NCBI RefSeq assembly: GCF_030816155.1
Contig: NZ_JAUSXR010000001.1
Span: forward strand, 2,976,001 to 3,040,000
Source: Arthrobacter woluwensis
GTDB taxonomy: Bacteria > Actinomycetota > Actinomycetes > Actinomycetales > Micrococcaceae
Length of the DNA stretch: 64,000 nucleotides
Direction: 5' to 3'
The position numbers and the translations under genes were made by a program. Below are positions 1-64,000 of the stretch, piece by piece. Every line of letters starts with the position of its first letter. The stretch's first letter is position 1. The notes beneath the pieces are model-generated. The model was given only the letters and a program-made list of their open reading frames with translations, ran no database searches and was not told the origin of the DNA.

Positions 1-1068
1 ACGGCGTCCCGCTCGGCCCAGGAGACGGTGACCCGCCGGCCTTCGAGGGCGTCCGTGTCCGGCACGTCCTCGTGGATCAGCGCGACGACCGTCGGACCCG
101 CGTCCAGGGCGATGTGGACCTGGGTGGCGTGGCCGATGTAAACGGCCGAGGTGACCTGGCCGCTCAGGGCGCGGGGGCCGGCGTCGTGCGCCGTGGCCTC
201 CCAGTCGAGGCGCAGGCGTTCGGGGCGGAGCACGAAACTGGCGCCGGGGCCGGCTTCGGTGCCGCCGATCCCGGACGGGAGGATGTTCGAGGTGCCGACG
301 AAGTTGGCCACGAAGCCGCTGAGCGGACGCTGGTAGATCTCGTGGGCGGAGCCGATCTGGGCGATCCTGCCGTTGCTGAACACCCCGATCCGGTCGCTCA
401 TGGTCAGGGCCTCCTCCTGGTCGTGGGTGACGAAGATGAAGGTGATGCCGAGCGACCGCTGGAGTTCCTTGAGTTCGATCTGCATCTGCTGGCGCAGCTT
501 GAGGTCCAGGGCGCCGAGCGGTTCGTCGAGGAGGAGGACCTTGGGCTCCACCACGAGGGCCCGGGCGAGGGCGACGCGCTGCCGCTGGCCGCCCGAGAGC
601 TGCGCGGGGCGCCGGTCCAGGAATTTGCCGAGCTGGACCCGGTCCAGGGCTTCCGCGGCGCGTTCCCGTCGCTCGGCCTTCGCCATCCCCCGGACCCGGA
701 GCCCGTAGGCGACGTTGTCGATGAGGGACATGTGGGGGAACAGCGCGTAGTCCTGGAAGACGGTGCTGACGTCCCGTTCGAAGGGCGCCTTGGTGCTGAC
801 GTCCACTCCGTCGAGCTCGATGGTCCCCGAGGTGGGGAGTTCGAAGCCCGCGATCATGCGCAGCACGGTGGTCTTGCCGGAACCGGAGGGTCCCAGCATG
901 GAGAAGAACTCGCCCTGGCGGATGTCCAGGTCCACCCCGTCCACGGCGTTCACCTCGCCGAAGGTCTTGACGAGGTTCTTCACGCCGGATGGCCGGGATC
1001 GCGTCCCGGGCTTCGGGGCCGTCCACCACCGGGGAGGAGGCCGGGTGGCGCATCGCCTGTTCGCTCAT
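1..1068 (-). CDS. potA: ABC transporter ATP-binding protein, PotA-like (partial, frameshifted)
   Basis: ATPase subunit of an ABC importer of the spermidine/putrescine or ferric-iron (PotA/FbpC) type. Visible in order: Walker A GPSGSGKT, Q-loop FQDYALFPHM, signature LSGGQRQRVALARAL, Walker B LLLDEPLGALD, the H-loop THDQEE, then the start of a C-terminal TOBE-like region that runs off the window at position 1. The ATG at 1068 follows an AAAGG ribosome site and reads MSEQAMRHPA to about position 985, where the frame shifts by one base into VKNLVKTFGEVNAVDG. The second frame has no start codon upstream except a GTG at 983 without a ribosome site. Either one base is extra in the sequence or the gene is broken. 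Family is certain; substrate is not. Confidence 0.85.
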   Translation of the reverse strand, partial: MSEQAMRHPASSPVVDGPEARDAIPAIRREEPRQDLRRGERRGRGGPGHPPGRVLLHAGTLRFRQDHRAAHDRGLRTPHLGDHRARRSGRQHQGALRTGRQHRLPGLRAVPPHVPHRQRRLRAPGPGDGEGRATGTRRGSPGPGPARQIPGPAPRAALGRPAAARRPRPGPRGGAQGPPPRRTARRPGPQAAPADADRTQGTPAVARHHLHLRHPRPGGGPDHERPDRGVQQRQDRPDRLRPRDLPASAQRLRGQLRRHLEHPPVRDRRHRSRPRRQFRAPPRTPAPRLGGHGARRRPPRPERPGHLGRLHRPRHPGPHRPGRGSDGRRADPRGRAGHGRPRRPAGHRLLGRAGRR

Positions 1069-1295
1069 CGCAGTGCCTTTTCTGTGGTCAGGGGCCCTTT
1101 CACGGCCCGGAATCCGGAGTGCGCGGCCACCGTGACGTGGCTCACATGCAACTTCTGGGCTAAAGACTATTACTTAAGAGGATTTATGTATAGACCCTGA
1201 TTCCGAGCCCGGCTAGCATGGCGTGTAAGCCGGGATCCCGGCCCGCTCCAGCCGCACCGACGCCGCGGGGAGCCACGCCAGGAGGGGGTTCACGG
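1069..1295. promoter_or_regulatory. Divergent promoter region between potA-like and gntR
   Basis: AT-rich patch around 1164-1196 inside otherwise GC-rich DNA, between two divergent genes. It contains TTATGTATAGACC, which resembles the TATAC-containing half sites bound by GntR-family proteins. No complete palindrome could be established by eye, so only the general role as a divergent promoter is supported. Confidence 0.4.
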
Positions 1296-2078
1296 ATGTC
1301 GCTCTCACCCCTCGGCGCGTCCCGCAGCCTCGCCGCGCTGTTCACCCCCATCAAGTCCGGAGGCCTGGTGGACGAGGTCTGCTCCCGGATCGAACTGGCC
1401 ATCGAGACCGGCCTGCTCACGGCCGGGCAGCGTCTGCCCAATGAGGTGGAACTCGCCTCCGCCCTGGGCGTCTCCGCCGTCACCACTCGCGAGGCCCTCT
1501 CTCAGCTGCGCGGCCAGGGCCTCATCCGCACGGTCCGCGGGCGCAGCGGCGGCAGCTTCATCGCCGACGACGCCCTGCCGTCCCCGCAGAAGGCCCGCCA
1601 GCGACTCGCTTCCCTCACCCGGCTCCAGATCAGCGACCTCAGCCTGCACTACCAGGCGATCGCGTCCGCCTGCGCCGGCCTGGCCGCCCGGCGTGCCACC
1701 GCGGACGACGTCGACACGCTCGAAGAACTCGCCTTCCTGCCCGGCAAGGACTCCGAGGATCCCCTCGCCTGGCGCATGGCGCACTCCGAATTCGTCCTGG
1801 AGATCGCCGCCGCCGCGCGTTCCGCACGCCTGGCCCGCGAGCTGCTCCGCATCCAGGCGGAACTCGGCACCTTGACGCTGCTGCCCTTCGGGGAACAAGC
1901 TTTTCGCGTGGAGGCCACCCGGCTCCATCAAGCCCTCGCCACCGCCATCGGACAGCACGATCCCCCCACCGCAGAGTCCCTGGTGCGCGAACTCATCCAG
2001 AACATCAGTTCATGGCTGCTCAGCGAACTCGCCACGGAGCAGCTCAGCCGCAAGGAGGCGGCTCATGACACACACTGA
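1296..2078 (+). CDS. GntR family transcriptional regulator, FCD (FadR) subfamily
   Basis: DNA-binding regulator of about 260 residues. The N-terminal winged helix-turn-helix covers LVDEVCSRIELAIETGLLTAGQRLPNEVELASALGVS and ends in the typical GLI-x-TVRGRSGGSF wing; the remaining ~160 residues are all-helical and match an FCD ligand-binding domain. The start at 1296 was chosen over an in-frame ATG at 1218 because a strong AGGAGGGGG site lies just upstream of 1296. It is divergent from the potA-like gene and overlaps the following Cache gene, so it probably controls uptake and sensing of the transporter's substrate. Ligand unknown. Confidence 0.85.
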   Translation: MSLSPLGASRSLAALFTPIKSGGLVDEVCSRIELAIETGLLTAGQRLPNEVELASALGVSAVTTREALSQLRGQGLIRTVRGRSGGSFIADDALPSPQKARQRLASLTRLQISDLSLHYQAIASACAGLAARRATADDVDTLEELAFLPGKDSEDPLAWRMAHSEFVLEIAAAARSARLARELLRIQAELGTLTLLPFGEQAFRVEATRLHQALATAIGQHDPPTAESLVRELIQNISSWLLSELATEQLSRKEAAHDTH

Positions 2079-2784
2079 CCCCATCACCCTTCCCCAGCCC
2101 GCCGAGGACGCCCCCGAGTCCATCCGGCACCTGAACACCCTGCTCTACACCCTGGACAGCCGCCTGGTGGCCTGGGCGGAGCAGACCACCGCCTGGCTCG
2201 CTGCGACGCCCCGGATCACCAGCACCGCTGTGGACAAGGTCATCCGCCCCGCCGTCGAAGCGCTGCTCCACCAGCCGGGCTCCCCGTTCGCGGGGGCCGG
2301 TTTCGTCGCGAACCTCGGCCTCCTGGCGCCCGACCGCAGCTACATCGCCTGGTGGCAGGGCGATGACATGGAACGCGTCGACGCCCTGGCGAACTTCAGC
2401 CCCCAGCCCGTCAGCCGGTACATGCGGGCGGAGTGGTTCCGCGTCCCCGTCTCGACAGGTCTGCCGCACGTCACCGGCCCGTACATCGATCTCCTCTGCA
2501 CGGACGAATACGTCTGCACCTTCACCCACCCGGTGTTCCGCGACGGTCTCGTGGCGGGCATCGTCGGGATGGACGTGACGGCGCAGAATCTCGAGGTGAT
2601 GGCCCTCGCGTCCCTGCGGACCCTGGGGCCGGAGGCGGCCCTGGTGAGCGACGCCGGCCGCGCGATCGTGGCCGTGAGCCCTGCGGTGGACCCGGGCGAC
2701 GCCGTGCACGCGGCGCCGGGCGCGGCCTCCTATCGCCTGGGCCGGCACTTCACGGCCCACACCGCGGTCACCCCCGCCGGCTGA
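2065..2784 (+). CDS. Cache-domain (PDC sensor-like) protein
   Basis: A 239-residue protein whose central part (YIAWWQGDDMERVDALANFSPQ, then the PYIDLLCTDEYVCTFTHPVFRDGLVAGIVGMDVT stretch) resembles the ligand-binding fold of dCache/PDC sensor domains. No transmembrane segment, kinase or methyl-accepting part follows, so it appears to be a free-standing cytoplasmic Cache protein. Its start lies inside the 3' end of gntR (14-base overlap), which implies translational coupling and a joint function with that regulator. Proteins of this kind are seen next to GntR regulators in actinobacteria; their biochemical role is not established. Ligand unknown. Confidence 0.65.
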   Translation: MTHTDPITLPQPAEDAPESIRHLNTLLYTLDSRLVAWAEQTTAWLAATPRITSTAVDKVIRPAVEALLHQPGSPFAGAGFVANLGLLAPDRSYIAWWQGDDMERVDALANFSPQPVSRYMRAEWFRVPVSTGLPHVTGPYIDLLCTDEYVCTFTHPVFRDGLVAGIVGMDVTAQNLEVMALASLRTLGPEAALVSDAGRAIVAVSPAVDPGDAVHAAPGAASYRLGRHFTAHTAVTPAG

Positions 2785-2790
2785 GCGACA

Positions 2791-2880
2791 CGGGCGGGCG
2801 TTGGACGCCGGGCGCCGGGACCGGGCACCAGGTACCAGGTGCCGAGCCCGGGCACCGGGATCCCGGCGTCCCCGCCCGCC
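2791..2880. terminator. Large compound hairpin after the gntR-cache operon
   Basis: Nested inverted repeats: GGCGGGCG near 2792 pairs with CGCCCGCC near 2873, GGACGCCGGG (2803-2812) pairs with CCCGGCGTCC (2862-2871), and GGCACC/GGTGCC pair inside. It begins 7 bases after the Cache stop codon. No T-run follows, so it could be a GC-rich terminator or an mRNA-stabilising structure. Confidence 0.55.
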
Positions 2881-2972
2881 GTCCATCGCCTTCGTGACAC
2901 ATCCGCGCGCCTGTGACGCTTGACACCCACCCCTCTCACGCCGTTCAATAATTACGCATATTGAAAATCAAC

Positions 2973-2987
2973 TTTCGCAATGCGAAA
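2973..2987. promoter_or_regulatory. Palindromic operator upstream of uraD
   Basis: TTTCGCA-A-TGCGAAA is a perfect 7-1-7 inverted repeat in an AT-rich island (about 2946-2990) that is the only promoter-like sequence before uraD. It has the size of an operator for a homodimeric winged-helix regulator such as an IclR or MarR protein. The cognate regulator is not encoded next to it. Confidence 0.6.
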
Positions 2988-3079
2988 TTGTGAGGAGCTT
3001 CCGTCGGGACGGTCTCACGCGGCGTCGCAGCCGCGCCCCTCCCCGCCCGGGACGCCTCCACGCAGAGGACAGAGGACAC

Positions 3080-3577
3080 ATGACGCTCGACGAATTCAAC
3101 GCCCTGTCGCGGGAGGACGCCATCGCCGTCGTCCGCCCGTGCCTGGACATCCAGCGCTGGATCGAGGCCGTGGTGGACGCCCGCCCCTACGCCTCGGCCG
3201 GGGAACTGAGTGAGACGGCCGGATCCGTCGCGGACCCGTTCACCGCGGAGGAACTCGAAGCCGCGCTCGCGCACCACCCGCGGATCGGTGAGCGGGCCAA
3301 GGGGGACAGCAAGGAGGCCTCGCTGTCCCGCAACGAACAGTCCGCCGTCGATCCCAGCGACCGCGAGGTCCAGGAGGCCCTGGCCACCGGCAACGCCGCC
3401 TACGACCAGAAGTTCGGCCGGGTCTTCCTGATCCGCGCCGCAGGCCGCAGCGCTCAGGAGATCCTGGCCGCGCTGAACGAACGCCTGGGCAACACCCCGG
3501 AAGAAGAAGACATCATCGTGGCCGAGCAACTGCGTCAGATCGCCGTGCTCCGCCTGGAAGGAGCCGTGCAGGCATGA
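3080..3577 (+). CDS. uraD: 2-oxo-4-hydroxy-4-carboxy-5-ureidoimidazoline (OHCU) decarboxylase
   Basis: Catalyses the last step of urate oxidation to S-allantoin. The 165-residue protein shows the family hallmarks: the opening LDEFNALSREDA, RPCLDIQRW, the AHHPRIGERAKG motif holding the catalytic His region, and NEQSAVD followed by the FGRVFLIRAAGRSAQEILAALNERLGN helix block. The start at 3080 has GAGGACAGAGGA just before it; an upstream in-frame start at 2990 would give a basic, non-homologous extension. The 3' end overlaps uraH by four bases (ATGA), so the two are co-translated. Urate oxidase, the usual third member of this set, is absent here. Confidence 0.92.
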   Translation: MTLDEFNALSREDAIAVVRPCLDIQRWIEAVVDARPYASAGELSETAGSVADPFTAEELEAALAHHPRIGERAKGDSKEASLSRNEQSAVDPSDREVQEALATGNAAYDQKFGRVFLIRAAGRSAQEILAALNERLGNTPEEEDIIVAEQLRQIAVLRLEGAVQA

Positions 3578-3915
3578 GCGTTTCCCAGATCACCACCCAC
3601 ATCCTGGACACCGGTTCAGGCCGGCCCGCGGCCGACGTCCCCGTGATCCTCTTCGCGGGCGCCGACGGCGCCTGGAACGAGATCGCGCGCGGCGTCACCG
3701 ACGCCGACGGCCGGATCAAGAACCTCGGCCCCGAGTCCGTTACCGGCGGCACCTACAAGCTCAACTTCGCCACCGGCGCCTACTACGAGGGCCAGGGCCA
3801 GTCCACGTTCTTCCCGGAGGTCGAACTCACGTTCGCCGTGGCGGACACGGGCGAGCACTACCACGTGCCGCTCCTCCTGAGCCCCTTCGCGTTCTCCACC
3901 TACCGCGGCTCCTGA
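3574..3915 (+). CDS. uraH: 5-hydroxyisourate hydrolase (transthyretin-like)
   Basis: Hydrolyses 5-hydroxyisourate, the product of urate oxidase, to OHCU, which UraD then decarboxylates. At 113 residues it has the normal length. The N-terminal THILDTGSGRPAADVPV block and the C-terminal YHVPLLLSPFAFSTYRGS tetrapeptide signature (YRGS) are diagnostic of bacterial hydrolases of the transthyretin fold; the active-site His in THILD and the terminal RGS are both present. It overlaps uraD by four bases. A long hairpin starts 16 bases after the stop, so the operon probably ends here with only two genes. Confidence 0.95.
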   Translation: MSVSQITTHILDTGSGRPAADVPVILFAGADGAWNEIARGVTDADGRIKNLGPESVTGGTYKLNFATGAYYEGQGQSTFFPEVELTFAVADTGEHYHVPLLLSPFAFSTYRGS

Positions 3916-3931
3916 CCCCCGATTCTCCTCC

Positions 3932-3992
3932 CGCGAACCGCCAGTAGGCGCCCGTATCGCCACCGCATACGGGCATCTACTGGCGGTTCGCG
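3932..3992. terminator. Long two-stage hairpin after uraH
   Basis: A perfect 16-bp outer stem (3932-3947 with 3977-3992, CGCGAACCGCCAGTAG) encloses a perfect 7-bp inner stem (CCCGTAT 3951-3957 with ATACGGG 3967-3973). It is much longer than a minimal terminator and has no T-run, so it may also be a dispersed palindromic repeat; only this copy is present in the window. Confidence 0.6.
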
Positions 3993-4080
3993 CATGAGTG
4001 GGCAGGGTTGCGAAGGATCCTGCGGGCCTGCACGGGTAGCTCGCAGGGAACGTCCAGTGATCCGGGATACCCTTGGAGGC

Positions 4081-4449
4081 ATGCAGCAGGACCCCGCCTC
4101 CTCCGGCGAAACGACGTTCGAACAGCGCCAGATCACCGTGCGTACCGCCCCGAAGTACGTGCCGTTCCTGGTGCTCGGCGGCCTCATCGGCCTGGCCGTC
4201 GCCGCGATCTCCGCCTTCGGGTTCCCCAACCCCCAGTCGGCTTCCAACCCGGCCCGCTCCTATGACCCCAGCACGGTCTTCGGGTTCCTGGCCGTCCTGT
4301 TCGCCGGCCTCGGCGTCGTCCTCGGGGCCATCGTGGCGCTGATCCTGGACCGCGTGGGCCGCAAGCGCAGCCGCATCGCCACCGTTCAGGCCCTCACCCC
4401 GGAAGAGGACCGCGCGGCCGAGCAGGCCGAACGGGATGCCGACGCCTGA
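4081..4449 (+). CDS. Small two-TM membrane protein of unknown function
   Basis: A 122-residue protein with two hydrophobic segments (about residues 28-48, VPFLVLGGLIGLAVAAISAFG, and about 64-90, VFGFLAVLFAGLGVVLGAIVALIL) separated by a short polar loop, and a charged C-terminal tail (RVGRKRSRIATVQALTPEEDRAAEQAERDADA). Start at 4081 is preceded by TTGGAGG. Small proteins of this layout sit upstream of purF in related actinobacteria, but I cannot name a family or function. It is separated from purF by 164 bases with its own promoter-like element, so co-regulation with purines is not implied. Confidence 0.7.
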   Translation: MQQDPASSGETTFEQRQITVRTAPKYVPFLVLGGLIGLAVAAISAFGFPNPQSASNPARSYDPSTVFGFLAVLFAGLGVVLGAIVALILDRVGRKRSRIATVQALTPEEDRAAEQAERDADA

Positions 4450-4601
4450 CGGCGTCCACTCACGTCCCCCTCGGCCTCCGCACCGCTGCTGAACAGGCTC
4501 TTCACCGCTTTCCGCGACCCTCGCGACGGCGCCCGGCGCGCGACGGCGGAGGGCCGCCGTCGCGGTTCCCGTCACAGGGCGGCGCGTCCCTCCGGACATG
4601 C

Positions 4602-4614
4602 GATAATTGAGCAG
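4602..4614 (+). promoter_or_regulatory. Possible leaderless purF promoter (-10)
   Basis: GATAAT at 4602-4607 is a near-consensus -10 box whose expected transcription start (6-7 bases downstream) coincides with the GTG start codon at 4614. No Shine-Dalgarno sequence precedes that GTG, which fits a leaderless transcript. No clear -35 box was found. Confidence 0.4.
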
Positions 4615-6248
4615 TGGCACGCGGCGACGGAAAACTCACACACGATCTTCTTCCCGGCGAAAAAGGCCCCCAGGACGCCTGTGGCGTCTTCGGCGTCTGG
4701 GCACCGGGCGAAGAAGTGGCAAAACTGACCTACTACGGCCTTTACGCTCTGCAACACCGCGGGCAGGAATCCGCCGGCATTGCGACGAGCGATGGGCAAC
4801 GCATCAACGTCTACAAGGACATGGGGCTCGTGTCCCAGGTGTTCGACGAGACCACCCTGAACACCCTCACGGGTCATCTGGCCGTGGGGCACTGCCGGTA
4901 CTCCACCACGGGTGCGAGCCACTGGGCCAACGCCCAGCCGACCCTGGGAGCGACCGCCAACGGCACCGTGGCCCTGGCGCACAACGGCAACCTGACCAAC
5001 ACCGCCGAACTCCGCCAGATGATCATGGACCGCACCGGCGGCCAGCTCAGCGGCGAGATGAAGCAGGGCAACACCTCGGACACCGCCCTGGTCACGGCCC
5101 TGCTGGAGGGCGACAGCGGCAAGACCCTGGAGCAGACGGCGCTCGAGCTGCTGCCCAAGATCAAGGGCGGCTTCTGTTTCGTCTTCATGGATGAAGGCAC
5201 CCTTTACGCCGCCCGCGACACCTACGGCATCCGCCCGCTGGTGCTCGGCCGCCTGGAGCGCGGCTGGGTGGTGGCCTCCGAGCAGTCCGCTCTCGCCACC
5301 GTCGGCGCGAGCTTCATCCGCGAGATCGAGCCCGGCGAGTTCCTGGCCATCGACGAGAACGGCGTCCGCACCCAGCGCTTCGCCGAGGCCACCCCGGCCG
5401 GCTGCGTCTTCGAGTACGTCTACCTGGCCCGTCCGGACGCCTCGATCGCCGGCCGCTCCGTCTACGAATCCCGCGTGGAGATGGGCCGTCAGCTGGCCCG
5501 TGAGAACACCCACGAGGCGGACATCGTCATCCCCGTGCCGGAATCCGGCACCCCCGCCGCCGTCGGCTACGCCGAGGAGTCCGGCATCCCGTTCGCGCAC
5601 GGCTTCGTGAAGAACTCCTATGTGGGACGCACCTTCATCCAGCCCTCGCAGACGCTGCGCCAGCTGGGCATCCGCCTCAAGCTCAACGCCCTCGAGTCCG
5701 TGATCCGCGGCAAGCGCGTGGTCGTGGTGGACGATTCGATCGTGCGCGGCAACACCCAGCGCGCCATCGTGCGGATGCTGCGCGAGGCCGGGGCCAAGGA
5801 GGTCCACGTCAAGATCTCCTCGCCGCCCGTGCAGTGGCCGTGCTTCTACGGCATCGACTTCGCGTCCCGCGCGGAACTCATCGCCTCCGGCGCCTCCATC
5901 GAGGAGATCTCCAAGGCGATCGGCGCGGACTCCCTCGCGTACATCTCCGAGGACGGCATGATCGCCGCGACCCACCAGCCGCGCGAACGCCTCTGCACCG
6001 CCTGCTTCACCGGCAAGTACCCGATCGCCCTCCCCGATCCGGAGCTGCTCGGCAAAAACCTGCTGGAGCGCGAGGACGAGGTCCCGGCGGACACCCAGGC
6101 GGTTCCCGCTCCCACGGCCGAGCCGTCCGAGGAGCCGCAGGTCGCTCCCACGGGTGAGGTCGTCGCGGGCGCCACCGGATGCGATCCAGGCCCCGACTCC
6201 GAGTTCGAGAACTTCCTGACCGACGCAGACAAGCGCCCCGCTTCCTAA
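4614..6248 (+). CDS. purF: Amidophosphoribosyltransferase
   Basis: First committed enzyme of purine synthesis: transfers glutamine-derived ammonia to PRPP to give phosphoribosylamine. A 22-residue propeptide precedes Cys23 of ACGVFGVW, the Ntn-hydrolase nucleophile exposed by self-cleavage. The PRPP-binding loop VVVVDDSIVRGNT is intact. Four cysteines in the positions of the Bacillus-type [4Fe-4S] enzyme are visible (GCVFEYVY, WPCFYGID, and CTACF twice), so this is the iron-sulfur, proprotein class. The C-terminus carries a ~45-residue acidic, Pro/Glu-rich extension after LLGKNLLERED. GTG start; purM follows 24 bases downstream in the same operon. Confidence 0.97.
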   Translation: MARGDGKLTHDLLPGEKGPQDACGVFGVWAPGEEVAKLTYYGLYALQHRGQESAGIATSDGQRINVYKDMGLVSQVFDETTLNTLTGHLAVGHCRYSTTGASHWANAQPTLGATANGTVALAHNGNLTNTAELRQMIMDRTGGQLSGEMKQGNTSDTALVTALLEGDSGKTLEQTALELLPKIKGGFCFVFMDEGTLYAARDTYGIRPLVLGRLERGWVVASEQSALATVGASFIREIEPGEFLAIDENGVRTQRFAEATPAGCVFEYVYLARPDASIAGRSVYESRVEMGRQLARENTHEADIVIPVPESGTPAAVGYAEESGIPFAHGFVKNSYVGRTFIQPSQTLRQLGIRLKLNALESVIRGKRVVVVDDSIVRGNTQRAIVRMLREAGAKEVHVKISSPPVQWPCFYGIDFASRAELIASGASIEEISKAIGADSLAYISEDGMIAATHQPRERLCTACFTGKYPIALPDPELLGKNLLEREDEVPADTQAVPAPTAEPSEEPQVAPTGEVVAGATGCDPGPDSEFENFLTDADKRPAS

Positions 6249-6272
6249 GCCGCGCCCACCAGAAAGGCAGCC

Positions 6273-7406
6273 ATGAGCTCCTCCCCCGCCGAGAACGGCA
6301 TCACCTACGCCTCCGCCGGCGTCGATGTGGAAGCCGGCGACCGCGCCGTCGAACTGATGAAGGACGCCGTCAAGGCGACCCACAACTCCTCCGTGCTGGG
6401 CGGCGTGGGCGGCTTCGCCGGCCTCTTCGACGTCTCCCGCCTCCTGACGTACCGCAAGCCGCTGCTCGCGACGTCCACGGACGGCGTCGGCACCAAGGTC
6501 GCGATCGCCCAGGCCATGGACATCCACGACACCATCGGCTTCGACCTGGTGGGCATGGTGGTGGACGACATCGTGGTGGTGGGCGCCGAGCCGCTGTACA
6601 TGACCGACTACATCGCCTGCGGCAAGGTGGTCCCGGAGCGCATCGCGGACATCGTCCGCGGCATCGCCGCTGCCTGCTCCGTGGCGGGCACCGCGCTGGT
6701 GGGCGGCGAGACGGCCGAGCACCCCGGTCTGCTGGGCGAGCATGAGTACGACGTCGCGGGCGCGGCCACCGGTGTGGTCGAGGCCGACGCGCTGCTCGGC
6801 CCGGAGCGGGTCAAGGCGGGCGACGTCGTGATCGGCATGGCCTCCTCCGGCCTGCACTCCAACGGCTACTCCCTGGTCCGCCGCGTCATCAACCACGCCG
6901 GCTGGGAACTGGACCGTCAGGTGTCCGAACTCGGCCGCACCCTCGGCGAGGAGCTCCTGGAGCCCACCCGCGTGTACGCCGCCGACTGCCTCGACCTGAC
7001 CCGTGCCTTCCCGGTGAACTCCGGCAAGGGCATCAACGGTTTCAGCCACGTCACGGGTGGCGGTCTGGCCGCCAACCTGGCCCGCGTGCTGCCGCAGGGC
7101 CTGCTGGCCACGGTCGACCGCAACACGTGGGAACTGCCCGCGATCTTCAAGCTGGTCTCCGAACTGGGCAACGTGCCGCTCGCCGATCTGGAGCGCACCC
7201 TGAACCTGGGTGTGGGCATGGTGGCGATCGCTTCCCCGGAAGCCGCGGATGCCGCCGTCGCGCGTCTGAACGAGCGTGGCCTGCCGTCCTGGGTCATGGG
7301 CACGGTCGCCGAGGACACCGGCGCCTTCACCGGCACGGTCGACTACGTCCAGGGCGCCAAGGGCGTCGACGGCGGCGCGGTCCGCCTGGTGGGCCAGTAC
7401 GCCTGA
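6273..7406 (+). CDS. purM: Phosphoribosylformylglycinamidine cyclo-ligase (AIR synthetase)
   Basis: ATP-dependent ring closure of FGAM to AIR, step five of purine synthesis. The 377-residue protein starts with ITYASAGVDVEAGDRAVELMK and contains the conserved STDGVGTKVAIAQ phosphate-binding block, DLVGMVVDDIVVVGAEPLYMTDY, VGGETAEHPG, and GFSHVTGGGLAANLARVLP. Start at 6273 follows an AGAAAGG site. It forms an operon with purF and is followed 15 bases later by the first copy of the dispersed 70-bp palindromic repeat, which probably serves as the operon's 3' structure. Confidence 0.97.
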   Translation: MSSSPAENGITYASAGVDVEAGDRAVELMKDAVKATHNSSVLGGVGGFAGLFDVSRLLTYRKPLLATSTDGVGTKVAIAQAMDIHDTIGFDLVGMVVDDIVVVGAEPLYMTDYIACGKVVPERIADIVRGIAAACSVAGTALVGGETAEHPGLLGEHEYDVAGAATGVVEADALLGPERVKAGDVVIGMASSGLHSNGYSLVRRVINHAGWELDRQVSELGRTLGEELLEPTRVYAADCLDLTRAFPVNSGKGINGFSHVTGGGLAANLARVLPQGLLATVDRNTWELPAIFKLVSELGNVPLADLERTLNLGVGMVAIASPEAADAAVARLNERGLPSWVMGTVAEDTGAFTGTVDYVQGAKGVDGGAVRLVGQYA

Positions 7407-7421
7407 CTCTCCCTCCCCCTC

Positions 7422-7491
7422 ATCGACTGCTCCATAGGATGTCGTTTTTCCCCGGAAATCGGGGATTTCGACATCGTATGGAGCAGTCGAT
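7422..7491 (+). repeat. Dispersed 70-bp palindromic repeat, copy A
   Basis: Ends ATCGACTGCTCCATA and its inverted copy; inner half GTCGTTTTTCC...GGATTTCGAC gives the element an orientation (taken here as plus). It lies 15 bases after the purM stop and is followed by TTAAGGGG, an extension shared with copies B and D. Confidence 0.93.
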
Positions 7492-7591
7492 CGTTAAGGG
7501 GGGCCCGCTTCCCGTTCGGTGTCGCACGGTGTGACACGGCCCATGCCAGAATGTGTCCGCACCGCACTCACATCGACTTCTGGAGGAATCC

Positions 7592-8227
7592 TTGACCGAG
7601 AACACCGCCGCCTCCGATCGACCCCGTCCAGAAGGGGACCCCCGGGACGCCATCGATTGGACGCAACCGCAGTCCTGGGAGCAGCCCCGGTACGGCGTCC
7701 GCTCGTCCGCAGACGTTCCGCCCTGGCACCCGGAGGCCAATGCGCAGCAGCGTGCGGCCGCCGTCCCGCCGGAGCCGGCACCCGGCGAGGATGTCCTGCG
7801 GGGAGCCCTGTTCGCGCTGGTGGTTCTCCCGCTCGGCATCATCGTCTGGATGCTGCTGTGGGAGGTGCATGTGATCGCGTCGATCGTCACCTTCGGCGTG
7901 GCCGCCGGCGCCGCGCGTCTCTACGTCGTCGGCACCAGGGGCCGCCTGAGCCGCACCGGGGTCTGGGTGATCGTGGGCATCACCGTCGCCACCGCGATTC
8001 TGGCATTCGTCGGCGGAGTCTGGCTCGACGCCGTCGACTTCCTGGGCGGTTCCCCTCTCGCCAGGATCTTCGGCCCGGAGCCGTGGCGCCTCATGGCAGC
8101 CAACCTCGCGTCGAACCCCGACTTCGTCAAGGGCTATTCGGGCGATCTGCTCATGTCCCTCGCCTTCGGCGCGCTGGGCTGCTTCTTAACCCTTCGTCGC
8201 CTCTTCGCGGCCACCCGTAATCGCTGA
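7592..8227 (+). CDS. Four-TM membrane protein of unknown function
   Basis: A 211-residue protein with a ~70-residue hydrophilic, Pro/Arg-rich N-terminus (WTQPQSWEQPRYGVRSSADVPPWHPEA) followed by about four hydrophobic segments (ALFALVVLPLGIIVWMLL, VIASIVTFGVAAGAARLYVV, VWVIVGITVATAILAFVGGVWL, and LLMSLAFGALGCFLTL near the end). TTG at 7592 is chosen because TGGAGGA lies five bases upstream; the GTG at 7553 has no ribosome site. It looks like a monocistronic gene between two repeat copies. No family recognised; likely a conserved actinobacterial hypothetical. Confidence 0.75.
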   Translation: MTENTAASDRPRPEGDPRDAIDWTQPQSWEQPRYGVRSSADVPPWHPEANAQQRAAAVPPEPAPGEDVLRGALFALVVLPLGIIVWMLLWEVHVIASIVTFGVAAGAARLYVVGTRGRLSRTGVWVIVGITVATAILAFVGGVWLDAVDFLGGSPLARIFGPEPWRLMAANLASNPDFVKGYSGDLLMSLAFGALGCFLTLRRLFAATRNR

Positions 8228-8250
8228 GCCTTCCACCACCCTCAAAAAAG

Positions 8251-8320
8251 ATCGACTGCTCCATACGATGTCGAAATCCCCGATTTCCGGGGAAAAACGA
8301 CACCCTATGGAGCAGTCGAT
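8251..8320 (-). repeat. Dispersed 70-bp palindromic repeat, copy B
   Basis: Same ends as copy A, with the inner half inverted (GTCGAAATCCCC...GGGGAAAAACGAC), so it is in the opposite orientation. It sits exactly between two convergent genes, and its stem is extended by AAAG/CTTT, consistent with use as a bidirectional terminator. Confidence 0.93.
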
Positions 8321-8332
8321 CTTTAAGGTGTG

Positions 8333-9660
8333 CTACTTCAGGCCGAGCTGTGCGGTCGGGACCTTGGCCGTCTCGCGGGCGGTCAGTGCCGACACCGCGG
8401 CGATCACGCAGATGACCGCGGCGAAGATCGACGTCTGGACCCAGCCGCCGGGGCCGGTGCCGCCGATCGCCGAGACGATCGTGGGGGCGAAGCCGGCCAT
8501 GAGGAAGCCGAGCTGGGTTCCCACGGCCAGGCCGGAGAAGCGGACCTGGGTGCTGAACATCTCGCCGTAGAAGGACGGCCAGACCGCGTTCGCCGCCGCA
8601 TAGCCGCACGAGAAGTACACGATGGCCGCCGCGAACATCAGCGGGATGGAGCCGGACTGCAGACTCAGGAAGAACAGCGGCGTCATGACCGCGCTGGACA
8701 GGGCGCCGTAGACGAACAGCGGCTTGCGGCCGAAGCGGTCGGCCAGCGTGCCGAAGAACGGTTGGGTGCCGAGGGCCACCACGTTCGCCACGACCACGAG
8801 CCACAGCGTCACAGTGCTGTCCACATGGGCGACCTGCTTGCCGTAGCTGATGGCGAGCGTTCCGAAGACGGTGCTGATCGCGGCGATGAAGGCGCAGCAG
8901 ACGACGCGGATCACGTCACGCCAGTGATACTTCATCAGCTCGACGAAGGGCAGCCGAGCCTTCTTGGCCTCGGCGAAGGTGGTGTGGGCTCGTGCAGGCT
9001 GCGGCGGATGAAGAACGCGACCACGACGACGGCGGCGCTCAGCCAGAACGGGATGCGCCAGCCGATGCCGTACTTGAGGTCGTCCGGCAAGGCGACGACG
9101 GGGATGAAGGCCAGGGCGGCGAGGATCTGCCCGCCCTGGGTCCCGGTGAGGGTCCACGAGGTGAAGAACGCGCGACGGTCGTCGGGGGCGTGTTCCAGCG
9201 TCATCGAGGAGGCGCCGGCCTGTTCACCGGCCGCGGAGAGCCCCTGGCAGAGGCGTGCGAGGACCAGGAGAGCGGGCGCCCACCAGCCCACCGTCTTGAA
9301 GTCGGGGAGGCAGCCGATGACGAAGGTCGAGGCGCCCATCAGGACCAGGGTGAACATGAGCACCCTCTGTCGTCCGAGACGGTCGCCGAAGTGACCGAGG
9401 AAGACCGCGCCCACGGGCCGGGCGATGTAGGCGAAGCCGAAGGTCGCGAAGGACATGATGGTGGCGTTCGCGTCGGCGCTCGGGAAGAACACCTTGGGGA
9501 AGATCAGCGCCGCGGCGGAGCCGAAGATGAAGAAGTCGTAGTACTCCACCGCGCTGCCGAGGAAGCTGGCCAGGGCGGCCTTCCGGGGAGTGCCGGAGTG
9601 GCCCGCGGCCGCTCCGGAGGGGACGGCGCCCGGCGCTGCGGGCGGAAGGGTCTGGTTCAT
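8333..9660 (-). pseudogene. Metabolite:H+ symporter (MFS, ShiA-like), disrupted by a frameshift
   Basis: The N-terminal part (from ATG 9660, after GAAGGAA) reads SAVEYYDFFIFGSAAALIFP, FGDRLGRQRV and LARLCQGLSAAGEQAGAS, the hallmark of the MHS family that includes the shikimate carrier ShiA. Near 8985, after RRSLHEP, the frame is lost; the family sequence continues in another frame as TTFAEAKKARLPFVELMKYHW through DRFGRKPLFVYG to the end at 8333. A net one-base shift separates the halves. Both halves are otherwise clean, so this is either a recent inactivation or a sequence error. It is divergent from an IclR gene and close to qsuD-qsuB, so shikimate or quinate uptake is the likely original role. 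Confidence 0.8.
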
Positions 9661-9812
9661 GGGATTCCTTCGGTGTGACGGCGATGTCGCATCAGGGTGG
9701 AGTCGCTGGGGTGAATGCGGGCGGCCGGCCCGGATCACGGTTTCGGCTGGCGAGAGAATTCCCGCTCGACAACAGCTTCCGGATCATGAGAGCTGTTGGT
9801 GCGATATAGAAG

Positions 9813-9841
9813 ATTCTGGCTGTGAGCGCCGTCACTGTCAA
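9813..9841 (-). promoter_or_regulatory. Promoter of the MFS gene, overlapped by a small inverted repeat
   Basis: On the minus strand TTGACA (9841-9836) is followed after 17 bases by CAGAAT (9818-9813). The palindrome AGAA-GA-TTCT (9809-9818) covers the -10 box and could be a site for the divergent IclR protein. Confidence 0.5.
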
Positions 9842-9894
9842 GAATTTTTCTCACGATCTAGATATAGCTCTCACAATGTGGCAATCTTCTCTTC

Positions 9895-10665
9895 ATGAGC
9901 GAGAAGGAAACCGGCAAGACGGACATGATCGGCAAGGCGCTGAGTCTGCTGGTGCTGCTGGGCGACGAGCCCCGTGGCGCGAGCGCAGCGGAGCTGGCAC
10001 GCCGATCCGATCTGCCGTTCAGCACCGCCTACCGGCTGCTCGGATCCCTGACGCGGGACGGTTTCGTGGATTACGAGCCCGAGGGGCGGCGGTACCACCT
10101 GGGCCTCCGGGTCTTCCAGTTGGGGCAGCGCGTCTCCAATCACCACGGCTTCGCCGGGACGGCCCGGCCGGTCCTGCAACGGGTCACCGAAGGCACGGGT
10201 GAGGCGACGATCCTCTCCGTCCGGGATCAGCACCGCTACCTGACCGTGAACAAGGTGGACGGCCCCCAGATGTTCCGCGTCACGAGCGACCCCGGACACC
10301 TCGGCCAGCTGCACACGACGGCGGTGGGCAAGGTCCTCGTGGCGTTCGCGCCGGAGGACGAGCGGGAGGCGCTCCTCGACGAGCTGGAGCTGACGCCGCT
10401 GACCGAGCACTCGATCACGGACCGCGAAGCGTTCCGCGCCGAGATCGCCCGCGTCCGGCACCAGGGCTTCGCCCTCATGGACGAGGAGAACGAGATCGGC
10501 ATGCGGGCCATCGCGGTGCCGGTGCTCGCCGGCCACGGCGGCGTGCTCGCGGCCCTCGCCACGGCGGCGCCGGTGTTCCGGATGAGCGTGGAGCAACTGC
10601 AGGGCGCCGTCCCCCTCCTGCGGGACGCGGCGGGCGAGCTGGCCGCGCGCCTGCCGGCACGATGA
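9895..10665 (+). CDS. IclR family transcriptional regulator
   Basis: A 256-residue regulator. N-terminal helix-turn-helix: MIGKALSLLVLLGDEPRGASAAELARRSDLPFSTAYRLLGSLTRDGFVDYE; C-terminal IclR effector domain with the usual LHTTAVGKVLVAFAP segment and the IAVPVLAGHGGVLAALA strand. The first ATG (9895) has a poor ribosome site; an in-frame ATG at 9925 (MIGKALSL) is a possible alternative. Divergent from the disrupted shikimate-type carrier and 180 bases upstream of qsuD, so it most likely senses a hydroaromatic acid such as shikimate or quinate. This is the first of three IclR genes in the aromatic block. Confidence 0.88.
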   Translation: MSEKETGKTDMIGKALSLLVLLGDEPRGASAAELARRSDLPFSTAYRLLGSLTRDGFVDYEPEGRRYHLGLRVFQLGQRVSNHHGFAGTARPVLQRVTEGTGEATILSVRDQHRYLTVNKVDGPQMFRVTSDPGHLGQLHTTAVGKVLVAFAPEDEREALLDELELTPLTEHSITDREAFRAEIARVRHQGFALMDEENEIGMRAIAVPVLAGHGGVLAALATAAPVFRMSVEQLQGAVPLLRDAAGELAARLPAR

Positions 10666-10727
10666 GCGCCGGGACGAGCGACGCGATGAGCGACGCACTC
10701 GCCCGCAGCGTGACGAGCGCGCCGAGC

Positions 10728-10753
10728 GCGACGCCAGTTCGCGACGCCAGTTC
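10728..10753. repeat. 13-bp tandem duplication beside the qsu operator
   Basis: GCGACGCCAGTTC occurs twice head-to-tail (10728-10740, 10741-10753). The end of the second unit forms part of the operator that starts at 10750. Confidence 0.8.
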
Positions 10754-10764
10754 GCGATACGAAC
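10750..10764. promoter_or_regulatory. IclR/PcaR-type operator upstream of qsuD
   Basis: GTTCGCGATACGAAC: inverted repeat GTTCG-N5-CGAAC, 15 bp. The same pattern occurs upstream of pcaH, and it matches in length and outline the published 15-bp PcaR/PcaU-type site of pseudomonads (GTTCGATAATCGCAC). It ends two bases before the proposed -35 box of qsuD. Confidence 0.7.
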
Positions 10765-10766
10765 AC

Positions 10767-10797
10767 TTGTACTTGATGTGAACATGGTGTGTACCCT
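10767..10797 (+). promoter_or_regulatory. Putative qsuD promoter
   Basis: TTGTAC (10767-10772) and TACCCT (10792-10797), 19 bases apart, between the operator and the qsuD start. The long spacing and weak -10 suggest a promoter that needs activation, as is usual for PcaR/PcaU-type regulators. Confidence 0.45.
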
Positions 10798-10847
10798 GAG
10801 TCATACCGTCCGGCACTGAACCTCAGGCCGACAAAGGAGCGAAGAGC

Positions 10848-11771
10848 ATGAGCACTCGAGCAGGATCATTCCTGGTGGGCCTGGTGGGCGAAGGGGTACT
10901 TCCGTCCCTCACGCCACCGATGCACGAGCGGGAGGGCGACCGGCAGGGCCTTCGGTACCTCTACCGTCCCCTCGACCTGCTCGAGACAGGCATCCCCGCC
11001 GCCTCGATCGGCGATCTGCTGCACTGGGCCTCCGACCTCGGCTTCAACGGCCTGAACATCACCCACCCCTGCAAGCAGCTCGTGATGGCGCACCTCGACG
11101 AGGTGTCCGAGGATGCCCGGCGGCTCGCCGCAGTGAACACCGTGGTGATCGAGGACGGACGGTTCATCGGCCACAACACCGATTTCTCCGGCTTCGCCCG
11201 CGCCCTCGCCGACGGCCTGCCGGGAGCTTCGCTGGAGCGGGTGGTGCAGCTGGGTGCGGGAGGCGCCGGGTCCGCCGTCGCCTACGCGCTCCTGACCGCC
11301 GGCGTCGGGGTGCTGGATCTGGTGGACACGGACCCCGTCCGGAGCACCGAGCGGGCCGATGGTCTGAGGGAGCTGTTCCCTGGCGCGGTCGTCACCGCAC
11401 ACACCCCGGAAGAGCTGCCGACGCTCCTGCCGCTCGCCGCGGGTCTGGTGCACTGCACGCCCGTCGGGATGGCGGCGCACCCCGGACTGCCGCTGGATCC
11501 GGCGCTGCTGGAACCCCGGCACTGGGTGGCGGACATCGTCTACCGGCCGCTCGAGACCGAACTGGTGCGCCGGGCCCGGGCCATCGGCTGCCGCGTCCTG
11601 GACGGGGGCCGCATGGCGGTGGGCCAGGCCGCCGACGCCTTCCGGCTCTTCACCGGCCGCGAAGCCGACGCCGGGCGCATGCGCGAGCACTTCCTGGAGC
11701 TGATCGCGGCGGAGGACGCCGCAGCCGGCGCGGCCCCGGACAGCACCGCCGCCACGGAAGGGGGCCGCTGA
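10848..11771 (+). CDS. qsuD: Quinate/shikimate dehydrogenase (AroE family)
   Basis: Oxidises quinate or shikimate to 3-dehydroquinate or 3-dehydroshikimate with NAD(P). The 307-residue protein has the substrate-binding SLTPPMHE segment, NITHPCK with the catalytic Lys, AVNTVVIEDGRFIGHNTDFSG with the catalytic Asp, the Rossmann loop QLGAGGAGSAVAYALL, and GMAVGQAADAFRLFTG near the C-terminus. The overlap with the dehydratase gene (TGATG) and the IclR-type operator in front argue for the catabolic QsuD role rather than biosynthetic AroE. Start 10848 follows AAAGGAGCGAAGAGC. Choice between quinate and shikimate as main substrate is open. Confidence 0.85.
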   Translation: MSTRAGSFLVGLVGEGVLPSLTPPMHEREGDRQGLRYLYRPLDLLETGIPAASIGDLLHWASDLGFNGLNITHPCKQLVMAHLDEVSEDARRLAAVNTVVIEDGRFIGHNTDFSGFARALADGLPGASLERVVQLGAGGAGSAVAYALLTAGVGVLDLVDTDPVRSTERADGLRELFPGAVVTAHTPEELPTLLPLAAGLVHCTPVGMAAHPGLPLDPALLEPRHWVADIVYRPLETELVRRARAIGCRVLDGGRMAVGQAADAFRLFTGREADAGRMREHFLELIAAEDAAAGAAPDSTAATEGGR

Positions 11772-13657
11772 TGCGCACGGGAGTCGCCACCGTCTGCCTG
11801 TCCGGCACACTCCGCGAGAAGATGCAGGCCTGCGCCATCGCCGGCTTCGACGGGATCGAGATCTTCGAGCCCGATCTGATCACCTCCCCGCTCAGCCCCG
11901 AGGACGTCCGCACGCTGGCCGCCGACCTCGGCCTCGGCCTGGACCTGTACCAGCCGTTCCGCGATTTCGACAGCGTCCCCGAAAATCTCCTGCGGGAGAA
12001 CCTCCGCCGCGCCGACGCGAAATTCCGCCTCATGTCCCGGCTCGGCATGGACACGATCCTCGTGTGCAGCAACGTCGCCACCGCGCAGATCGACGACGAC
12101 GGCCTGCGCGCCGAGCAGCTCGCCCGCCTCGCGGAGCTGGCCGGTGAGCACGGGGTGAAGGTCGCTTACGAGGCGCTGGCGTGGGGCAAGTACGTCAACG
12201 ACTACGAACACGCGCACCGGCTCGTCGAGATGGTGAACCACCCGAACCTCGGCACCTGCCTGGACTCGTTCCACATCCTCTCCCGGGACTGGGACACCGC
12301 GCCGATCGAGACGTTCGCTCCGGAGAAAATCTTCTTCGTCCAGGTGGCGGACGCCCCGCGCCTCTCCATGGACGTCCTGTCCTGGAGCCGGCACCACCGG
12401 GTATTCCCGGGCGAGGGGCAGTTCGCCCTGGCGAAGTTCATGGGCCACGTGATCCGGGCGGGCTACTCCGGTCCGGTCTCCCTCGAGGTGTTCAACGACG
12501 TCTTCCGGCAGGCCGATGTGGACCGAACCGCGGTGGACGCCATGCGGTCGCTCATCTGGCTGGAGGAGCAGAGCGCGCGCTGGCTCACCGAGCAGAACGG
12601 GGACTCGGAAGGGGCGCGTCGCCGTCGTCATCCGATGGAGCTGGCCACCCTGCCCAGGGTTCCGGAGCCCGCCGGCTTCGACTTCGCCGAGGTGAAGGCC
12701 GAGGACACCGCCGGTCTGGAGACGCTGCTCGGGCACCTCGGCTTCAGTTTCGCGGGGCGTCACCGCACCAAGGACGTCCAGCTCTGGACGCTGGGGCAGG
12801 CGCGCGTCATCATCAACGAGCAGGCGCCCTCCCAGGCCGAGCCCGCGATCGCCGCGCTCGGCTTCGACGTCGAGTCACCGCTGCTCGCCTCCGCCCGCGC
12901 CCAGCAGCTGAAGGCGCCCGCGGTCGCCCGCACGGTCCAGGCCGACGAGGAGGTCTTCCAGGGGGTCTCCGCCCCGGATTCCACGGAGATCTTCCTGTGC
13001 CAGAGCCGGCCCGGCGGGGTGGCCGTGTGGACCCACGAATTCGGTGACGGGGAACGCCCCGGGGAAGCGAACGGCGCCGCGAGGATCGACCACGTGAACC
13101 TGGCACAGCCATGGCAGCACTTCGACGAGGCCGTCCTCTTCTACACGAGCGCCCTGGCCCTGGAACCCGCGCCGTTCGCGGAGGTGCCCAGCCCCACCGG
13201 CCTGGTCCGTTCGCAGGTCATGCAGACCTCGGACCGTGCCGTGCGCCTGGTGCTCAATCTCGCGCCCGTGATCCAGCAGGGCCTCGGTGCGGGCGGGAAC
13301 CCGGGCCGCAAGACCTACCAGGAGCACATCGCCTTCGCCGTGGACGACCTCGTGTCCACGGCTCGCGCGGCGAAGGACCGCGGGCTGGAATTCTTGCCCA
13401 TCCCCGCCAACTACTACGAGGACCTGGACGCCCGGTTCCAGCTCGATCCGGACTTCCTGGCCACCCTCCGGAACCTCGATCTCCTCTACGACCGCGACGG
13501 CGACGGCGAGTTCCTGCACTTCTACACCGCCACGGTGGGCAGCGTCTTCTTCGAGATGGTGGAGCGACGCGGCGGCTATGACGGCTACGGCGCCGCGAAC
13601 GCCCCGGTCCGCCACGCCGTCCAGTACGACGCCCGTCAGGACCGGCCGTCCGCCTGA
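11771..13657 (+). CDS. qsuB: 3-dehydroshikimate dehydratase, two-domain QsuB type
   Basis: Converts 3-dehydroshikimate to protocatechuate, linking the shikimate pool to the beta-ketoadipate pathway. Two domains: residues 1-280 are a sugar-phosphate isomerase-like TIM barrel (FDGIEIFEPDLITSPLSPEDV, YEALAWGKYVNDYEHAHRLV, CLDSFHILS), which carries the dehydratase activity in characterised homologues; residues ~300-620 resemble 4-hydroxyphenylpyruvate dioxygenase (two VOC modules) with the His-His-Glu metal ligands apparently retained in RIDHVNLAQPW, YQEHIAFAVDD and FFEMVERRGGYDGYG. The length of 628 matches the fused QsuB form. Translationally coupled to qsuD through TGATG. Confidence 0.88.
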   Translation: MRTGVATVCLSGTLREKMQACAIAGFDGIEIFEPDLITSPLSPEDVRTLAADLGLGLDLYQPFRDFDSVPENLLRENLRRADAKFRLMSRLGMDTILVCSNVATAQIDDDGLRAEQLARLAELAGEHGVKVAYEALAWGKYVNDYEHAHRLVEMVNHPNLGTCLDSFHILSRDWDTAPIETFAPEKIFFVQVADAPRLSMDVLSWSRHHRVFPGEGQFALAKFMGHVIRAGYSGPVSLEVFNDVFRQADVDRTAVDAMRSLIWLEEQSARWLTEQNGDSEGARRRRHPMELATLPRVPEPAGFDFAEVKAEDTAGLETLLGHLGFSFAGRHRTKDVQLWTLGQARVIINEQAPSQAEPAIAALGFDVESPLLASARAQQLKAPAVARTVQADEEVFQGVSAPDSTEIFLCQSRPGGVAVWTHEFGDGERPGEANGAARIDHVNLAQPWQHFDEAVLFYTSALALEPAPFAEVPSPTGLVRSQVMQTSDRAVRLVLNLAPVIQQGLGAGGNPGRKTYQEHIAFAVDDLVSTARAAKDRGLEFLPIPANYYEDLDARFQLDPDFLATLRNLDLLYDRDGDGEFLHFYTATVGSVFFEMVERRGGYDGYGAANAPVRHAVQYDARQDRPSA

Positions 13658-13687
13658 GCGGCGCGGCCCGGCACGAGGAGGTGTCCC

Positions 13688-14437
13688 ATGGCGAACTCCG
13701 CATCCGGTGACTCCGTGGTGGACCGCGTGGTGCGGCTGCTGGCCGCCTTCCCGGAAGGCACCCCACGGCTCAGCCTCTCCGACCTCGCGGCCCGGGCGGG
13801 GCTTCCGCTGTCCTCCGCGCATCGCCTCGTCCGGCAGATGAGCGATCACGGGCTCCTCGACGTCGAGGAGGGCGGCGCGGTCAAGCCCGGGCTGCGCCTC
13901 TGGGAACTCGTCAGCAGGAACGCGCCCACCCTGGAACTGCGCACCGTGGCCCTGCCGTTCATGGAGGACATCCAGCAGGTGCTCCGGCAGAACGTGAACC
14001 TCGCCGTGCTGGATGGGCAGGACGCCTTGTTCGTGGAGCGGCTCTCCCGGCCGGGCTCCGTGACGAACCGCGCGACGGTCGCGGGCCGGCTTCCCGTGTA
14101 CATCTCCTCGGCGGGTCTGGCGCTCATGGCGTTCCAGCCCCGCGAGGTCCAGGCGGAGTACGTGACGCGGCAGATCCTCGCCGGCGCCGTGCCGGAGGAC
14201 GAACTCCGCCAGCGGCTCGCGGAGACCGCCCGCAACGGGTATGCCCAACTCGTGGGGATCCTCGACCCCGAGACGTCGGGCATCGCCGCACCCGTGCTCG
14301 ACCCGCAGGGCCACGCGGTGGCCGCGCTCGGCGTCGTCGTCCCGGTGACGGAGGTGCGCCTCCGGGAGATCGTGGCGGCGCTCCAGGGCGCGGCGCAGGG
14401 CGTGCGGCGCGGCCTGGAGACGATCCGGCGGGCTTAG
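13688..14437 (+). CDS. IclR family transcriptional regulator
   Basis: A 249-residue protein with an N-terminal helix-turn-helix (VVDRVVRLLAAFPEGTPRLSLSDLAARAGLPLSSAHRLVRQMSDHGLLD) and a C-terminal IclR effector domain (LPVYISSAGLALMAF, IAAPVLDPQGHAVAALGVVVP). It starts 30 bases after qsuB behind GAGGAGGTG, so it is probably the last gene of the qsu operon. Its stop codon overlaps the stop of the convergent aromatic-acid transporter by three bases. It may control qsuDB, the transporter or pobA. Confidence 0.87.
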   Translation: MANSASGDSVVDRVVRLLAAFPEGTPRLSLSDLAARAGLPLSSAHRLVRQMSDHGLLDVEEGGAVKPGLRLWELVSRNAPTLELRTVALPFMEDIQQVLRQNVNLAVLDGQDALFVERLSRPGSVTNRATVAGRLPVYISSAGLALMAFQPREVQAEYVTRQILAGAVPEDELRQRLAETARNGYAQLVGILDPETSGIAAPVLDPQGHAVAALGVVVPVTEVRLREIVAALQGAAQGVRRGLETIRRA

Positions 14438-15690
14438 TCCACCGGGCGCGACGTCGGGACGAACAGCAGCGCGGCCAGCGCGGCCACCGCGGCGAGGGCG
14501 AACACGTAGAAGCCCCACGGGTAGGCGATGCCTCCGGCGACGAGCGCTCCCGTGACGGCCGGCCCCAGAATCGCCCCCACGCGGCCCACGCCCGCGGAGA
14601 ATCCGAGCGCGGTGCCCGTGAGTTCACGGGGGAAGAGCTGGCTCACCCACGCGTACACCAGGACCTGCGCGCTGAACACGAACACCCCGGTGACGAAGAC
14701 GGCCAGGTCGAGCAGGATCTCGTTCTGGAGCTTCAGGCTGAGCAGGGCGAGCAGCACCGCGGCCAGGCCGAACCAGAGCAGGGTGATCCGCTTGGTGCCG
14801 TGCCGGTCAGCGAGCCAGCCGGCCAGCAGGAGCCCCGCCACGGCACCGAGATTCAGGATGAACAGCAGGGCGAGGGACGAGCTCATCGAGTACCCGGCAC
14901 TCGCCATGAGGGTCGGGAGCCAGGTGTTCAGGCCGTACACGAGCAGCAGCCCCATGAAGGACGCGGCCGCGATGCCCGCCGCGATGAGCGGGTACGGCTT
15001 CCGCAGCAGGACCTTCAGGCCCGGCTTCGCGCCGCCGTCGGCCACCGCCTGGCCGCCCTCGGAGGCGCCCACGGCGAGCCGGTCCACGGTGGTGTCCGGC
15101 AGCCGGAACCACAGGATCGGCGCGAGGACGAGCCCGGCGACGCCGCCGATCACGAACACGGCCCGCCAGTTGGGAATGAGGGCCAGCGCGAGCAGCGACG
15201 TCACGACGGCGCCGGCGTGATAGCCGGTCATGGTGCGGGTGGTGGCACGGGCGGCGGAGGACGCGGGGGCGAAGTCGTTCATGTAGGCCAGGGCCGCGGG
15301 CAGGCAGGCGCCGAGCCCGACGCCGGCGAGCAGCCGGAAGGCGCTGAAGACCGCGACGTTCGGCGCCACGGTCACGGCCAGGGTGAAGACGGAGAACCAC
15401 AGCACGCAGGCGACCAGAAGGCGCTTACGGCCGAAGCGGTCGGAGAGGGGCGCGATGAAGAGCGCGCCGAGTCCCACGCCCACGAGCGAGAGGGTGGCGG
15501 CCAGGGTGGCCCCTGCAGGATCGAAACCGAGGTCCTTGCTCTTGAGCAGGGTCGGGATCACGGCTCCGAGGACCACCAGGTCGAAGCCGTCCAGCACCAT
15601 GGCCAGCCAGCAGAGGGCGGCCGGCCCGGAGGACCGGGGGCGGGACTGGGCGAGGGAAGGGGACGGCGGGGAGGGGGACGGCATTGTCAC
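14434..15690 (-). CDS. pcaK: Aromatic acid:H+ symporter (MFS, PcaK-like)
   Basis: Twelve-helix MFS carrier of about 418 residues for uptake of aromatic acids such as 4-hydroxybenzoate or protocatechuate. Diagnostic of the AAHS family is the first-helix motif LDGFDLVVLGAVIPTLL, followed by SLVGVGLGALFIAPLSDRFGRKRLL and, after helix 8, GWLADRHGTKR. The start is placed at GTG 15690 because AGGAGG lies seven bases upstream; the ATG six bases further in has poor spacing. Divergent from pobA with a palindromic operator between them, so both are likely induced together by 4-hydroxybenzoate. The symbol reflects family, not proven substrate. Confidence 0.82.
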   Translation of the reverse strand: MTMPSPSPPSPSLAQSRPRSSGPAALCWLAMVLDGFDLVVLGAVIPTLLKSKDLGFDPAGATLAATLSLVGVGLGALFIAPLSDRFGRKRLLVACVLWFSVFTLAVTVAPNVAVFSAFRLLAGVGLGACLPAALAYMNDFAPASSAARATTRTMTGYHAGAVVTSLLALALIPNWRAVFVIGGVAGLVLAPILWFRLPDTTVDRLAVGASEGGQAVADGGAKPGLKVLLRKPYPLIAAGIAAASFMGLLLVYGLNTWLPTLMASAGYSMSSSLALLFILNLGAVAGLLLAGWLADRHGTKRITLLWFGLAAVLLALLSLKLQNEILLDLAVFVTGVFVFSAQVLVYAWVSQLFPRELTGTALGFSAGVGRVGAILGPAVTGALVAGGIAYPWGFYVFALAAVAALAALLFVPTSRPVD

Positions 15691-15759
15691 GAAAGGACCT
15701 CCTGAAGGGGATGGGTGTGAGAGGTGTATCACTTTCCCAACCCGGTCCGGAACGCGGTT

Positions 15760-15774
15760 TTCCATTGAATGGAA
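15760..15774. promoter_or_regulatory. Palindromic operator between the PcaK-like gene and pobA
   Basis: TTCCATT-G-AATGGAA is a perfect 7-1-7 inverted repeat, 70 bases from the transporter start and 97 bases from the pobA start. It differs from the GTTCG-N5-CGAAC sites of the qsu and pca operons, so a different regulator is expected. Confidence 0.6.
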
Positions 15775-15870
15775 CAGGACTTGGTCCAGAAGGTGATCCG
15801 GAGCACACTCGTCAGAGTCGTTCCGGGCCGATCCGATGAGGGGTCGGTCCCTGCCGAAAGAGAGGCGCCC

Positions 15871-17061
15871 ATGAGCCAGACCGAGACCCTCCGCACCCAG
15901 GTGGCCATCGTGGGAGGCGGCCCCGCGGGGCTCATGCTGTCCCATCTGCTGGCCACCCGCGGCATCGAATCCGTGGTGCTGGAGGCCCGCAGCCGCCAGG
16001 CGATCCACGAGACGGTCCGCGCCGGCATCCTCGAACACGGCACCGTGAATCTGCTGGTGGACTCGGGGGTCTCCGACCGGGTGCTGCGCGAGGGCGACCG
16101 GCACGACGGCATCGAACTCCGCTTCGACGGCGAGAGCCACCGCATCGACTTCCAGGAACTCGTGGGGGAATCGGTGTGGCTGTACCCGCAGACCGAGGTG
16201 TTCGCCGACCTCGCCGCACGACGGGAGGCCGACGGCGGCGACGTCCGGTACGGGGTGTCCGGCGTGACGGTGCACGACGTCGCCTCCGATCCCCGGGTCA
16301 CGTTCACGGACGCCGAGGGCCGGGACGTCGAGCTGCGCGCCGATTTCGTGGTGGGCGCGGACGGGTCCCGCAGCCACTGCCGGGGGCTGATCCCGGAGGA
16401 CCGCCGTCACCGGTACTTCAAGGAGTACCCCTTCGCCTGGTTCGGCATCCTCGCCGAAGCGCCCCGCAGCGCGGACGAGCTGATCTACGCGAACTCACCC
16501 CAGGGCTTCGCGCTCATCAGCCAGCGGACCGAGACCATGCAGCGGATGTACTTCCAGTGCGACCCCGGCGAGTCGGCCGCCGACTGGGACGACGAGCGCA
16601 TCTGGGCCACGCTCCGCGAGCGCGTGAACGGCAACGGCTTCGAACTGGTGGAGGGTCCGGTGCTGGAGAAGGTGGTGCTCCCGTTCCGGAGTTTCGTCCA
16701 GGCGCCCCTGCGTCACGGGAAGCTCTTCCTGGCGGGCGATGCCGCTCACACCGTGCCGCCGACCGGCGCCAAGGGCCTCAACCTCGCCCTCCACGACGTC
16801 AGGATGCTCTTCGAAGCTCTCGACTCCTTCTACACCGGCGGTTCGGAGGACCTGCTCGACGGCTACAGCGAGCGCGCCCTCGGGCGGGTCTGGAAGGCTC
16901 AGCACTTCTCCTCCTGGATGACGTCCCTGCTGCATGCGGCCCCGGGCGAGAGTGATTTCGACCGGGCCCGCCGGCGGGGCGAGCTCGACTCGGTCGTCTC
17001 CTCAGCCCACGGCCGGGCGTATCTGGCCGAGTCGTACACGGGGTGGCCGGACCGTGGGTGA
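15871..17061 (+). CDS. pobA: 4-hydroxybenzoate 3-monooxygenase
   Basis: FAD-dependent class A hydroxylase that converts 4-hydroxybenzoate to protocatechuate using NAD(P)H and oxygen. The 396-residue protein shows the dinucleotide loop TQVAIVGGGPAGLMLSHLLA, the DG motif ADFVVGADGSRSHCR and the second FAD motif LFLAGDAAHTVPPTGAKGLNLALHD; RAGILEHGTVNLL near the N-terminus is typical of PobA. The ATG at 15871 follows AGAGAGG; a longer in-frame start at 15769 would lie inside the operator region and is rejected. Its product feeds directly into pcaHG immediately downstream. Confidence 0.95.
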   Translation: MSQTETLRTQVAIVGGGPAGLMLSHLLATRGIESVVLEARSRQAIHETVRAGILEHGTVNLLVDSGVSDRVLREGDRHDGIELRFDGESHRIDFQELVGESVWLYPQTEVFADLAARREADGGDVRYGVSGVTVHDVASDPRVTFTDAEGRDVELRADFVVGADGSRSHCRGLIPEDRRHRYFKEYPFAWFGILAEAPRSADELIYANSPQGFALISQRTETMQRMYFQCDPGESAADWDDERIWATLRERVNGNGFELVEGPVLEKVVLPFRSFVQAPLRHGKLFLAGDAAHTVPPTGAKGLNLALHDVRMLFEALDSFYTGGSEDLLDGYSERALGRVWKAQHFSSWMTSLLHAAPGESDFDRARRRGELDSVVSSAHGRAYLAESYTGWPDRG

Positions 17062-17094
17062 GGGCCGCCGTCGTCGCGCATCCGATGCCGTGTT

Positions 17095-17142
17095 GTTCGC
17101 TAGACGAACACTAGTGCGTTATTCGAACGTCCCGGGTATGCT
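17095..17142 (+). promoter_or_regulatory. Tandem IclR/PcaR-type operators and promoter of the pca operon
   Basis: Site 1 GTTCGCTAGACGAAC (17095-17109) and site 2 GTGCGTTATTCGAAC (17114-17128, one mismatch) both fit GTTCG-N5-CGAAC, with centres 19 bases apart. TATGCT at 17137-17142 is a plausible -10 box; the -35 region lies within site 2 and is poor, as expected for an activated promoter. The qsuD promoter has the same 15-bp motif. Confidence 0.72.
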
Positions 17143-17235
17143 GGATCACACAGCGCCCGGTTCGCCCCCGGTCCCCACCGTCGAACCCCTCCCCGACCGC
17201 TCTCAGACCCGACCACTTCCCGAAAGGAGCCGGCC

Positions 17236-18063
17236 ATGACCTCAGGGCCCCGCACCGTGCACCCTGACCCCGACGCCGCAGCGGAGACGCAGGCCGATCT
17301 CAACGCCGAGATCGCAGCGACCGCCGCCTCCTACCGCGAGGAGCTCCTCGGCGGCGCCGCCCCGGAGACCCAGCCGCGGCTCGACTTCGCGCCGTACCGC
17401 AGCTCGATCCTGCGCCACCCCACCAAGAGCCTGCACCACGCGGACCCGGAGACCATCGAGCTGTTCTCCCCCGCGTTCGGGCACCAGGACGTCCACGCGC
17501 TGGAATCGGACCTGACCATCCAGCACAACGGCGAACCCCTCGGCGAGCGGATCATCGTCTCCGGCAAGGTCCTCGACGGCGACGGCCGCCCCGTGGCCGG
17601 GCAGCTCGTGGAGATCTGGCAGGCCAACGCGGCCGGGCGCTACATCCACAAGCGGGACCAGCACCCCGCGCCCCTCGATCCGAACTTCACGGGCGTCGGC
17701 CGCTGCATCACCGGCGAAGACGGCTCCTACCGCTTCGTCACCATCAAGCCCGGCGCCTATCCGTGGAAGAACCACCTCAACGCGTGGCGCCCGGCCCACA
17801 TCCACTTCTCGCTCTTCGGTTCCGAGTTCACGCAGCGCATCGTCACCCAGATGTACTTCCCGGGGGACCAGCTCTTCCCGCTGGACCCCATCTACCAGTC
17901 GATCGTGGACCAGGACGCGCGGGATCGCCTCGTGGCCCGCTACGATCACGACCTCACCCGCCCCGAATGGGCCCTCGGCTACAACTGGGACATCGTCCTG
18001 ACGGGCGCCCACCGGACCTGGACCGAGAACGAAGCCTTCGGCGACGCCGGAGACGAGGAGTAG
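17236..18063 (+). CDS. pcaH: Protocatechuate 3,4-dioxygenase beta subunit
   Basis: Iron-binding subunit of the intradiol enzyme that cleaves protocatechuate to 3-carboxy-cis,cis-muconate. The 275-residue protein has the N-terminal helper segment (RSSILRHPTKSLHHADPETIELFSP), the GQLVEIWQANAAGRYIHKRD strand with the first Tyr ligand, GAYPWKNHLNAWRP with the second Tyr, and PAHIHFSLFG with both His ligands, so the Tyr2-His2 ferric centre is complete. Start 17236 has GAAAGGAG just upstream. First gene of an eight-gene operon in which successive genes overlap or nearly touch. Confidence 0.97.
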   Translation: MTSGPRTVHPDPDAAAETQADLNAEIAATAASYREELLGGAAPETQPRLDFAPYRSSILRHPTKSLHHADPETIELFSPAFGHQDVHALESDLTIQHNGEPLGERIIVSGKVLDGDGRPVAGQLVEIWQANAAGRYIHKRDQHPAPLDPNFTGVGRCITGEDGSYRFVTIKPGAYPWKNHLNAWRPAHIHFSLFGSEFTQRIVTQMYFPGDQLFPLDPIYQSIVDQDARDRLVARYDHDLTRPEWALGYNWDIVLTGAHRTWTENEAFGDAGDEE

Positions 18064-18069
18064 ACCGCC

Positions 18070-18669
18070 ATGACCGAACAGACCCCGGGCACCCTCACCG
18101 CCACCCCCGGCCAGACCGTGGGGCCGTTCTTCGGCTACGCCCTGCCGTTCCCGAAGGACAACGAACTGCTGGCCCCCGGCACCCCCGGTTCCATCCGCCT
18201 GCAGGGCACCGTGTACGACGGCGCCGGCCACCCGGTCCCGGACGCCATCCTCGAGATCTGGCAGCCGGACAGCGCGGGCCGGGTCCCGCGCCGCACCGGC
18301 TCGCTCGTGCGGGACGGCTACACCTTCACCGGCTGGGGCCGCGCCTCCACGGGGAACACCGGCCGCTTCACCTTCACCACCGTGAACCCGGGCCCCACCG
18401 AGGAAGGCGCCGCCGCGTTCATCGCCGTCGCGGTGTTCGCCCGCGGCCTCATGAACCGCCTGTTCACGCGGATCTACCTCCCGGAGCACCCGGAGTACCT
18501 CGTCACGGACCCCCTGCTCTCGTCGCTGCCGGAGGACCGCAGGGAGACCCTGGTCGCGCGGCGCGACGCCGACGGCGGCCTCAGCTGGGACGTCCGGCTG
18601 CAGGGCGACGGCGAGACCGTCTTCCTGGACTTCGAGGGCACCTCCACCCCGACGGGGGCGTTCCGGTGA
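18070..18669 (+). CDS. pcaG: Protocatechuate 3,4-dioxygenase alpha subunit
   Basis: Partner of PcaH; forms the alpha-beta unit and part of the substrate pocket without carrying iron. The 199-residue protein begins with the typical TPGQTVGPFFGYALPF, then VPDAILEIWQPDSAGRVP, GWGRASTGNTGRFTFTTVNPG and FIAVAVFARGLMNRLFTRIYLPE. As expected for the alpha chain, the tyrosine and histidine iron ligands of PcaH are not conserved. It starts six bases after pcaH and its stop codon overlaps the GTG of pcaB (GTGA). Confidence 0.95.
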   Translation: MTEQTPGTLTATPGQTVGPFFGYALPFPKDNELLAPGTPGSIRLQGTVYDGAGHPVPDAILEIWQPDSAGRVPRRTGSLVRDGYTFTGWGRASTGNTGRFTFTTVNPGPTEEGAAAFIAVAVFARGLMNRLFTRIYLPEHPEYLVTDPLLSSLPEDRRETLVARRDADGGLSWDVRLQGDGETVFLDFEGTSTPTGAFR

Positions 18670-20108
18670 CGGACTTCGGACTGCTGAGCGCCGTCACGGC
18701 GTCCCCCGAGGTCGAGGCCCTGACCGGGGACCGCGCCGTGCTGACCGCGCTGCTCGATGTGGAGAGCACCTGGTCCACCGTGCTGGAGGACGCCGGGCTC
18801 GTCCCGGCCGGGGCTGCGGACGCCGTCGCGGAGGCCGCAGACCCGGACCTGTACGACCCGGCGTCGCTCGCCCGGCAGGCACAGGGCGGGGGCAACCCTG
18901 TGATCCCGCTGGTCGCCGCGCTCAAGGCGCAGGTCCGCGGGATCGACGCCGCCGCCGTGAAGGCCGTGCACGCCTCGCTGACCAGCCAGGACGTGCAGGA
19001 CTCCGCCCTCATGCTGCTGGCAGCCCGGGTGCGCGCGGAGCTGCTCCGCGAACTCTCCCGCACCACGACGGCGCTCGCCCGGCTCTCGGAGGAGCACGCG
19101 GACACGCTGTGCGTGGGGCGCAGCCTGGGCCAGCACGCGCTGCCGTACACCTTCGGCCTCAAGGCGGCCCAGTGGCTCCAGGGTCTGACCTCCGCCGGCC
19201 GCCGGCTCGGCGAGGCCACCCTGCCCGCGCAATTCGGCGGGGCCGTCGGCACGCTCGCGTCCGCCACGCTGCTCACCGCGGGATCCTCCGCCACCCCGTT
19301 CGCCCTGGCACAGGACCACGCCGCCCGGCTCGGGCTCGCCACGGCCCACGTGCCCTGGCACGGCGACCGCCAGCCGGTGACGGTCCTGGGCGACGCCCTC
19401 GCGGGGGTGCTGGACGCGGCCGGCAAGATCGCCGGCGACGTCCTGTTCCTCACCCGTCCCGAGGTCGCAGAGCTGGGCGAACCGACCGGGGCGGGCCGCG
19501 GCGTGTCCTCGGCCATGCCGCAGAAGCAGAACCCCGTGCTGTCCGTCCTCCTCCGCAGCGCCGCGCTCCAGGGACCCACCTTCGCTTCGCAGCTGCACCT
19601 CGCCGCAGGACTCTTCAACGACGAACGGGCCGACGGCGCCTGGCACAGCGAGTGGCCCGCCCTCCGGTCCCTGCTGGGCCTCTCGCTGGGCGCGGTGCTC
19701 ACCTTGCGCGAAATGATCGAAGGCCTGCGTGTCTTCCCCGACGCCATGCGCCGCAACCTGGATCTCACCGGTCCGCTGCTGCTGAGCGAAAAGGTCAAGG
19801 CCGCCGTCGGGCCGCTGCTCGGTGATGCCGGGCAGGAGGCTCTGCAAGCAGTCGTCGACGCCGCGCTCCGGGAATCCCCCGAGCGGCGAGCGGAGGCTTA
19901 CGCCCGCGAACTCCGTGCGGCGGTGCCGGCCGAGGCCCTGAGCGACGACGCCCTCGCGCAGCTGCTCGACCCCGCCGGCTACGTCGGGGAAGCCGAGGAG
20001 ATCCGCCGCAGGATCCTCGGCTCCCTCCCGGACACCGTCGGCTCCCAGGACACCCTCGACGCCCAGGACGCACCCAACTCCCTGGACGAAGGAGCCACTC
20101 GTGACTGA
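18666..20108 (+). CDS. pcaB: 3-carboxy-cis,cis-muconate cycloisomerase
   Basis: Lactonises 3-carboxy-cis,cis-muconate to 4-carboxymuconolactone. At ~480 residues it belongs to the fumarase/aspartase superfamily: the signature GVSSAMPQKQNPV is present, with SLTSQDVQDSALMLLAARV and RSLGQHALPYTFGLKAAQWL as the other conserved helices. GTG at 18666 gives a four-base overlap with pcaG. The C-terminus has a ~25-residue Asp/Ser-rich tail (LPDTVGSQDTLDAQDAPNSLDEG) beyond the family core. Its stop overlaps the start of pcaD. Confidence 0.94.
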   Translation: MTDFGLLSAVTASPEVEALTGDRAVLTALLDVESTWSTVLEDAGLVPAGAADAVAEAADPDLYDPASLARQAQGGGNPVIPLVAALKAQVRGIDAAAVKAVHASLTSQDVQDSALMLLAARVRAELLRELSRTTTALARLSEEHADTLCVGRSLGQHALPYTFGLKAAQWLQGLTSAGRRLGEATLPAQFGGAVGTLASATLLTAGSSATPFALAQDHAARLGLATAHVPWHGDRQPVTVLGDALAGVLDAAGKIAGDVLFLTRPEVAELGEPTGAGRGVSSAMPQKQNPVLSVLLRSAALQGPTFASQLHLAAGLFNDERADGAWHSEWPALRSLLGLSLGAVLTLREMIEGLRVFPDAMRRNLDLTGPLLLSEKVKAAVGPLLGDAGQEALQAVVDAALRESPERRAEAYARELRAAVPAEALSDDALAQLLDPAGYVGEAEEIRRRILGSLPDTVGSQDTLDAQDAPNSLDEGATRD

Positions 20109-20922
20109 CACGATCGACACCGCAGCCCCGGCCCTCAAGGCGGTCCTGCTCTCGCCCCGCCGTGACCTCGGAGACCGGCCGCTCCTGGTGCTCGGCCCGT
20201 CCCTCGGCACCTCCACCGTGCTCTGGAATGAGACCGCGGCCCTGCTCGCGGAGGAGTACGACGTGATCGGCTGGGACCTCCCGGGCCACGGTGTCTCCCC
20301 GGCCGCCGAGCGCCCGTTCCGCATGGAGGACCTCGCCGCCTCGGTGCTGTCGCTGGTGGACTCCATCGCCCCCGGCGCCCGATTCCACTACGCGGGGGTC
20401 TCCCTCGGCGGCGCAGTGGGTCTCCAGCTCGCGCTCGACCACGGCGACCGGCTGCTCGGCCTGTCCGTGCAGTGCAGCGGCCCCAAGCTCGCCACGGAGG
20501 AGAGCTGGCTCGAACGGGCCGGCACCGTCCGGACCCAGGGCACGGCCGTCATGATCCAGGGATCCGCGCAGCGCTGGTTCGCGGCGGGATTCATGGAACG
20601 CCGGCCGGAACAGAGCAGCCGTCTGCTGCACGTCCTGCGGGACACCGAGCGGAACAGTTACGCCGCGTGCTGCGAGGCACTCGCCGCCTTCGACGTCCGT
20701 GACCGCCTGGGCGGCATCACCGTTCCCGTGCAGCTCGTCGCCGGCGCCGAAGATCAGGTGGCGCCGCCGTCGCTCGCCGAGGAGACCGCAGCGGCCATCA
20801 CCGCGGGAGGTGGCAAGGCGACCGTCGAGGTGCTCGACGGCGTCGCCCACCTCGCGCCGACTGAGGCGCCTGAGACGGTCGCCGCCCTGCTCCGTTCCTT
20901 CCTCCAGGAGGTCTCCGCATGA
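20101..20922 (+). CDS. pcaD: 3-oxoadipate enol-lactonase
   Basis: Hydrolyses beta-ketoadipate enol-lactone to beta-ketoadipate. The 273-residue alpha/beta hydrolase has the oxyanion-loop region VLGPSLGTSTVLWNE, the nucleophile elbow GVSLGGAVGLQLAL, the acid in LVAGAEDQVAPP and the catalytic His in LDGVAHLAPTEAPE. GTG start overlapping pcaB by eight bases. In many actinobacteria this enzyme is fused to PcaC as PcaL; here the two are separate genes joined by an ATGA overlap. Confidence 0.93.
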   Translation: MTDTIDTAAPALKAVLLSPRRDLGDRPLLVLGPSLGTSTVLWNETAALLAEEYDVIGWDLPGHGVSPAAERPFRMEDLAASVLSLVDSIAPGARFHYAGVSLGGAVGLQLALDHGDRLLGLSVQCSGPKLATEESWLERAGTVRTQGTAVMIQGSAQRWFAAGFMERRPEQSSRLLHVLRDTERNSYAACCEALAAFDVRDRLGGITVPVQLVAGAEDQVAPPSLAEETAAAITAGGGKATVEVLDGVAHLAPTEAPETVAALLRSFLQEVSA

Positions 20923-21356
20923 GTGAACAGCCACAGGATTCCGCACGTAACGGGGCCGTCCAGCCGGACGCCACCGCGCGCCAGATCCACGACGCCGGCA
21001 TGGTGGTCCGCCGCGAAGTCCTCGGGGACGCCCACGTGGACCGGGCCAACGCCGCCAAGAACGAGTTCACCGAGGACTTCCAGGACATGATCACCCGCAT
21101 CGCCTGGGGCGGGATCTGGACCCGGCCCGGGCTGTCCCGGCAGATGCGCTCCGCCGTGACCCTGACCGCCATGGTGGCGCATGGTCACTGGGAGGAGTTC
21201 GCCATGCACGTCCGCGCGGCGCTGCGGAACGGTCTGACCCGCGAGGAGATCAAGGAGATCCTCCTGCAGACCGCCATCTATTGCGGGGTCCCTTCCGCCA
21301 ACACCGCTTTCAAGACCGCACAGCAGGTCTTCGCAGAAATGGATCAGCCCTCATGA
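20919..21356 (+). CDS. pcaC: 4-carboxymuconolactone decarboxylase
   Basis: Decarboxylates 4-carboxymuconolactone to the enol-lactone used by PcaD. The 145-residue protein contains the typical DAGMVVRREVLGDAHVDRANAA opening, ITRIAWGGIWTRPGLSRQMRSAVTLTAMVAHGHWEEFAMHVRAALRNG and the C-terminal IKEILLQTAIYCGVPSANTAFKTAQQVF block of the AhpD-like fold. It overlaps both neighbours by four bases. Gene order D-C is the reverse of reaction order and preserves the arrangement seen in fused PcaL proteins in split form. Confidence 0.95.
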   Translation: MSEQPQDSARNGAVQPDATARQIHDAGMVVRREVLGDAHVDRANAAKNEFTEDFQDMITRIAWGGIWTRPGLSRQMRSAVTLTAMVAHGHWEEFAMHVRAALRNGLTREEIKEILLQTAIYCGVPSANTAFKTAQQVFAEMDQPS

Positions 21357-22579
21357 ATCAGGCCTATGTGTACGACGCCGTGCGCACGCCCTTCGGCAAG
21401 TTCGGCTCCGGGCTGGCGGCGGTGCGTCCCGACGACCTCGCCGCGCACATCGTCCGCGAGTCGGTGCGCCGCGCCCCGGGCCTCGACGCCGCCCGGATCG
21501 ACGAGATCGTCTTCGGCAACGCCAACGGCGCGGGCGAGGAGAACCGCAACGTGGCCCGCATGGCAGGCCTGCTCGCGGGGCTGCCCGTCTCCGTGCCCGG
21601 GACCACCGTCAACCGCCTCTGCGGGTCCTCCCTGGACGCGGCGATCATCGCCTCCCGGCAGATCGAGACCGGCGACGCCGACCTCCTGCTGGTCGGCGGC
21701 GTCGAGTCCATGAGCCGCGCGCCGTGGGTGCTGCCCAAGACCACCCGCCCGTTCCCGGCCGGGGACATGACCCTCGCGTCGACCACGCTCGGCTGGCGCC
21801 TGGTGAACCCTGCGATGAACCCGGAGTGGACCGTGTCCCTCGGGGAGGCCACCGAGCGGCTGCGGGAACGGCACGGCATCAGCCGCGAACGGCAGGACGA
21901 GTTCGCCGCGGAGTCCCACCGGCTGGCCGCCGCGGCCTGGGACGAGGGCTTCTACGACGCCCTCGTCTCCCCCGTGCCCGGCACCGAGCTGGTCCGGGAC
22001 GAGGGCATCCGCCCCGGGACCACCACGGAGAAGCTCGCCGGCCTCAAGACCGCCTTCCGCCCGGACAACGGCGACCGTTCCGGCACGACGGCGGGCGGCA
22101 CCGTCACGGCGGGGAACGCCTCGCCGCTGTCGGACGGGGCCTCGGCGGCGTGGCTGGGCTCCGAACGGGCCGCCGGGCTGCTCGGGATGGATCCCGTGGC
22201 CCGTGTGGCCGGACGGGGCGCGCACGGCAACGACCCGCAGTTCTTCGGTTTCGCGCCCGTGGAGGCGGCGAACCAGGCCCTCGCCCGGGCCGGCGTCCGC
22301 TGGGAGGAGGTGGGCGCCGTCGAGCTCAATGAGGCGTTCGCCGCCCAGTCCCTGGCCTGCGTCGACGCCTGGGGCATCGACCCGGGCATCGTCAACCGGC
22401 ATGGCGGCGCGATCGCGATGGGTCACCCGCTGGGCGCCTCCGGGACGCGGATCCTCGGCACGCTGGCGCGCTCGCTTCAGGCGAGTGGCGAACGCTGGGG
22501 CGTCGCGGCGATCTGCATCGGCGTCGGGCAAGGCCTGGCCGTGGTGCTGGAGAACGTGAGCGCGGGGGTGAAGGGCTGA
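21353..22579 (+). CDS. pcaF: 3-oxoadipyl-CoA thiolase
   Basis: Cleaves beta-ketoadipyl-CoA to acetyl-CoA and succinyl-CoA, the last step of the pathway. The 408-residue thiolase shows the acyl-accepting Cys in TTVNRLCGSSLDAA, GVESMSRAPWVLPK, the His motif NRHGGAIAMGHPLGASGTRI and the second active Cys in ICIGVGQG. Start 21353 (MNQAYVYDAVRTPFGKFG) overlaps pcaC by ATGA; the longer reading from 21281 would run inside pcaC. It overlaps pcaI by TGATG. Confidence 0.94.
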   Translation: MNQAYVYDAVRTPFGKFGSGLAAVRPDDLAAHIVRESVRRAPGLDAARIDEIVFGNANGAGEENRNVARMAGLLAGLPVSVPGTTVNRLCGSSLDAAIIASRQIETGDADLLLVGGVESMSRAPWVLPKTTRPFPAGDMTLASTTLGWRLVNPAMNPEWTVSLGEATERLRERHGISRERQDEFAAESHRLAAAAWDEGFYDALVSPVPGTELVRDEGIRPGTTTEKLAGLKTAFRPDNGDRSGTTAGGTVTAGNASPLSDGASAAWLGSERAAGLLGMDPVARVAGRGAHGNDPQFFGFAPVEAANQALARAGVRWEEVGAVELNEAFAAQSLACVDAWGIDPGIVNRHGGAIAMGHPLGASGTRILGTLARSLQASGERWGVAAICIGVGQGLAVVLENVSAGVKG

Positions 22580-23241
22580 TGCTGACCTTCCTCGACTCCG
22601 TGACCGAGGCGGTCGCGGGAATCCGTGACGGGTCCACCGTGATGATCGGCGGTTTCGGCAACGCCGGGCAGCCGTTCGAGCTGATCGACGCGCTGCTGGA
22701 CTCCGGCGCGACCGATCTGACCGTGGTCAACAACAACGCCGGGCAGGCCGACCAGGGCCTGGCGCTGCTCATCAAGGAGGGCCGGGTGCGGAAGATGATC
22801 TGCTCCTTCCCGCGCCAGTCCGACTCCTGGCACTTCGATGAGAAGTACCGGGCCGGCGAGATCGAACTGGAGCTCGTCCCCCAGGGCAATCTGGCCGAGC
22901 GCATCCGCGCGGCGGGGGCCGGGATCGGCGGGTTCTTCACGCCCACCGGTTACGGGACCATGCTCGCCGAGGGCAAGGAGACCCGCTTCCTGGACGGCGT
23001 GTGGCAGGTGTTCGAGACTCCGATCCACGCCGACGTCGCGCTGATCAAGGCGCTCAAGGCCGACGGCAAGGGCAATCTCGTCTACCGCAAGACCGCCCGG
23101 AACTTCGGACCCATCATGGCCGCCGCCGCACGGCACACCATCGCCCAGGTGTCCGAGATCGTGCCGGTCGGGGCCCTGGACCCGGAACACGTCGTGACCC
23201 CGGGCATCTACGTCAACAGCATCGTGAAGGTGGCCTCATGA
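22579..23241 (+). CDS. pcaI: 3-oxoadipate CoA-transferase subunit A
   Basis: Alpha subunit of the transferase that moves CoA from succinyl-CoA to beta-ketoadipate. The 220-residue protein has the class I signature GSTVMIGGFGNAGQPFELIDALL, NNNAGQADQGLALLI, GNLAERIRAAGAGIGGFFTPTGYGT and GNLVYRKTARNFGPIMAAAA. Coupled to pcaF (TGATG) and to pcaJ (ATGA). Order F-I-J follows the hydroxylation and ring-cleavage genes, completing the operon. Confidence 0.95.
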   Translation: MLTFLDSVTEAVAGIRDGSTVMIGGFGNAGQPFELIDALLDSGATDLTVVNNNAGQADQGLALLIKEGRVRKMICSFPRQSDSWHFDEKYRAGEIELELVPQGNLAERIRAAGAGIGGFFTPTGYGTMLAEGKETRFLDGVWQVFETPIHADVALIKALKADGKGNLVYRKTARNFGPIMAAAARHTIAQVSEIVPVGALDPEHVVTPGIYVNSIVKVAS

Positions 23242-23909
23242 GCACGCTCCCGTCCCTTCAAACCTCGCCCGAAACGCTCGGTCGGTCCGAGCTCGCCGCG
23301 CTCGTGGCCCGCGACATCCCCACGGGTTCCTTCGTGAACCTGGGGATCGGACAGCCCACCCTGGTCTCCAACTTCCTCACCGAGGAGCAGAACGTCACCC
23401 TCCACACGGAGAACGGCATGCTCGGCATGGGACCGGAGGCCGTGGGCGAACAGATCGACGGCGACCTCATCAACGCCGGCAAGATCCCGGTCACCGAGCT
23501 CCCCGGGGCGTCCTACTTCCACCACGCCGACTCGTTCGCGATCATGCGCGGCGGCCACCTGGACATCTGCGTGCTGGGCGCCTTCCAGGTCTCCGCCACT
23601 GGGGATCTGGCGAACTGGCACACCGGCGCTCCGGACGCGATCCCCGCGGTCGGCGGCGCGATGGACCTGGCCACGGGCGCCAAGGACGTGTTCGTCATGA
23701 TGAGCCTGCTCACCCGCGACGGCGCGTCCAAGCTCGTGGAAACCTGCACCTACCCGCTCACGGGGGTCGGCTGCGTGACCCGGGTGTACACGGAACGCGC
23801 AGTGTTCCTGATCGGGCCCGACGGCGTCACGGTGCGGGAGACCTTCGGCTGCACCGTGGATGAACTCCGCTCCCTCGTGCCGATGCCGCTGCTCACGCCT
23901 GCCGGCTGA
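23238..23909 (+). CDS. pcaJ: 3-oxoadipate CoA-transferase subunit B
   Basis: Beta subunit of the CoA-transferase, holding the catalytic Glu in the HTENGMLGMGP motif. Other conserved blocks in its 223 residues: IPTGSFVNLGIGQPTLVSNFL, GASYFHHADSFAIMRGGHLDICVLGAFQVSATGDLANW, GGAMDLATGAKDVFVMM and CVTRVYTERAVFLIGPDGVTVRE. Start 23238 overlaps pcaI by four bases. Last enzyme gene of the pca operon; the IclR gene follows 62 bases later on the same strand. Confidence 0.95.
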   Translation: MSTLPSLQTSPETLGRSELAALVARDIPTGSFVNLGIGQPTLVSNFLTEEQNVTLHTENGMLGMGPEAVGEQIDGDLINAGKIPVTELPGASYFHHADSFAIMRGGHLDICVLGAFQVSATGDLANWHTGAPDAIPAVGGAMDLATGAKDVFVMMSLLTRDGASKLVETCTYPLTGVGCVTRVYTERAVFLIGPDGVTVRETFGCTVDELRSLVPMPLLTPAG

Positions 23910-23971
23910 GCCTGGAGGTACAGGCTGACCCCGCGAGGCCTCCGCGGAGCGGCCACATAGGATAGGTGATC

Positions 23972-24775
23972 ATGAGAGAAGCAGGACCAGCTGCCCCGCA
24001 GGCCGGCGATCAGTACGTGCAATCGCTCGCCCGCGGCCTCGCGGTGATCAGGGCCTTCGACGCGAACAACCCGCACATGACCCTGAGCGAGGTCGCCGCG
24101 CGGACGGGTCTGACCCGTGCCACCGCGCGCCGCTTCCTGCACACCCTGGTGGAGCTGGGTTACGTCCGCACGGACGGCAAGACCTTCGCCCTCACCGCTC
24201 TGGTGCTCCAGCTCGGCTACTCGTACCTGTCCGCGCTGACGCTCCCCCAGCTGGCGCAGCCGCACCTGGAGGAGCTGTCCGTGCGACTCGGGGAGTCGAC
24301 GTCGGCCGCGGTGCTGGACGGGAACGACATCTTCTACGTCGCCCGGGTGGCCACCCGCCGCATCATGACCGTGGGCATCACGGTCGGGACCCGGTTCCCC
24401 GCCTACGCCACGTCCATGGGACGTGTGCTGCTGGCCGGGCTCCCGAATCCTGAACTGCGCGCCTACCTGGACGCCGTAACGCTCGAAGCGCTGACCCCTC
24501 GCACCGTGTCCACGCGACAGGACCTGCTCGCGGAGCTCGAGAAGGTCCGCGACCAGGGATGGTGCCTGCTGGATCAGGAGCTGGAGCTCGGCCTCCTGTC
24601 CGTGGCGGCGCCGGTGCGCAATGCCGCCGGCAAGACCGTTGCGGCAGTGAACGTCTCGCTGCAGGCCCAGAATGTCGCCGGTCAGGACGACCCCGAAGCG
24701 TACCTGGCCTCGGTGACCCGCGAGATCGTGGGGACGGCGGCGCTCATCTCCCAGGAGATCTCCGCGCGGGCCTAG
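23972..24775 (+). CDS. pcaR: IclR family regulator, PcaR/PcaU/PobR type
   Basis: A 267-residue protein whose N-terminus, DQYVQSLARGLAVIRAFDANNPHMTLSEVAARTGLTRATARRFLHTLVELGYV, is typical of the PcaR/PcaU/PobR subgroup of IclR regulators; the effector domain contains FPAYATSMGRVLLAGLP and LLDQELELGLLSVAAPVRNAAGKTVAAVNVS. ATG 23972 is preferred over GTG 23966 on spacing. Its position at the end of the pca operon, and the PcaR-like 15-bp operators before pcaH and qsuD, make it the best candidate for the regulator of both. Effector (beta-ketoadipate or protocatechuate) is inferred from the family. Confidence 0.85.
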   Translation: MREAGPAAPQAGDQYVQSLARGLAVIRAFDANNPHMTLSEVAARTGLTRATARRFLHTLVELGYVRTDGKTFALTALVLQLGYSYLSALTLPQLAQPHLEELSVRLGESTSAAVLDGNDIFYVARVATRRIMTVGITVGTRFPAYATSMGRVLLAGLPNPELRAYLDAVTLEALTPRTVSTRQDLLAELEKVRDQGWCLLDQELELGLLSVAAPVRNAAGKTVAAVNVSLQAQNVAGQDDPEAYLASVTREIVGTAALISQEISARA

Positions 24776-24818
24776 TCCCGGGTGACAGCACCCGGTACCA
24801 CCACCTCGCCTCCACCCG

Positions 24819-24888
24819 ATCGACTGCTCCATAGGATGTCGTTTTCACCCGGAATTCGGGGATTTCCGCATCCTATGGAGCAATCGAT
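24819..24888 (+). repeat. Dispersed 70-bp palindromic repeat, copy C
   Basis: Same ends as copy A (one substitution in the right arm, CAATCGAT for CAGTCGAT) and the same orientation, GTCGTTTTCACCC...GGGGATTTCCGC. Lies 43 bases after the stop of the pcaR-type gene. Confidence 0.92.
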
Positions 24889-24892
24889 CCAA

Positions 24893-24943
24893 GGCGCGCG
24901 CACGACGAAGGCGCGCGCACGACGAAGGCGCGGGCACGACGAA
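24893..24943. repeat. Three tandem 17-bp units
   Basis: GGCGCGCGCACGACGAA occurs three times in a row (24893-24909, 24910-24926, 24927-24943; the third has one change). It fills the gap between repeat copy C and the following terminator hairpin. No coding role is apparent. Confidence 0.85.
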
Positions 24944-24978
24944 GGCCCCGTGGCCGGATCACTCCGGCCACGGGGCCT
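24943..24978. terminator. Bidirectional terminator between pcaR and the DUF3073 gene
   Basis: A perfect 16-bp stem (24943-24958 with 24963-24978, AGGCCCCGTGGCCGGA) with a TCAC loop lies between two convergent genes. Confidence 0.75.
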
Positions 24979-25009
24979 ATCAGGGGAGGGGACTCATCCC
25001 GTCATCGCA

Positions 25010-25258
25010 TCAGCTGATGCGGCGGGTATCAGTCTCATCCTCCTCGTCGAACGCGTCAGCGTATTTGTCCTCGTACTCCGAATAGTCCGGTTCAAGAGGG
25101 TCCGACTCGAAAGACGCCGCGGAACCACGACGGCCGGATACCTGAGAATTGGCGGAGCCAAGCTCACGTTGCAGTGCTGAATAGTCAGTGCTCGGAGAGT
25201 AGTACTTGATGTCCCGAGCCTGCTTGGTTGCCTTAGCCTTTTGACGGCCGCGCCCCAT
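25010..25258 (-). CDS. DUF3073 family protein
   Basis: An 82-residue soluble protein. The opening MGRGRQKAKATKQARDIKYYSPSTDYSALQREL is the invariant signature of the DUF3073 family, restricted to actinobacteria; the C-terminal half is very acidic (EPDYSEYEDKYADAFDEEDETD). ATG 25258 is chosen because it starts the conserved motif and follows GAGGGGG; an upstream in-frame start is not supported. The basic head and acidic tail suggest a nucleic-acid-associated or chaperone-like role, but no function is established. Confidence 0.93.
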   Translation of the reverse strand: MGRGRQKAKATKQARDIKYYSPSTDYSALQRELGSANSQVSGRRGSAASFESDPLEPDYSEYEDKYADAFDEEDETDTRRIS

Positions 25259-25559
25259 GGCGTGACCCCCTCTGTACGTCGATCCGGAGGTGGTCGCCCT
25301 GGCAGGTAGCGAGGCCCCGGAATGTTTGGTCAATGTTTCGTACTTCTAGATTACATGGTTTCGCATTATCGCGTGCGGCCGTGACCCCTCGGGACGCGTG
25401 TTTCCGGGCTGGCGAGAGTGCCATGCGGGTGCGGCTTGGGTAGAGTCATGAGTAGCATCGCCCCGCGCCACCACGCGTTCCTGCGGCCGCAGTCCGGGTC
25501 GCCGGACCTTTGGTGCGGGCAGAAGAAGGCATGATGGACGACACGGTGGGAGTTTGGCT
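25259..25559. other. Divergent intergenic region, DUF3073 gene / septum-formation gene
   Basis: About 300 bases holding the promoters of two divergent genes. An AT-rich stretch at 25322-25370 is the likely promoter zone for the DUF3073 gene (TAATCT on the minus strand at 25353-25348). No confident -35/-10 pair, palindrome or RNA gene was found. Confidence 0.4.
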
Positions 25560-26519
25560 ATGAGCGAACCGACGCAAGGGCACGACGACGGCGCCGGGCA
25601 GCCAGGAGCCGCCCCCGGCCCGGGTCAGCCCTCACCGGGTCCCGGCTTCCCCGGTCAGCAGCCGCCCCAGCCGCCTGCCGGACAGCCGCACTCCCAGCCG
25701 ACGCAGAGCTTCCCACAGCAGCCCCAGCCCACGCAGGCGTACCCCCAGCAGCCGCAGCAGCCCGGCTACGGCGCCCCCGGCGCTCCGGGGAACCCTGCCA
25801 CTCCAGGGAACCCCGCCGGCGGCCAGGCGCCCGGCCAGCCGGCCTACGACCCCCGCACCAACACCTACGGCGGTCAGCAGAACGGGCCCCAGAACAATGG
25901 CCCCCAGAACGGCCCCGTCTACGGCGCGCCCACCGGCTACCCGGGCGGCTACCCCGCCCAGCAGGCCCCGGCGAAGAAGAGCAACAAGGGCCTGGTGATC
26001 GGCGGCGCGGTGGTCGGCGGCGTCGTCGTGATCCTGCTGGTGGTCTGGCTGGTCAATCTGGTGGTGGGCGGCATGACGCCCCAGGCCGATCCGACCGCGC
26101 CGCCGGCCACGTCCAACGGCCGCACCACCCCCGCGCCCGGGCAGAGCGGCAGCGCCGCTCCCTCGGACGCGGAGACCATCAGCGCCCTGGACGCCAAGAA
26201 GGGGCAGTGCTTCTGGGGCTACCCGGACAACAGCAACTCGCGGCTCGTGGTCGTGGACTGCGGCGAGAACCACTCGGCTCAGCTGGTGAACGTCTACTAC
26301 TACCAGCAGGACGAGGCGTTCCCCGGCGTGGACACCTTCAAGACCAAGGGCCGGGAACTGTGCCGCACGGCCAGCCTGTCCAGCGATGTGGACTCCCTGA
26401 ACCTGCGCCAGCGCTTCGCGTACCCCAGCCAGAAGAGCTGGGACGCCGGCGACCGCCGCGTGGACTGCATCGTCTTCTCCGATGACGGCAACACGCTCAC
26501 CAAGAGCCTGACCAAGTAA
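25560..26519 (+). CDS. Single-pass membrane protein with septum-formation domain
   Basis: 319 residues in three parts: a ~140-residue low-complexity cytoplasmic region rich in Pro, Gln and Gly (PQQPQPTQAYPQQPQQPGYG); one transmembrane helix (LVIGGAVVGGVVVILLVVWLVNLVV) after the basic KKSNKG; and an extracytoplasmic domain with paired cysteines (GQCFWGYPDNSNSRLVVVDCGENHSAQLV, ELCRTASL, RRVDCIVF) typical of the actinobacterial septum-formation domain, related to proteins that receive secreted or cell-envelope cues. ATG 25560 follows GGGAG by seven bases. Exact role unknown; monocistronic, with a strong terminator after it. Confidence 0.78.
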   Translation: MSEPTQGHDDGAGQPGAAPGPGQPSPGPGFPGQQPPQPPAGQPHSQPTQSFPQQPQPTQAYPQQPQQPGYGAPGAPGNPATPGNPAGGQAPGQPAYDPRTNTYGGQQNGPQNNGPQNGPVYGAPTGYPGGYPAQQAPAKKSNKGLVIGGAVVGGVVVILLVVWLVNLVVGGMTPQADPTAPPATSNGRTTPAPGQSGSAAPSDAETISALDAKKGQCFWGYPDNSNSRLVVVDCGENHSAQLVNVYYYQQDEAFPGVDTFKTKGRELCRTASLSSDVDSLNLRQRFAYPSQKSWDAGDRRVDCIVFSDDGNTLTKSLTK

Positions 26520-26562
26520 TCCGCGCCGGCACCCCGCCGCACGCACGACAAGGGCCACGCAG

Positions 26563-26594
26563 GAAGGGCCGCACCCCGTGGGGTGCGGCCCTTC
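26563..26594. terminator. Hairpin between convergent septum-formation gene and clpB
   Basis: Stem of 14 bp (GAAGGGCCGCACCC 26563-26576 with 26581-26594) and loop CGTG, placed between the stops of two convergent genes. Confidence 0.8.
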
Positions 26595-26624
26595 GTGCTT
26601 CTGAGTCCGTCTGAGCCGGGACGG

Positions 26625-29216
<2,592 letters not shown>

Positions 29217-29304
29217 AAAAGGCTCCTTTCAGCACACTCTGGACCACGGTTTGGTTCTACTCTTCATCAAAGCGCTGCCAGGTGACTCCCGTCAACGCAT
29301 CTAA

Positions 29305-29337
29305 CTTGAGTCTACTTAACTCAACTTTGAGAGTCAA
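29305..29337 (-). promoter_or_regulatory. clpB promoter with HspR (HAIR) operator
   Basis: On the minus strand TTGACT (29337-29332) and TAGACT (29314-29309) are separated by 17 bases. CTTGAGT-N7-ACTCAAC (29305-29325, plus strand) matches the HAIR consensus CTTGAGT-N7-ACTCAAG in 13 of 14 positions and covers the -10 box. Known in Streptomyces and mycobacteria as the HspR repressor site for dnaK, clpB and lon. Confidence 0.85.
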
Positions 29338-29395
29338 GTTATCCACAGGCTGTTTCCGGCCCCGGCGGGACGCTTCGCGGGCATAGGATGCGAGC

Positions 29396-30313
29396 ATGAC
29401 CGTGCTGATCGACCCGCCCTTCTGGCCTGCTCATGGCACGGTGTTCTCCCATCTCGTGTCGGACGCGTCGCTTGAGGAACTGCACGCCTTCGCGACGGCG
29501 GCGGGCATCCCGGAACGGGCCTTCGACGGAGATCACTACGACGTCGCCGCCCGCCACTTCGAACGCCTGGTGGCCGCCGGAGCGACCCCGGTGGGCGGCA
29601 AGGAACTGGTGCGACGGCTCGCCGCGAGCGGGCTCCGCATCCCGGCCCGCGAGCGCCCGTCCAAGATCGTCCCGGCCCTCCGGGAGCGCTGGTCGCGGCT
29701 GCTGCCCGAGGACCCGGAGCTCGGCGAGGACCTCCTGCTGCGCTGGGGCGAACCGCACCGGAGCTACCACTCCCGGGTCCACCTGCTCAACGTCCTCGAA
29801 GCCCTGGACGTGCTCCTGCCGGGGTCCGGACTGCCCGTCGAACTCCACCGTCCGCTCCTGCTGGCCGCCTGGTTCCACGACGCGGTCTACCAGGGAGTCC
29901 CCGGCCAGGATGAGGAGGAATCGGCCCGGCTGGCCGAGCGCGGTCTGGGGGCGCTGTCCGTTCACGGCGCCCTGCCGGGCGCGGAGGCCGCGGAGGTGGC
30001 CCGCCTGGTGCGGCTCACGACCAACCACGATCCCGCGCCGGACGATCTGCCCGGTCAGCTCCTCTGCGACGCAGACCTCTCCGTCCTCGCCTGGCCCGCG
30101 CCGCGCTACGCCCGCTACCTCGCCGCCGTCCGGGCCGACTACGCCCACGTGAGCGACGCCGACTTCGCGCGGGGCCGTGCCGCCGTCGTGGAGCAGCTTC
30201 TGGCGCTGGAACCGCTCTTCCACCGTCCGCTCGCGCGGGAGCTCTGGCTGGACGCCGCGCACGGCAACCTCCGGGGCGAGCTCGACGCCTTCCGTCGGGA
30301 GGGGAGCCGCTGA
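29396..30313 (+). CDS. DUF4031 / HD-like phosphohydrolase fusion protein
   Basis: 305 residues in two parts. Residues 1-85 (MTVLIDPPFWPAHGTVFSHLVSD, RAFDGDHYDVAARH) match the small DUF4031 domain. The rest resembles HD-type metal-dependent phosphohydrolases: RSYHSRVHLLNVL, AWFHDAVYQG with the paired His-Asp, and LLCDADLSVLAWP supplying the distal Asp. Substrate unknown; HD proteins of this type often act on nucleotides. Start 29396 lies just downstream of a probable promoter shared back-to-back with clpB. It overlaps comB by TGATG, so the two are coupled. Confidence 0.72.
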   Translation: MTVLIDPPFWPAHGTVFSHLVSDASLEELHAFATAAGIPERAFDGDHYDVAARHFERLVAAGATPVGGKELVRRLAASGLRIPARERPSKIVPALRERWSRLLPEDPELGEDLLLRWGEPHRSYHSRVHLLNVLEALDVLLPGSGLPVELHRPLLLAAWFHDAVYQGVPGQDEEESARLAERGLGALSVHGALPGAEAAEVARLVRLTTNHDPAPDDLPGQLLCDADLSVLAWPAPRYARYLAAVRADYAHVSDADFARGRAAVVEQLLALEPLFHRPLARELWLDAAHGNLRGELDAFRREGSR

Positions 30314-31095
30314 TGCACGCCGCACACCGTCAGCTGCCCTTCACCGTCCGCCTCGAATGGGGGCTGCGCGGCGCTCAGGCGGTGCTCCCGGGGGCCGGGG
30401 CCGCCGTCGTGGTGGACACGCTGTCCTTCTCCACCGCGGTGTCCGTGGGGGTCGAGGCGGGGCTCGCCGTGCTCCCGTTCCGTGCCGCGCCCGGCGACGG
30501 CGAGCTGCACGACGCCGCGGCCCGCCTCGCGGAGGAGCGCGGCGCCCTGCTCGCGGGACCGCGCAGTCTCAGCCGCCTGAGCCTGTCCCCCGGTTCGATC
30601 CGCGCCCATGGCGCCGCGCACGCGGGCCGCGAACTCGTGCTGCCGTCGCCCAACGGCTCGGCGATCTCCGAGCACCTGGCGGGCCGGGTCCCCGAGCTGC
30701 TGGCCGGGACCCTCCGCAACGCCGGCGCGACGGCGGCCTGGCTGGCGCGTCACCTCCCGCCGTCCGCGGTGGTCGTGGTGGTCGCGGCCGGGGAGCGCTG
30801 GCCCGGCGGCGCCCTGCGGCCCGCCGTCGAGGACCAGCTCGGCGCGGGCGCCGTGCTCGCGGCGCTGCTGCGATCGGCGCCGGGCCGGACTCGCGAGCAG
30901 CTGTCGCCGGAGGCACGGGCCGCCGTCGCGGTCTTCGAAGCCTTCCGGGACGATCTGCCCACCGAGCTGGCGGAAAGCGCGAGCGGAAGCGAGCTGGTGC
31001 TGGGAGGCTTCGGCTCCGATGTGGATCTGGCCGCGGAACTCGACGCGAGCCGCGTCGCCGCGCACTTCAGCGACGGGGCGTTCCGGCCGGTGTGA
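30313..31095 (+). CDS. comB: 2-phosphosulfolactate phosphatase family protein
   Basis: Member of the ComB family of acid phosphatases, first described in archaeal coenzyme M synthesis. The 260-residue protein shows AVVVDTLSFSTAVSVGVEAG near the N-terminus, ELVLPSPNGSAIS in the middle, VVVVVAAGERW, and AVEDQLGAGAVLAALL followed by FRDDLPTELAESASGSELVLGGF. Actinobacteria do not make coenzyme M by the archaeal route, so the natural substrate here is unclear; another phosphorylated hydroxy-acid is possible. Translationally coupled to the DUF4031-HD protein. Confidence 0.83.
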   Translation: MHAAHRQLPFTVRLEWGLRGAQAVLPGAGAAVVVDTLSFSTAVSVGVEAGLAVLPFRAAPGDGELHDAAARLAEERGALLAGPRSLSRLSLSPGSIRAHGAAHAGRELVLPSPNGSAISEHLAGRVPELLAGTLRNAGATAAWLARHLPPSAVVVVVAAGERWPGGALRPAVEDQLGAGAVLAALLRSAPGRTREQLSPEARAAVAVFEAFRDDLPTELAESASGSELVLGGFGSDVDLAAELDASRVAAHFSDGAFRPV

Positions 31096-31132
31096 CCCCG
31101 TTCCGCCGCGGGCCCGGCTCCGGACCCCGACG

Positions 31133-32260
31133 TCACTCCGCCGGCGGGAAGGTGACCCGGACGCGCAGGCCGCCCCCTGGTCTGGCGGTCAGGTCCAGCC
31201 GTGCGCCGTGGGCCTGGGCGATGGCCGCCACGATCGCGAGCCCCAGCCCCGACCCGCGGCCGGGCCCGGCCTGGCGTCCGCGGCCCTGCACGAACGGCTC
31301 CGTCAGGTGACCCAGCAGCTCCTGACTGACGGCCTCCCCGGGGTTCTGGATCTCCAGGAACGCCCCGCCGCCGGGGTCCTCCCCCGTCCGGAGCCACAGG
31401 TCCCCACCGTCCGCCAGGTTGTGCACCACGGCGTTCCGCACCAGATTGCCCACGAGCTGCGCCAGGAGGACCCTGTCCCCCTCCACGGGGGCGCCGCCGT
31501 AGTCGGCCAGGACGGTGATGCGACGGGATTCCAGTTCCTCGCGCTGAGAGCCGAGCGACTCCTCGGCCAGCTCCGCCAGATCGCACGGTTCCGGGAGGAG
31601 CCGGGAGCCTTCGGCCCTGGTCAGCGCCAGGAGAGCCTCCACGGTGCCCGTGGCCCGCGTGTTGACCTCCCGCAGACGGCGCAGCAGATGCGGGACGTCC
31701 ACGGCGTCGGGATCGGATTCGGCGAGCTCCAGCATGCCGCCCATCACCGCGTGGGGCGTCCTCAGTTCGTGGGACGCATTGGCCGCGAAACGGCGCTGCT
31801 CCTCCAGCATCGCCGAGAGCCGGTCCAGCATCGCGTCCACGGAATCGGCCAGTTCGCGGAGTTCGTCCCCCTTGCCCTCGAGGTGGATCCGGCGGTCCAC
31901 CTCGCCCCGCTGAACGGCGAGCGCCACCTCGTGGATGCGTCCGATCGGTTTGAGCATCGCACCGGCCAGCAGCCAGCCGCCCACCAGTCCGACCACCGCG
32001 AAGAACAGGAGCCCCAGCGCGGCCTTGGGCAGCAGCGCCTCCATGAGGTCGCGGCGGCTCGGGGCGAACCCGCCGTCGACGGTCACGAGGAAACCCGCCG
32101 GGAGGTACCGCAGCAGCAGGAGGACCAGGGCGAAGAAACCCGAGCCGGACACGAACAGGAACGCCGCGTAGCTGAGGGTGAGCTTCAGCCGGAGCCCGAG
32201 GCCACGCGGCCGGGGCTGGGACGTCGGGGTGGCGACGGACGCGTCAGGCCGGTCACTCAT
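31133..32260 (-). CDS. Two-component sensor histidine kinase
   Basis: A 375-residue membrane kinase. Two transmembrane helices (LSYAAFLFVSGSGFFALVLLLL, and AALGLLFFAVVGLVGGWLLAG) flank a short ~40-residue extracellular loop; then a HAMP segment (LKPIGRIHEVALAVQRGEVDRRI), the H-box FAANASHELRTPHAVMGG with the phospho-accepting His, the N-box NLVRNAVVHN and the G-box GRGSGLGLAIV. The very short sensor loop suggests sensing within the membrane. Overlaps the response-regulator gene by ATGA. Signal unknown; the VanY-type peptidase downstream is a candidate target. Confidence 0.9.
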   Translation of the reverse strand: MSDRPDASVATPTSQPRPRGLGLRLKLTLSYAAFLFVSGSGFFALVLLLLRYLPAGFLVTVDGGFAPSRRDLMEALLPKAALGLLFFAVVGLVGGWLLAGAMLKPIGRIHEVALAVQRGEVDRRIHLEGKGDELRELADSVDAMLDRLSAMLEEQRRFAANASHELRTPHAVMGGMLELAESDPDAVDVPHLLRRLREVNTRATGTVEALLALTRAEGSRLLPEPCDLAELAEESLGSQREELESRRITVLADYGGAPVEGDRVLLAQLVGNLVRNAVVHNLADGGDLWLRTGEDPGGGAFLEIQNPGEAVSQELLGHLTEPFVQGRGRQAGPGRGSGLGLAIVAAIAQAHGARLDLTARPGGGLRVRVTFPPAE

Positions 32261-32937
32261 CGCAGCTCCTCCTCGGCCGGCTCGCCGAAGCGGTAGCCGA
32301 CGCCCACCAGGGTGTGGATCAGCCCGGGGTCCCCGAGCTTCTTCCGCAGCGAGGAGATCGTGATCCGCACGGTGTTGGTGAAGGGGTCGGCGTTCTCGTC
32401 CCAGGCCTTCTCCAGGAGTTCCTCGGCGCTGATCACGCCGCCGTCGGCCTGCATCAGCAGTTCCAGGACCGCGAACTGCTTGCGGGTCAGCGCCACGGAC
32501 CGTCCGTCGCGGCTCACCTCCCGCCGGAAGGGGTCCAGGCGCACGCCAGCGCTTTCCAGGACCGGCGGTCGCGCCGCGCCCGGCCGCCGGAGCAGGGCCC
32601 GCAGCCTGAGGGTCAGCTCCTTGAGCATGAAGGGTTTGGGCAGGTAGTCATCCACGCCCGTTTCGAAGCCGCTGACCTTGTCATCCAGCCGGTCCGCCGC
32701 GGTGACCATGATGAGGCGCGCGGGCAGACCCTCCGCCACCATCCAGCGGGCGATCTCGTCACCGCTCGGGGCGGGGACGTCGCGGTCCAGAACGACGGCG
32801 TCGTAGCCGTTGACCCCGAGCAGCTCCATCGCGGTGGCTCCGTCGTACGCCACATCCACCGAGAAGGCCTCCCGCCGGAGCCCCTCGGCCATGGAATCGG
32901 CCAGATACGGCTCGTCCTCGACGATCAGGATCCGCAT
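32257..32937 (-). CDS. OmpR/PhoB-type response regulator
   Basis: 226 residues. Receiver domain: acidic pair in ILIVEDE, phospho-accepting Asp in YDAVVLDRDVP, Thr in MVTAAD and Lys in YLPKPF. DNA-binding winged helix: LTRKQFAVLELLMQADGGVISAEELLEKAWDENADPFTNTVRITISSLRKKLGDPGLIHTLVGVGYRF. First gene of the two-component pair, transcribed with the kinase through an ATGA overlap. The receiver has DRDVP where DxxxP follows the phosphorylation site, normal for the family. Confidence 0.93.
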   Translation of the reverse strand: MRILIVEDEPYLADSMAEGLRREAFSVDVAYDGATAMELLGVNGYDAVVLDRDVPAPSGDEIARWMVAEGLPARLIMVTAADRLDDKVSGFETGVDDYLPKPFMLKELTLRLRALLRRPGAARPPVLESAGVRLDPFRREVSRDGRSVALTRKQFAVLELLMQADGGVISAEELLEKAWDENADPFTNTVRITISSLRKKLGDPGLIHTLVGVGYRFGEPAEEELR

Positions 32938-32980
32938 GCTCAGAGTCTAGCCATCGCGGGCTGGCGGCCGTCGCGCCGGA

Positions 32981-33580
32981 TCACCGCTTCATCCTCGAGT
33001 CCTCGGTGGGGTCCTGGTACATGAGCGGGCAGGCGCCGCTCAGAGCGGACGGCCGGTACTCGTAGTGCCACCGCTCGTTGGAATAGATCTGGCACAGCCC
33101 GAACTGAGCACCGTGCTGGGACAGCCAGCTCATGGCGTCCTCCCCCGCGATGTCCACGGCATCCCCGCTGACGTGCGGAGACGTCTCCGGGGTCGCCACC
33201 CAGCGGGCGGCCTCTTCCTGCGAGCGGTACTTGCGGGTGGCATCCGCCAGGAGCTGCGCCTGGTACTTCGGACTGCGCCAGCCGCTGCTCACGGACAGGG
33301 TCACGCCGTCCGCCCCGGCGTGGACGGACGCCTCCCGCAAGGCGACGAGCAGTTCCGGACGCAGCCGGGAGATCGCGGCGTCCCGGCTGTCCAGGCCGAG
33401 AGGCCGGTCGAGCGGGATCGCCCCGTCCTCGGTGGTCGTCTGGCCGCCGGACCCGACCGCGACGGCGACGCCGGACCCTCCGCCGGGCCTCGGAAGGACG
33501 GGAGCGGCGGAGCAGGCCGCCAGCAGGGCGGCGCTGAAGATCGCCAGGGCGGTGGCCCGGCGTCGTCGGACGGTGAACAT
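32981..33580 (-). CDS. VanY-type D,D-carboxypeptidase lipoprotein
   Basis: A 199-residue secreted zinc peptidase that trims the terminal D-Ala of peptidoglycan stems. N-terminal lipoprotein signal with lipobox LLAAC (FSAALLAACSAAP); after a ~45-residue linker the VanY domain has SSGWRSPKYQ, the zinc motif SPHVSGDAVDIAG (SxHxxGxAxD) and ERWHYEYRP with the catalytic Glu and third zinc His. ATG 33580 follows GGAGG; an in-frame start at 33613 is less likely. Same strand as and just upstream of the two-component operon, so it may belong to the same cell-wall response. Confidence 0.88.
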   Translation of the reverse strand: MFTVRRRRATALAIFSAALLAACSAAPVLPRPGGGSGVAVAVGSGGQTTTEDGAIPLDRPLGLDSRDAAISRLRPELLVALREASVHAGADGVTLSVSSGWRSPKYQAQLLADATRKYRSQEEAARWVATPETSPHVSGDAVDIAGEDAMSWLSQHGAQFGLCQIYSNERWHYEYRPSALSGACPLMYQDPTEDSRMKR

Positions 33581-33660
33581 GTCTGCCTCCAGAAGTCGGT
33601 GGATGGCATCCACTCAACTCCGGGAGGCATATCGCCAGTGTTAAGCGCCGGCGGGCCGGC

Positions 33661-34062
33661 TCAGCGGTAGTTCGAGACGAACGGGCGGTCCGTGGGGACG
33701 ATCTCCTTGCCCAGCGGCATGAGGGACACCGGGATGAGCTTCAGATTCGCGATGCCCAGCGGGATGCCGACGATGCTGATGAACATGGGGATGGCGGTCA
33801 GCACGTGACCGATCGCCAGCCACAGCCCGGCCACCAGGAACCAGATGACGTTGCCGACGAGCGCGAAACCGTTGCTCCCGCCCGGCTTCTCGACCACGGT
33901 CCGGCCGAACGGCCACAGGGCGTAAGCGCCCACCCGGAAGGAGGCGATGCCCCACGGGATCGTCACGATCAGCACGCAGCAGAGCAGGCCGGCGGCGAAG
34001 TAGCCGATCGCCAGCCACAGGCCGCCGAAGACGAGCCAGATGATGTTAAGAAGGGTCTTCAT
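33661..34062 (-). CDS. YccF domain membrane protein
   Basis: A 133-residue inner-membrane protein made of two similar YccF units: LLNIIWLVFGGLWLAIGYFAAGLLCCVLIVTIPWGIASFRVGAYALWPFG and LVGNVIWFLVAGLWLAIGHVLTAIPMFISIVGIPLGIANLKLIPVSLMPLG. Function of the family is unknown. The start is ATG 34062, where the conserved NIIWLVFGG block begins; a longer reading from 34203 would be non-conserved. Divergent from the APC permease gene. Confidence 0.9.
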   Translation of the reverse strand: MKTLLNIIWLVFGGLWLAIGYFAAGLLCCVLIVTIPWGIASFRVGAYALWPFGRTVVEKPGGSNGFALVGNVIWFLVAGLWLAIGHVLTAIPMFISIVGIPLGIANLKLIPVSLMPLGKEIVPTDRPFVSNYR

Positions 34063-34263
34063 GACTTCAGTCTGCCAAGAATGCCTGGCAGAATCCCCCA
34101 GGGTTCCCCCTGATTGAACCCCCGATCTGACGGACTGCACCGCACCCACGCTCCGGACGTCAGTCGGTCCAGGGGATTGCCCGCGGCTCTGAACGAGGCG
34201 CATAGTTCGAGGGAGGGTCTGCGCTCAGGCGCCGACCACGACCCGGGAGAAATGAGGTCTGGC

Positions 34264-35703
34264 ATGGCAAAGACAGCGAACCCGTTCTCGGTCCTGAGGC
34301 GAAAGCCCATCGAGGACATGGACGAGGAGGTCGCCGAAGGAGGGCTCTTCCGATCCCTCGGACTCTGGCAACTCACGGCGATCGGCGTCGGCGGCATCAT
34401 CGGCGTCGGCATCTTCTCGCTCGCCGGGCTGGTGGCCCACGGCGATGACTCGACGCCGGGTGTGGGCCCCGCGGTGCTCATCTCCTTCCTCATCGCGGGT
34501 CTGGCCTCCGCGGCCGCGGCTCTGTCCTACGCCGAGTTCGCGGGCATGATCCCGAAAGCCGGCTCCGCCTACACCTACGGCTATGTGGCCCTCGGCGAGC
34601 TGATCGGCTGGTTCATCGGCTGGGACCTGCTCCTGGAGTACGTGGCGATCGTGGCCGTGGTGGCCATCGGCATCTCCGGGTACCTCAACTTCTTCCTGGC
34701 CGGCCTCGGCATGCAGCTGCCCGTCGAGCTGACGTCCACCTTCGACGAGGGCAAGGGCGGCTGGATCAACCTGCCGGCCATCCTCGTGTGTCTGCTGGTC
34801 ACCTGGATCCTGAGCCGCGGCACCAAGACGTTCGGGCGTTTCGAGCTGATCGCCGTGGGCATCAAGGTGGTCCTGATCCTGTTCATCATCGGACTCGGCG
34901 TGTTCTTCGTGAACACGAACAACTACAACCCGTTCATGCCCAGCGGGTTCGGTCCGGTGTTCACGGGCGCGGCCACGGTGTTCTTCGCGGTGTTCGGCTA
35001 TGACGCCATGAGCACCGCCGCGGAAGAGGCCAAGGACGGCAAGAAGCACATGCCGAAGGCCATCATCCTCTCCCTGGTGATCGCCATGGTGCTCTACATC
35101 CTGGCCACCCTGGTCCTGACCGGCATGCAGAACTACAAGGACATCGATCCCAAGGCCGGCTTCGGCTCGGCCTTCAGCAATGTGGGGCTGCCGGTGATCG
35201 CCACGATCATCTCCGCCTTCGCCGTGCTGTCCATCCTGACCGTGATGCTGACCTTCCTCCTGGGCGTCACGCGCGTCTGGTTCTCCATGAGCCGCGACGG
35301 TCTGCTGCCCAAGTGGTTCTCCAAGGTGGACCGCGGCGGCACCCCGCAGCGCGTCACCTGGATCGCCGGCATCGGCTCGGCTGTGCTGGCGGGCGTGCTC
35401 CCGATCCGGCAGGTCGCGGACCTCACCAACATCGGCATCCTGGCCGCGTTCGTGGTGGTGTGCATCTCGGTGATCTCGTTCCGCTACACCCGGCCCGAGG
35501 CGCCTCGCGAGTTCCGCCTGCCGTTCATGCCCGTGGTGCCGCTGATCGGCGTCGCGGCCTCGCTGTTCCTGATCTCGCAGCTGCACTGGGAGACCTGGCT
35601 GCGCTTCGGGATCTGGCTCATCATCGGCCTGATCATCTACTTCGGCTACGGCCGCAAGAACTCGATCATGAACCCGAACAGCCCCCGGCACCAGCTGAGC
35701 TGA
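34264..35703 (+). CDS. APC family amino acid permease (cationic amino acid transporter type)
   Basis: A 479-residue permease with about 12 transmembrane helices. The N-terminus ESLGLWQLTAIGVGGIIGVGIFSLAG-like block (GLWQLTAIGVGGIIGVGIFSLAG) carries the substrate-binding GxG motif of APC carriers; AGLASAAAALSYAEFAGMIPKAGSAYTYGYVALGELIGWFIGWDLLLEY and FFAVFGYDAMSTAAEEAKDGKKHMPKAI are typical of the CAT/YhdG branch that carries basic or broad-range amino acids. ATG 34264 (after GAGG) is preferred over ATG 34252 twelve bases upstream. Substrate cannot be fixed from sequence. Confidence 0.88.
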   Translation: MAKTANPFSVLRRKPIEDMDEEVAEGGLFRSLGLWQLTAIGVGGIIGVGIFSLAGLVAHGDDSTPGVGPAVLISFLIAGLASAAAALSYAEFAGMIPKAGSAYTYGYVALGELIGWFIGWDLLLEYVAIVAVVAIGISGYLNFFLAGLGMQLPVELTSTFDEGKGGWINLPAILVCLLVTWILSRGTKTFGRFELIAVGIKVVLILFIIGLGVFFVNTNNYNPFMPSGFGPVFTGAATVFFAVFGYDAMSTAAEEAKDGKKHMPKAIILSLVIAMVLYILATLVLTGMQNYKDIDPKAGFGSAFSNVGLPVIATIISAFAVLSILTVMLTFLLGVTRVWFSMSRDGLLPKWFSKVDRGGTPQRVTWIAGIGSAVLAGVLPIRQVADLTNIGILAAFVVVCISVISFRYTRPEAPREFRLPFMPVVPLIGVAASLFLISQLHWETWLRFGIWLIIGLIIYFGYGRKNSIMNPNSPRHQLS

Positions 35704-35726
35704 TCCGCCGGCCCACGGGGGCTTGT

Positions 35727-35777
35727 GTGCTCAGTTGTTGCGGGTGTTCCCGCGGAACACCCGCAACAACTGAGCAC
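35727..35777. terminator. Perfect 24-bp hairpin between convergent permease gene and trpF
   Basis: Arms 35727-35750 and 35754-35777 are perfectly complementary (beginning GTGCTCAGTTGTTGCGGG) around a three-base CGC loop. It lies between two convergent genes and could terminate both; its length exceeds a normal terminator. Confidence 0.8.
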
Positions 35778-35795
35778 GCAACGGGAAGGGGTGGG

Positions 35796-36395
35796 TCAGC
35801 CTGCCAGCGCGGCCGCCACGAAGGCGCGGATCTTCTCCGGGTCCTTGACGCCACGGGAGCTTTCGACGCCGGACGAGACGTCGACGCCCCAGGCCGCGGC
35901 CGTCTGCGCGGCGGCGGCGACGTTGCCGGCGTCGAGCCCTCCGGCCAGCAGCCAGCGGCGGCTGTCCAGGCCGCGCTCGCGCACGGAGGCGTAATCCCAG
36001 GATTCGCCGGAGCCGGGCACGGAGGCGTCCACCAGCAGCAGTTCCTCGCCCCAGTCGGCGAAGACGCGGTCCGGGTCATCCATCCGCACGGCGCGGATCA
36101 CGGAGAAGCCGCGTTCCTGCAGGGCGTCGACCTCCTGGGGAGTCCGCTCGCCGTGCAGCTGGATCCAGCTGAGACCGGCCTCCTCGGCCAGCGCGGCGGC
36201 CTGTTCGGCGTCCTCATGACGGAACACGCCCACGGCGGCGACTTCGGCGGGGACCTCGGCCAGCAGAGCCCGCACCTGCTCCGGGCTGACTTCGCGAGGG
36301 CTCGGGGTGAGCACGAAACCGACGGCCTGTGCACCGGCCTCGACGGCGGCGCGCACCGATTCGGGCGTGCTCAAGCCGCACACTTTCACGAACAT
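35796..36395 (-). CDS. trpF: Phosphoribosylanthranilate isomerase
   Basis: Third step of tryptophan synthesis: isomerises phosphoribosylanthranilate to CdRP. The 199-residue TIM barrel starts MFVKVCGLSTPESVRAAVEAGAQAVGFVLTPSPREV, with the catalytic Cys in KVCGL, then LSWIQLHGERTPQEV and WLLAGGLDAGNVAAA, and GVDVSSGVESSRGVKDPEKI with the catalytic Asp region. It stands alone, away from other trp genes, which is common in actinobacteria where the trp cluster lacks trpF. Confidence 0.95.
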   Translation of the reverse strand: MFVKVCGLSTPESVRAAVEAGAQAVGFVLTPSPREVSPEQVRALLAEVPAEVAAVGVFRHEDAEQAAALAEEAGLSWIQLHGERTPQEVDALQERGFSVIRAVRMDDPDRVFADWGEELLLVDASVPGSGESWDYASVRERGLDSRRWLLAGGLDAGNVAAAAQTAAAWGVDVSSGVESSRGVKDPEKIRAFVAAALAG

Positions 36396-36542
36396 CTACT
36401 GGTCCTCCCCGTGGATTGTCACCTCTGACGGTACCAAGAGGACACCGCGCGGCCCTAAGATGCCCCCTTCACCGAGGCCCCGGTGACGCCGCCTCCCCCG
36501 GGTCCGGCCGGAGTACTAGGCTGGTCGTGACGAGAGGAACCC

Positions 36543-37136
36543 ATGGAGATCATCCGCTTTTCCAGCATCCGGCCCGAGCCCTGGCGCAACGGCGGCGGTG
36601 TCACGCGGGAGATCGCCCGGCACCCCCGCGGGGCCTCGGACGGTTCCTGGGACTGGCGCGTCAGCATCGCGGAGGTGGGCAAGGCCGGCGACTTCTCCAC
36701 GTTCCCGGGCATGGAACGCGTCATCTCGGTGATCGACGGCGAGCTGCTCGTGCTGACCGTCGACGGCGAGGAGAACGCCATGGAGCGGTACCGGCCGTTC
36801 CGCTTCTCCGGGGACGCCGTCTCCTCCTCCGCACTCCCGACCGGGGACATCCGGGACCTGAACGTGATCGCCCGCCGCGGCGCCTTCAAGGGATACCTGT
36901 CCATCCTCGAGCTGTCGAAGAAGCGCGCGCATCCGATCTTCGAGGGCCAGCTCGCGATCCTTCTCGAGGGCAAGGCGTCGGTGGCCGAAGAGCGCGGCGA
37001 GGAGTCCGGCGACGGGCAGGTGGAGCTGGGCCGGTACGACGCCGTCGTCGGCTCCGACGAGGCGAGTCCCGAACTGCTCGGCCGGGGTTTCGTCGCGATC
37101 GTGTCGCTCGACCCCGCGGATCCCGCGGACGCCTGA
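36543..37136 (+). CDS. HutD/Ves family cupin protein
   Basis: A 197-residue bicupin. The opening RFSSIRPEPWRNGGGVTREIARHP, and WDWRVSIAEVGKAGDFSTFPGMERVISVIDGELLVL, are characteristic of HutD, which accompanies histidine-utilisation genes; RDLNVIARRGAFKG is the second conserved block. No hut genes are adjacent, so the histidine link is only by family. Start 36543 follows GAGAGGAA. Function in the family is unresolved; regulation or scavenging of a histidine-pathway intermediate has been suggested. Confidence 0.85.
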   Translation: MEIIRFSSIRPEPWRNGGGVTREIARHPRGASDGSWDWRVSIAEVGKAGDFSTFPGMERVISVIDGELLVLTVDGEENAMERYRPFRFSGDAVSSSALPTGDIRDLNVIARRGAFKGYLSILELSKKRAHPIFEGQLAILLEGKASVAEERGEESGDGQVELGRYDAVVGSDEASPELLGRGFVAIVSLDPADPADA

Positions 37137-37202
37137 GCAGCGCCTGACCGGGGCCTGACCCGGACCTGACCCGCCATCGCGCCCGTTCCGTAGAGTGGGC
37201 GC

Positions 37203-37853
37203 ATGGACTCACTCACACATCCGCTCCAGGACATCACCATCCGGCGCATCTCCGTGGGCGGGATGGACAACAACGTCTACCTGCTGACCTCGCGGTCCTC
37301 CGGTGACCAGGTGCTGATCGACGCGGCCGACGACCTGCCGGCCATCCAGGCACTCCTCGCCGACTCGGCCGCCGACACCGACGCCACGCCCCAGCTGAAG
37401 CTCATCGCCACGACCCACCAGCACTGGGATCACGTGCGCGCGCTGCCCGGACTCGTCGAGGCTACCGGCGCCCCCACGGCCGCAGGGGCCGACGACGCCG
37501 CGGCGCTGCCCGTCCCGGTGGACGTCGCCTTGGGGCACGGGGACGTGAGCGGCTTCGACGGTTTCGCGCTCACCGCGGTGCACCTGCGGGGCCACACGCC
37601 GGGCTCGATCGCCTATGTGTACCAGGACCCCGCCGGCCCGGCGCACATCTTCAGCGGGGATTCCCTCTTCCCTGGCGGCGTCGGGAACACGGACAAGGAT
37701 CCGGCCCGTTTCACCTCACTCCTGAACGACGTGACCGAGCGCCTCTTCGACGTCTACCCGGACGACACCATCGTGCACCCCGGCCACGGCGCCCCCACGA
37801 CGCTCGGCGCCGAGCGCCCGCACCTCGACGAATGGCGCGCCCGGGGCTGGTGA
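37203..37853 (+). CDS. Metallo-beta-lactamase-fold hydrolase
   Basis: A 216-residue hydrolase of the glyoxalase-II-like group. The dinuclear-zinc motif HxHxDH reads TTHQHWDHVRALP, followed by LRGHTPGSIAYVYQ (third His) and the FSGDSLFPGGVGNTD Asp bridge; a last His is in IVHPGHGAPTTLG. The first position of the motif is His-Gln-His as in the family, so the site is complete. N-terminus MDNNVYLLTSRSSGDQVLIDAAD is typical. Substrate likely a thioester, not determinable. Start 37203 is the only good candidate. Followed by repeat copy D. Confidence 0.9.
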   Translation: MDSLTHPLQDITIRRISVGGMDNNVYLLTSRSSGDQVLIDAADDLPAIQALLADSAADTDATPQLKLIATTHQHWDHVRALPGLVEATGAPTAAGADDAAALPVPVDVALGHGDVSGFDGFALTAVHLRGHTPGSIAYVYQDPAGPAHIFSGDSLFPGGVGNTDKDPARFTSLLNDVTERLFDVYPDDTIVHPGHGAPTTLGAERPHLDEWRARGW

Positions 37854-37870
37854 AAGCCCCTTAAAAACCC

Positions 37871-37940
37871 ATCGACTGCTCCATAGGATGCCGAAATCCC
37901 GGGAAATCCGGAGAAAACGACATCCTATGGAGCAGTCGAT
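37871..37940 (-). repeat. Dispersed 70-bp palindromic repeat, copy D
   Basis: Same ends as copies A-C; inner half GCCGAAATCCCGG...GAGAAAACGAC gives minus orientation. Followed by GGTTAAGG; TTAAAAACCC precedes it, so the palindrome extends about 8 bases further on each side. Placed between two convergent genes. Confidence 0.93.
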
Positions 37941-37957
37941 GGTTAAGGTGCGAGGCC

Positions 37958-39613
37958 TCAGCGGCCGCGGCGCTCGTTCGACGCCGGGGCGGACGCGCGG
38001 CGCGGACCCTTGCGGGGCGGACGGCCGGCACCGGACTTCTGCCCGCCGGCGCCGAAGGAACCGCCCGAGGTGCCCCCGGTGTTCGAGGACCACACGGTCG
38101 AACTGCCGCCACGCGGCGCGGCGGAACGCTGGCCGGTGCGCGGAGCGGAGGACCGCTCACCACGAGCCGGACGGTCAGCACGGGCCGGACGCTCACCGCG
38201 GGGCGCCCGCTCAGCACGAGGAGCACGCTCGCCGCGAGGCGCACCGTGTTCCGGACGAGCCTGGGCAGGACGGTCGTTGCGCGAGCCGGTGGCGCCGGCA
38301 GCGGCGGAGCCGCCCTGGCCGCCACGACGGGCACGCTTGCGCTGGGCGTTCGCACCGGTGGACTTGCCGCCACCCTGCTGCGGGGCCTTGGCGGCCATCA
38401 CTGCGGCACGGGACGCGGGGTCCACGGCGTCGGCCTGCTCGCCCACGAAGTCGAGGATCTCGTTGGAGCCGGGAGCCACAGGGGTGAACGGGGCCTTGAC
38501 GCCGGCTGCGCGGAGGAGCTTCTGCACCTCGGAGCGCTCCTCCGGCAGGACCAGGGTCACCACGGTGCCCTCGGCCCCGGCACGGGCGGTGCGGCCGGAA
38601 CGGTGCAGGTACGCCTTGTGCTCCGCGGGAGGATCGACGTGGATCACGAGTTCGACCTCGTCCACGTGCACACCCCGGGCGGCGACGTCGGTGGCCACCA
38701 GGACCCGGACCTCGCCGGAGGAGAACTCCGCCAGGTTGCGGTCACGGGCGTTCTGGGACAGGTTGCCGTGCAAGTCGACGGCGGGGATGCCGTTGGCGGT
38801 CAGCGCCTTGGCCAGCTTCTTGGCGGCGTGCTTGGTGCGCGTGAAGAGCACGCGCTTGCCCGCGCCGGACGCCAGGTCGTTGATGAGGAGCTTCTTGGCG
38901 TCCTTGTCCTTCGCCAGGAACACGTGGTGCTCCATGGTGGTGACGGCGGCCTGGGGAGCGTCCACGGAGTGCGTGACCGGCTTCTGCATGTAGCGGTTGA
39001 CCAGCTTGTCCACGCCGTTGTCCAGCGTGGCGGAGAACAGCAGGCGCTGGCCACCGGCCGGGGTCGCATCCAGGATGCGGCGCACCACGGGGAGGAAGCC
39101 GAGGTCGGCCATGTGGTCGGCCTCGTCCAGGACGCTGATGCTCACCTGGTCCAGGGACACGATGCCCTGCTTCATGAGGTCCTCGAGACGGCCGGGGCAG
39201 GCGATGACGATGTCGACGCCGGCCGCCAGGGCCTTCTCCTGACGCGTCTGGGACACGCCGCCGAAGATCACGGTGGTGCGCAGGCCCAAGGCCTCCGCGA
39301 GGGGTGCCACGGTGCGGTCGATCTGGGTGGCCAGCTCACGCGTGGGGGCCAGCACCAGGCCGCGCGGCTTGCGGGAGCCGGACGCGCGACGGCGAGCGCC
39401 GTCGTCGTCCGCGGCACCGGCGAGGCGGGTCACCAGCGGGATGGCGAAAGCGAGCGTCTTACCGGAGCCGGTCTGGCCACGGCCCAGGACGTCCCGGCCG
39501 GCCAGCGTGTCCGGCAGGGTTTTGACCTGGATGGGGAAGGGTTCGGTGATGTCCAGAGTGGCCAGGGCGGAAGTGATCCCGGCTGGCACGCCAAGGGAAG
39601 AAAAAGAAGTCAT
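37958..39613 (-). CDS. DEAD-box ATP-dependent RNA helicase
   Basis: A 551-residue RNA helicase of the RhlE/CsdA group. Motifs in order: Q-motif EPFPIQVKTLPDTLAGRD, I GQTGSGKT, Ia PTRELATQ, II VLDEADHMADLGF, III FSATL, IV-V region VLVATDVAARGVHVDEV and VI HRSGRTARAG. The last ~170 residues are basic and repetitive, rich in Arg, Gly, Ala and Pro (RAPRAERAPRGERPARADRPARGER), a typical RNA-binding tail. Likely role in ribosome assembly or mRNA turnover, especially in the cold. Long alternating R-A-P repeats at DNA level are expected from this tail. Confidence 0.94.
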   Translation of the reverse strand: MTSFSSLGVPAGITSALATLDITEPFPIQVKTLPDTLAGRDVLGRGQTGSGKTLAFAIPLVTRLAGAADDDGARRRASGSRKPRGLVLAPTRELATQIDRTVAPLAEALGLRTTVIFGGVSQTRQEKALAAGVDIVIACPGRLEDLMKQGIVSLDQVSISVLDEADHMADLGFLPVVRRILDATPAGGQRLLFSATLDNGVDKLVNRYMQKPVTHSVDAPQAAVTTMEHHVFLAKDKDAKKLLINDLASGAGKRVLFTRTKHAAKKLAKALTANGIPAVDLHGNLSQNARDRNLAEFSSGEVRVLVATDVAARGVHVDEVELVIHVDPPAEHKAYLHRSGRTARAGAEGTVVTLVLPEERSEVQKLLRAAGVKAPFTPVAPGSNEILDFVGEQADAVDPASRAAVMAAKAPQQGGGKSTGANAQRKRARRGGQGGSAAAGATGSRNDRPAQARPEHGAPRGERAPRAERAPRGERPARADRPARGERSSAPRTGQRSAAPRGGSSTVWSSNTGGTSGGSFGAGGQKSGAGRPPRKGPRRASAPASNERRGR

Positions 39614-39671
39614 AGGGAAGAAAGTCCTCAGGCAGCGTGGCTCACGTGCTGAATCGCACAGGCCAGACGTA

Positions 39672-41045
39672 CTAGTCTACCAGTGCCCGTGTGCGTGGCG
39701 CGATCAGCAGCATCGCCACCCCGCAGGCCGCCGCCACCGCGAACACCCCGGCGTAGGCGTTGCCGGTCCCGACGAGCGCCGCGAAGACCAGCCCGGAGAC
39801 CGCCACGCAGAGGGCGTTCCCCAGGGAGTCGGCCATGGCGAGGGCGGAGCTGTTGAACCCCTGCTCCCCCGGTCGCGACAGCGCCAGCACCATGACGCTC
39901 AGGCGCGGGAACATGAGCCCCATGCCGGCCCCGCCGAACAGCCACACCGCGATCAGCGCCCAGGCGGGTCCCTGGAACAGGATGACCAGGAAGATCCCCA
40001 CGACGACGGCTGCCACCATCGCCGAGCCGATCCGCACCGCGCGGTGATGCGGCAGCCGCGTGGCGCCGAGCCGGCCCTGGATCCCCGAGCTGATGCCCCA
40101 GGAGACCGCGCTGCACGTCAGGGCCAGGCCCGCGAAGGACGGTTCGAAGTGGTAGATCTCGAACAGGACCTTCGGCAGGTAGACCTCGGTGCCGAAGAAC
40201 GCGGCGGAGCCGATGGCACGGGTCAGGACCACGCTCGGCAGCCCGCGCTGCGCCGTGAGCGTGCCCCGCGGGATGAGCGGGCGGATGGCCAGGATGCAGA
40301 CCGCGGCCATCGCGAGGGCGAGCACCCAGCCGACCACCGGAACCTCACTGCTGAGGTTCAGGCCCATGACACTCGCGGCGGCCAGCACGGCCCAGAGCAG
40401 ACGGCCCCAGGGATACGGGCCGGCGCGGTTCGGTGCGGCGTGCTGCTGGTCGTGGCTGATCCTCCGGAGCGCCGGGACGAGCCCGAGCAGGGCCGGGACC
40501 ACCAGGATCAGCACGCCCAGAAAGACCCAGTGCCAACTGGCCACCTGGGCCACCAGACCGCCGATGTACGGGCCGAGGATCGACGGCAGCACCCAGGCCG
40601 CGGCGAAGGCGGCGAACATGCGGGCGTGCAGATCGGCGGGGTAGGCCTTGCCGACCAGGACGGTCAGGGCGACGCCGTTGGCCCCTCCCGCGAACCCCTG
40701 GACGATCCGGCCCAGAACCAGCAGTTCCATGGTCGGGGCCGTGCCCGCGATCACGAGGCCGACCGTGAAGAGGGCCACCGAGGCGTAGATGGCGCCGACC
40801 GGCCCGCGGCGGTCGGACCAGCTGCCCGCCAGGACCATGCCGATCACGCTGGCGGCCATCGGACCGGCGAAGGCGAGGGCGTAGAGCTGCTGCCCGCCGA
40901 GTTCCTGGGCCGCCACGGGCATGACCGTGGTGACGGCCATCGACTCGAACGCGTTGAACACCACGAGGGACAGCAGACCCAGGCTGGTCAGGGTGTACGG
41001 AGGGCTGAAAACACCGTGGTGGGAGGAGGGGGCGGCAGATGGCAC
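39672..41045 (-). CDS. MFS transporter, DHA-like drug/metabolite exporter
   Basis: A ~457-residue, 12-14-helix exporter. Helix 1 reads FNAFESMAVTTVMPVAAQELGGQQLYALAFAGPMAASVIGMVLAGSWSDRRGP, with the acidic residue in helix 1 and the DRRGP cytoplasmic motif; LVLGRIVQGFAGGANGVALTVLVGKAYP follows. It is closely similar to the SoxR-linked MFS at 50671-52197, including the unusual GPMAAS/GMVLAGSWSDRRGP block. The GTG start at 41045 is approximate: the ribosome site is weak and the open frame continues upstream without homologous sequence. Substrate unknown. Confidence 0.82.
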   Translation of the reverse strand: MPSAAPSSHHGVFSPPYTLTSLGLLSLVVFNAFESMAVTTVMPVAAQELGGQQLYALAFAGPMAASVIGMVLAGSWSDRRGPVGAIYASVALFTVGLVIAGTAPTMELLVLGRIVQGFAGGANGVALTVLVGKAYPADLHARMFAAFAAAWVLPSILGPYIGGLVAQVASWHWVFLGVLILVVPALLGLVPALRRISHDQQHAAPNRAGPYPWGRLLWAVLAAASVMGLNLSSEVPVVGWVLALAMAAVCILAIRPLIPRGTLTAQRGLPSVVLTRAIGSAAFFGTEVYLPKVLFEIYHFEPSFAGLALTCSAVSWGISSGIQGRLGATRLPHHRAVRIGSAMVAAVVVGIFLVILFQGPAWALIAVWLFGGAGMGLMFPRLSVMVLALSRPGEQGFNSSALAMADSLGNALCVAVSGLVFAALVGTGNAYAGVFAVAAACGVAMLLIAPRTRALVD

Positions 41046-41373
41046 AGCACCTATTTGAGCGCCTGCCCGAGCCCCGTGCCAACGTCCCGGGAACGCCGTC
41101 CAGTCAACCGAACACGAGTGCACAGCGGGGGTGGTTTTCTCCGGTGCCGAAGCGGCTTCCCGGGGGTGTCGGCCCGCCTTTCCCCGGCAGTCTGGACATC
41201 CCCCGCGCTGGGGCGGCGGGGACCGTCCACTCGGGTGGGGAAACCCGCGGCGGCAGCGGACGGCCGACGTCGGCGGCCCGGCTGTGCGCACGGCGGGCCG
41301 GGCGGGTTCCGCATCTTCGCGGTCGCGCCTAGGCTGGGAGCACATCACCGCATTTCAGACGGGAGAACACCCC
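41046..41373. other. Divergent intergenic region without a gene
   Basis: About 330 bases between a minus-strand MFS gene and a plus-strand VOC gene. It contains only GC-rich shadow frames; I see no convincing promoter pair, palindrome or RNA. The promoters of both flanking genes must lie here. Confidence 0.5.
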
Positions 41374-41769
41374 ATGGCCTGCCGCATCAGTGAACTCGTC
41401 TTCGGCTGCCGCGAACCCGAGGTCCTCGCCGACTTCTGGTGCAAGGTTCTGGACTTCGTGGTCCTGGGCCGGGAGGACGACGGGTCCGTGGAGATCGGCG
41501 CGCGGGACGGCTTCGGCGGCTCGCAGCCCACTCTGTTCTTCAGCTACCGGAATCAGCCCGAACCGGGCAAGTCCCGCCTGCACATCGACCTCAATGCGAC
41601 GGACCAGGAGCAGGAGGCCGAGCTCGAACGGCTCCTGGCCCTCGGTGCACGGCCCGCAGACATCGGCCAGACCGGCGACGAGGCGTGGCACGTCCTCGCC
41701 GACCCGGAGGGCAACGAGTTCTGCCTGCTCAAGCCGCGCATCGCCCCCGTCCCGGTCCCGGCGGGCTGA
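41374..41769 (+). CDS. VOC family protein (glyoxalase/bleomycin-resistance fold)
   Basis: A 131-residue metal-dependent VOC protein. Visible: ISELVFGCREPEVLADFWCKVLDFVVL, LHIDLNATDQEQEAELERLLALGARP and WHVLADPEGNEFCLLKP, giving the paired beta-alpha-beta-beta-beta modules. The His/Glu metal ligands of the family are partly present (H in LHIDLN, E in EGNEFCLL). Start 41374 follows GGGAGAACACCCC. Stand-alone gene; function unknown. Confidence 0.85.
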   Translation: MACRISELVFGCREPEVLADFWCKVLDFVVLGREDDGSVEIGARDGFGGSQPTLFFSYRNQPEPGKSRLHIDLNATDQEQEAELERLLALGARPADIGQTGDEAWHVLADPEGNEFCLLKPRIAPVPVPAG

Positions 41770-41967
41770 GGTTCACCGACTTCTGAGGACGGCCCGGGGC
41801 ACGTCGCAGCCGCTCCCGACGACGTCACCCACGTGGACTAGAGTGGCCAGGAACAGCCGACACCCCTGAGCCTTCCCGGCCGGTTCGACCTCTGCGCCGT
41901 TCCGCCCGGTGACCGATGGACGTCGTGTCAGGCAGAAGGTCAGGACCGCAGAGGAGGACGAGCCGCC

Positions 41968-43059
41968 GTGGCGCCAGGCAAGACTCCCTCGTCCAAGACC
42001 CCCTCGTCCCCCCGCCGGATCACCCTCAACCACGTGGCCGAACGGGCGGGCGTCTCGCGTTCCGCGGCGTCCTTCGTCATGAGCGGACGAACGGATCAAC
42101 GCCTGTCCGCCGAGGTGTTCGCCCGCGTCCGCGCGGCGGCGGAAGAACTGGGATACAAACCGAATCTGACCGCTAAAACCCTCAGAACGGGGCGCTCGGG
42201 CACGGTGGCGCTCGTCTCGGACTTCGTCAGCACCACATCGTTCGCCAGCACGATGGTGCGTGGCGCTCTCGAGGAGCTCTGCCAGCGTGATTCGCTGCTC
42301 TTCACCGTGGACACCCACGGCCGCGAGGAACTCGAATCGCGACTGCTGGACAGCCTTCTGGCCCGCAACATCGACGGCGTCCTGTATGCCTCGATGTTCA
42401 CCCGGTCCGTCACGGTTCCGCCGGTCCTGAAGGACACCCCCGTCGTCCTGCTGAACTGCCTCTCCGACGACGGCGGCGGGATCTCGGTGATCCCTGACGA
42501 GGCCTCGGCCGGCGCGGATGCGGCGCGTCTCCTCCTGGAGGCCGGCCACCTCCGGGACATCTGGTTCGTCGGTTCGATGCCCCCGGGCCAGGTGGGAGGC
42601 ACGATCTGGCCCCCTTGGGCGCCACTCGCACTCTCGGAACGGCGCGAGGGAATCGATCGCGCTCTGAAGAACGCAGGCACGTCCCTCGCGGGCAGCGTGG
42701 TGGTGGAGGACGACTGGGACATCGCCAACGGCCGCGCCGCCGTCGCCGGGCTCCTGGCGAGCGGTGAGCGCCCCCGGGCCCTGATCTGCGTCAACGACGC
42801 GGTGGCCATCGGCGCAGGCCAGGCTCTCCGGGCCGCCGGGCTGCGCATTCCCGACGACGTGTCCCTGGTCAGTTTCGACGGCACCCCGTTGGCGCAGGCC
42901 GGCGAACCCGCACTCACCACCATCGCGCTCCCCCATCTGGAGCTGGGTCGCCGCGCCGCGTCCCTCCTCTTCGACCCGGACCGCACTCCCCGCCGTATCC
43001 GGGTCCCCATGCCGGTGGTTCCCGGGGGTTCCATCGCCGGCCCACGCACCGGTCTCTGA
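41968..43059 (+). CDS. LacI family transcriptional regulator
   Basis: A 363-residue repressor-type regulator: LacI DNA-binding head RRITLNHVAERAGVSRSAASFVMSGRTDQRLSAEVFARVRAAAEELGYKPNLTAKTLRTGRSG with the hinge helix, then a periplasmic-binding-protein-like sensor domain ending in IPDDVSLVSFDGTPLAQAGEPALTTIALPHLELGRRAASLLF. Start GTG 41968 has GAGGAGG nine bases upstream; a ~15-residue Ser/Pro/Lys-rich leader precedes the head. It sits just before an MFS operon that has a LacI-type palindrome over its promoter, so it most likely represses that operon. Confidence 0.93.
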   Translation: MAPGKTPSSKTPSSPRRITLNHVAERAGVSRSAASFVMSGRTDQRLSAEVFARVRAAAEELGYKPNLTAKTLRTGRSGTVALVSDFVSTTSFASTMVRGALEELCQRDSLLFTVDTHGREELESRLLDSLLARNIDGVLYASMFTRSVTVPPVLKDTPVVLLNCLSDDGGGISVIPDEASAGADAARLLLEAGHLRDIWFVGSMPPGQVGGTIWPPWAPLALSERREGIDRALKNAGTSLAGSVVVEDDWDIANGRAAVAGLLASGERPRALICVNDAVAIGAGQALRAAGLRIPDDVSLVSFDGTPLAQAGEPALTTIALPHLELGRRAASLLFDPDRTPRRIRVPMPVVPGGSIAGPRTGL

Positions 43060-43122
43060 CTCCACACGTCGGCACCTCCACCGGCTCCTTCAGGCATGCC
43101 GCCTCTCCTGTCGGATGACCTC

Positions 43123-43152
43123 TTTACAGCGAGTGCTAAATCGATCTAGCAT
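43123..43152 (+). promoter_or_regulatory. MFS promoter with LacI-type operator
   Basis: TTTACA (43123-43128) and TAGCAT (43147-43152), 18 bases apart, form the promoter. TGCTA-AATCGATC-TAGCA (43134-43151) is an 18-bp palindrome with a central CG, the standard layout for LacI-family operators, and covers the spacer and most of the -10 box. Confidence 0.75.
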
Positions 43153-43217
43153 TCATGTGTCCGACCGAACGGCATCTCATTCAGCCTTCGGATGCTGGAG
43201 TACAAAGGAGTAATCAC

Positions 43218-44534
43218 ATGGATGGATCGCGCCGCTTCGGGGCGATGAGCCCCAACCCCTGGTGGGTCGGTTTCGTCTGTGGAATGGCGACTTTCGTGGA
43301 CGCCGCCGCCACCACGGGCATCGGCATCGCGTTCGTCCTCTTCCAGGCGCCGGCGCCGGGCGCGCCAGGACTCACGCCGGATCAGATCGGGATGCTCACC
43401 GGTGTTCTGACCGCCGGCGTCGCCATCGGCTCGCTTCTGGGAGGTCGGCTGGGAGACCGTTTCGGGCGCCGGACCGTCTTCCTCACGACCATGGCCCTGA
43501 TCGTGATCGGGGCGGCCACACCGTTCCTCGGCACCGGCTTCGGGACGCTTCTGCCGGGCGTGGCTCTGATCGGCCTGGGCGTCGGCGCTGATCTGCCGGT
43601 CGCTCTGGCCACCATTTCGGAAGCCGCCACCGACCGTAACCGGGGAAAGATCATCGTGTTCTCCAATCTGCTGGGCGGATTCGGAATTCTCCTGGCGGTC
43701 GTGCTCGGCATCCAGTTCGGCGCTCTGGGACCCGACGGCGGAAGGATCATCTTCGGCGCCTTCGGCGGCGCAGGCCTTCTGGTCCTCGCACTGCGCCTGA
43801 CAATCCCCGAATCCCGGACGTGGCTGCTGGCCCGGAGTTCGGAGGAGCCGGCGGCCCGCACCACACGCTTCACCACTGCGCGGCTCGCCGATCTGGGCAA
43901 GGCGCCGCTGCGGAAGCCACTGTTCATCCTCCTGGCGTACTACACGCTCACGTCCCTGGCCATCAGTGTCGCGGGCAGCTTCGGAACGTTCGTGGCGGTG
44001 AATGTCGCCCACCTCCCGGTCAGCGAATACCAGACCTGGACCCTTCTGGCGATGCCCGCGGCCGTCATCGGGGCGCTGTGGTTCATGTCAGTCGCCGACA
44101 CCCGGTTCAGAATGATCTACTTCATCCTCGGAGCCGTCACCGTGGTCGTCTCCAACCTGGTGCCGGTCCTGTTCGGCTTCTCACTGCCCACCCTGGTCAT
44201 CTCCGTGATCGGGTCGACGTTCGCCGGCGCATTCTGCTTCGAAACCATCATGAAGGTGTGGACGCAGGAGTCCTTCCCCACGATGCTCCGGGCCACGGCC
44301 CAAGGGACGATCTACGCCGTGGCACGGTTCGCCACTGCCGGACTCAACGTCGTCACCCCTGCTCTCCTCGCTCTGAATCCCTTCGGGGTCTATGCCGGAG
44401 TCGCCGCGGTCGCCGCGCTGGGCTTCCTGATCGGATGGCTCGGCTTCCGCCGCAACACCATCAACCACTTCACCCTCCCCAGCCCCGGCCGGCCGTCCGC
44501 GTCCGCCCGGCCCGACGTCGTCGCCGCGCCCTAG
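43218..44534 (+). CDS. MFS transporter under LacI control
   Basis: A 438-residue importer-type MFS protein with 12 predicted helices. GRLGDRFGRRTVFLTTMALIVIGAATPFLG (loop 2-3) and VSEYQTWTLLAMPAAVIGALWFMSVADTRFRMIYFILGAV are recognisable, closest in layout to sugar- or organic-acid-porter MFS families. ATG 43218 follows AAGGAG by seven bases; the reading frame open from 43155 would include the operator. First gene of an operon with an alpha/beta hydrolase and an SGNH esterase, so its substrate is probably an ester or acylated compound. Confidence 0.85.
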   Translation: MDGSRRFGAMSPNPWWVGFVCGMATFVDAAATTGIGIAFVLFQAPAPGAPGLTPDQIGMLTGVLTAGVAIGSLLGGRLGDRFGRRTVFLTTMALIVIGAATPFLGTGFGTLLPGVALIGLGVGADLPVALATISEAATDRNRGKIIVFSNLLGGFGILLAVVLGIQFGALGPDGGRIIFGAFGGAGLLVLALRLTIPESRTWLLARSSEEPAARTTRFTTARLADLGKAPLRKPLFILLAYYTLTSLAISVAGSFGTFVAVNVAHLPVSEYQTWTLLAMPAAVIGALWFMSVADTRFRMIYFILGAVTVVVSNLVPVLFGFSLPTLVISVIGSTFAGAFCFETIMKVWTQESFPTMLRATAQGTIYAVARFATAGLNVVTPALLALNPFGVYAGVAAVAALGFLIGWLGFRRNTINHFTLPSPGRPSASARPDVVAAP

Positions 44535-44564
44535 TTGATTCACGCCACAGGAAAGCTCACCACG

Positions 44565-45353
44565 ATGGATCTCCGACCATTTCACACGACGGTTGACGGC
44601 CTCACGCTCCGGGGCTCCCACTACCTGCCGGTCGACCGCGCGCCCCGGGAAACCGCCGTGCTGTTTCACGGGTTCGGGGGCTCCCGGGTGGAAACCACGG
44701 GCGTGTTCGTCACCCTCGCCAGGGCCCTGACCGACGCCGGGGTCGCCGTCGTCGCCTATGACCGCGCGGGACATGGGGAGAGCGACGGCGACTTCTTCAC
44801 CACCACCGCGTCGGGCGACATCCGCCAGGCGCACCGGGTCCTGGAGGCGGTCACCTGCCTCGAAGGGGCATCGGGCGGTGAGGTGCATCTGGTCGGCATG
44901 AGCCTGGGCGCGGTGATCGCGTCCGTCGTGGCGGCGGAAAGCCCGCTGCCGATCCGTTCGCTGACCATGTGGTCCACCGCCGCGGTCTTCACCGACGACA
45001 TCAGATCAGGCCGGCTTCAGGGGAAATCCCTGGAATCCCTCGACACCGACGGGTTCTTCGACTTCCTCGGCATGCGGCTCGGCCCCGACATGCGGGACGA
45101 CGCCCTGACGTTCGACGTGTACGGGCGCGCGGCCCCGTACCGGAATCCTGCGCTGCTGCTGCATGGCGACGCCGACTTCGTCCCCGTCTCCTACGCTGCC
45201 CGCTATCTCGAGGACGATGTCTTCGGCTCCCGGGCCGAATTGCAGGTCGTCTCCGGGGCCGACCACGGATGGGCGCAGCTTCCTCAACGGGATCGGCTGA
45301 TCGAACGCACCACTGATTTCATCCTCAGCAACACCCACGGAAAGAAACCATGA
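44565..45353 (+). CDS. Alpha/beta hydrolase (esterase type)
   Basis: A 262-residue hydrolase. Elements: HGFGGSRVETTGVF (oxyanion loop), nucleophile elbow HLVGMSLGAVIASVVAA with Ser, acid in LLLHGDADFVPVSY and the catalytic His in SGADHGWAQLP. Start 44565 follows AGGAAAG, 30 bases after the MFS stop, and the stop overlaps the next gene by ATGA. The order MFS - esterase - SGNH hydrolase implies that an acylated substrate is taken up and deacylated in two steps. Specific substrate unknown. Confidence 0.85.
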   Translation: MDLRPFHTTVDGLTLRGSHYLPVDRAPRETAVLFHGFGGSRVETTGVFVTLARALTDAGVAVVAYDRAGHGESDGDFFTTTASGDIRQAHRVLEAVTCLEGASGGEVHLVGMSLGAVIASVVAAESPLPIRSLTMWSTAAVFTDDIRSGRLQGKSLESLDTDGFFDFLGMRLGPDMRDDALTFDVYGRAAPYRNPALLLHGDADFVPVSYAARYLEDDVFGSRAELQVVSGADHGWAQLPQRDRLIERTTDFILSNTHGKKP

Positions 45354-46552
45354 ACACCACCTCCCTTCGCGCCGGCCTCGGCGAAGTCGTCGACCTCGAC
45401 GGCGGCAGCGTCCTTCTGAGTGGACATCTGGACACGATCCGTTCCTCCGGCGTCCGCCCCGTGCGGATCCCCACGGCGGCCTGGCAGAAGTTCCCGCCCC
45501 ACGGCGAGAACTTGCGCGCGGTCACCATGCAAGCGAGCGGAGTGCGCATCGCCTTCGAAACGGCCTCCACCCGGGTCACTCTCCGCGTCCGGTGCACACG
45601 CTTCCAGGTCGAGGACTTCCTGGGCGCCCGGAACCAGTTCGTGGCTGAAGTCGAGGAACGCGAAGTGGGCCACGTCGAGTCTCCTGTGAACGCGGTCCTG
45701 AAGGTCAGTCTGGCAGGAGACCGGGCGCAGCTCCTCGGGGCCGGCGTGCCCTCGGACATCGTCTTCGATGCGCTCCCGGCCGGGCCGAAGAGGGTCGTCA
45801 TCTGGCTTCCGCAGGGAATGATCGTCGACCTAATCGGCCTTCACGGCGATGCCCCCATCACCGCCTCAGAACCTCTCCGCCGCCCGGTGTGGATCCACCA
45901 CGGAAGCTCGATCAGCCACTGTGTGGAGACCCCCTCGCCGACGGGCGTCTGGCCGGTCATCGCAGCGAAAGAGGCTGGGCTGGACGTCCTCAACCTCGGT
46001 TTCGGCGGGCAGTGCATGCTGGATCCGTTCGTCGCGGATGCCATCGCCTCGACGCCGGCCGACGTGATCTCCCTGAAGGTCGGGGTCAACATGGTGGGCG
46101 CCCGTTCCTTCGACCAGCGCACGTTCGCCCCGGCCCTGCACGGGTTCATCGACCGGGTGCGCGCCGGCCACCCGGACACACCCATCGTGCTGGCCTCGTC
46201 GATCCTGTGGCCGGGCAGTGAGGACACCCCCGGCCCGTCGGACGTCGAGTTCCTCCCGGGCGGCTCGCTGCGGTGCTTCACCGCCGGCGCCAAGGACGAT
46301 GTCCTCAAGGGAGCGCTGACCCTGCAGGAGTCCCGGCATCACGTGGCCCACGTGGCGGGGGTGAGGGCAGCCGCGGGGGAGAAGATCCACTACCTCGAAG
46401 GCTTGTCCCTCTACGGTCCGCAGGATACGAAGCGCTTCACGCTGCCGGATTCGCTGCATCCCGACGCCGAGCTCTACGCCGAGATCGGGCACAGGTTCGC
46501 CCGAATCGTCTTCGGGGAGGGCGGCCTCGTGCCCCGGTCCACGTTGGGCTGA
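45350..46552 (+). CDS. SGNH/GDSL hydrolase with N-terminal beta domain
   Basis: A 400-residue esterase. The first ~175 residues form a beta-rich accessory domain (VRIAFETASTRVTLRVRCTRF); the catalytic SGNH part follows: block I WIHHGSSISHC with the nucleophile Ser, block II NLGFGGQCMLDP with the oxyanion Gly, block III SLKVGVNMVG with Asn, and block V LPDSLHPDAELYAEIG with Asp and His. This two-part layout is seen in enzymes that deacetylate sugars. No signal peptide, so it acts inside the cell after uptake. Coupled to the upstream hydrolase by ATGA. Confidence 0.85.
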   Translation: MNTTSLRAGLGEVVDLDGGSVLLSGHLDTIRSSGVRPVRIPTAAWQKFPPHGENLRAVTMQASGVRIAFETASTRVTLRVRCTRFQVEDFLGARNQFVAEVEEREVGHVESPVNAVLKVSLAGDRAQLLGAGVPSDIVFDALPAGPKRVVIWLPQGMIVDLIGLHGDAPITASEPLRRPVWIHHGSSISHCVETPSPTGVWPVIAAKEAGLDVLNLGFGGQCMLDPFVADAIASTPADVISLKVGVNMVGARSFDQRTFAPALHGFIDRVRAGHPDTPIVLASSILWPGSEDTPGPSDVEFLPGGSLRCFTAGAKDDVLKGALTLQESRHHVAHVAGVRAAAGEKIHYLEGLSLYGPQDTKRFTLPDSLHPDAELYAEIGHRFARIVFGEGGLVPRSTLG

Positions 46553-46732
46553 GGTCACCCTCCAGACGGCACGGCATACCGGCTCCGGCAGTCCGCACAG
46601 CACGGCTACCGAGCCGGGCCGCTCCGCTTTCGACGCCATCTTTCCCTGCCCGCAGTGTTACGGTCGCGCCAGGCGAAGCGGGCCCGCACCTCCCGCACAC
46701 CCCGGCACATCCCGCACACCAGAGAGCGTTTC

Positions 46733-47644
46733 ATGACCATCCTCCAGTCGATCCTGCCCATCATCGTCTCGCTCATCGCGGGTTACGGCCTGGGCAAACT
46801 GCTGCCCCAGCCGGCCAACACGCTCCTGATCAGGCTGATCGGCCCTCTCGTCTGGCTCTTGCTGTTCCTCATCGGATCGGAATTCGGCGAGGTCATCTCG
46901 ACGGCGGAATCGGCGGGCAAAGTCCTGGGAACCGCCATGTCGTTCGCCCTTCTGGCCACTCTGATCCCATTCGCCCTGATTTTCGCCACGCGCCCGCGCA
47001 CTTTGATGAAGGCCGCCGGCCGTCAGAGTTTCCGATGGGCTCACCTGTGGCACCCCCTCAGAGAGTGCGTGGTGGCGGTGGCCATGGTGGGGCTGGGCTG
47101 CGGGTTCCATCTGGCGAACAAAGCACTGTTCGACGGCGGCGTGAGTCTTCCCACGAGCTCCACCTTCCTCCTCGTCCTCATCGTCCTGGTCGGCGTCGAT
47201 CTGGCGGAGACGAAGCTCGGATCGCAGTGGTTCACGTGGCGCAATCTCTCGATCCCGGTCCTCGTCGTCGCGGGTTCGATGCTGGCCGGACTGCTCGCTT
47301 CCCTGATGACCGGCGAGTCACTGCGCACGTCCCTGGCCCTCACCAGCGGCTACGGATGGTTCTCGCTGTCGAGCGTTCTGGTGGGGGACCAACTGGGCCA
47401 GACCTACGGCACCATGGCCCTGATGATCGACCTCGCGCGCGAGCTGCTGGCGATCGTCATCCTCTATGCGCTGGGGAGCAGCCACCCCCACGCCGGAATC
47501 GGCAGCGCCGGTGCGACAGCTCTCGACTCCACTCTGCCGATCATCAAGCAGGCGTGCTCCCCGGAGGCCGTTCCGACCGCCATGGTCAGCGGGCTGATCC
47601 TGACCGTGCTGGCGCCGATCGCGATCACCACGGCACTGGCCTGA
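46733..47644 (+). CDS. LysO-like membrane exporter (DUF340 family)
   Basis: A 303-residue protein with about eight transmembrane segments. RLIGPLVWLLLFLIGSEFGEVI at the start, TLVLIVLVGVDLAETKLG-like block, SGYGWFSLSSVLVGDQLGQTYGTMALMIDLARELLAIVIL in the middle and AGATALDSTLPIIKQACSPEAVPTAMVSGLILTVLAPI near the end match the LysO family (lysine export) closely. Start 46733 follows AGAGAG. It is 180 bases after the SGNH gene with its own space for a promoter, so it is probably a separate unit. Lysine as substrate is from family knowledge only. Confidence 0.82.
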   Translation: MTILQSILPIIVSLIAGYGLGKLLPQPANTLLIRLIGPLVWLLLFLIGSEFGEVISTAESAGKVLGTAMSFALLATLIPFALIFATRPRTLMKAAGRQSFRWAHLWHPLRECVVAVAMVGLGCGFHLANKALFDGGVSLPTSSTFLLVLIVLVGVDLAETKLGSQWFTWRNLSIPVLVVAGSMLAGLLASLMTGESLRTSLALTSGYGWFSLSSVLVGDQLGQTYGTMALMIDLARELLAIVILYALGSSHPHAGIGSAGATALDSTLPIIKQACSPEAVPTAMVSGLILTVLAPIAITTALA

Positions 47645-47744
47645 GAGAATGGCCGGACCGCGCGCACCCGTGGAACAGCCGATTCGGCGAGCACACCAGG
47701 GTGCGGCGACCAGCTCCGCTTCTCTCCTCAGGTGGTGACCCCTC

Positions 47745-48212
47745 GTGACCGACCAGCCCTCCGCGGCACCTCAACAGGGCCGCGCTCTCCAGCAGTCCCC
47801 GGTGTCGCCGTCGCTCGCGCTGACCATCCTTGCGGGTGGAGTCCAGCAGGACATCGCCAGGATCCTGGCGGAGCACGGAATGAACCCTCGCAAGCATGGA
47901 GCGCTGGGGCATATCCACAGGGAGCCGGGGATCTCCATCAGCGAACTGGCCCGGCGCTCGGGGATCACGGCGCAGAGCATGCACACGCTGATCGCGTCCC
48001 TCATCGCCGATGACCTCGTCCAGAGCACGATCCCCCGGCCCGGCGCTCCGGCGTCGCTGGCGGTGACGGACGCCGGAACGCACCTTCTCGCAGCCATCCG
48101 GGCAGAGCTCGCCGTGCTCGACGAGCGCTTGTTCGGCCCGGCGGCCCCTGCCGAGTGGCAAGCCCTGGCCCGGGCCGTGCACGCCGTGGCGGAGCTCCGG
48201 AAGCGGACCTGA
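47745..48212 (+). CDS. MarR family transcriptional regulator
   Basis: A 155-residue winged-helix regulator: LTILAGGVQQDIARILAEHGMNPRKHGALGHIHREPGISISELARRSGITAQSMHTLIASLIADDLVQSTIPRPGAPASLAVTDAGTHLLAAIRAELAVLDERLF is the typical MarR core with the wing in TIPRPGAPASLAV. GTG 47745 is the start by family length; an AGGTGGTG site precedes it. It is followed 78 bases later by the DUF2269 pair, whose promoter carries a long inverted repeat that this regulator may bind. Confidence 0.85.
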   Translation: MTDQPSAAPQQGRALQQSPVSPSLALTILAGGVQQDIARILAEHGMNPRKHGALGHIHREPGISISELARRSGITAQSMHTLIASLIADDLVQSTIPRPGAPASLAVTDAGTHLLAAIRAELAVLDERLFGPAAPAEWQALARAVHAVAELRKRT

Positions 48213-48246
48213 AAACCGGCGGTTCACGGCAGAGCACAACCCACCC

Positions 48247-48280
48247 TTCAGCTAAACTGCAAGGTATCAGTTTGGCTGAA
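48247..48280 (+). promoter_or_regulatory. 13-bp-arm inverted repeat upstream of the DUF2269 gene
   Basis: TTCAGCTAAACTG (48247-48259) and CAGTTTGGCTGAA (48268-48280) form arms with a single mismatch around an 8-base spacer. It ends 10 bases before the GTG start, so it is part of the promoter or 5' leader and is the obvious control site of this pair. Confidence 0.72.
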
Positions 48281-48289
48281 AGGTAGGCA

Positions 48290-48766
48290 GTGAACAACGT
48301 CATTCTCATCGCGCACGTCATCGGGGCCATCGTGCTCATCGGCCCGCCGACGGCCGCCGCCAGCATCTTCCCCCGCCACCTCACGGTCCGGGCGTCCGGC
48401 GAGACGGAACCGGAAGGACCAGACGACGCGTCCGGCGTGGCCGCGCAGAACCCGACCCTCCTTGCGGCCTTGCACCGCCTGACCCGCGTGTACAGCACGC
48501 TGGGGGCGGTAGTGCCCGCGCTGGGCATCATCCTCGCCGCGAGGATGGGAATCCTCAGCGACGGCTGGGTGATCACGTCCATGGCACTGACCGTGCTGGC
48601 TGCCTTGATCCTCGCCTTCGCCGTCGTCCCCCTTCAGCGCGAGGCGCTCCAGGGCGCCGTGGAACGTTCAGCGCTCCTGAAGCTGCGCGCCTCAGCGGGC
48701 GCGTTCGCCGTCCTATGGGCCGTCGTGGTCGCGTTGATGATCCTTCGGCCGGGAGCCTCCGCATGA
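48290..48766 (+). CDS. DUF2269 family membrane protein
   Basis: A 158-residue protein with about four transmembrane helices (VILIAHVIGAIVLIGPPTAAASIF, LHRLTRVYSTLGAVVPALGIILAA, WVITSMALTVLAALILAFAVVP, SAGAFAVLWAVVVALMILRPG). The H in IAHVIGA and the LHRLTRVYSTLGAVVP block are typical of DUF2269. GTG start at 48290, just after a long inverted repeat. Translationally coupled to the next gene (ATGA). Function unknown; likely heme- or quinone-linked by distant resemblance, not established. Confidence 0.78.
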   Translation: MNNVILIAHVIGAIVLIGPPTAAASIFPRHLTVRASGETEPEGPDDASGVAAQNPTLLAALHRLTRVYSTLGAVVPALGIILAARMGILSDGWVITSMALTVLAALILAFAVVPLQREALQGAVERSALLKLRASAGAFAVLWAVVVALMILRPGASA

Positions 48767-49071
48767 GCCCGCAGGATGAACGCACGCCGTCCCGAGCGGT
48801 CCTGAGGGCTGTGCCCTGGATGGGGATCGTCGAACTGTGCACGCTCAGCGTGATGCTCCTCAATCTCCTGACGCTTCGCGACCGGCTCATCCCGGCAGTC
48901 GTGGGTCCGCTCCACGGGCTGACCTGGGTGGCGCTGGTCATGGTGGCGGCACTCGCCGGGGGACTCTCCCGCCGGGACCGCGTGCTGCTGGCGATCCCCG
49001 CGATCGGAGGCCTCGCGGCCGCGGCCCGGCTCGCGGGGCGTTCCCGCAGGAAGACCGGGGGTGAAGGCTGA
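48763..49071 (+). CDS. Small membrane protein, DUF3817-like
   Basis: A 102-residue protein with three transmembrane stretches (MGIVELCTLSVMLLNLLTL, LIPAVVGPLHGLTWVALVMVAALAGG, RVLLAIPAIGGLAAAARL). The His in GPLHGL within the second helix and the overall length resemble the DUF3817 family. Start 48763 overlaps the upstream DUF2269 gene by ATGA, so both act together. C-terminus is basic (RSRRKTGGEG). Function unknown. Confidence 0.65.
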   Translation: MSPQDERTPSRAVLRAVPWMGIVELCTLSVMLLNLLTLRDRLIPAVVGPLHGLTWVALVMVAALAGGLSRRDRVLLAIPAIGGLAAAARLAGRSRRKTGGEG

Positions 49072-49121
49072 AATCATCACGCGCGACGACGGCGCGGGCG
49101 CGGGCCCGCTGAGCGCGCACG

Positions 49122-50114
49122 TCAGGGACGCCGAACGGTTCCCGGACCGCCTGCGGAGAACAGCTTCCGGTAGTCCTGCAGTGACCGCCCCGTGCACCGC
49201 TTGAAATGTGTCCGGAGATTGGCGCCGGTCCCCATGCCGACCGCCCGGGCGATCGCTTCCACGGAGAGCTCCGTGCTCTCCAGATACTCCTTGGCCCGTT
49301 TCACCCTCGCCTGGATGAGCCAGCGTCCGGGCGGCATCCCCTGCTCCGCCGCGAACCGCCGTTCGAAGGTCCGCGCGCTCAGGTGGGCACGTTCCGCCAG
49401 GGACGCCGTGGTGTGGTGGAGCTCGAGATGCCCTAGCAGCCATTCGACAAGCCCCGCCGTCGCCGGCCCGCGGTCGCCCCCGACCGGAGTCTCGATGTAC
49501 TGGGCCTGCCCGCCTTCTCTGAACGGCGCCACGATGCACGCCCGCGCCACCGCATTGGCGATGCGCGTGCCGTGATCGGTGCGGATCAGATGCAGGCACA
49601 GGTCGAGCCCGGCGGCCACCCCGGCCGAGGTGAGCACCTCCCCCTCATCGACGAACAGCGCCTCAGGCTGGACGGCGACGGAAGGATGCCGCCGGGCCAA
49701 AAGGTCGCCGTGCCGCCAATGGGTGGTCGCGGCCCGCCCGTCCAGGAGGCCCAGGGAGCCGAGCAGGAACGCGCCGGAACAGATCGATGCGATGCGCCGG
49801 CCACGCGGCGTCGCAGTCTCCCCCAGAAGCGTCTCCAGCCCTCGGGCGAGACGGTCACTTTCGGTAGGATCCAGGAGGGACTCGCTTGAGCTGACGATCA
49901 CGACATCCGCAGAGCGCAGCTTCTCCTCGAGCGGTTCGGTCGTGAGGGTGAGCCCTTCGGCGGTCACCACCTCGCGCTTCCCGTCCGCGGACACCACGGC
50001 CACGTCGTACAGTGGCGCTCCGGCAGCATCGCGCGCGGCGCCGAAGATGCGGGACGGTATCCCCAGCTCGAACAGGGGCGCCCCGGGGACGGCCACGGTC
50101 ACGATGTTCTGCAT
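49122..50114 (-). CDS. GlxA-type AraC family regulator (DJ-1/PfpI domain)
   Basis: 330 residues: an N-terminal DJ-1/PfpI-like domain (VAVPGAPLFELGIPSRIFGAARDAAG, ICSGAFLLGSLGLLDGRAATTHW, GVAAGLDLCLHLIRTDHG) and a C-terminal AraC DNA-binding pair (LAERAHLSARTFERRFAAEQGMPPGRWLIQARVKRAKEYLESTELSVEAIARAVGMGTGANLRTHFKRCTGRSLQDYRKLF). GlxA members activate divergent genes in response to small electrophiles or amino acids. Divergent from the SnoaL-like gene, with inverted repeats in the shared 70-base gap. Confidence 0.92.
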   Translation of the reverse strand: MQNIVTVAVPGAPLFELGIPSRIFGAARDAAGAPLYDVAVVSADGKREVVTAEGLTLTTEPLEEKLRSADVVIVSSSESLLDPTESDRLARGLETLLGETATPRGRRIASICSGAFLLGSLGLLDGRAATTHWRHGDLLARRHPSVAVQPEALFVDEGEVLTSAGVAAGLDLCLHLIRTDHGTRIANAVARACIVAPFREGGQAQYIETPVGGDRGPATAGLVEWLLGHLELHHTTASLAERAHLSARTFERRFAAEQGMPPGRWLIQARVKRAKEYLESTELSVEAIARAVGMGTGANLRTHFKRCTGRSLQDYRKLFSAGGPGTVRRP

Positions 50115-50177
50115 GGCGGAATCCTTTCACAAGGTGACGATTCCGCCACTGTCGCCGGGCCGGCCACCTTGAAAGGC
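50114..50177. promoter_or_regulatory. Overlapping inverted repeats in the GlxA/SnoaL-like gap
   Basis: TGGCGGAATC (50114-50123) and GATTCCGCCA (50139-50148) are perfect inverted arms 15 bases apart. Inside the gap, CCTTTCACAAGGTG (from 50124) faces CACCTTGAAAGG (50166-50177), a second, two-base-gapped pair. The first arm starts inside the glxA-like start codon. Confidence 0.6.
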
Positions 50178-50184
50178 TGGAACC

Positions 50185-50592
50185 ATGAACACCACCACGA
50201 CCACACGCGACGTCGTCGACGCCTTCTTCGCTTGCTTCGCGGCCGGCGACCTCGACGCCGTCACAGCACTCTTCGCACCCGACTTCACCCTGACGGTCCA
50301 CGGCAGCCCCCGCACACCCTGGGCGGGCAGCCGCCACCGCCGCGAAGAACTCGACGGCTTCTTCTCCGCCTTCGGCGCCCTGGGGCCCGCCACCGAGTAC
50401 GCGGTCGAGCACCTGGTGGTCGACGGCGAGCACGCCGTCGCGATCGGCCGCAACGCCTTTCCCGTCACGGCGACGGGAAAGACCTTCACGAACGCCTTCG
50501 CGCTGCACTTCACCGTGGCCGACGGCCTGATCACCGGATACCGGATGCACGAGGACTCGTACGCCATCGACCAGGCCTTCACCGCCTCCTGA
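50185..50592 (+). CDS. SnoaL-like / NTF2-fold protein
   Basis: A 135-residue protein of the NTF2 superfamily: VVDAFFACFAAGDLDAVTALFAPDFTLTVHGSPRTPWAG, EELDGFFSAFGALGPATEYAVEHLVVDGEHAVAIGRNAFPVTATGKTFTNAFALHFTVADGLITGYRMHEDSYAIDQAF gives the cone-shaped fold with a polar pocket. Start 50185 is 18 bases after the second inverted repeat arm. Probably the target of the divergent GlxA regulator; likely a small-molecule isomerase, hydrolase or binding protein. Substrate unknown. Confidence 0.85.
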   Translation: MNTTTTTRDVVDAFFACFAAGDLDAVTALFAPDFTLTVHGSPRTPWAGSRHRREELDGFFSAFGALGPATEYAVEHLVVDGEHAVAIGRNAFPVTATGKTFTNAFALHFTVADGLITGYRMHEDSYAIDQAFTAS

Positions 50593-50599
50593 CAGAACA

Positions 50600-50640
50600 C
50601 CGGAAGGGCCCGCCGGGATGAACCCGGCGGGCCCTTCCGG
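50600..50640. terminator. 18-bp hairpin between convergent SnoaL-like and MFS genes
   Basis: Perfect stem 50600-50617 with 50623-50640 (CCGGAAGGGCCCGCCGGG) and loop ATGAA; strong enough to terminate both convergent units. Confidence 0.85.
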
Positions 50641-50670
50641 GCTCTCAACCCGCACGGACCGGTGATGGCC

Positions 50671-52197
50671 TCAGGGAGTCCGGACCCGCCCCGCGCACGC
50701 CACCGACAGCAGCGCCACGCACGCGGTCAGCGCGAAGACCCCCAGGAACGCGCCGCCGGCTCCGAGCAGGTGGAACACCAGACCGGTCGCGGCCAGGGAG
50801 AGCGCGGCGCCCACGGAGTCCGCCACGTTCGCCGCGGACCCGTTGAACCCCTGGTTGCCCGGCGTCGAATACGACAGCACCATCACGCTCAGGCGCGGAC
50901 TCATCAGACCCATGCCGCCACCCGCCAGGATCCAGCCGACGATGATGACCGCAGGCGGCAGGCCACCGAACGTGGCGGTGAGCACGATCAGGATCGACAG
51001 CGCCAGCGACGCCGCACCCAGCCGCACCGCGCCCACGTTCGAGAGTCCGGTGGACAGCCGCCCCTGGATCGCCGAGCCGATGGACCACGCCACCGCGGAG
51101 AGCGTCAGGGCCAGGCCGGCGGTCGCGGGTTCGAAATGGTGCCGGTCCATGAGGAGGTACGGGACGTAGACCTCGGCGCCGAAGAACGCCGCGGCGATCA
51201 GGAACTTCACCAGGATGACCGACGGCAGGCCGCGCCGTCCGAGCAGCACGCCGGCCGGCAGGAGCCTCCGCACCGCGAGCAGCGCGACGGCCGCCGCGAG
51301 CACCGCCACCGGCACCGCCCACGGGCCGGTCTCCACCGACAGGTTCAGCCCCAGCACGGCCACGCCCACCACGGCGGCCACCGCGAGACGCCGGCCGGTG
51401 GACAGGCGGCTCGTGGACGGGCGGGAGCCTTGCTCGGCGCCACCCGCCGCGGTTCCGTCCGGCACCTGCCCGCCGTCGAGGACGTCCCCCGCCTCCTCCG
51501 GCGACGCGTCCGCGGGCGCCGGGCCGGCGTCGTCGTGCGCGGGCTGGGCGGCCAGTCGCCGCAATGCGGGCAGCAGCAGAAGCAACGCCGGCACCACCAG
51601 GACCACCACGCCGAGGAAGACCCAGTGCCAGCTGATGTACTGCGCCACGAGTCCCGCGCCGAACGGCCCCACCATGGACGGCACCACCCACGCAGCCGAG
51701 AACGCGGCGAAGATCTTGGGGTGCAGCGCGGCGGGGTACGCACGGGCTACGAGCACGTAGAGCACCACGTTGATCGCGCCTCCGCCGAGGCCCTGGATGA
51801 GCCGACCGGCCAGGAAGACCGGCATGGACCCCGCCAGGCCCGCGACCAGGAGTCCCAGCGCGAAGACCGCCGTGGACGCGAAGAGCGGCAGGGCCGGTCC
51901 TCGGCGGTCGGTCCAGGCGCCGGCCAGCACCATGCCGATCACGCCGCTGGCGAGCGGTCCCGCGAAGGCGAGGGCGTAGAGGGCGGTGCCGTCGAGGTCG
52001 CGGGCGACGAGCGGCATGACCGTGGTGACGGCCATGGCTTCGAACGCCGCGAGGAACACGAGGGCGCAGGTCCCCAGGGTCGTGAGGAGGTAGGTGGGAG
52101 AGAGCACGCCCGGGGTCCGGGTCGGCGCCGTCTCCGGTCGCGCGCCGGGCGGCATCTGGTCCTCCTGGGTGCTGGAGGAGGTGCGAGTGGATTCCAT
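50671..52197 (-). CDS. SoxR-controlled MFS exporter
   Basis: A 508-residue MFS exporter with ~14 helices. Helix 1 reads FLAAFEAMAVTTVMPLVARDLDGTALYALAFAGPLASGVIGMVLAGAWTDRRGPALPLF, almost the same as the exporter at 39672-41045; a ~50-residue acidic cytoplasmic loop (AHDDAGPAPADASPEEAGDVLDGG) sits between helices 6 and 7. Divergent from soxR with a SoxR box in a 19-bp-spaced promoter whose predicted start lies at the ATG (52197), so the mRNA may be leaderless. Likely exports a redox-active compound; substrate unknown. Confidence 0.88.
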   Translation of the reverse strand: MESTRTSSSTQEDQMPPGARPETAPTRTPGVLSPTYLLTTLGTCALVFLAAFEAMAVTTVMPLVARDLDGTALYALAFAGPLASGVIGMVLAGAWTDRRGPALPLFASTAVFALGLLVAGLAGSMPVFLAGRLIQGLGGGAINVVLYVLVARAYPAALHPKIFAAFSAAWVVPSMVGPFGAGLVAQYISWHWVFLGVVVLVVPALLLLLPALRRLAAQPAHDDAGPAPADASPEEAGDVLDGGQVPDGTAAGGAEQGSRPSTSRLSTGRRLAVAAVVGVAVLGLNLSVETGPWAVPVAVLAAAVALLAVRRLLPAGVLLGRRGLPSVILVKFLIAAAFFGAEVYVPYLLMDRHHFEPATAGLALTLSAVAWSIGSAIQGRLSTGLSNVGAVRLGAASLALSILIVLTATFGGLPPAVIIVGWILAGGGMGLMSPRLSVMVLSYSTPGNQGFNGSAANVADSVGAALSLAATGLVFHLLGAGGAFLGVFALTACVALLSVACAGRVRTP

Positions 52198-52204
52198 GGT
52201 CCCG

Positions 52205-52235
52205 ACGCTACGACCTCAACTATGGTTGAGGTCAA
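52205..52235 (-). promoter_or_regulatory. SoxR box and 19-bp-spaced promoter
   Basis: GACCTCAAC-TATG-GTTGAGGTC (52212-52233) is a perfect 9-4-9 palindrome containing the SoxR core CCTCAA...TTGAGG. On the minus strand TTGACC (52235-52230) and TAGCGT (52210-52205) flank it with a 19-base spacer, as in MerR-family promoters that need DNA twisting by the activator. Confidence 0.88.
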
Positions 52236-52258
52236 AGCCCTGAGCGAGGAGTATCCGC

Positions 52259-52711
52259 ATGCCCCAGATCCACGGCGGGAAACAGCACGAACTGAGCATC
52301 GGGGAACTGTCCGCCCGCAGCGGCGTGCCGGTCTCCGCGCTCCACTTCTACGAGCGCCAGGGCCTCCTGCGCGCCGAGCGGAACAGCCTCAACCAGCGGC
52401 GTTACTCCCGGGACGCGCTTCGCCGGGTCGCGTTCATCCGCACGGCGCAGCGCGTGGGGATGGCGCTCAAGGACATCGGCGCGGCGCTGGACTCGCTCCC
52501 GGAGCAGCGCACGCCCACCAAGCGCGACTGGGCCCGGCTCTCCCGCCTCTGGCGCGAAGAGCTCGACGCCCGGATCGCCGCCCTCACACACCTCCGGGAC
52601 GACCTGGACTCCTGCATCGGCTGCGGCTGCCTCAGCCTGAAACGCTGCGCACTCCAGAACCCCGACGACGAACTCGGCCGCACCGGCAGCGGCCCGGTCC
52701 TCTGGGAGTAA
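52259..52711 (+). CDS. soxR: Redox-sensing MerR family regulator SoxR
   Basis: 150 residues: MerR helix-turn-helix ELSIGELSARSGVPVSALHFYERQGLLRAERNSLNQRRYSRDALRRVAFIRTAQRVGMALKDIGAALDSL, a dimerisation helix, and cysteines at 119, 122, 124 and 130 giving C-x2-C-x-C-x5-C (CIGCGCLSLKRC) for the [2Fe-2S] cluster. All four ligands are present, so it should be active and respond to redox-cycling compounds. Start 52259 follows GAGGAG. Divergent from the MFS exporter it very probably controls through the box at 52212-52233. Confidence 0.95.
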   Translation: MPQIHGGKQHELSIGELSARSGVPVSALHFYERQGLLRAERNSLNQRRYSRDALRRVAFIRTAQRVGMALKDIGAALDSLPEQRTPTKRDWARLSRLWREELDARIAALTHLRDDLDSCIGCGCLSLKRCALQNPDDELGRTGSGPVLWE

Positions 52712-52730
52712 GCTCGGCCCTCCCCTCTCG

Positions 52731-52801
52731 ATCGACTGCTCCATACGAGGCTCCCAACCCGGCGTGTCGCGGGGAGAACGACTTCCTGTGGAGCAGTCGA
52801 T
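52731..52801 (-). repeat. Dispersed palindromic repeat, copy E (degenerate)
   Basis: Keeps both ends ATCGACTGCTCCATA / GGAGCAGTCGAT but the middle is diverged (GAGGCTCCCAACCCGGCG); GAGAACGAC near the right arm suggests minus orientation. It is the least conserved copy. Located 20 bases after the soxR stop. Confidence 0.85.
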
Positions 52802-52835
52802 CGGAGGGAGGCGCGCAGTCACTAGGATCGGAGCC

Positions 52836-53534
52836 ATGAACCGCGCATCTCCCGGACCCGACGGCACGCCCGGGGCCGCAGTAGCCGGCACCTCCCCGGT
52901 CCGGCAGATCCTGTGGCTGATGCTGGCGGTGGTCGTCGGGGTGCCGGCGTTCATCGGGTCGTGGATCGGGCTCCTGTTCCTCGGCGACCACCTCGACTGG
53001 GGCCTGAGCGCCAACCAGGTGTTCGCGTGGGAGCTCGCCGCCGTCGTCGCGGTCGTGCTGTGGCCGCTCGCGATCCGCGGCTCCCTGCGTCAGTTCTGGC
53101 ACCAGCGCGGCCGGCGACCCGACCAGGTGACCGCCTGGGGATCCGAACCCACGACGCCGGTGCCCAAAGTTCCGCTCAGCGTCGGGCAGCGCCTCGCCCG
53201 GGTGGCGGTGGTGCTGCTCGGAGGCGCCGGAATCCTCGCGATCTGCGGGCCGCAGGAGGTCTCGCTCCTGGTGCTGCGGGCGCTGGGCGTCGTGAGCCTC
53301 GGACCGGCGACGCTGTGGGGCGCGCTCCAGCTCGTCACCGTTCTGCTCCTACTGGCGCTCCTGCTCCCGGTCATGGCCCTCACGGAGCACTCGCTGCGCC
53401 GGTATCCGCGCGGCAGCGAGGAGCGCTTCCGTCTCGAGGTGCAGCAGCACTGGTGCCTGGCGGCCGCCACGGCGTGGGTCATCTGCGTGGCGATGGGCCT
53501 GATGTTCGCCTGGCTCGTGGTCGCTTACCTCTGA
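52836..53534 (+). CDS. Membrane protein of unknown function
   Basis: A 232-residue protein with about five hydrophobic segments (ILWLMLAVVVGVPAFIGSWIGLLFLG, VFAWELAAVVAVVLWPLAI, VAVVLLGGAGILAICG, LVTVLLLLALLLPVMAL, LAAATAWVICVAMGLMFAWLVVAY). Start 52836 after GGATCGGAGCC. It contains no recognised motif; a polar loop of ~35 residues (RQFWHQRGRRPDQVTAWGSEPTTPVPK) lies between helices 2 and 3. Stands alone between repeat E and a convergent MFS gene. Confidence 0.7.
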   Translation: MNRASPGPDGTPGAAVAGTSPVRQILWLMLAVVVGVPAFIGSWIGLLFLGDHLDWGLSANQVFAWELAAVVAVVLWPLAIRGSLRQFWHQRGRRPDQVTAWGSEPTTPVPKVPLSVGQRLARVAVVLLGGAGILAICGPQEVSLLVLRALGVVSLGPATLWGALQLVTVLLLLALLLPVMALTEHSLRRYPRGSEERFRLEVQQHWCLAAATAWVICVAMGLMFAWLVVAYL

Positions 53535-53540
53535 CCAGCC

Positions 53541-54752
53541 CTACTCCACCAGCCGGCGTCGCCCGGCCAAGTAGCCGAACACCGCGCCCAGCACCGAGAT
53601 GCCCAGGAACACCCAGCCGGCCACGGTGAACGCTCCCGTCGCCTGGTGCACCTGCGCGACCATGAGCGTCCCGACCGACCCCACGCCGTAGCCGACGCCC
53701 TGCATCATGCCCGACAGCCGGGCCGCGGTGTGCTGGTCCTCGGTGCGCAGCATGATCAGCGTGAGCGCCACGGCCGTGAGGGCGCCCTGGCCCAGGCCCA
53801 GCAGGGAGATCCACGCCCAGATGCCCTCGATCGGACCCAGGATGCTGAGGGCGAACCCCGCGCCGGTCATGAGCGCCAGCACCACGTTGATCCCGCGCTG
53901 ATCCCAGAACCGGGCCGCGAGCGCGGGAGCCACCAGGGAGCCGAGCATCTGCAACAGGATCGACACGGACACCATGATCCCGGCGGCGCTCCCGTCGATT
54001 CCCCGGTCGCGCAGCACCGGCGCCAGCCACGCGAAGACGCTGAAGGAACTCATCGCCTGAAGCGCCATGAATGCCGTGACCTGCCAGGCGACAGGCGAGC
54101 GCCACACATTCGCGCCGTCGTGGTCGACGGCCTCGCGGTGGCGCGGCGCCCCGAGCGCAAGCGGGGCGAACAGCAGCGCGACGACGGCGGCCGGCGCCGC
54201 CCAGGCGAGCAGCGCCGTCGTCCACTGGCCGGTGAGTTCGAAAAGCGGGTACGTGAATCCCGCGCCGAGGGCGGCCGACGCGCAGATGGCGGTGGTGTAG
54301 AGGCCGCCCATGAGGCCGAGCCGGTGCTGGAAGTCGCGCTTGACGACGGTCGGCAGGATGACATTGCACAGGGAGATCGCCGCGCCGCACAGGGCCGTTC
54401 CGAGCAACAGCATCGGCAGGTGGCCGAGGGTCCCGAAGTCGGCGGGACGGATCAGGAGGCCGCCCGTGAGGACCACCATCGCGCCGAGCAGCACGCGTTC
54501 GGCGCCGAATCGCCGCGCCAGGACCGGGGCCAGTGGGGCGAAGACCCCGAGCAAGGTGGCGGGAACGGTGGTGAGGGCGGTGACGGCCCATTCCGGAATG
54601 GCTCCGGCGGCACGGATCTCGACGAGGACCGCGGCGAAGCTCGAGAACACGGTGCGCAGGTTCAGACCGATCAGGACCAGACAGACCCCCAGGAACGCGA
54701 GGCGGGTGCGGCTGGGGGCGGGGGTCATGGTCTGCGTGTGCACGGTATCCAT
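53541..54752 (-). CDS. MFS transporter, CynX/NimT family
   Basis: A 403-residue, 12-helix carrier. LVLIGLNLRTVFSSFAAVLVEIRAAG and VTALTTVPATLLGVFAPLAPVLARRFGAERVLLGAMVVLTGGLLIRP are typical of the CynX/NimT (2-nitroimidazole/cyanate) branch of MFS. ATG 54752 follows GGGAGGG. A 67-bp palindrome begins 16 bases upstream in the leader or promoter. Convergent with the gene before it, divergent from the sugar operon transporter. Substrate uncertain; the branch includes both uptake and efflux proteins. Confidence 0.83.
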   Translation of the reverse strand: MDTVHTQTMTPAPSRTRLAFLGVCLVLIGLNLRTVFSSFAAVLVEIRAAGAIPEWAVTALTTVPATLLGVFAPLAPVLARRFGAERVLLGAMVVLTGGLLIRPADFGTLGHLPMLLLGTALCGAAISLCNVILPTVVKRDFQHRLGLMGGLYTTAICASAALGAGFTYPLFELTGQWTTALLAWAAPAAVVALLFAPLALGAPRHREAVDHDGANVWRSPVAWQVTAFMALQAMSSFSVFAWLAPVLRDRGIDGSAAGIMVSVSILLQMLGSLVAPALAARFWDQRGINVVLALMTGAGFALSILGPIEGIWAWISLLGLGQGALTAVALTLIMLRTEDQHTAARLSGMMQGVGYGVGSVGTLMVAQVHQATGAFTVAGWVFLGISVLGAVFGYLAGRRRLVE

Positions 54753-54767
54753 TCTGGCCCTCCCTGC

Positions 54768-54834
54768 TGAAACAGTGGGTTTCCGCCGAAACAGTGTGTT
54801 TACTACACGGTTTCGGCGGAAATCCACTGTTTCA
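54768..54834. repeat. 67-bp near-perfect palindrome in the MFS 5' region
   Basis: TGAAACAGTGGGTTTCCG (54768 on) faces its inverted copy ending at 54834; the outer ~25 bp differ at one position, and the inner part adds GTG/CAC. GAAACAGTG occurs twice on the left arm. Single copy in the window. It may be an operator, an mRNA leader structure or a dispersed palindrome. Confidence 0.7.
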
Positions 54835-54949
54835 CGGGCCCGGCGAGGGTGCCCGGCGAACGGCTCCAGCGAACGACTCCGGCACGCGCTTCGGAACCAC
54901 CCGCCCTGCGAGCGCGAGCCGCAACCACCGATCCCTCCAAAAAACTTAC

Positions 54950-54989
54950 TGTGCATATCTTGCACAGGTAGTGCAGATATCGCTACTGT
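54950..54989 (+). promoter_or_regulatory. Sugar-operon promoter with IclR-type operator
   Basis: TGTGCATATCTTGCACA (54950-54966) is an inverted repeat TGTGCA-N5-TGCACA. TTGCAC (54960-54965) and TACTGT (54984-54989) form the promoter, 18 bases apart, so the operator overlaps the -35 box, which fits repression. The same 17-bp layout occurs in front of the IclR gene at 58498-58514. Confidence 0.75.
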
Positions 54990-55034
54990 GATGTAGGCCT
55001 CATCAGAGACCGCGCAATGAAGCGAGGAGTCATC

Positions 55035-56390
55035 ATGAACATCCCAGTGCCGGAGAATGCTTCCGCCACCCGTCGGCCGGATCCTGGATCCCTGCCGGAA
55101 AGGACCCTGAGGAAGGTCCGGTGGCGCATCGTCCCGCTGATCGTCCTCCTGTATCTGATCGCCTTCCTGGACCGGAACAACGTCGGATTCGCCAAAGGAC
55201 CACTCACCCACGACCTCGGCATCAACGACGCCGCCTACGGTCTGGGAGCGGGGATCTTCTTCATCGGCTATGTCTTGATGGAGATCCCCAGCAACGCGGG
55301 CATGTACCGTTTCGGGGCCCGGCGCTGGATCGCGAGGATCCTGATCAGCTGGGGCATCCTGGCGACCGCCATGGCCTTCGTCTGGAACGAACCGTCCTTC
55401 TTCACGGCGCGATTCCTGCTCGGCGCCGCGGAAGCGGGGTTCTTCCCCGCCGTGCTGTTCTACTTCACCCTCTGGTTCCCCACGGCTCAGCGCGCGGCCG
55501 TCCTGGGCCTGTTCATCATGGCGCAGCCCGTGGCCAACGCGCTCGGCGCTCCGTTGTCCGCCGCCCTCCTCAACCTGGACGGATTCCTCGGGCTCACCGG
55601 CTGGCAGTGGATGTTCATCATCGAAGGCATCCCGGCAGTGGTGCTGGGTGTCTTCGTGCCCCGTCTCCTGACCGACCGCCCCTCCGAGGCACGCTGGCTC
55701 GCTCCGGACGAGAAGGCCTGGCTCACCTCCACCATGGAAGCCGAATACGCGGCCAAAGTGCTCCCGGGCAAGCACTCGTTCCTTCAGGGGCTCCGCGAAC
55801 CGCGGGCCTGGGCTTACGGTCTGCTCAACTTCGGCATGGTCTGCGGCATCTACGGCCTCGGTCTGTGGCTGCCGACCATCGTCAAGGGCCTGGGCATCAA
55901 GGACAACACCTCGCTCGGCCTCCTGGTCATGATCCCGTACGCCGTCGCCATCCCCTTCGTGTACTGGTGGGCGAAACGCGCGGACCGCACCGGACGGCGG
56001 GCCCTGCACGCGTCGCTCAGCATGGTGCTCGCCGCCGTCGGCCTGATCGGCGCAGCGTATCTCCTGCCTGTGAACGCGGCCTGGGCCATGGCCGCGCTGT
56101 CGGTGGCCGCCGTCGGGATCTTCTCGGCCGGCGCACCCTTCCTGTCCATCCCGTCCGCGGCTTTCGCCGGCGCGACGGCCGCCGCTGCCCTGGGCCTCAT
56201 GAACTCCCTGGGCAACGTCGGCGGCTTCGTCGCCCCGTACCTGGTGGGCCTCATCAAGCAGGCCACCGGGAGCGACCAGCTCGCCCTCACCTTCCTGGCC
56301 GGTTGCCTCACCCTGACCGCCGTGCTCGTGTACGCCTATGCGAACCGGCGGCCGGAGGGCAACTCCCGCATCCCGCAGACCACCCCGTGA
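55035..56390 (+). CDS. MFS transporter, anion:cation symporter (ACS) type
   Basis: A 451-residue carrier. KVRWRIVPLIVLLYLIAFLDRNNVGFAKGPL is the family signature of ACS carriers for sugar acids, hexuronates and phthalates; VLMEIPSNAGMYRFGARRWIARI follows as loop 2-3. ATG 55035 follows GAGGAG by six bases; ATG 55017 is too far upstream of the ribosome site. First gene of an operon with an SDR and a FucU protein, which points to a sugar or sugar-derived substrate rather than an aromatic one. Confidence 0.88.
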   Translation: MNIPVPENASATRRPDPGSLPERTLRKVRWRIVPLIVLLYLIAFLDRNNVGFAKGPLTHDLGINDAAYGLGAGIFFIGYVLMEIPSNAGMYRFGARRWIARILISWGILATAMAFVWNEPSFFTARFLLGAAEAGFFPAVLFYFTLWFPTAQRAAVLGLFIMAQPVANALGAPLSAALLNLDGFLGLTGWQWMFIIEGIPAVVLGVFVPRLLTDRPSEARWLAPDEKAWLTSTMEAEYAAKVLPGKHSFLQGLREPRAWAYGLLNFGMVCGIYGLGLWLPTIVKGLGIKDNTSLGLLVMIPYAVAIPFVYWWAKRADRTGRRALHASLSMVLAAVGLIGAAYLLPVNAAWAMAALSVAAVGIFSAGAPFLSIPSAAFAGATAAAALGLMNSLGNVGGFVAPYLVGLIKQATGSDQLALTFLAGCLTLTAVLVYAYANRRPEGNSRIPQTTP

Positions 56391-56410
56391 AACACCATCT
56401 GGAGGAAACC

Positions 56411-57175
56411 ATGACCACACAGCACCTCGCCGGCACCACCGCCCTCGTCACCGGAGGAAGCGTCGGCATCGGACGCGGGATCGCCCTGTCCCTGGCCCGT
56501 GCCGGAGCCCGGGTGGCCCTCACCTACCGCAGCCACGCGCCGGAGGACTCGCTCCTGGACGAACTCCGGGCGCTCTCCGGGGCGGAGCCCCTGGTACTCC
56601 AGGTCGACGCCACGGACGAGACCCAGGTCGGGAACCTGGCGGACGCCGTCGGCCGGGAGTTCGGCCGGCTGGACGTCCTGGTCAACAATGCCGGGGGCCT
56701 GGTGCAGCGCGCCACGCTCCGCCAACTCGATCTGGACCTGTGGCACCGCATCCTCAGCGTCAACCTGGACACGACGTTCCTCATCACCCACCACCTCAAG
56801 CCGCTGCTGCCCCAGGGCCGCGGCCGGATCATCAACATCGCCTCCCTGGCCGGGCACAACGGCGGGCACCCCGGCGCCCTCGCCTACGCGACGTCCAAGG
56901 CCGCGATCTTCGGCTTCACCCGCTCGCTCGCCCGGGAGGTCGCGCCCGAAGGCATCACGGTGAACGCCCTGGCGCCCGGCTTCATCGAGGCCACGCCGTT
57001 CCATGACACCTTCACGACGGCGGACTCGAAGAACGCGACGGTCGCCACCATCCCGGCGGGCCGGGCAGGGGTCCCCGACGACGTGGCGGACGCCGTGCTC
57101 TGGCTCGCCGGAGAGGGATCCGCCTTCGTCACGGGAACGGTGATCGACATCAACGGAGGTCAGTACGTCCGATGA
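56411..57175 (+). CDS. Short-chain dehydrogenase/reductase
   Basis: A 254-residue classical SDR: cofactor loop TALVTGGSVGIGRGIALSLARAG, NNAG at LVNNAGGLVQRA, Ser in INIASLAG and YATSK with Tyr-x3-Lys; the C-terminal GNGSAFVTGTVIDINGGQYVR-like end (VTGTVIDINGGQYV) is typical. Start 56411 after GGAGGAAA. In the context of an ACS transporter and a FucU mutarotase it is probably a sugar (perhaps L-fucose or D-arabinose) or sugar-acid dehydrogenase. NAD versus NADP preference not determined. Confidence 0.9.
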   Translation: MTTQHLAGTTALVTGGSVGIGRGIALSLARAGARVALTYRSHAPEDSLLDELRALSGAEPLVLQVDATDETQVGNLADAVGREFGRLDVLVNNAGGLVQRATLRQLDLDLWHRILSVNLDTTFLITHHLKPLLPQGRGRIINIASLAGHNGGHPGALAYATSKAAIFGFTRSLAREVAPEGITVNALAPGFIEATPFHDTFTTADSKNATVATIPAGRAGVPDDVADAVLWLAGEGSAFVTGTVIDINGGQYVR

Positions 57176-57597
57176 TCCGCGGATCTCTCAAACACCCCGT
57201 CGTCCTGGCGGCCCTGGCGGGCGCGGGCCACAAGTCGACCGTGCTGATCGCGGATCTCAACTACGCGGCCTCCACCGCGGTGGCCGCCGGAACCCCGACG
57301 GTCCATCTGGCCCTGACCGCGGGGACCCCCACGGTGCCGGAGGTGCTGGACGTGGTCCAGGGAGTGATCCCGGTCGAGCACGCCACGCAGATCCGCCCGT
57401 CCGAGGACGCGCTGCCCAGCCCCGTGCAGGACGAGGTGCGGACCCTGCTCGGCGTCGCCCCGGAGCTCGTGAGCCGCGAGGACTTCTACCGGCTCGCCCG
57501 TTCCGAGGACCTGGCCCTGGCGATCATCACGGGTGACACCCGCCGTTTCGGCAACGTCCTGCTCCGGATCGGCGCGCTCACCGAGCCGCCCTACTGA
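57172..57597 (+). CDS. RbsD/FucU family sugar mutarotase
   Basis: A 141-residue protein: LKHPVVLAALAGAGHKSTVLIADLNYAASTAVAAGTPTVHLALTAGTPTVPEVLDVVQGVIPVEHA is the characteristic FucU/RbsD start with GHxxxxxIxDxNY and the catalytic His region in HLAL. FucU interconverts alpha- and beta-anomers of L-fucose; family members also act on ribose. Overlaps the SDR by ATGA, so the operon supplies the right anomer to the dehydrogenase. Closer to FucU than RbsD by the DLNYA motif. Confidence 0.87.
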   Translation: MIRGSLKHPVVLAALAGAGHKSTVLIADLNYAASTAVAAGTPTVHLALTAGTPTVPEVLDVVQGVIPVEHATQIRPSEDALPSPVQDEVRTLLGVAPELVSREDFYRLARSEDLALAIITGDTRRFGNVLLRIGALTEPPY

Positions 57598-57619
57598 GCA
57601 ACCTCACCGAACAACCTGA

Positions 57620-57689
57620 GTGACGACGACGGCGACGCTCCGCACGGCGGGGCCCCCACCACCGTGCGGGGCGTCGCCGTCGTCGTCAC
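57620..57689. terminator. Long hairpin between FucU-type and IclR genes
   Basis: Arms of ~28 bp (GTGACGACGACGGCGACGC at 57620 with its complement ending 57689) with one mismatch and a ~13-base loop, placed between two convergent genes. Confidence 0.8.
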
Positions 57690-57726
57690 CCGGCCACCCT
57701 GTCGCAGAGTCAGCGAGGACGCCCGC

Positions 57727-58479
57727 TCAGGACGCCGTCGGGCTCCAGCCGAGAGACTCAGACACGGCGCGGGCGGTCTCCAGCAGATCCGGGAGCAGTT
57801 CCCGCAAGCGGATCAAGTCCATCTGGGACTTGATGGCGGTGATCGAAATGGCGCCGGCCGCGGTGCCCGCGTGGTTCCACACCGGGGCAGCGATGCAGTT
57901 GGAGATCTCCTCGTACTCGCCGTCGTCGTAGGCCCAGCCAGTGTCCCGCACCTCGTCCAGGCGGCGCAGGAACTCCTCACGCGAGGTGATCGAGGAGGAG
58001 GTGAAGGGCCGGAAGGTGATCCCGTCCACGATCCGGTCCCGCTGTTCCGGGTCCATGAAGGCCAGCAGCGCCTTGCTCACCCCGGCGGTCTGCACCACCA
58101 CGTGCCCGCCGATGCGGGTGTCGAGGTGGATGGAATCGGCCGGTTCGATCTTGTCGACGTAGACCACCGCGTCGCCGTCCGGGACGGCGAACTGCACGGT
58201 CTGCCCGACGCGCTCGCTCAGATCCACGATGAACGGGTGCACCATGGTGCGCAGATCGAACTGACGGAGCGCCGAGTCGGCCAGCGCGGCCAGCCGGAAA
58301 CCCACCCCGTAGAGGCCACGCTCGTCCCGCCGGATCAGCCCGCCGCCCGCCAGGGTCTGCACGAGGCGCAGCGCCGTGGTGCGGTGCACGCCGATCATGT
58401 CCGCGATCTCCAGCAGGGTCCGGGGCCGGACGCTGCAGAACTCCAGGATGTCGATGGCTCGCTGGACCGTCTGACTCAT
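57727..58479 (-). CDS. IclR family transcriptional regulator
   Basis: A 250-residue regulator: MSQTVQRAIDILEFCSVRPRTLLEIADMIGVHRTTALRLVQTLAGGGLIRRDERG (helix-turn-helix) then the effector domain with VQTAGVSKALLAFM, TGWAYDDGEYEEISNCIAAPVWNHAGTAAGAISI. ATG 58479 follows GGGAGG; the longer open frame upstream is not conserved. The 17-bp palindrome at 58498-58514 lies in its own leader region, and the same palindrome controls the nearby transporter/SDR/FucU operon, so it most likely represses both. Confidence 0.9.
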   Translation of the reverse strand: MSQTVQRAIDILEFCSVRPRTLLEIADMIGVHRTTALRLVQTLAGGGLIRRDERGLYGVGFRLAALADSALRQFDLRTMVHPFIVDLSERVGQTVQFAVPDGDAVVYVDKIEPADSIHLDTRIGGHVVVQTAGVSKALLAFMDPEQRDRIVDGITFRPFTSSSITSREEFLRRLDEVRDTGWAYDDGEYEEISNCIAAPVWNHAGTAAGAISITAIKSQMDLIRLRELLPDLLETARAVSESLGWSPTAS

Positions 58480-58497
58480 GGGGGGCCTCCCTTCAAC

Positions 58498-58514
58498 TGT
58501 GCAATAGTTGCACA
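58498..58514 (-). promoter_or_regulatory. IclR-type operator (autoregulatory)
   Basis: TGTGCAA-TAG-TTGCACA is a perfect 7-3-7 palindrome 19 bases upstream of the IclR start codon, of the same 17-bp layout as the site at 54950-54966 before the sugar operon (TGTGCA-N5-TGCACA). Confidence 0.78.
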
Positions 58515-58587
58515 CGCTGGCCCCTCGCCCAAGGCGCGTCCACCCCGGATGAATCCCTGTCACCCCTCCCCGGTACCCTGGAAGACG

Positions 58588-59547
58588 ATGAACGGCATGG
58601 AATCCCCAGACCCCGCGAACGCCTCCGAGAGCGCCCCCGCCTCCGAGCCGCGCGCCCCGCACCACCCCGTCACCGAAGGCAGCCAGGCCTCCTTCGGGAC
58701 GTACCGGCGCAACCCCGTGAGCTTCGTGCGGCGCGGCACCCGTTTGCAGGGCCGCCGCCAGGAGGCCTGGGACGAGTATGCGGACCGCTTCGTGGTGGAC
58801 GTGCCGCGCCATGTCGCCGACACCTCGGTGCACCCCGACTACCGCTTCGACGCCGAAGCCGCCTTCGGCCGCAAGGCTCCGCTCGTCGTGGAGGTCGGCT
58901 CAGGCCTGGGCGAGGCCGTCACCCATGCCGCCGCGGAACACCCCGAATGGGACTTCCTGGCCGTCGAGGTCTACACGCCCGGACTTGCCAACACCCTCGT
59001 GAAGATCGCGCAGGCCGGCCTGACGAACGTCCGGGTGGTCCAGGCGAACGCCCCCGAGGTCCTGACCACCATGCTGCCGGCCGGCTCGGTGCATCAGGTG
59101 TGGGTGTTCTTCCCGGACCCCTGGCACAAGGCGAAGCACCACAAGCGGCGCCTCCTTCAGCCCGCGTTCGCGGAACAGGTCGCCCAGGCACTGGAGCCAG
59201 GCGGGCTGTGGCGGATCGCCACCGACTGGTCCAACTACGCCGTGCACGCGCGCGACGTCGTGAACGCGTCACCGGACTTCGAGAATCTGCACGACGGCGA
59301 GCGCGCCGGTGCGGACAGCCCCCTCACGCAGGTGTGGGCGAGCGGCGTGGAGACCGTGGTGGGCGGCGCACCCGTGCGGGAGGGCAGGGCTCCCGTGAGC
59401 ACCGGCCACACCGGCCCGAACGAAGGCGTCGACGAGCTGGGCGGCTGGGCCCCGCGCTTCGACGGCCGGACCCTGACGAGCTTCGAGCGCAAAGCCCTGG
59501 AGGCCGGGCGCATGGTGTTCGATCTGACGTACCGGAGGAAGCCATGA
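58588..59547 (+). CDS. trmB: tRNA (guanine-N7)-methyltransferase
   Basis: SAM-dependent enzyme that methylates G46 of tRNA variable loops. The 319-residue protein has a ~40-residue low-complexity Ser/Glu/Ala/Pro head, then VSFVRRGTRLQGRRQEAWDEY, the SAM loop VVEVGSGLGEAVTHAAAEHP, FLAVEVYTPG, and the catalytic FPDPWHKAKHHKRRLLQPAF, ending in LTSFERKALEAGRMVFDLTYRR. A ~35-residue Gly/Pro-rich insertion (VVGGAPVREGRAPVSTGHTGPNEG) lies before the last motif. Start ATG 58588 by spacing to GGAAG. Overlaps tag by ATGA. Confidence 0.94.
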   Translation: MNGMESPDPANASESAPASEPRAPHHPVTEGSQASFGTYRRNPVSFVRRGTRLQGRRQEAWDEYADRFVVDVPRHVADTSVHPDYRFDAEAAFGRKAPLVVEVGSGLGEAVTHAAAEHPEWDFLAVEVYTPGLANTLVKIAQAGLTNVRVVQANAPEVLTTMLPAGSVHQVWVFFPDPWHKAKHHKRRLLQPAFAEQVAQALEPGGLWRIATDWSNYAVHARDVVNASPDFENLHDGERAGADSPLTQVWASGVETVVGGAPVREGRAPVSTGHTGPNEGVDELGGWAPRFDGRTLTSFERKALEAGRMVFDLTYRRKP

Positions 59548-60197
59548 CCGAGACGCTCCATCCCGCCGCGGCCCGCGAGGCCACAGCCCAGGGCGCCCCC
59601 GCGAGCGACGCCGTGCTGTGCGAGGACGGTCTGCGCCGCCCGGCCTGGGCCGCCGTCGACGGCATGATGCGCGAGTACTACGACACTGAATGGGGCATGC
59701 CCGTCCGTGACGAGCAGGGGCTGTTCGAGCGGATCTCGCTGGAGGGGTTCCAGGCGGGTCTGTCGTGGGCGACCATCCTGCGGAAGCGGCCTGCGTTCCG
59801 GGCCGCATTCGCGGACTTCGCCCCGGACGTGGTCGCGGCTTTCACGGACGACGACGTCGAGCGGCTCATGGCGGACGCCGGCATCGTGCGGAACCGGGCG
59901 AAGATCCTGGCCACCATCGCCAACGCGCGCGCCACCGTGGCGCTCCGCGAGGAGGGCGGACTCGTGGATTTCGTCTGGTCCTTCAAGCCTGCCGAGACCC
60001 CGGCGCCGCGCACATTCGCGGACGTCCCGACCGTCTCGGACGAGTCCAAGGCCCTGTCCAAAGCCTTGAAGAAGAAGGGCTTCAACTTCGTGGGGCCCAC
60101 CACCATGTACGCGCTCATGGAAGCCATCGGCATCGTGGACACGCACCTGGTGGACAGCCACCGCCGCGGGACCTCCGGGGTGTGGACGAGCGCCTAG
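59544..60197 (+). CDS. tag: DNA-3-methyladenine glycosylase I, atypical zinc site
   Basis: Base-excision enzyme that removes 3-methyladenine. The 217-residue protein keeps the substrate-binding MREYYDTEWGMPVRDEQGLFERISLEGFQAGLSWATILRKRPAFRAAF, ADAGIVRNRAKILATIANA and LKKKGFNFVGPTTMYALMEAIGIVDTHLVDSHRRG. In E. coli Tag a zinc is held by Cys4, His17, His175 and Cys179; by alignment to CGW/YHDNEWG and HVVGC these positions read Pro, Tyr, His and Ser here, so only one ligand remains. Coupled to trmB (ATGA). Alternatively a related helix-hairpin-helix glycosylase subgroup. Confidence 0.88.
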   Translation: MTETLHPAAAREATAQGAPASDAVLCEDGLRRPAWAAVDGMMREYYDTEWGMPVRDEQGLFERISLEGFQAGLSWATILRKRPAFRAAFADFAPDVVAAFTDDDVERLMADAGIVRNRAKILATIANARATVALREEGGLVDFVWSFKPAETPAPRTFADVPTVSDESKALSKALKKKGFNFVGPTTMYALMEAIGIVDTHLVDSHRRGTSGVWTSA

Positions 60198-60235
60198 CGA
60201 GCACCAGCAAGCACGACCAACCAGAGGAGCACAGC

Positions 60236-60580
60236 ATGTCCGCAGCACTGACCCGCGTGGTGATCTCCGTCCGCGCCCTGGAACCGGCCCTGGCCTTCTA
60301 CCGCGACCTCCTCGGTCTTCCGGCACAGCTCTCTCCGGGCTTCGCCATGCTGACGGCGGGCAACGGCGTCGAGGTGTTCCTCCACGAACGGGAGAGCCAG
60401 GCGAGTGACCTCTCCGTCGCCGCCACGTTCACCGTCCCAGGCCTGGACGCGCTGTGCGAGGCGTGGGCGGCGCAGGGCGGCGAGGTCGTCGACGCGCCGG
60501 ACACCCGCCCGTGGGGCGACCGGATGGCCGTGATCCGCGACGCCGACGGCCACCTGGTCTGCCTCGTCGAGGAACGCTGA
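60236..60580 (+). CDS. VOC family protein
   Basis: A 114-residue VOC protein: LTRVVISVRALEPALAFYRDLLGLPAQLSPGFAMLTAGNGVEVFLHERE and FTVPGLDALCEAWAAQGGEVVDAPDTRPWGDRMAVIRDADGHLVCLVEE. The loop WGDRMAVIRDADGHLVCL is typical of the group, with the second-domain His and Glu in HLVCLVEE. Start 60236 follows GAGGAG. Third gene of a small plus-strand group with trmB and tag, but 38 bases apart. Substrate unknown. Confidence 0.85.
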   Translation: MSAALTRVVISVRALEPALAFYRDLLGLPAQLSPGFAMLTAGNGVEVFLHERESQASDLSVAATFTVPGLDALCEAWAAQGGEVVDAPDTRPWGDRMAVIRDADGHLVCLVEER

Positions 60581-60644
60581 GGCCCGGGACGCCGGGGGCG
60601 CCCCTGGCGTCCCCGGCCCCGCCACCCGCTGGCCGCCGTCCGCC

Positions 60645-61574
60645 TCAGCGGACCGTCAGTGCGCCCTCCTGGATGCTCACGGTGAAGGACCGCACCTCGC
60701 CCAGGTCCTCGCCGTCGATCTCCAGAATCCGCGGCTCCGAGAGCGTCACGGTGAGGCGGCGCGCCTGCCGGTGGGACACCGACTCCGAATCGACCGCGGA
60801 CTCCTCCTTGCCGATGAACTTCCGGATCCCGTTGTCCCAAAGGTAGGAGCGTGCGGTGTCGAGCCAGGTGCCGATGCCGTCCGCGCTGAGGAGGGCCAGA
60901 TCCAGGAGACCGTCGTCCGGCTCCGCGTCCGGGAAGACCACCATGCCGCCCTGGATGGTGCCGCAGTTCCCCACCAGAAGGGTGTGGGCGGAGGTCTCCC
61001 AGGGCTCCTCCTCGTCGAGGGAGAGCGTGATGTCGAGGACGTCGCTCGTGCCGATCGCACGGCCGATCGCCTCGACGTACGCGAGCCAGCCGGCACGGGA
61101 CTTGAGGTCGTCGTCGGTCTCGGTGATCATGTGGGCGTCGATCCCGATGCCGGCCATGACGGCCGAGGCGTGCTTCTCCGCGACGCCGTCGATCTCGGCC
61201 TCGACCCAGGCCAGGTCGATCTTCCGGGGCTCCTCCCCCGCGAGCGCGCGCCCGAGCGCGTCCTTCAGGCTGCCGAGCGGGACGCCGAGGTTGCGCGCCA
61301 GGAGATTCCCGGTGCCCAGGGGCACGATGCCGAGCGGCACCCCGGCGTCGCTCCCGGCGAGCGTCTCGGCGACGGCACGCACGGTGCCGTCCCCGCCCGC
61401 GGCCACGACGACGTCGGCCCCGTCGTCGAGGGCTCGCTGCGCGGCCCCCTGACCGGGATCCTCCGGGTCAGTCTCCCACCAGGAGACCTCGGCGTCCGGG
61501 AACTCGGCGAGCGCCGCCTCCAGGTCCTCACGGGAGACTTTCGACGGGTTCCAGACCAATCCGATGCGCTGCAT
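60645..61574 (-). CDS. Diacylglycerol kinase family lipid kinase
   Basis: A 309-residue kinase of the DagK/YegS type. ADVVVAAGGDGTVRAVAETLAGS holds the GGDGT nucleotide loop; IVPLGTGNLLARNLGVPLGSLKDAL and the C-terminal SYLWDNGIRKFIGKEESAVDSESVSHRQARRLTV and EIDGEDLGEVRSFTVSIQEGAL follow. N-terminus MQRIGLVWNPSKV. Acts on membrane lipids such as diacylglycerol; the exact lipid is not fixed by sequence. Start ATG 61574 follows GAAGGAGGGGCC. Alone on its strand. Confidence 0.92.
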   Translation of the reverse strand: MQRIGLVWNPSKVSREDLEAALAEFPDAEVSWWETDPEDPGQGAAQRALDDGADVVVAAGGDGTVRAVAETLAGSDAGVPLGIVPLGTGNLLARNLGVPLGSLKDALGRALAGEEPRKIDLAWVEAEIDGVAEKHASAVMAGIGIDAHMITETDDDLKSRAGWLAYVEAIGRAIGTSDVLDITLSLDEEEPWETSAHTLLVGNCGTIQGGMVVFPDAEPDDGLLDLALLSADGIGTWLDTARSYLWDNGIRKFIGKEESAVDSESVSHRQARRLTVTLSEPRILEIDGEDLGEVRSFTVSIQEGALTVR

Positions 61575-61731
61575 CGGCCCCTCCTTCTCGTCCGGGCGTG
61601 AAGGGCGCGAGCCGGGAGTGAAACCCCTCAGCCCAGACCCCTCCGCACTCCTTCACTGCGAATGATGTTGTTATTCTCATGCATTCCCGGCAAACAACCT
61701 ACGGGTGCCCGCGGCATCCGCCGGACCGACA

Positions 61732-61762
61732 GCTGTGGCCCGGGCATCGCCCGGGCCACAGC
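61732..61762. terminator. Perfect 14-bp hairpin
   Basis: GCTGTGGCCCGGGC (61732-61745) and its complement (61749-61762) with loop ATC. It lies in the ~270-base gap between the lipid kinase gene and the 61-aa gene, so probably ends the minus-strand Asp23/GlsB unit. The gap also has CCTGGATTCAGG twice (61813-61824, 61831-61842) and no other feature seen. Confidence 0.72.
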
Positions 61763-61844
61763 CTCTTCAACCGCCGCGCCGTGGGATCACCACGGCCGCG
61801 GAGCGCTGATCCCCTGGATTCAGGGGTTCACCTGGATTCAGGAG

Positions 61845-62030
61845 TCACGCGCCCTGCCGGCTGACCTTGGCAAGCTTCCGGCGGACCTTCTTGGTGGTGT
61901 TCCCGGTCAGAAGGCGCTCGACCTGGTGGCGGAGATCCTCGTAGTCCCCGTCCCTCTTCTTCGCCTTCACCACACCGATGCGGTATGCCGCCGCGGCGAC
62001 CAGTGCCAGGATCAGAACGTTCTTTCCCAT
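61845..62030 (-). CDS. Small single-pass membrane protein
   Basis: A 61-residue protein: MGKNVLILALVAAAAYRIGVVKAKK is a short N-terminal transmembrane segment followed by a basic cytoplasmic tail (RHQVERLLTGNTTKKVRRKLAKVSRQGA). Start ATG 62030 follows GGAGGAAATGAGGTC. Proteins of this shape accompany GlsB/Asp23 clusters in actinobacteria, but I cannot name a family. Confidence in coding is moderate because the frame is short; the ribosome site and hydrophobic profile support it. Confidence 0.65.
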   Translation of the reverse strand: MGKNVLILALVAAAAYRIGVVKAKKRDGDYEDLRHQVERLLTGNTTKKVRRKLAKVSRQGA

Positions 62031-62127
62031 GACGACCTCATTTCCTCCAGATGCTTGAACTCTTCGTGGGCCGGATGAGCTCCGGTCCCGGACGCCGGGC
62101 AGATGACCGCCCGGCGCCTGCGCCGCG

Positions 62128-62388
62128 TCAGGAGCGGCGCTTGGTGACGAATCCCCAGATGACCAGCACGATCAGCGAACCGCCGATCGCCAGCAGCCAG
62201 GAACCCAGCGACCAGAAACTGTTGATGCCGGTGTTGAACACGGCGGATCCGATCCAGCCGCCGAGCGCGGCGCCGATGACGCCGAGGATCAGCGTCGCGA
62301 ACCAGCCGCCGCCCTGCTCACCCGGCATGATCGCCTTGGCGATGGCGCCGGCGATGAGGCCGAGAATGATCCATCCGATGAAACCCAT
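62128..62388 (-). CDS. GlsB/YeaQ/YmgE family stress-response membrane protein
   Basis: An 86-residue membrane protein of the transglycosylase-associated (GlsB) family: MGFIGWIILGLIAGAIAKAIMPGEQGGGWFATLILGVIGAALGGWIGSAVF is the complete family signature with two glycine-rich helices, followed by a third hydrophobic segment. GlsB proteins are induced under salt or cell-wall stress. ATG 62388 follows AGAGGAG. The frame of the upstream AmaP-like gene runs ~100 bases into this gene, which is unusual. Confidence 0.92.
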   Translation of the reverse strand: MGFIGWIILGLIAGAIAKAIMPGEQGGGWFATLILGVIGAALGGWIGSAVFNTGINSFWSLGSWLLAIGGSLIVLVIWGFVTKRRS

Positions 62389-63065
62389 GTGTCTGCTCCT
62401 CTTTCAGGTGTTGGTGAAAAGTTTCGGGTGTTGGTGAAAAGTCCGGCCGTGCTCAGCCGGGGTGGGACGCCGAGGCGCCCAACCAGATTCAGATGCCCCG
62501 GATCCTGCTTGGCCGGAGCAGAGACGTCGAACCGCACGTGCCGTCGCGTGAAGCCCACGCCCAGCACGGTCTCCATGTCGGGGATGAGCCGCTGTTCCAC
62601 CAGCTCCATCGCCTCCACGGCGTCGGCGTCCGAGCGCAGCGTGTACTTGGCGTAGAGCACGGGCTCCTTCGCGCTGCCGCTGATGCGGACTCCGGCCGCG
62701 CTCACGGTCGGGTGGGCCGTGGCGGCGTTCTCCGCGGCCCGGGCGATCACCCCGGTGTCGATCTGGGTCATCGCTCCTCCTGAGCGGTCACTGTGGAAAC
62801 GGAAGGTGTGGGTGGCGGGCCTCGAGGGCAGCGCCGTCAGGATCACCCAGAGGGCCAGCACCACCAGGACGGCGCCCGCGATCACGACCGCCACTCCCGC
62901 CTGATCGCCCTGCCACGGGATCAGCCCGACGGGCTTCTCCGGCACCGCAACGCCCCAGGACGGAAGGACGGTCCGGCCGAGCAGCAGCAGCGCCGCCGCG
63001 GCTCCGAGGACCAGGACCGCGAGGATCAGGAGCACCCGCTGCCGGGGTCCGTGGGTCTTCCACAT
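62289..63065 (-). CDS. Asp23-cluster membrane protein (AmaP-like)
   Basis: As read, 258 residues: two N-terminal transmembrane helices (VLLILAVLVLGAAAALLLLGRTVL and VAVVIAGAVLVVLALWVILTAL), then an Asp23-like beta/alpha domain (QIDTGVIARAAENAATAHPTVSAAGVRISGS, LIPDMETVLGVGFTRRHVRFDVS), matching AmaP-type membrane anchors of alkaline-shock proteins. The last ~50 residues after NLVGRLGVPP are Ser/Arg/Pro-rich and cross a 20-bp direct duplication (62407-62442) and the glsB start, so the true C-terminus may be shorter or altered. TGATG overlap with the gene upstream. Confidence 0.75.
   Translation of the reverse strand: MWKTHGPRQRVLLILAVLVLGAAAALLLLGRTVLPSWGVAVPEKPVGLIPWQGDQAGVAVVIAGAVLVVLALWVILTALPSRPATHTFRFHSDRSGGAMTQIDTGVIARAAENAATAHPTVSAAGVRISGSAKEPVLYAKYTLRSDADAVEAMELVEQRLIPDMETVLGVGFTRRHVRFDVSAPAKQDPGHLNLVGRLGVPPRLSTAGLFTNTRNFSPTPERGADTWVSSDGSFSASSPAPSPRRSCRVSRAAAGSRR
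62407..62442. repeat. 20-bp direct duplication between AmaP-like end and glsB
   Basis: GGTGTTGGTGAAAAGT occurs at 62407-62422 and 62427-62442, a 20-base period. Because 20 is not a multiple of three, gain of one unit changes the reading frame at the AmaP-like C-terminus. Confidence 0.85.
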
Positions 63066-63616
63066 CAGCCTTCTCCCTTCCTGAGCACCTGCACCTGGAC
63101 CTGCGGCACACGCCGCAGCGGCAGGCTGTCGAGCACGGTCTCCGCGCGGCGCCGGACGTCGTCGCGGATGGGCGCGGTGGTCCGGACCGGAGTGCGCACG
63201 ACGACGCGCACACTCTTCTCACCGGACGTCACCGAGGCGGAGGAGACTCCGTCCGCGCGTTCGGCGGCGGCACGCACGAGGGCGGAGAGCCCCGCGGCGG
63301 CCAGCACTTCCTCGCGGCCGGCGCCGGCGTCGTCGCCCTGGAGCAGCAGGGTGGCCCTGCCGCCCGGGAGGACCGCCGCCAGCAAGAACACCAGCGCGAG
63401 CACGGCCAGGACGGCGCCGATGCCCACCCAGAGCGGATCCTGCCAGCCGGCCGCGGCGAGCTGGGAGAGCCAGCCGTTGACCGGGTCCGGCCAGGAACCG
63501 CTGGACAGCCGCGCCGCCCCGGCCCACAGGCTGAGGCAGCCGACGGCCAGCGCGAGCAGCGCGGCGAGCAGGATCGCCACTGTGCGCGCCGGGCGCACAT
63601 GCCAGAAACGCTTCAC
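63065..63616 (-). CDS. Two-TM envelope protein, DUF6286-like
   Basis: A 183-residue protein: two transmembrane helices (TVAILLAALLALAVGCLSLWAGAARL and PLWVGIGAVLAVLALVFLLAAVLPGG) then a ~90-residue extracytoplasmic or cytoplasmic domain (LVRAAAERADGVSSASVTSGEKSVRVVVRTPVRTTAPIRDDVRRRAETVLDSLPLRRVPQVQVQVLRKG) that resembles the Asp23 beta-alpha fold. GTG start overlapping the Asp23 gene by GTGA; TGATG overlap with the AmaP-like gene. It fits the DUF6286 proteins found between Asp23 and AmaP genes in actinobacteria. Confidence 0.72.
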   Translation of the reverse strand: MKRFWHVRPARTVAILLAALLALAVGCLSLWAGAARLSSGSWPDPVNGWLSQLAAAGWQDPLWVGIGAVLAVLALVFLLAAVLPGGRATLLLQGDDAGAGREEVLAAAGLSALVRAAAERADGVSSASVTSGEKSVRVVVRTPVRTTAPIRDDVRRRAETVLDSLPLRRVPQVQVQVLRKGEG

Positions 63617-64000
63617 AGGAGCCTCCTTCGCTCGTTCGTGTCCTCTGCGTTCAACCAGGACACCGTGATGTCCACCTGGGTCCGGGTGACGCCCGCGTCA
63701 CGCCGGAGCCTTTCGTCGACCCGCTGCCGGACGGCATCGCAGGTCTTCTCGACGGGGCTCGGATAGCGCAGGCCCAGGTCCAGCCGCACCACCGCGGTGC
63801 TGCCGAGGATCTCGACTTCGGCGCGTGGCCTGCGGTCGAAGTCCCGTCGCTGCGCCACGCCCAGGACTCCGCCTGCGGGCGCGCCGACCCCGTCGACTTC
63901 CCGGGCCGCCTGCGCCGCGATCTTGGCCAGCACGGCGGCCGGGATGTGCGTGTTGCCCCGGCCGTCCGGCCGGGAGTCCGCTGTCGCGATCTCATGAGTG
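63613..64000 (-). CDS. Asp23/Gls24 family envelope stress protein (partial)
   Basis: Visible part ~128 residues, running off the window end: THIPAAVLAKIAAQAAREVDGVGAPAGGVLGV followed by RPRAEVEILGSTAVVRLDLGLRYPSPVEKTCDAVRQRVDERLRRDAGVTRTQVDITVSWLNAEDTNERRRLL. The Asp23 pattern (AAREVDGV, then a beta strand with VEI, and a final VDITVSWL strand) is clear. The frame stays open to 64000 with ATADSRPDGRGN before it, so the start lies outside. First visible gene of the stress cluster. Confidence 0.85.
   Translation of the reverse strand, partial: THEIATADSRPDGRGNTHIPAAVLAKIAAQAAREVDGVGAPAGGVLGVAQRRDFDRRPRAEVEILGSTAVVRLDLGLRYPSPVEKTCDAVRQRVDERLRRDAGVTRTQVDITVSWLNAEDTNERRRLL

Follow-up and report, generated by a model that had tools for sequence, protein, structure and literature searches.

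Dispersed hairpins with near-fixed arms behind genes of Arthrobacter and the gene segments that they bound

The usual readings of an extragenic palindrome are a terminator and a relic of transposition, and neither alone fits the repeat family of Arthrobacter woluwensis described here, which has fixed arms and no known transposase, and in which stem pairs change in compensation, interiors flip in place and genes are gained or lost at the hairpins. Literature searches among open-licence PMC papers listed none whose title or abstract describes this family. REP sequences with their REPtrons (GTAG-tagged, with RAYT) and the CGTC-tagged repeats are likewise short dispersed palindromes with alternative complementary residues in the stem, and the CGTC repeats, in the sections on which we draw, are apparently without a dedicated transposase (PMC3733652); Arthrobacter, Micrococc- and Actinobacteria go unmentioned in the main text of that paper. 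In contrast to REP elements, the family here is 60-71 nt long, has a fixed 12-nt arm and carries neither a GTAG nor a CGTC tag at its foot, and no Y1 transposase was found in the genus. RepRanger, a k-mer-based REP survey in which palindromes are by default 5-32 nt long, treats extragenic palindromes widely and has a table row for Arthrobacter livingstonensis (counts 5,512 and 705); no such family is described within the passages covered (PMC12306157).

The uptake-signal terminators of Neisseria and Pasteurellaceae likewise use a fixed short word, an inverted pair of which makes the terminator hairpin, and in the passages that treat them these words generally occur in 1,000 or more copies (PMC1852404). 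The word described here is instead nearly confined to hairpins, with some 80-90 arms per genome, and an uptake sequence was rejected because the copies are too few. Plastid genomes, too, have small inversions in which a short stretch between the inverted repeats of a hairpin flips from one species to another, although these are not known to form a dispersed family with fixed arms. In integrons, a cassette with its attC site is gained or lost as a unit of gene plus palindrome, as happens here, whereas the units described below are dispersed over the chromosome, have their own leader and form no array in the fetched stretches.

Palindromes in the window and in related genomes

The window is a stretch of 64,000 nt (C1:2976001-3040000 of the 3.51-Mb genome G000), and its genes are predicted, their positions coming from a gene finder written for this analysis. 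A first-pass annotation had reported five copies of a 70-bp palindrome, which proved to be 70-71 nt long and to lie at the coordinates given. They and the segments between the first three are as follows:

Copy A, 7422..7491, plus strand: 70-nt palindrome with an interior that is T-rich on the plus strand, 15 nt past the plus-strand gene 6273-7406 (AIRS domains)
A-B segment, 7492..8250, unstranded: one gene of 211 aa with no Pfam family
Copy B, 8251..8320, minus strand: near-exact inverted copy of A, flanked by convergent genes (23/12 nt)
B-C segment, 8321..24818, unstranded: 16.5-kb quinate/shikimate and protocatechuate (beta-ketoadipate) cluster
Copy C, 24819..24888, plus strand: palindrome 43 nt past the plus-strand gene 23972-24775
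Copy D, 37871..37940, minus strand: palindrome flanked by convergent genes (17/17 nt)
Copy E, 52731..52801, minus strand: 71-nt palindrome with the most degenerate interior of the five, 19 nt past the plus-strand gene 52259-52711 (MerR type)

Within the window, 10 occurrences of the 15-nt arm ATCGACTGCTCCATA were found at up to three mismatches, always as five inverted pairs (eight exact occurrences and two with one mismatch, in a single arm of C and a single arm of E), against a mean of 0.78 and a maximum of 3 in the shuffled window. The repeats were recovered independently as direct families D1, D7 and D8 and as inverted pairs I1-I5, and seven foldings, in which each copy is a 70-71-nt hairpin, gave z-scores from -5.6 to -12.8. 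B had been called almost the reverse complement of A, and on inversion the two differ at one of 70 positions. The two orientations described earlier were also recovered from the T-rich side of the interior, with A and C plus and B, D and E minus, the last having been given only as probable. Each palindrome lies 12-43 nt beyond a predicted stop codon, in agreement with the placement at gene 3' ends claimed before, and B and D are the convergent pair. The gene ahead of C is of IclR type (PcaR/PcaU/PobR family); D lies between a gene for a metallo-beta-lactamase fold (37203-37853) and one for a DEAD-box helicase (37958-39589). On the minus strand, the stem of B is followed by a T-run and that of D by GGGTTTTT. 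The TTAAGG flank attributed to two or three copies is found in three of the five, to the right of A, B and D.

Further copies, whose absence the first-pass annotation had named as a point against a mobile element, do exist. Genome-wide, the 15-nt word at up to one mismatch gave 77 arms in G000, of which 72 were paired at hairpin distance; the remaining five sit in degraded hairpins with a worse second arm. We compared four genomes of the genus, G000 as the source, G001, G003 and G002 (Arthrobacter horti YJM1). A covariance model run on both strands at E 0.01 gave 86 matches in G000, 81 and 84 in two other species and 36 in G002, which, when halved, correspond to about 43, 40, 42 and 18 copies; 150 candidates were scored per genome, from 1848 in the case of G000. 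The stretches fetched around copies amount to 449,524 bases in G000, 422,522 in G001, 444,520 in G003 and 158,010 in G002, and 131 copies were listed in them. Matches to the 12-nt word at up to one mismatch fell outside the listed hairpins in 44 of 295 cases in these stretches, several of them within degraded hairpins, and of the 214 long hairpins, whatever their family, that G000, G001 and G003 show in the fetched stretches, none lies inside a predicted gene. The arms have dialects, with ATA at positions 13-15 in 58 of 80 arms in G000, 21 of 78 in G001 and 25 of 70 in G003; uptake sequences are reportedly alike in having lineage dialects.

Of 59 genomes searched with a strict two-arm pattern, only the four of the genus matched. 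A contig search returned 10 matches, six of which are A. horti; the other four (Polyangiaceae, Streptomyces, Myxococcota and Janibacter) were judged from their sequence to be chance pairs. Covariance models, unlike the strict pattern, reached beyond the genus. Model R1, an automatic consensus structure with 11 pairs only, was set aside in favour of R2 and R3, which, under strict filters and with few candidates scored per genome, matched 18 of 197 genomes of the family (8 of 32 genera, E 0.001) and 26 of 396 genomes of the order (10 of 110 genera, E 0.0001), respectively. Phages gave no match to the 60-nt or the 36-nt query. Rfam gave no match at gathering score in the window and, at seven related loci, only matches below it, almost exclusively to miRNA hairpins (E 2e-7 at best); a known RNA family was rejected on this basis.

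Place, pairing and conservation

The 3' end of a predicted gene precedes 126 of the 131 copies, 69 of them convergent and 57 tandem, and five copies are divergent, whereas the 792 intergenic gaps of at least 60 bp in the same stretches comprise 154 convergent, 435 tandem and 203 divergent ones. The nearest stop codon is a median of 16 nt away and lies within 60 nt in 109 of the 126. Of the 57 tandem copies, 17 have a TTTAA, GTTAA, CTTAA or TTTTT word within 20 nt downstream and one has its mirror upstream; for convergent copies the figures are 20 and 16 of 69. Given this bias in tandem copies, the TTAAGG flank is probably a tail lying downstream of the hairpin. Most copies have no T-run, and a simple intrinsic-terminator scan, which counts at most 20 pairs, called none of A, B and D. 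Selection on the RNA strand gained no support, as G-U is no commoner than the A-C mismatch on the transcribed strand (52 versus 49), and neither did the interior's orientation as a transcription signal, its T side agreeing with transcription in 19 cases, opposing it in 17 and doing neither in 10.

For most copies the flanks, mostly about 90-97% identical, led to a copy at the corresponding position in the other species. The three species with their shared loci form a natural series for studying how repeated palindromes stay alike and whether terminator hairpins direct the exchange of genes. When both flanks were mapped, 23 groups had a copy in all three compared species. The 175 mapped type-I comparisons, beyond which 53 more were unmappable, found the same family in 160 cases, another hairpin in four and none in 11. 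Copies at 161918 and 927652 are present in G000 only, and those at 748330 and 1376461 are missing in G001. Some positions extend to other genera: for 36 hairpins there, 18 neighbouring proteins match the fetched stretches, and six of the 18, from two genera, end near a hairpin there too (for example both genes around 2725800), a share raised by the choice of stretches around hairpins.

Across 46 orthologous pairs of 70 nt, divergence per site is 2.1% in the 12+12 arm bases, a low value partly due to the arms having served to find the copies, and 24% in the interior (positions 24-47); positions 13, 14, 57 and 58 differ at 37-46% (37% at 13 and 46% at 14). G002 was left out of these divergence counts and of the flip counts below. 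Selection on the arms or ectopic conversion could either one account for their likeness. Pairing is maintained through sequence change: 54 relatives of 60 nt (of 56 rows, two having been dropped) show both-side changes in 109 cells, compared with 47.2 (sd 5.8) when shuffled and at most 19 when slid, and 95 copies of 70 nt (92 distinct) show 65, compared with 35.6 and at most 25. The 95 rows derive from 104 copies, after removal of nine 60-, 73- and 77-nt ones; nine look-alike pairs and two G002 rows had been removed before that. The 60-nt pair 17-44, for instance, is C-G in 16 rows, G-C in 15, A-U in nine, U-A in four, G-U in two and unpaired in eight. One arm correcting the other during replication could also yield compensation, and compensated pairs are therefore no proof of a folded function. 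As the arms are kept both in sequence and in pairing, a factor probably reads them.

Flips, replacements and hairpin-bounded gene segments

Interiors match better when inverted in 13 of 55 orthologous pairs; by at least five bases, the inverted orientation is better in 10 of 55 pairs (7 of 31 loci) and the placed one in 39 pairs, counts which assume that G003 contigs run opposite to those of G000 and G001 at these loci, as flank mapping shows. When the better of the two orientations is taken, core divergence of orthologues falls to 17% from 24% as placed, a difference due to flips, and the flips account for the two orientations seen in the window. Hairpins also replace one another in place. 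In nine of 35 groups, 60-nt-class and longer hairpins share one position, and the type is swapped at 908563 and 909938; at the former, a hairpin with arms ATCGACTG and a different interior stands instead of the type in G001 and G003. In G003 near 2991774, a left half of that type is combined with a right half of type I.

Gene segments bounded by the hairpins differ between species. G003 is without the A-B segment, and there a single hairpin joins A's left flank to B's right flank. The B-C segment, whose genes resemble those for shikimate/quinate dehydrogenase, dehydroshikimate dehydratase, 4-hydroxybenzoate hydroxylase, muconate cycloisomerase, oxoadipyl-CoA thiolase, transporters and IclR-type regulators (some matches above and some below NCBI cut-offs), is absent from G001, with one hairpin at the junction; G003 has the segment and is without copy C. 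Six more places vary in a segment by or between hairpins (429583 and 3229294 in G001; 2730108, 2755192, 2641362 and 684172 in G000), and the segment 684172-684802 of G000 is bounded by hairpins of two different families. A single predicted gene lies in each of 12 of the 13 variable segments examined; in ten scanned, the genes were assigned to GT87, DUF1275, GNAT and DUF5107, and some had no assignment. Leaders in the variable segments are about 90-250 bp, once about 420. Species lacking a segment keep one hairpin at some places and two at others, and some breakpoints lie outside the hairpin. Among 44 pairwise indels of at least 400 bp, which include double-counted events and come from regions picked around hairpins, nine (at five places) start and end within 40 bp of a type-I hairpin, 16 have at least one end there and 28 have none, where 6-9% of intergenic bases are that near; with hairpins of all families, 11 have both ends and 26 at least one, where 16-21% of intergenic bases are that near.

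Weighing the explanations

With slightly better than even confidence, we read the family as an old, sequence-specific, two-way 3'-end element, a terminator or boundary, which hairpin-driven recombination has reshaped. The 70-nt repeat, as transcript or as DNA, would fold into a long hairpin right behind the stop codon and would stop or shield transcripts, acting from both sides between convergent genes, and a putative factor would read the two 12-nt arms (ATCGACTGCTCC and its complement), which are kept in sequence and pairing. Near-identical arms throughout the genome, together with the inverted-repeat form of every copy, could let copies exchange with and correct each other and flip in place, and the hairpins would become junctions at which genes between two of them are gained or lost, with recombination or template switching as the probable process behind flips and segment changes. 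Ordinary intrinsic terminators, alike through duplication and gene conversion only and with arms that nothing reads, would also lie behind stop codons, carry T-rich tails in some copies and bound segments as natural transcription units, and the single base between A and B is what recent conversion would leave. A terminator, however, needs pairing and not a fixed sequence, whereas here the arms are near-fixed next to paired positions 13-14 that differ at 37-46%; the same arms recur in other genera, where they were found by the arm model, and none of A, B and D was called in the terminator scan. We rate such plain terminators as quite unlikely. The suggestion that the repeats had been taken over as a terminator or mRNA stabiliser keeps its support from place, convergence and the tail word, but a plain terminator leaves the fixed arms, flips and segments unexplained.

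The repeats had also been proposed to be REP/BIME-like, or a MITE-like element. The dispersed, hairpin-forming, 3'-end copies do look REP-like, but a Y1_Tnp (RAYT) search at E 0.01 was negative in all four genomes of the genus, its control being positive in 6 of 14 known genomes including E. coli, and by inspection the feet are ATCGAC/GTCGAT with varied flanks and no GTAG or CGTC tag; REP/RAYT was rejected on both grounds. The search, limited to Y1 transposases, thus gave no RAYT-like gene that might share the ends, and nothing larger bounded by the same ends, such as the longer element at which the TTAAGG flank had hinted, was seen in the G000 genome. At species level, empty-site comparison of the type-I sites 161918, 748330, 927652 and 1376461 and four sites of other families found ragged edges, no constant target duplication and no clean empty site. 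Identical positions in relatives had been named as evidence against mobility, and since positions are mostly shared between species, with few differing, the mobile part of that reading is weakened. A recently active, non-autonomous element was not borne out, given shared positions, no constant duplication and 77 arms all in hairpins, and a classic MITE was rejected on the first two points. An element with a transposase that is rare, has been lost or belongs to an unrecognised kind, with the 12-nt arms as terminal inverted repeats and the 3'-end bias arising from target choice or from purging elsewhere, would suit a multi-copy family with species dialects, its patchy occurrence across the order (26 of 396 genomes, 10 of 110 genera), the presence or absence at those four type-I sites and the doubling of a CTTGTCTTAA word on one flank of the hairpin at 1376461 in G003. 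We nevertheless consider it unlikely, because the Y1-limited search was negative, aligned sites lack a constant duplication around the hairpin, most mapped positions are common to species and some to genera, and no larger element shares these ends. The least probable reading, to our minds, is one of integron-like cassette sites, at which a recombinase would act on folded arms and move gene-plus-hairpin units: the single predicted gene in 12 of 13 variable segments, the one- and two-hairpin states at several loci and the two families bounding 684172-684802 agree with it, but the fetched stretches hold no array, leaders of about 90-250 bp are unlike those of promoterless cassettes, and breakpoints fall partly outside the hairpin. 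Ordinary recombination between repeats would suffice for deletion, and together with selection to keep one terminator it would be enough for segment loss.

Beyond the two-way 3'-end element that we favour, it is conceivable, if very unlikely, that the hairpins belong to a novel recombination system of Micrococcales, in which a putative protein would bind the lineage-specific arms of a folded strand, invert the interior and swap gene-plus-hairpin units. If so, chromosomal genes would be traded as cassettes without an integron, and the arms, as dialect, and the centre TCGTTNTGAG would be the system's two recognition parts. The outer arms differ in other families of the order, and the centre is TCGTTNTGAG or near-identical in several of these and partly alike in others, a likeness that may reflect one lineage or convergence; the covariance model favours such centres. 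Two plasmids, of Arthrobacter and Paenarthrobacter, have such a hairpin with other arms between aceA and aceB.

Chromosomal distribution of the type-I palindromes

By the listed copy positions plus three added by hand, and with bins set after inspection of the data, about 30 of the approximately 43 copies of the type-I palindrome family in the A. woluwensis genome (G000) lie in the origin-proximal half of the chromosome (dnaA at 3312554) and just 6 fall between 1.0 and 2.5 Mb.

Other long hairpin families

The genus carries some five or six dispersed families of long hairpins of approximately 60-70 nt. Apart from the type-I copies, the window has four long, near-perfect hairpins; each of the first three listed here is a member of another dispersed family, with copies found elsewhere in the genus:

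54768-54834, family GAAACAGTG...
35723-35781, family TTGTGTGCTCAGTTGTTGCGGG...
3932-3992, family CGCGAACCGCCAGTAG...
57620-57689, long near-perfect hairpin

At one shared gene end, G000:C1:909938 versus G001:C1:1152207 and G003:C3:2831516 in two other species of the genus, hairpin families are swapped between species; the two families involved differ from each other and neither is type-I.

Segment missing from two other species, and transporter frames

One segment is present in G000 and missing from G001 and G003:

41769-50678 (genome 3017769-3026678), 8.9 kb

Its ends carry no type-I hairpin; a long hairpin of another type lies close to the right end.

Two overlapping frames each match parts of an MFS transporter:

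8333-9157, minus strand
8935-9660, minus strand

They are perhaps a single transporter gene with a frame break.
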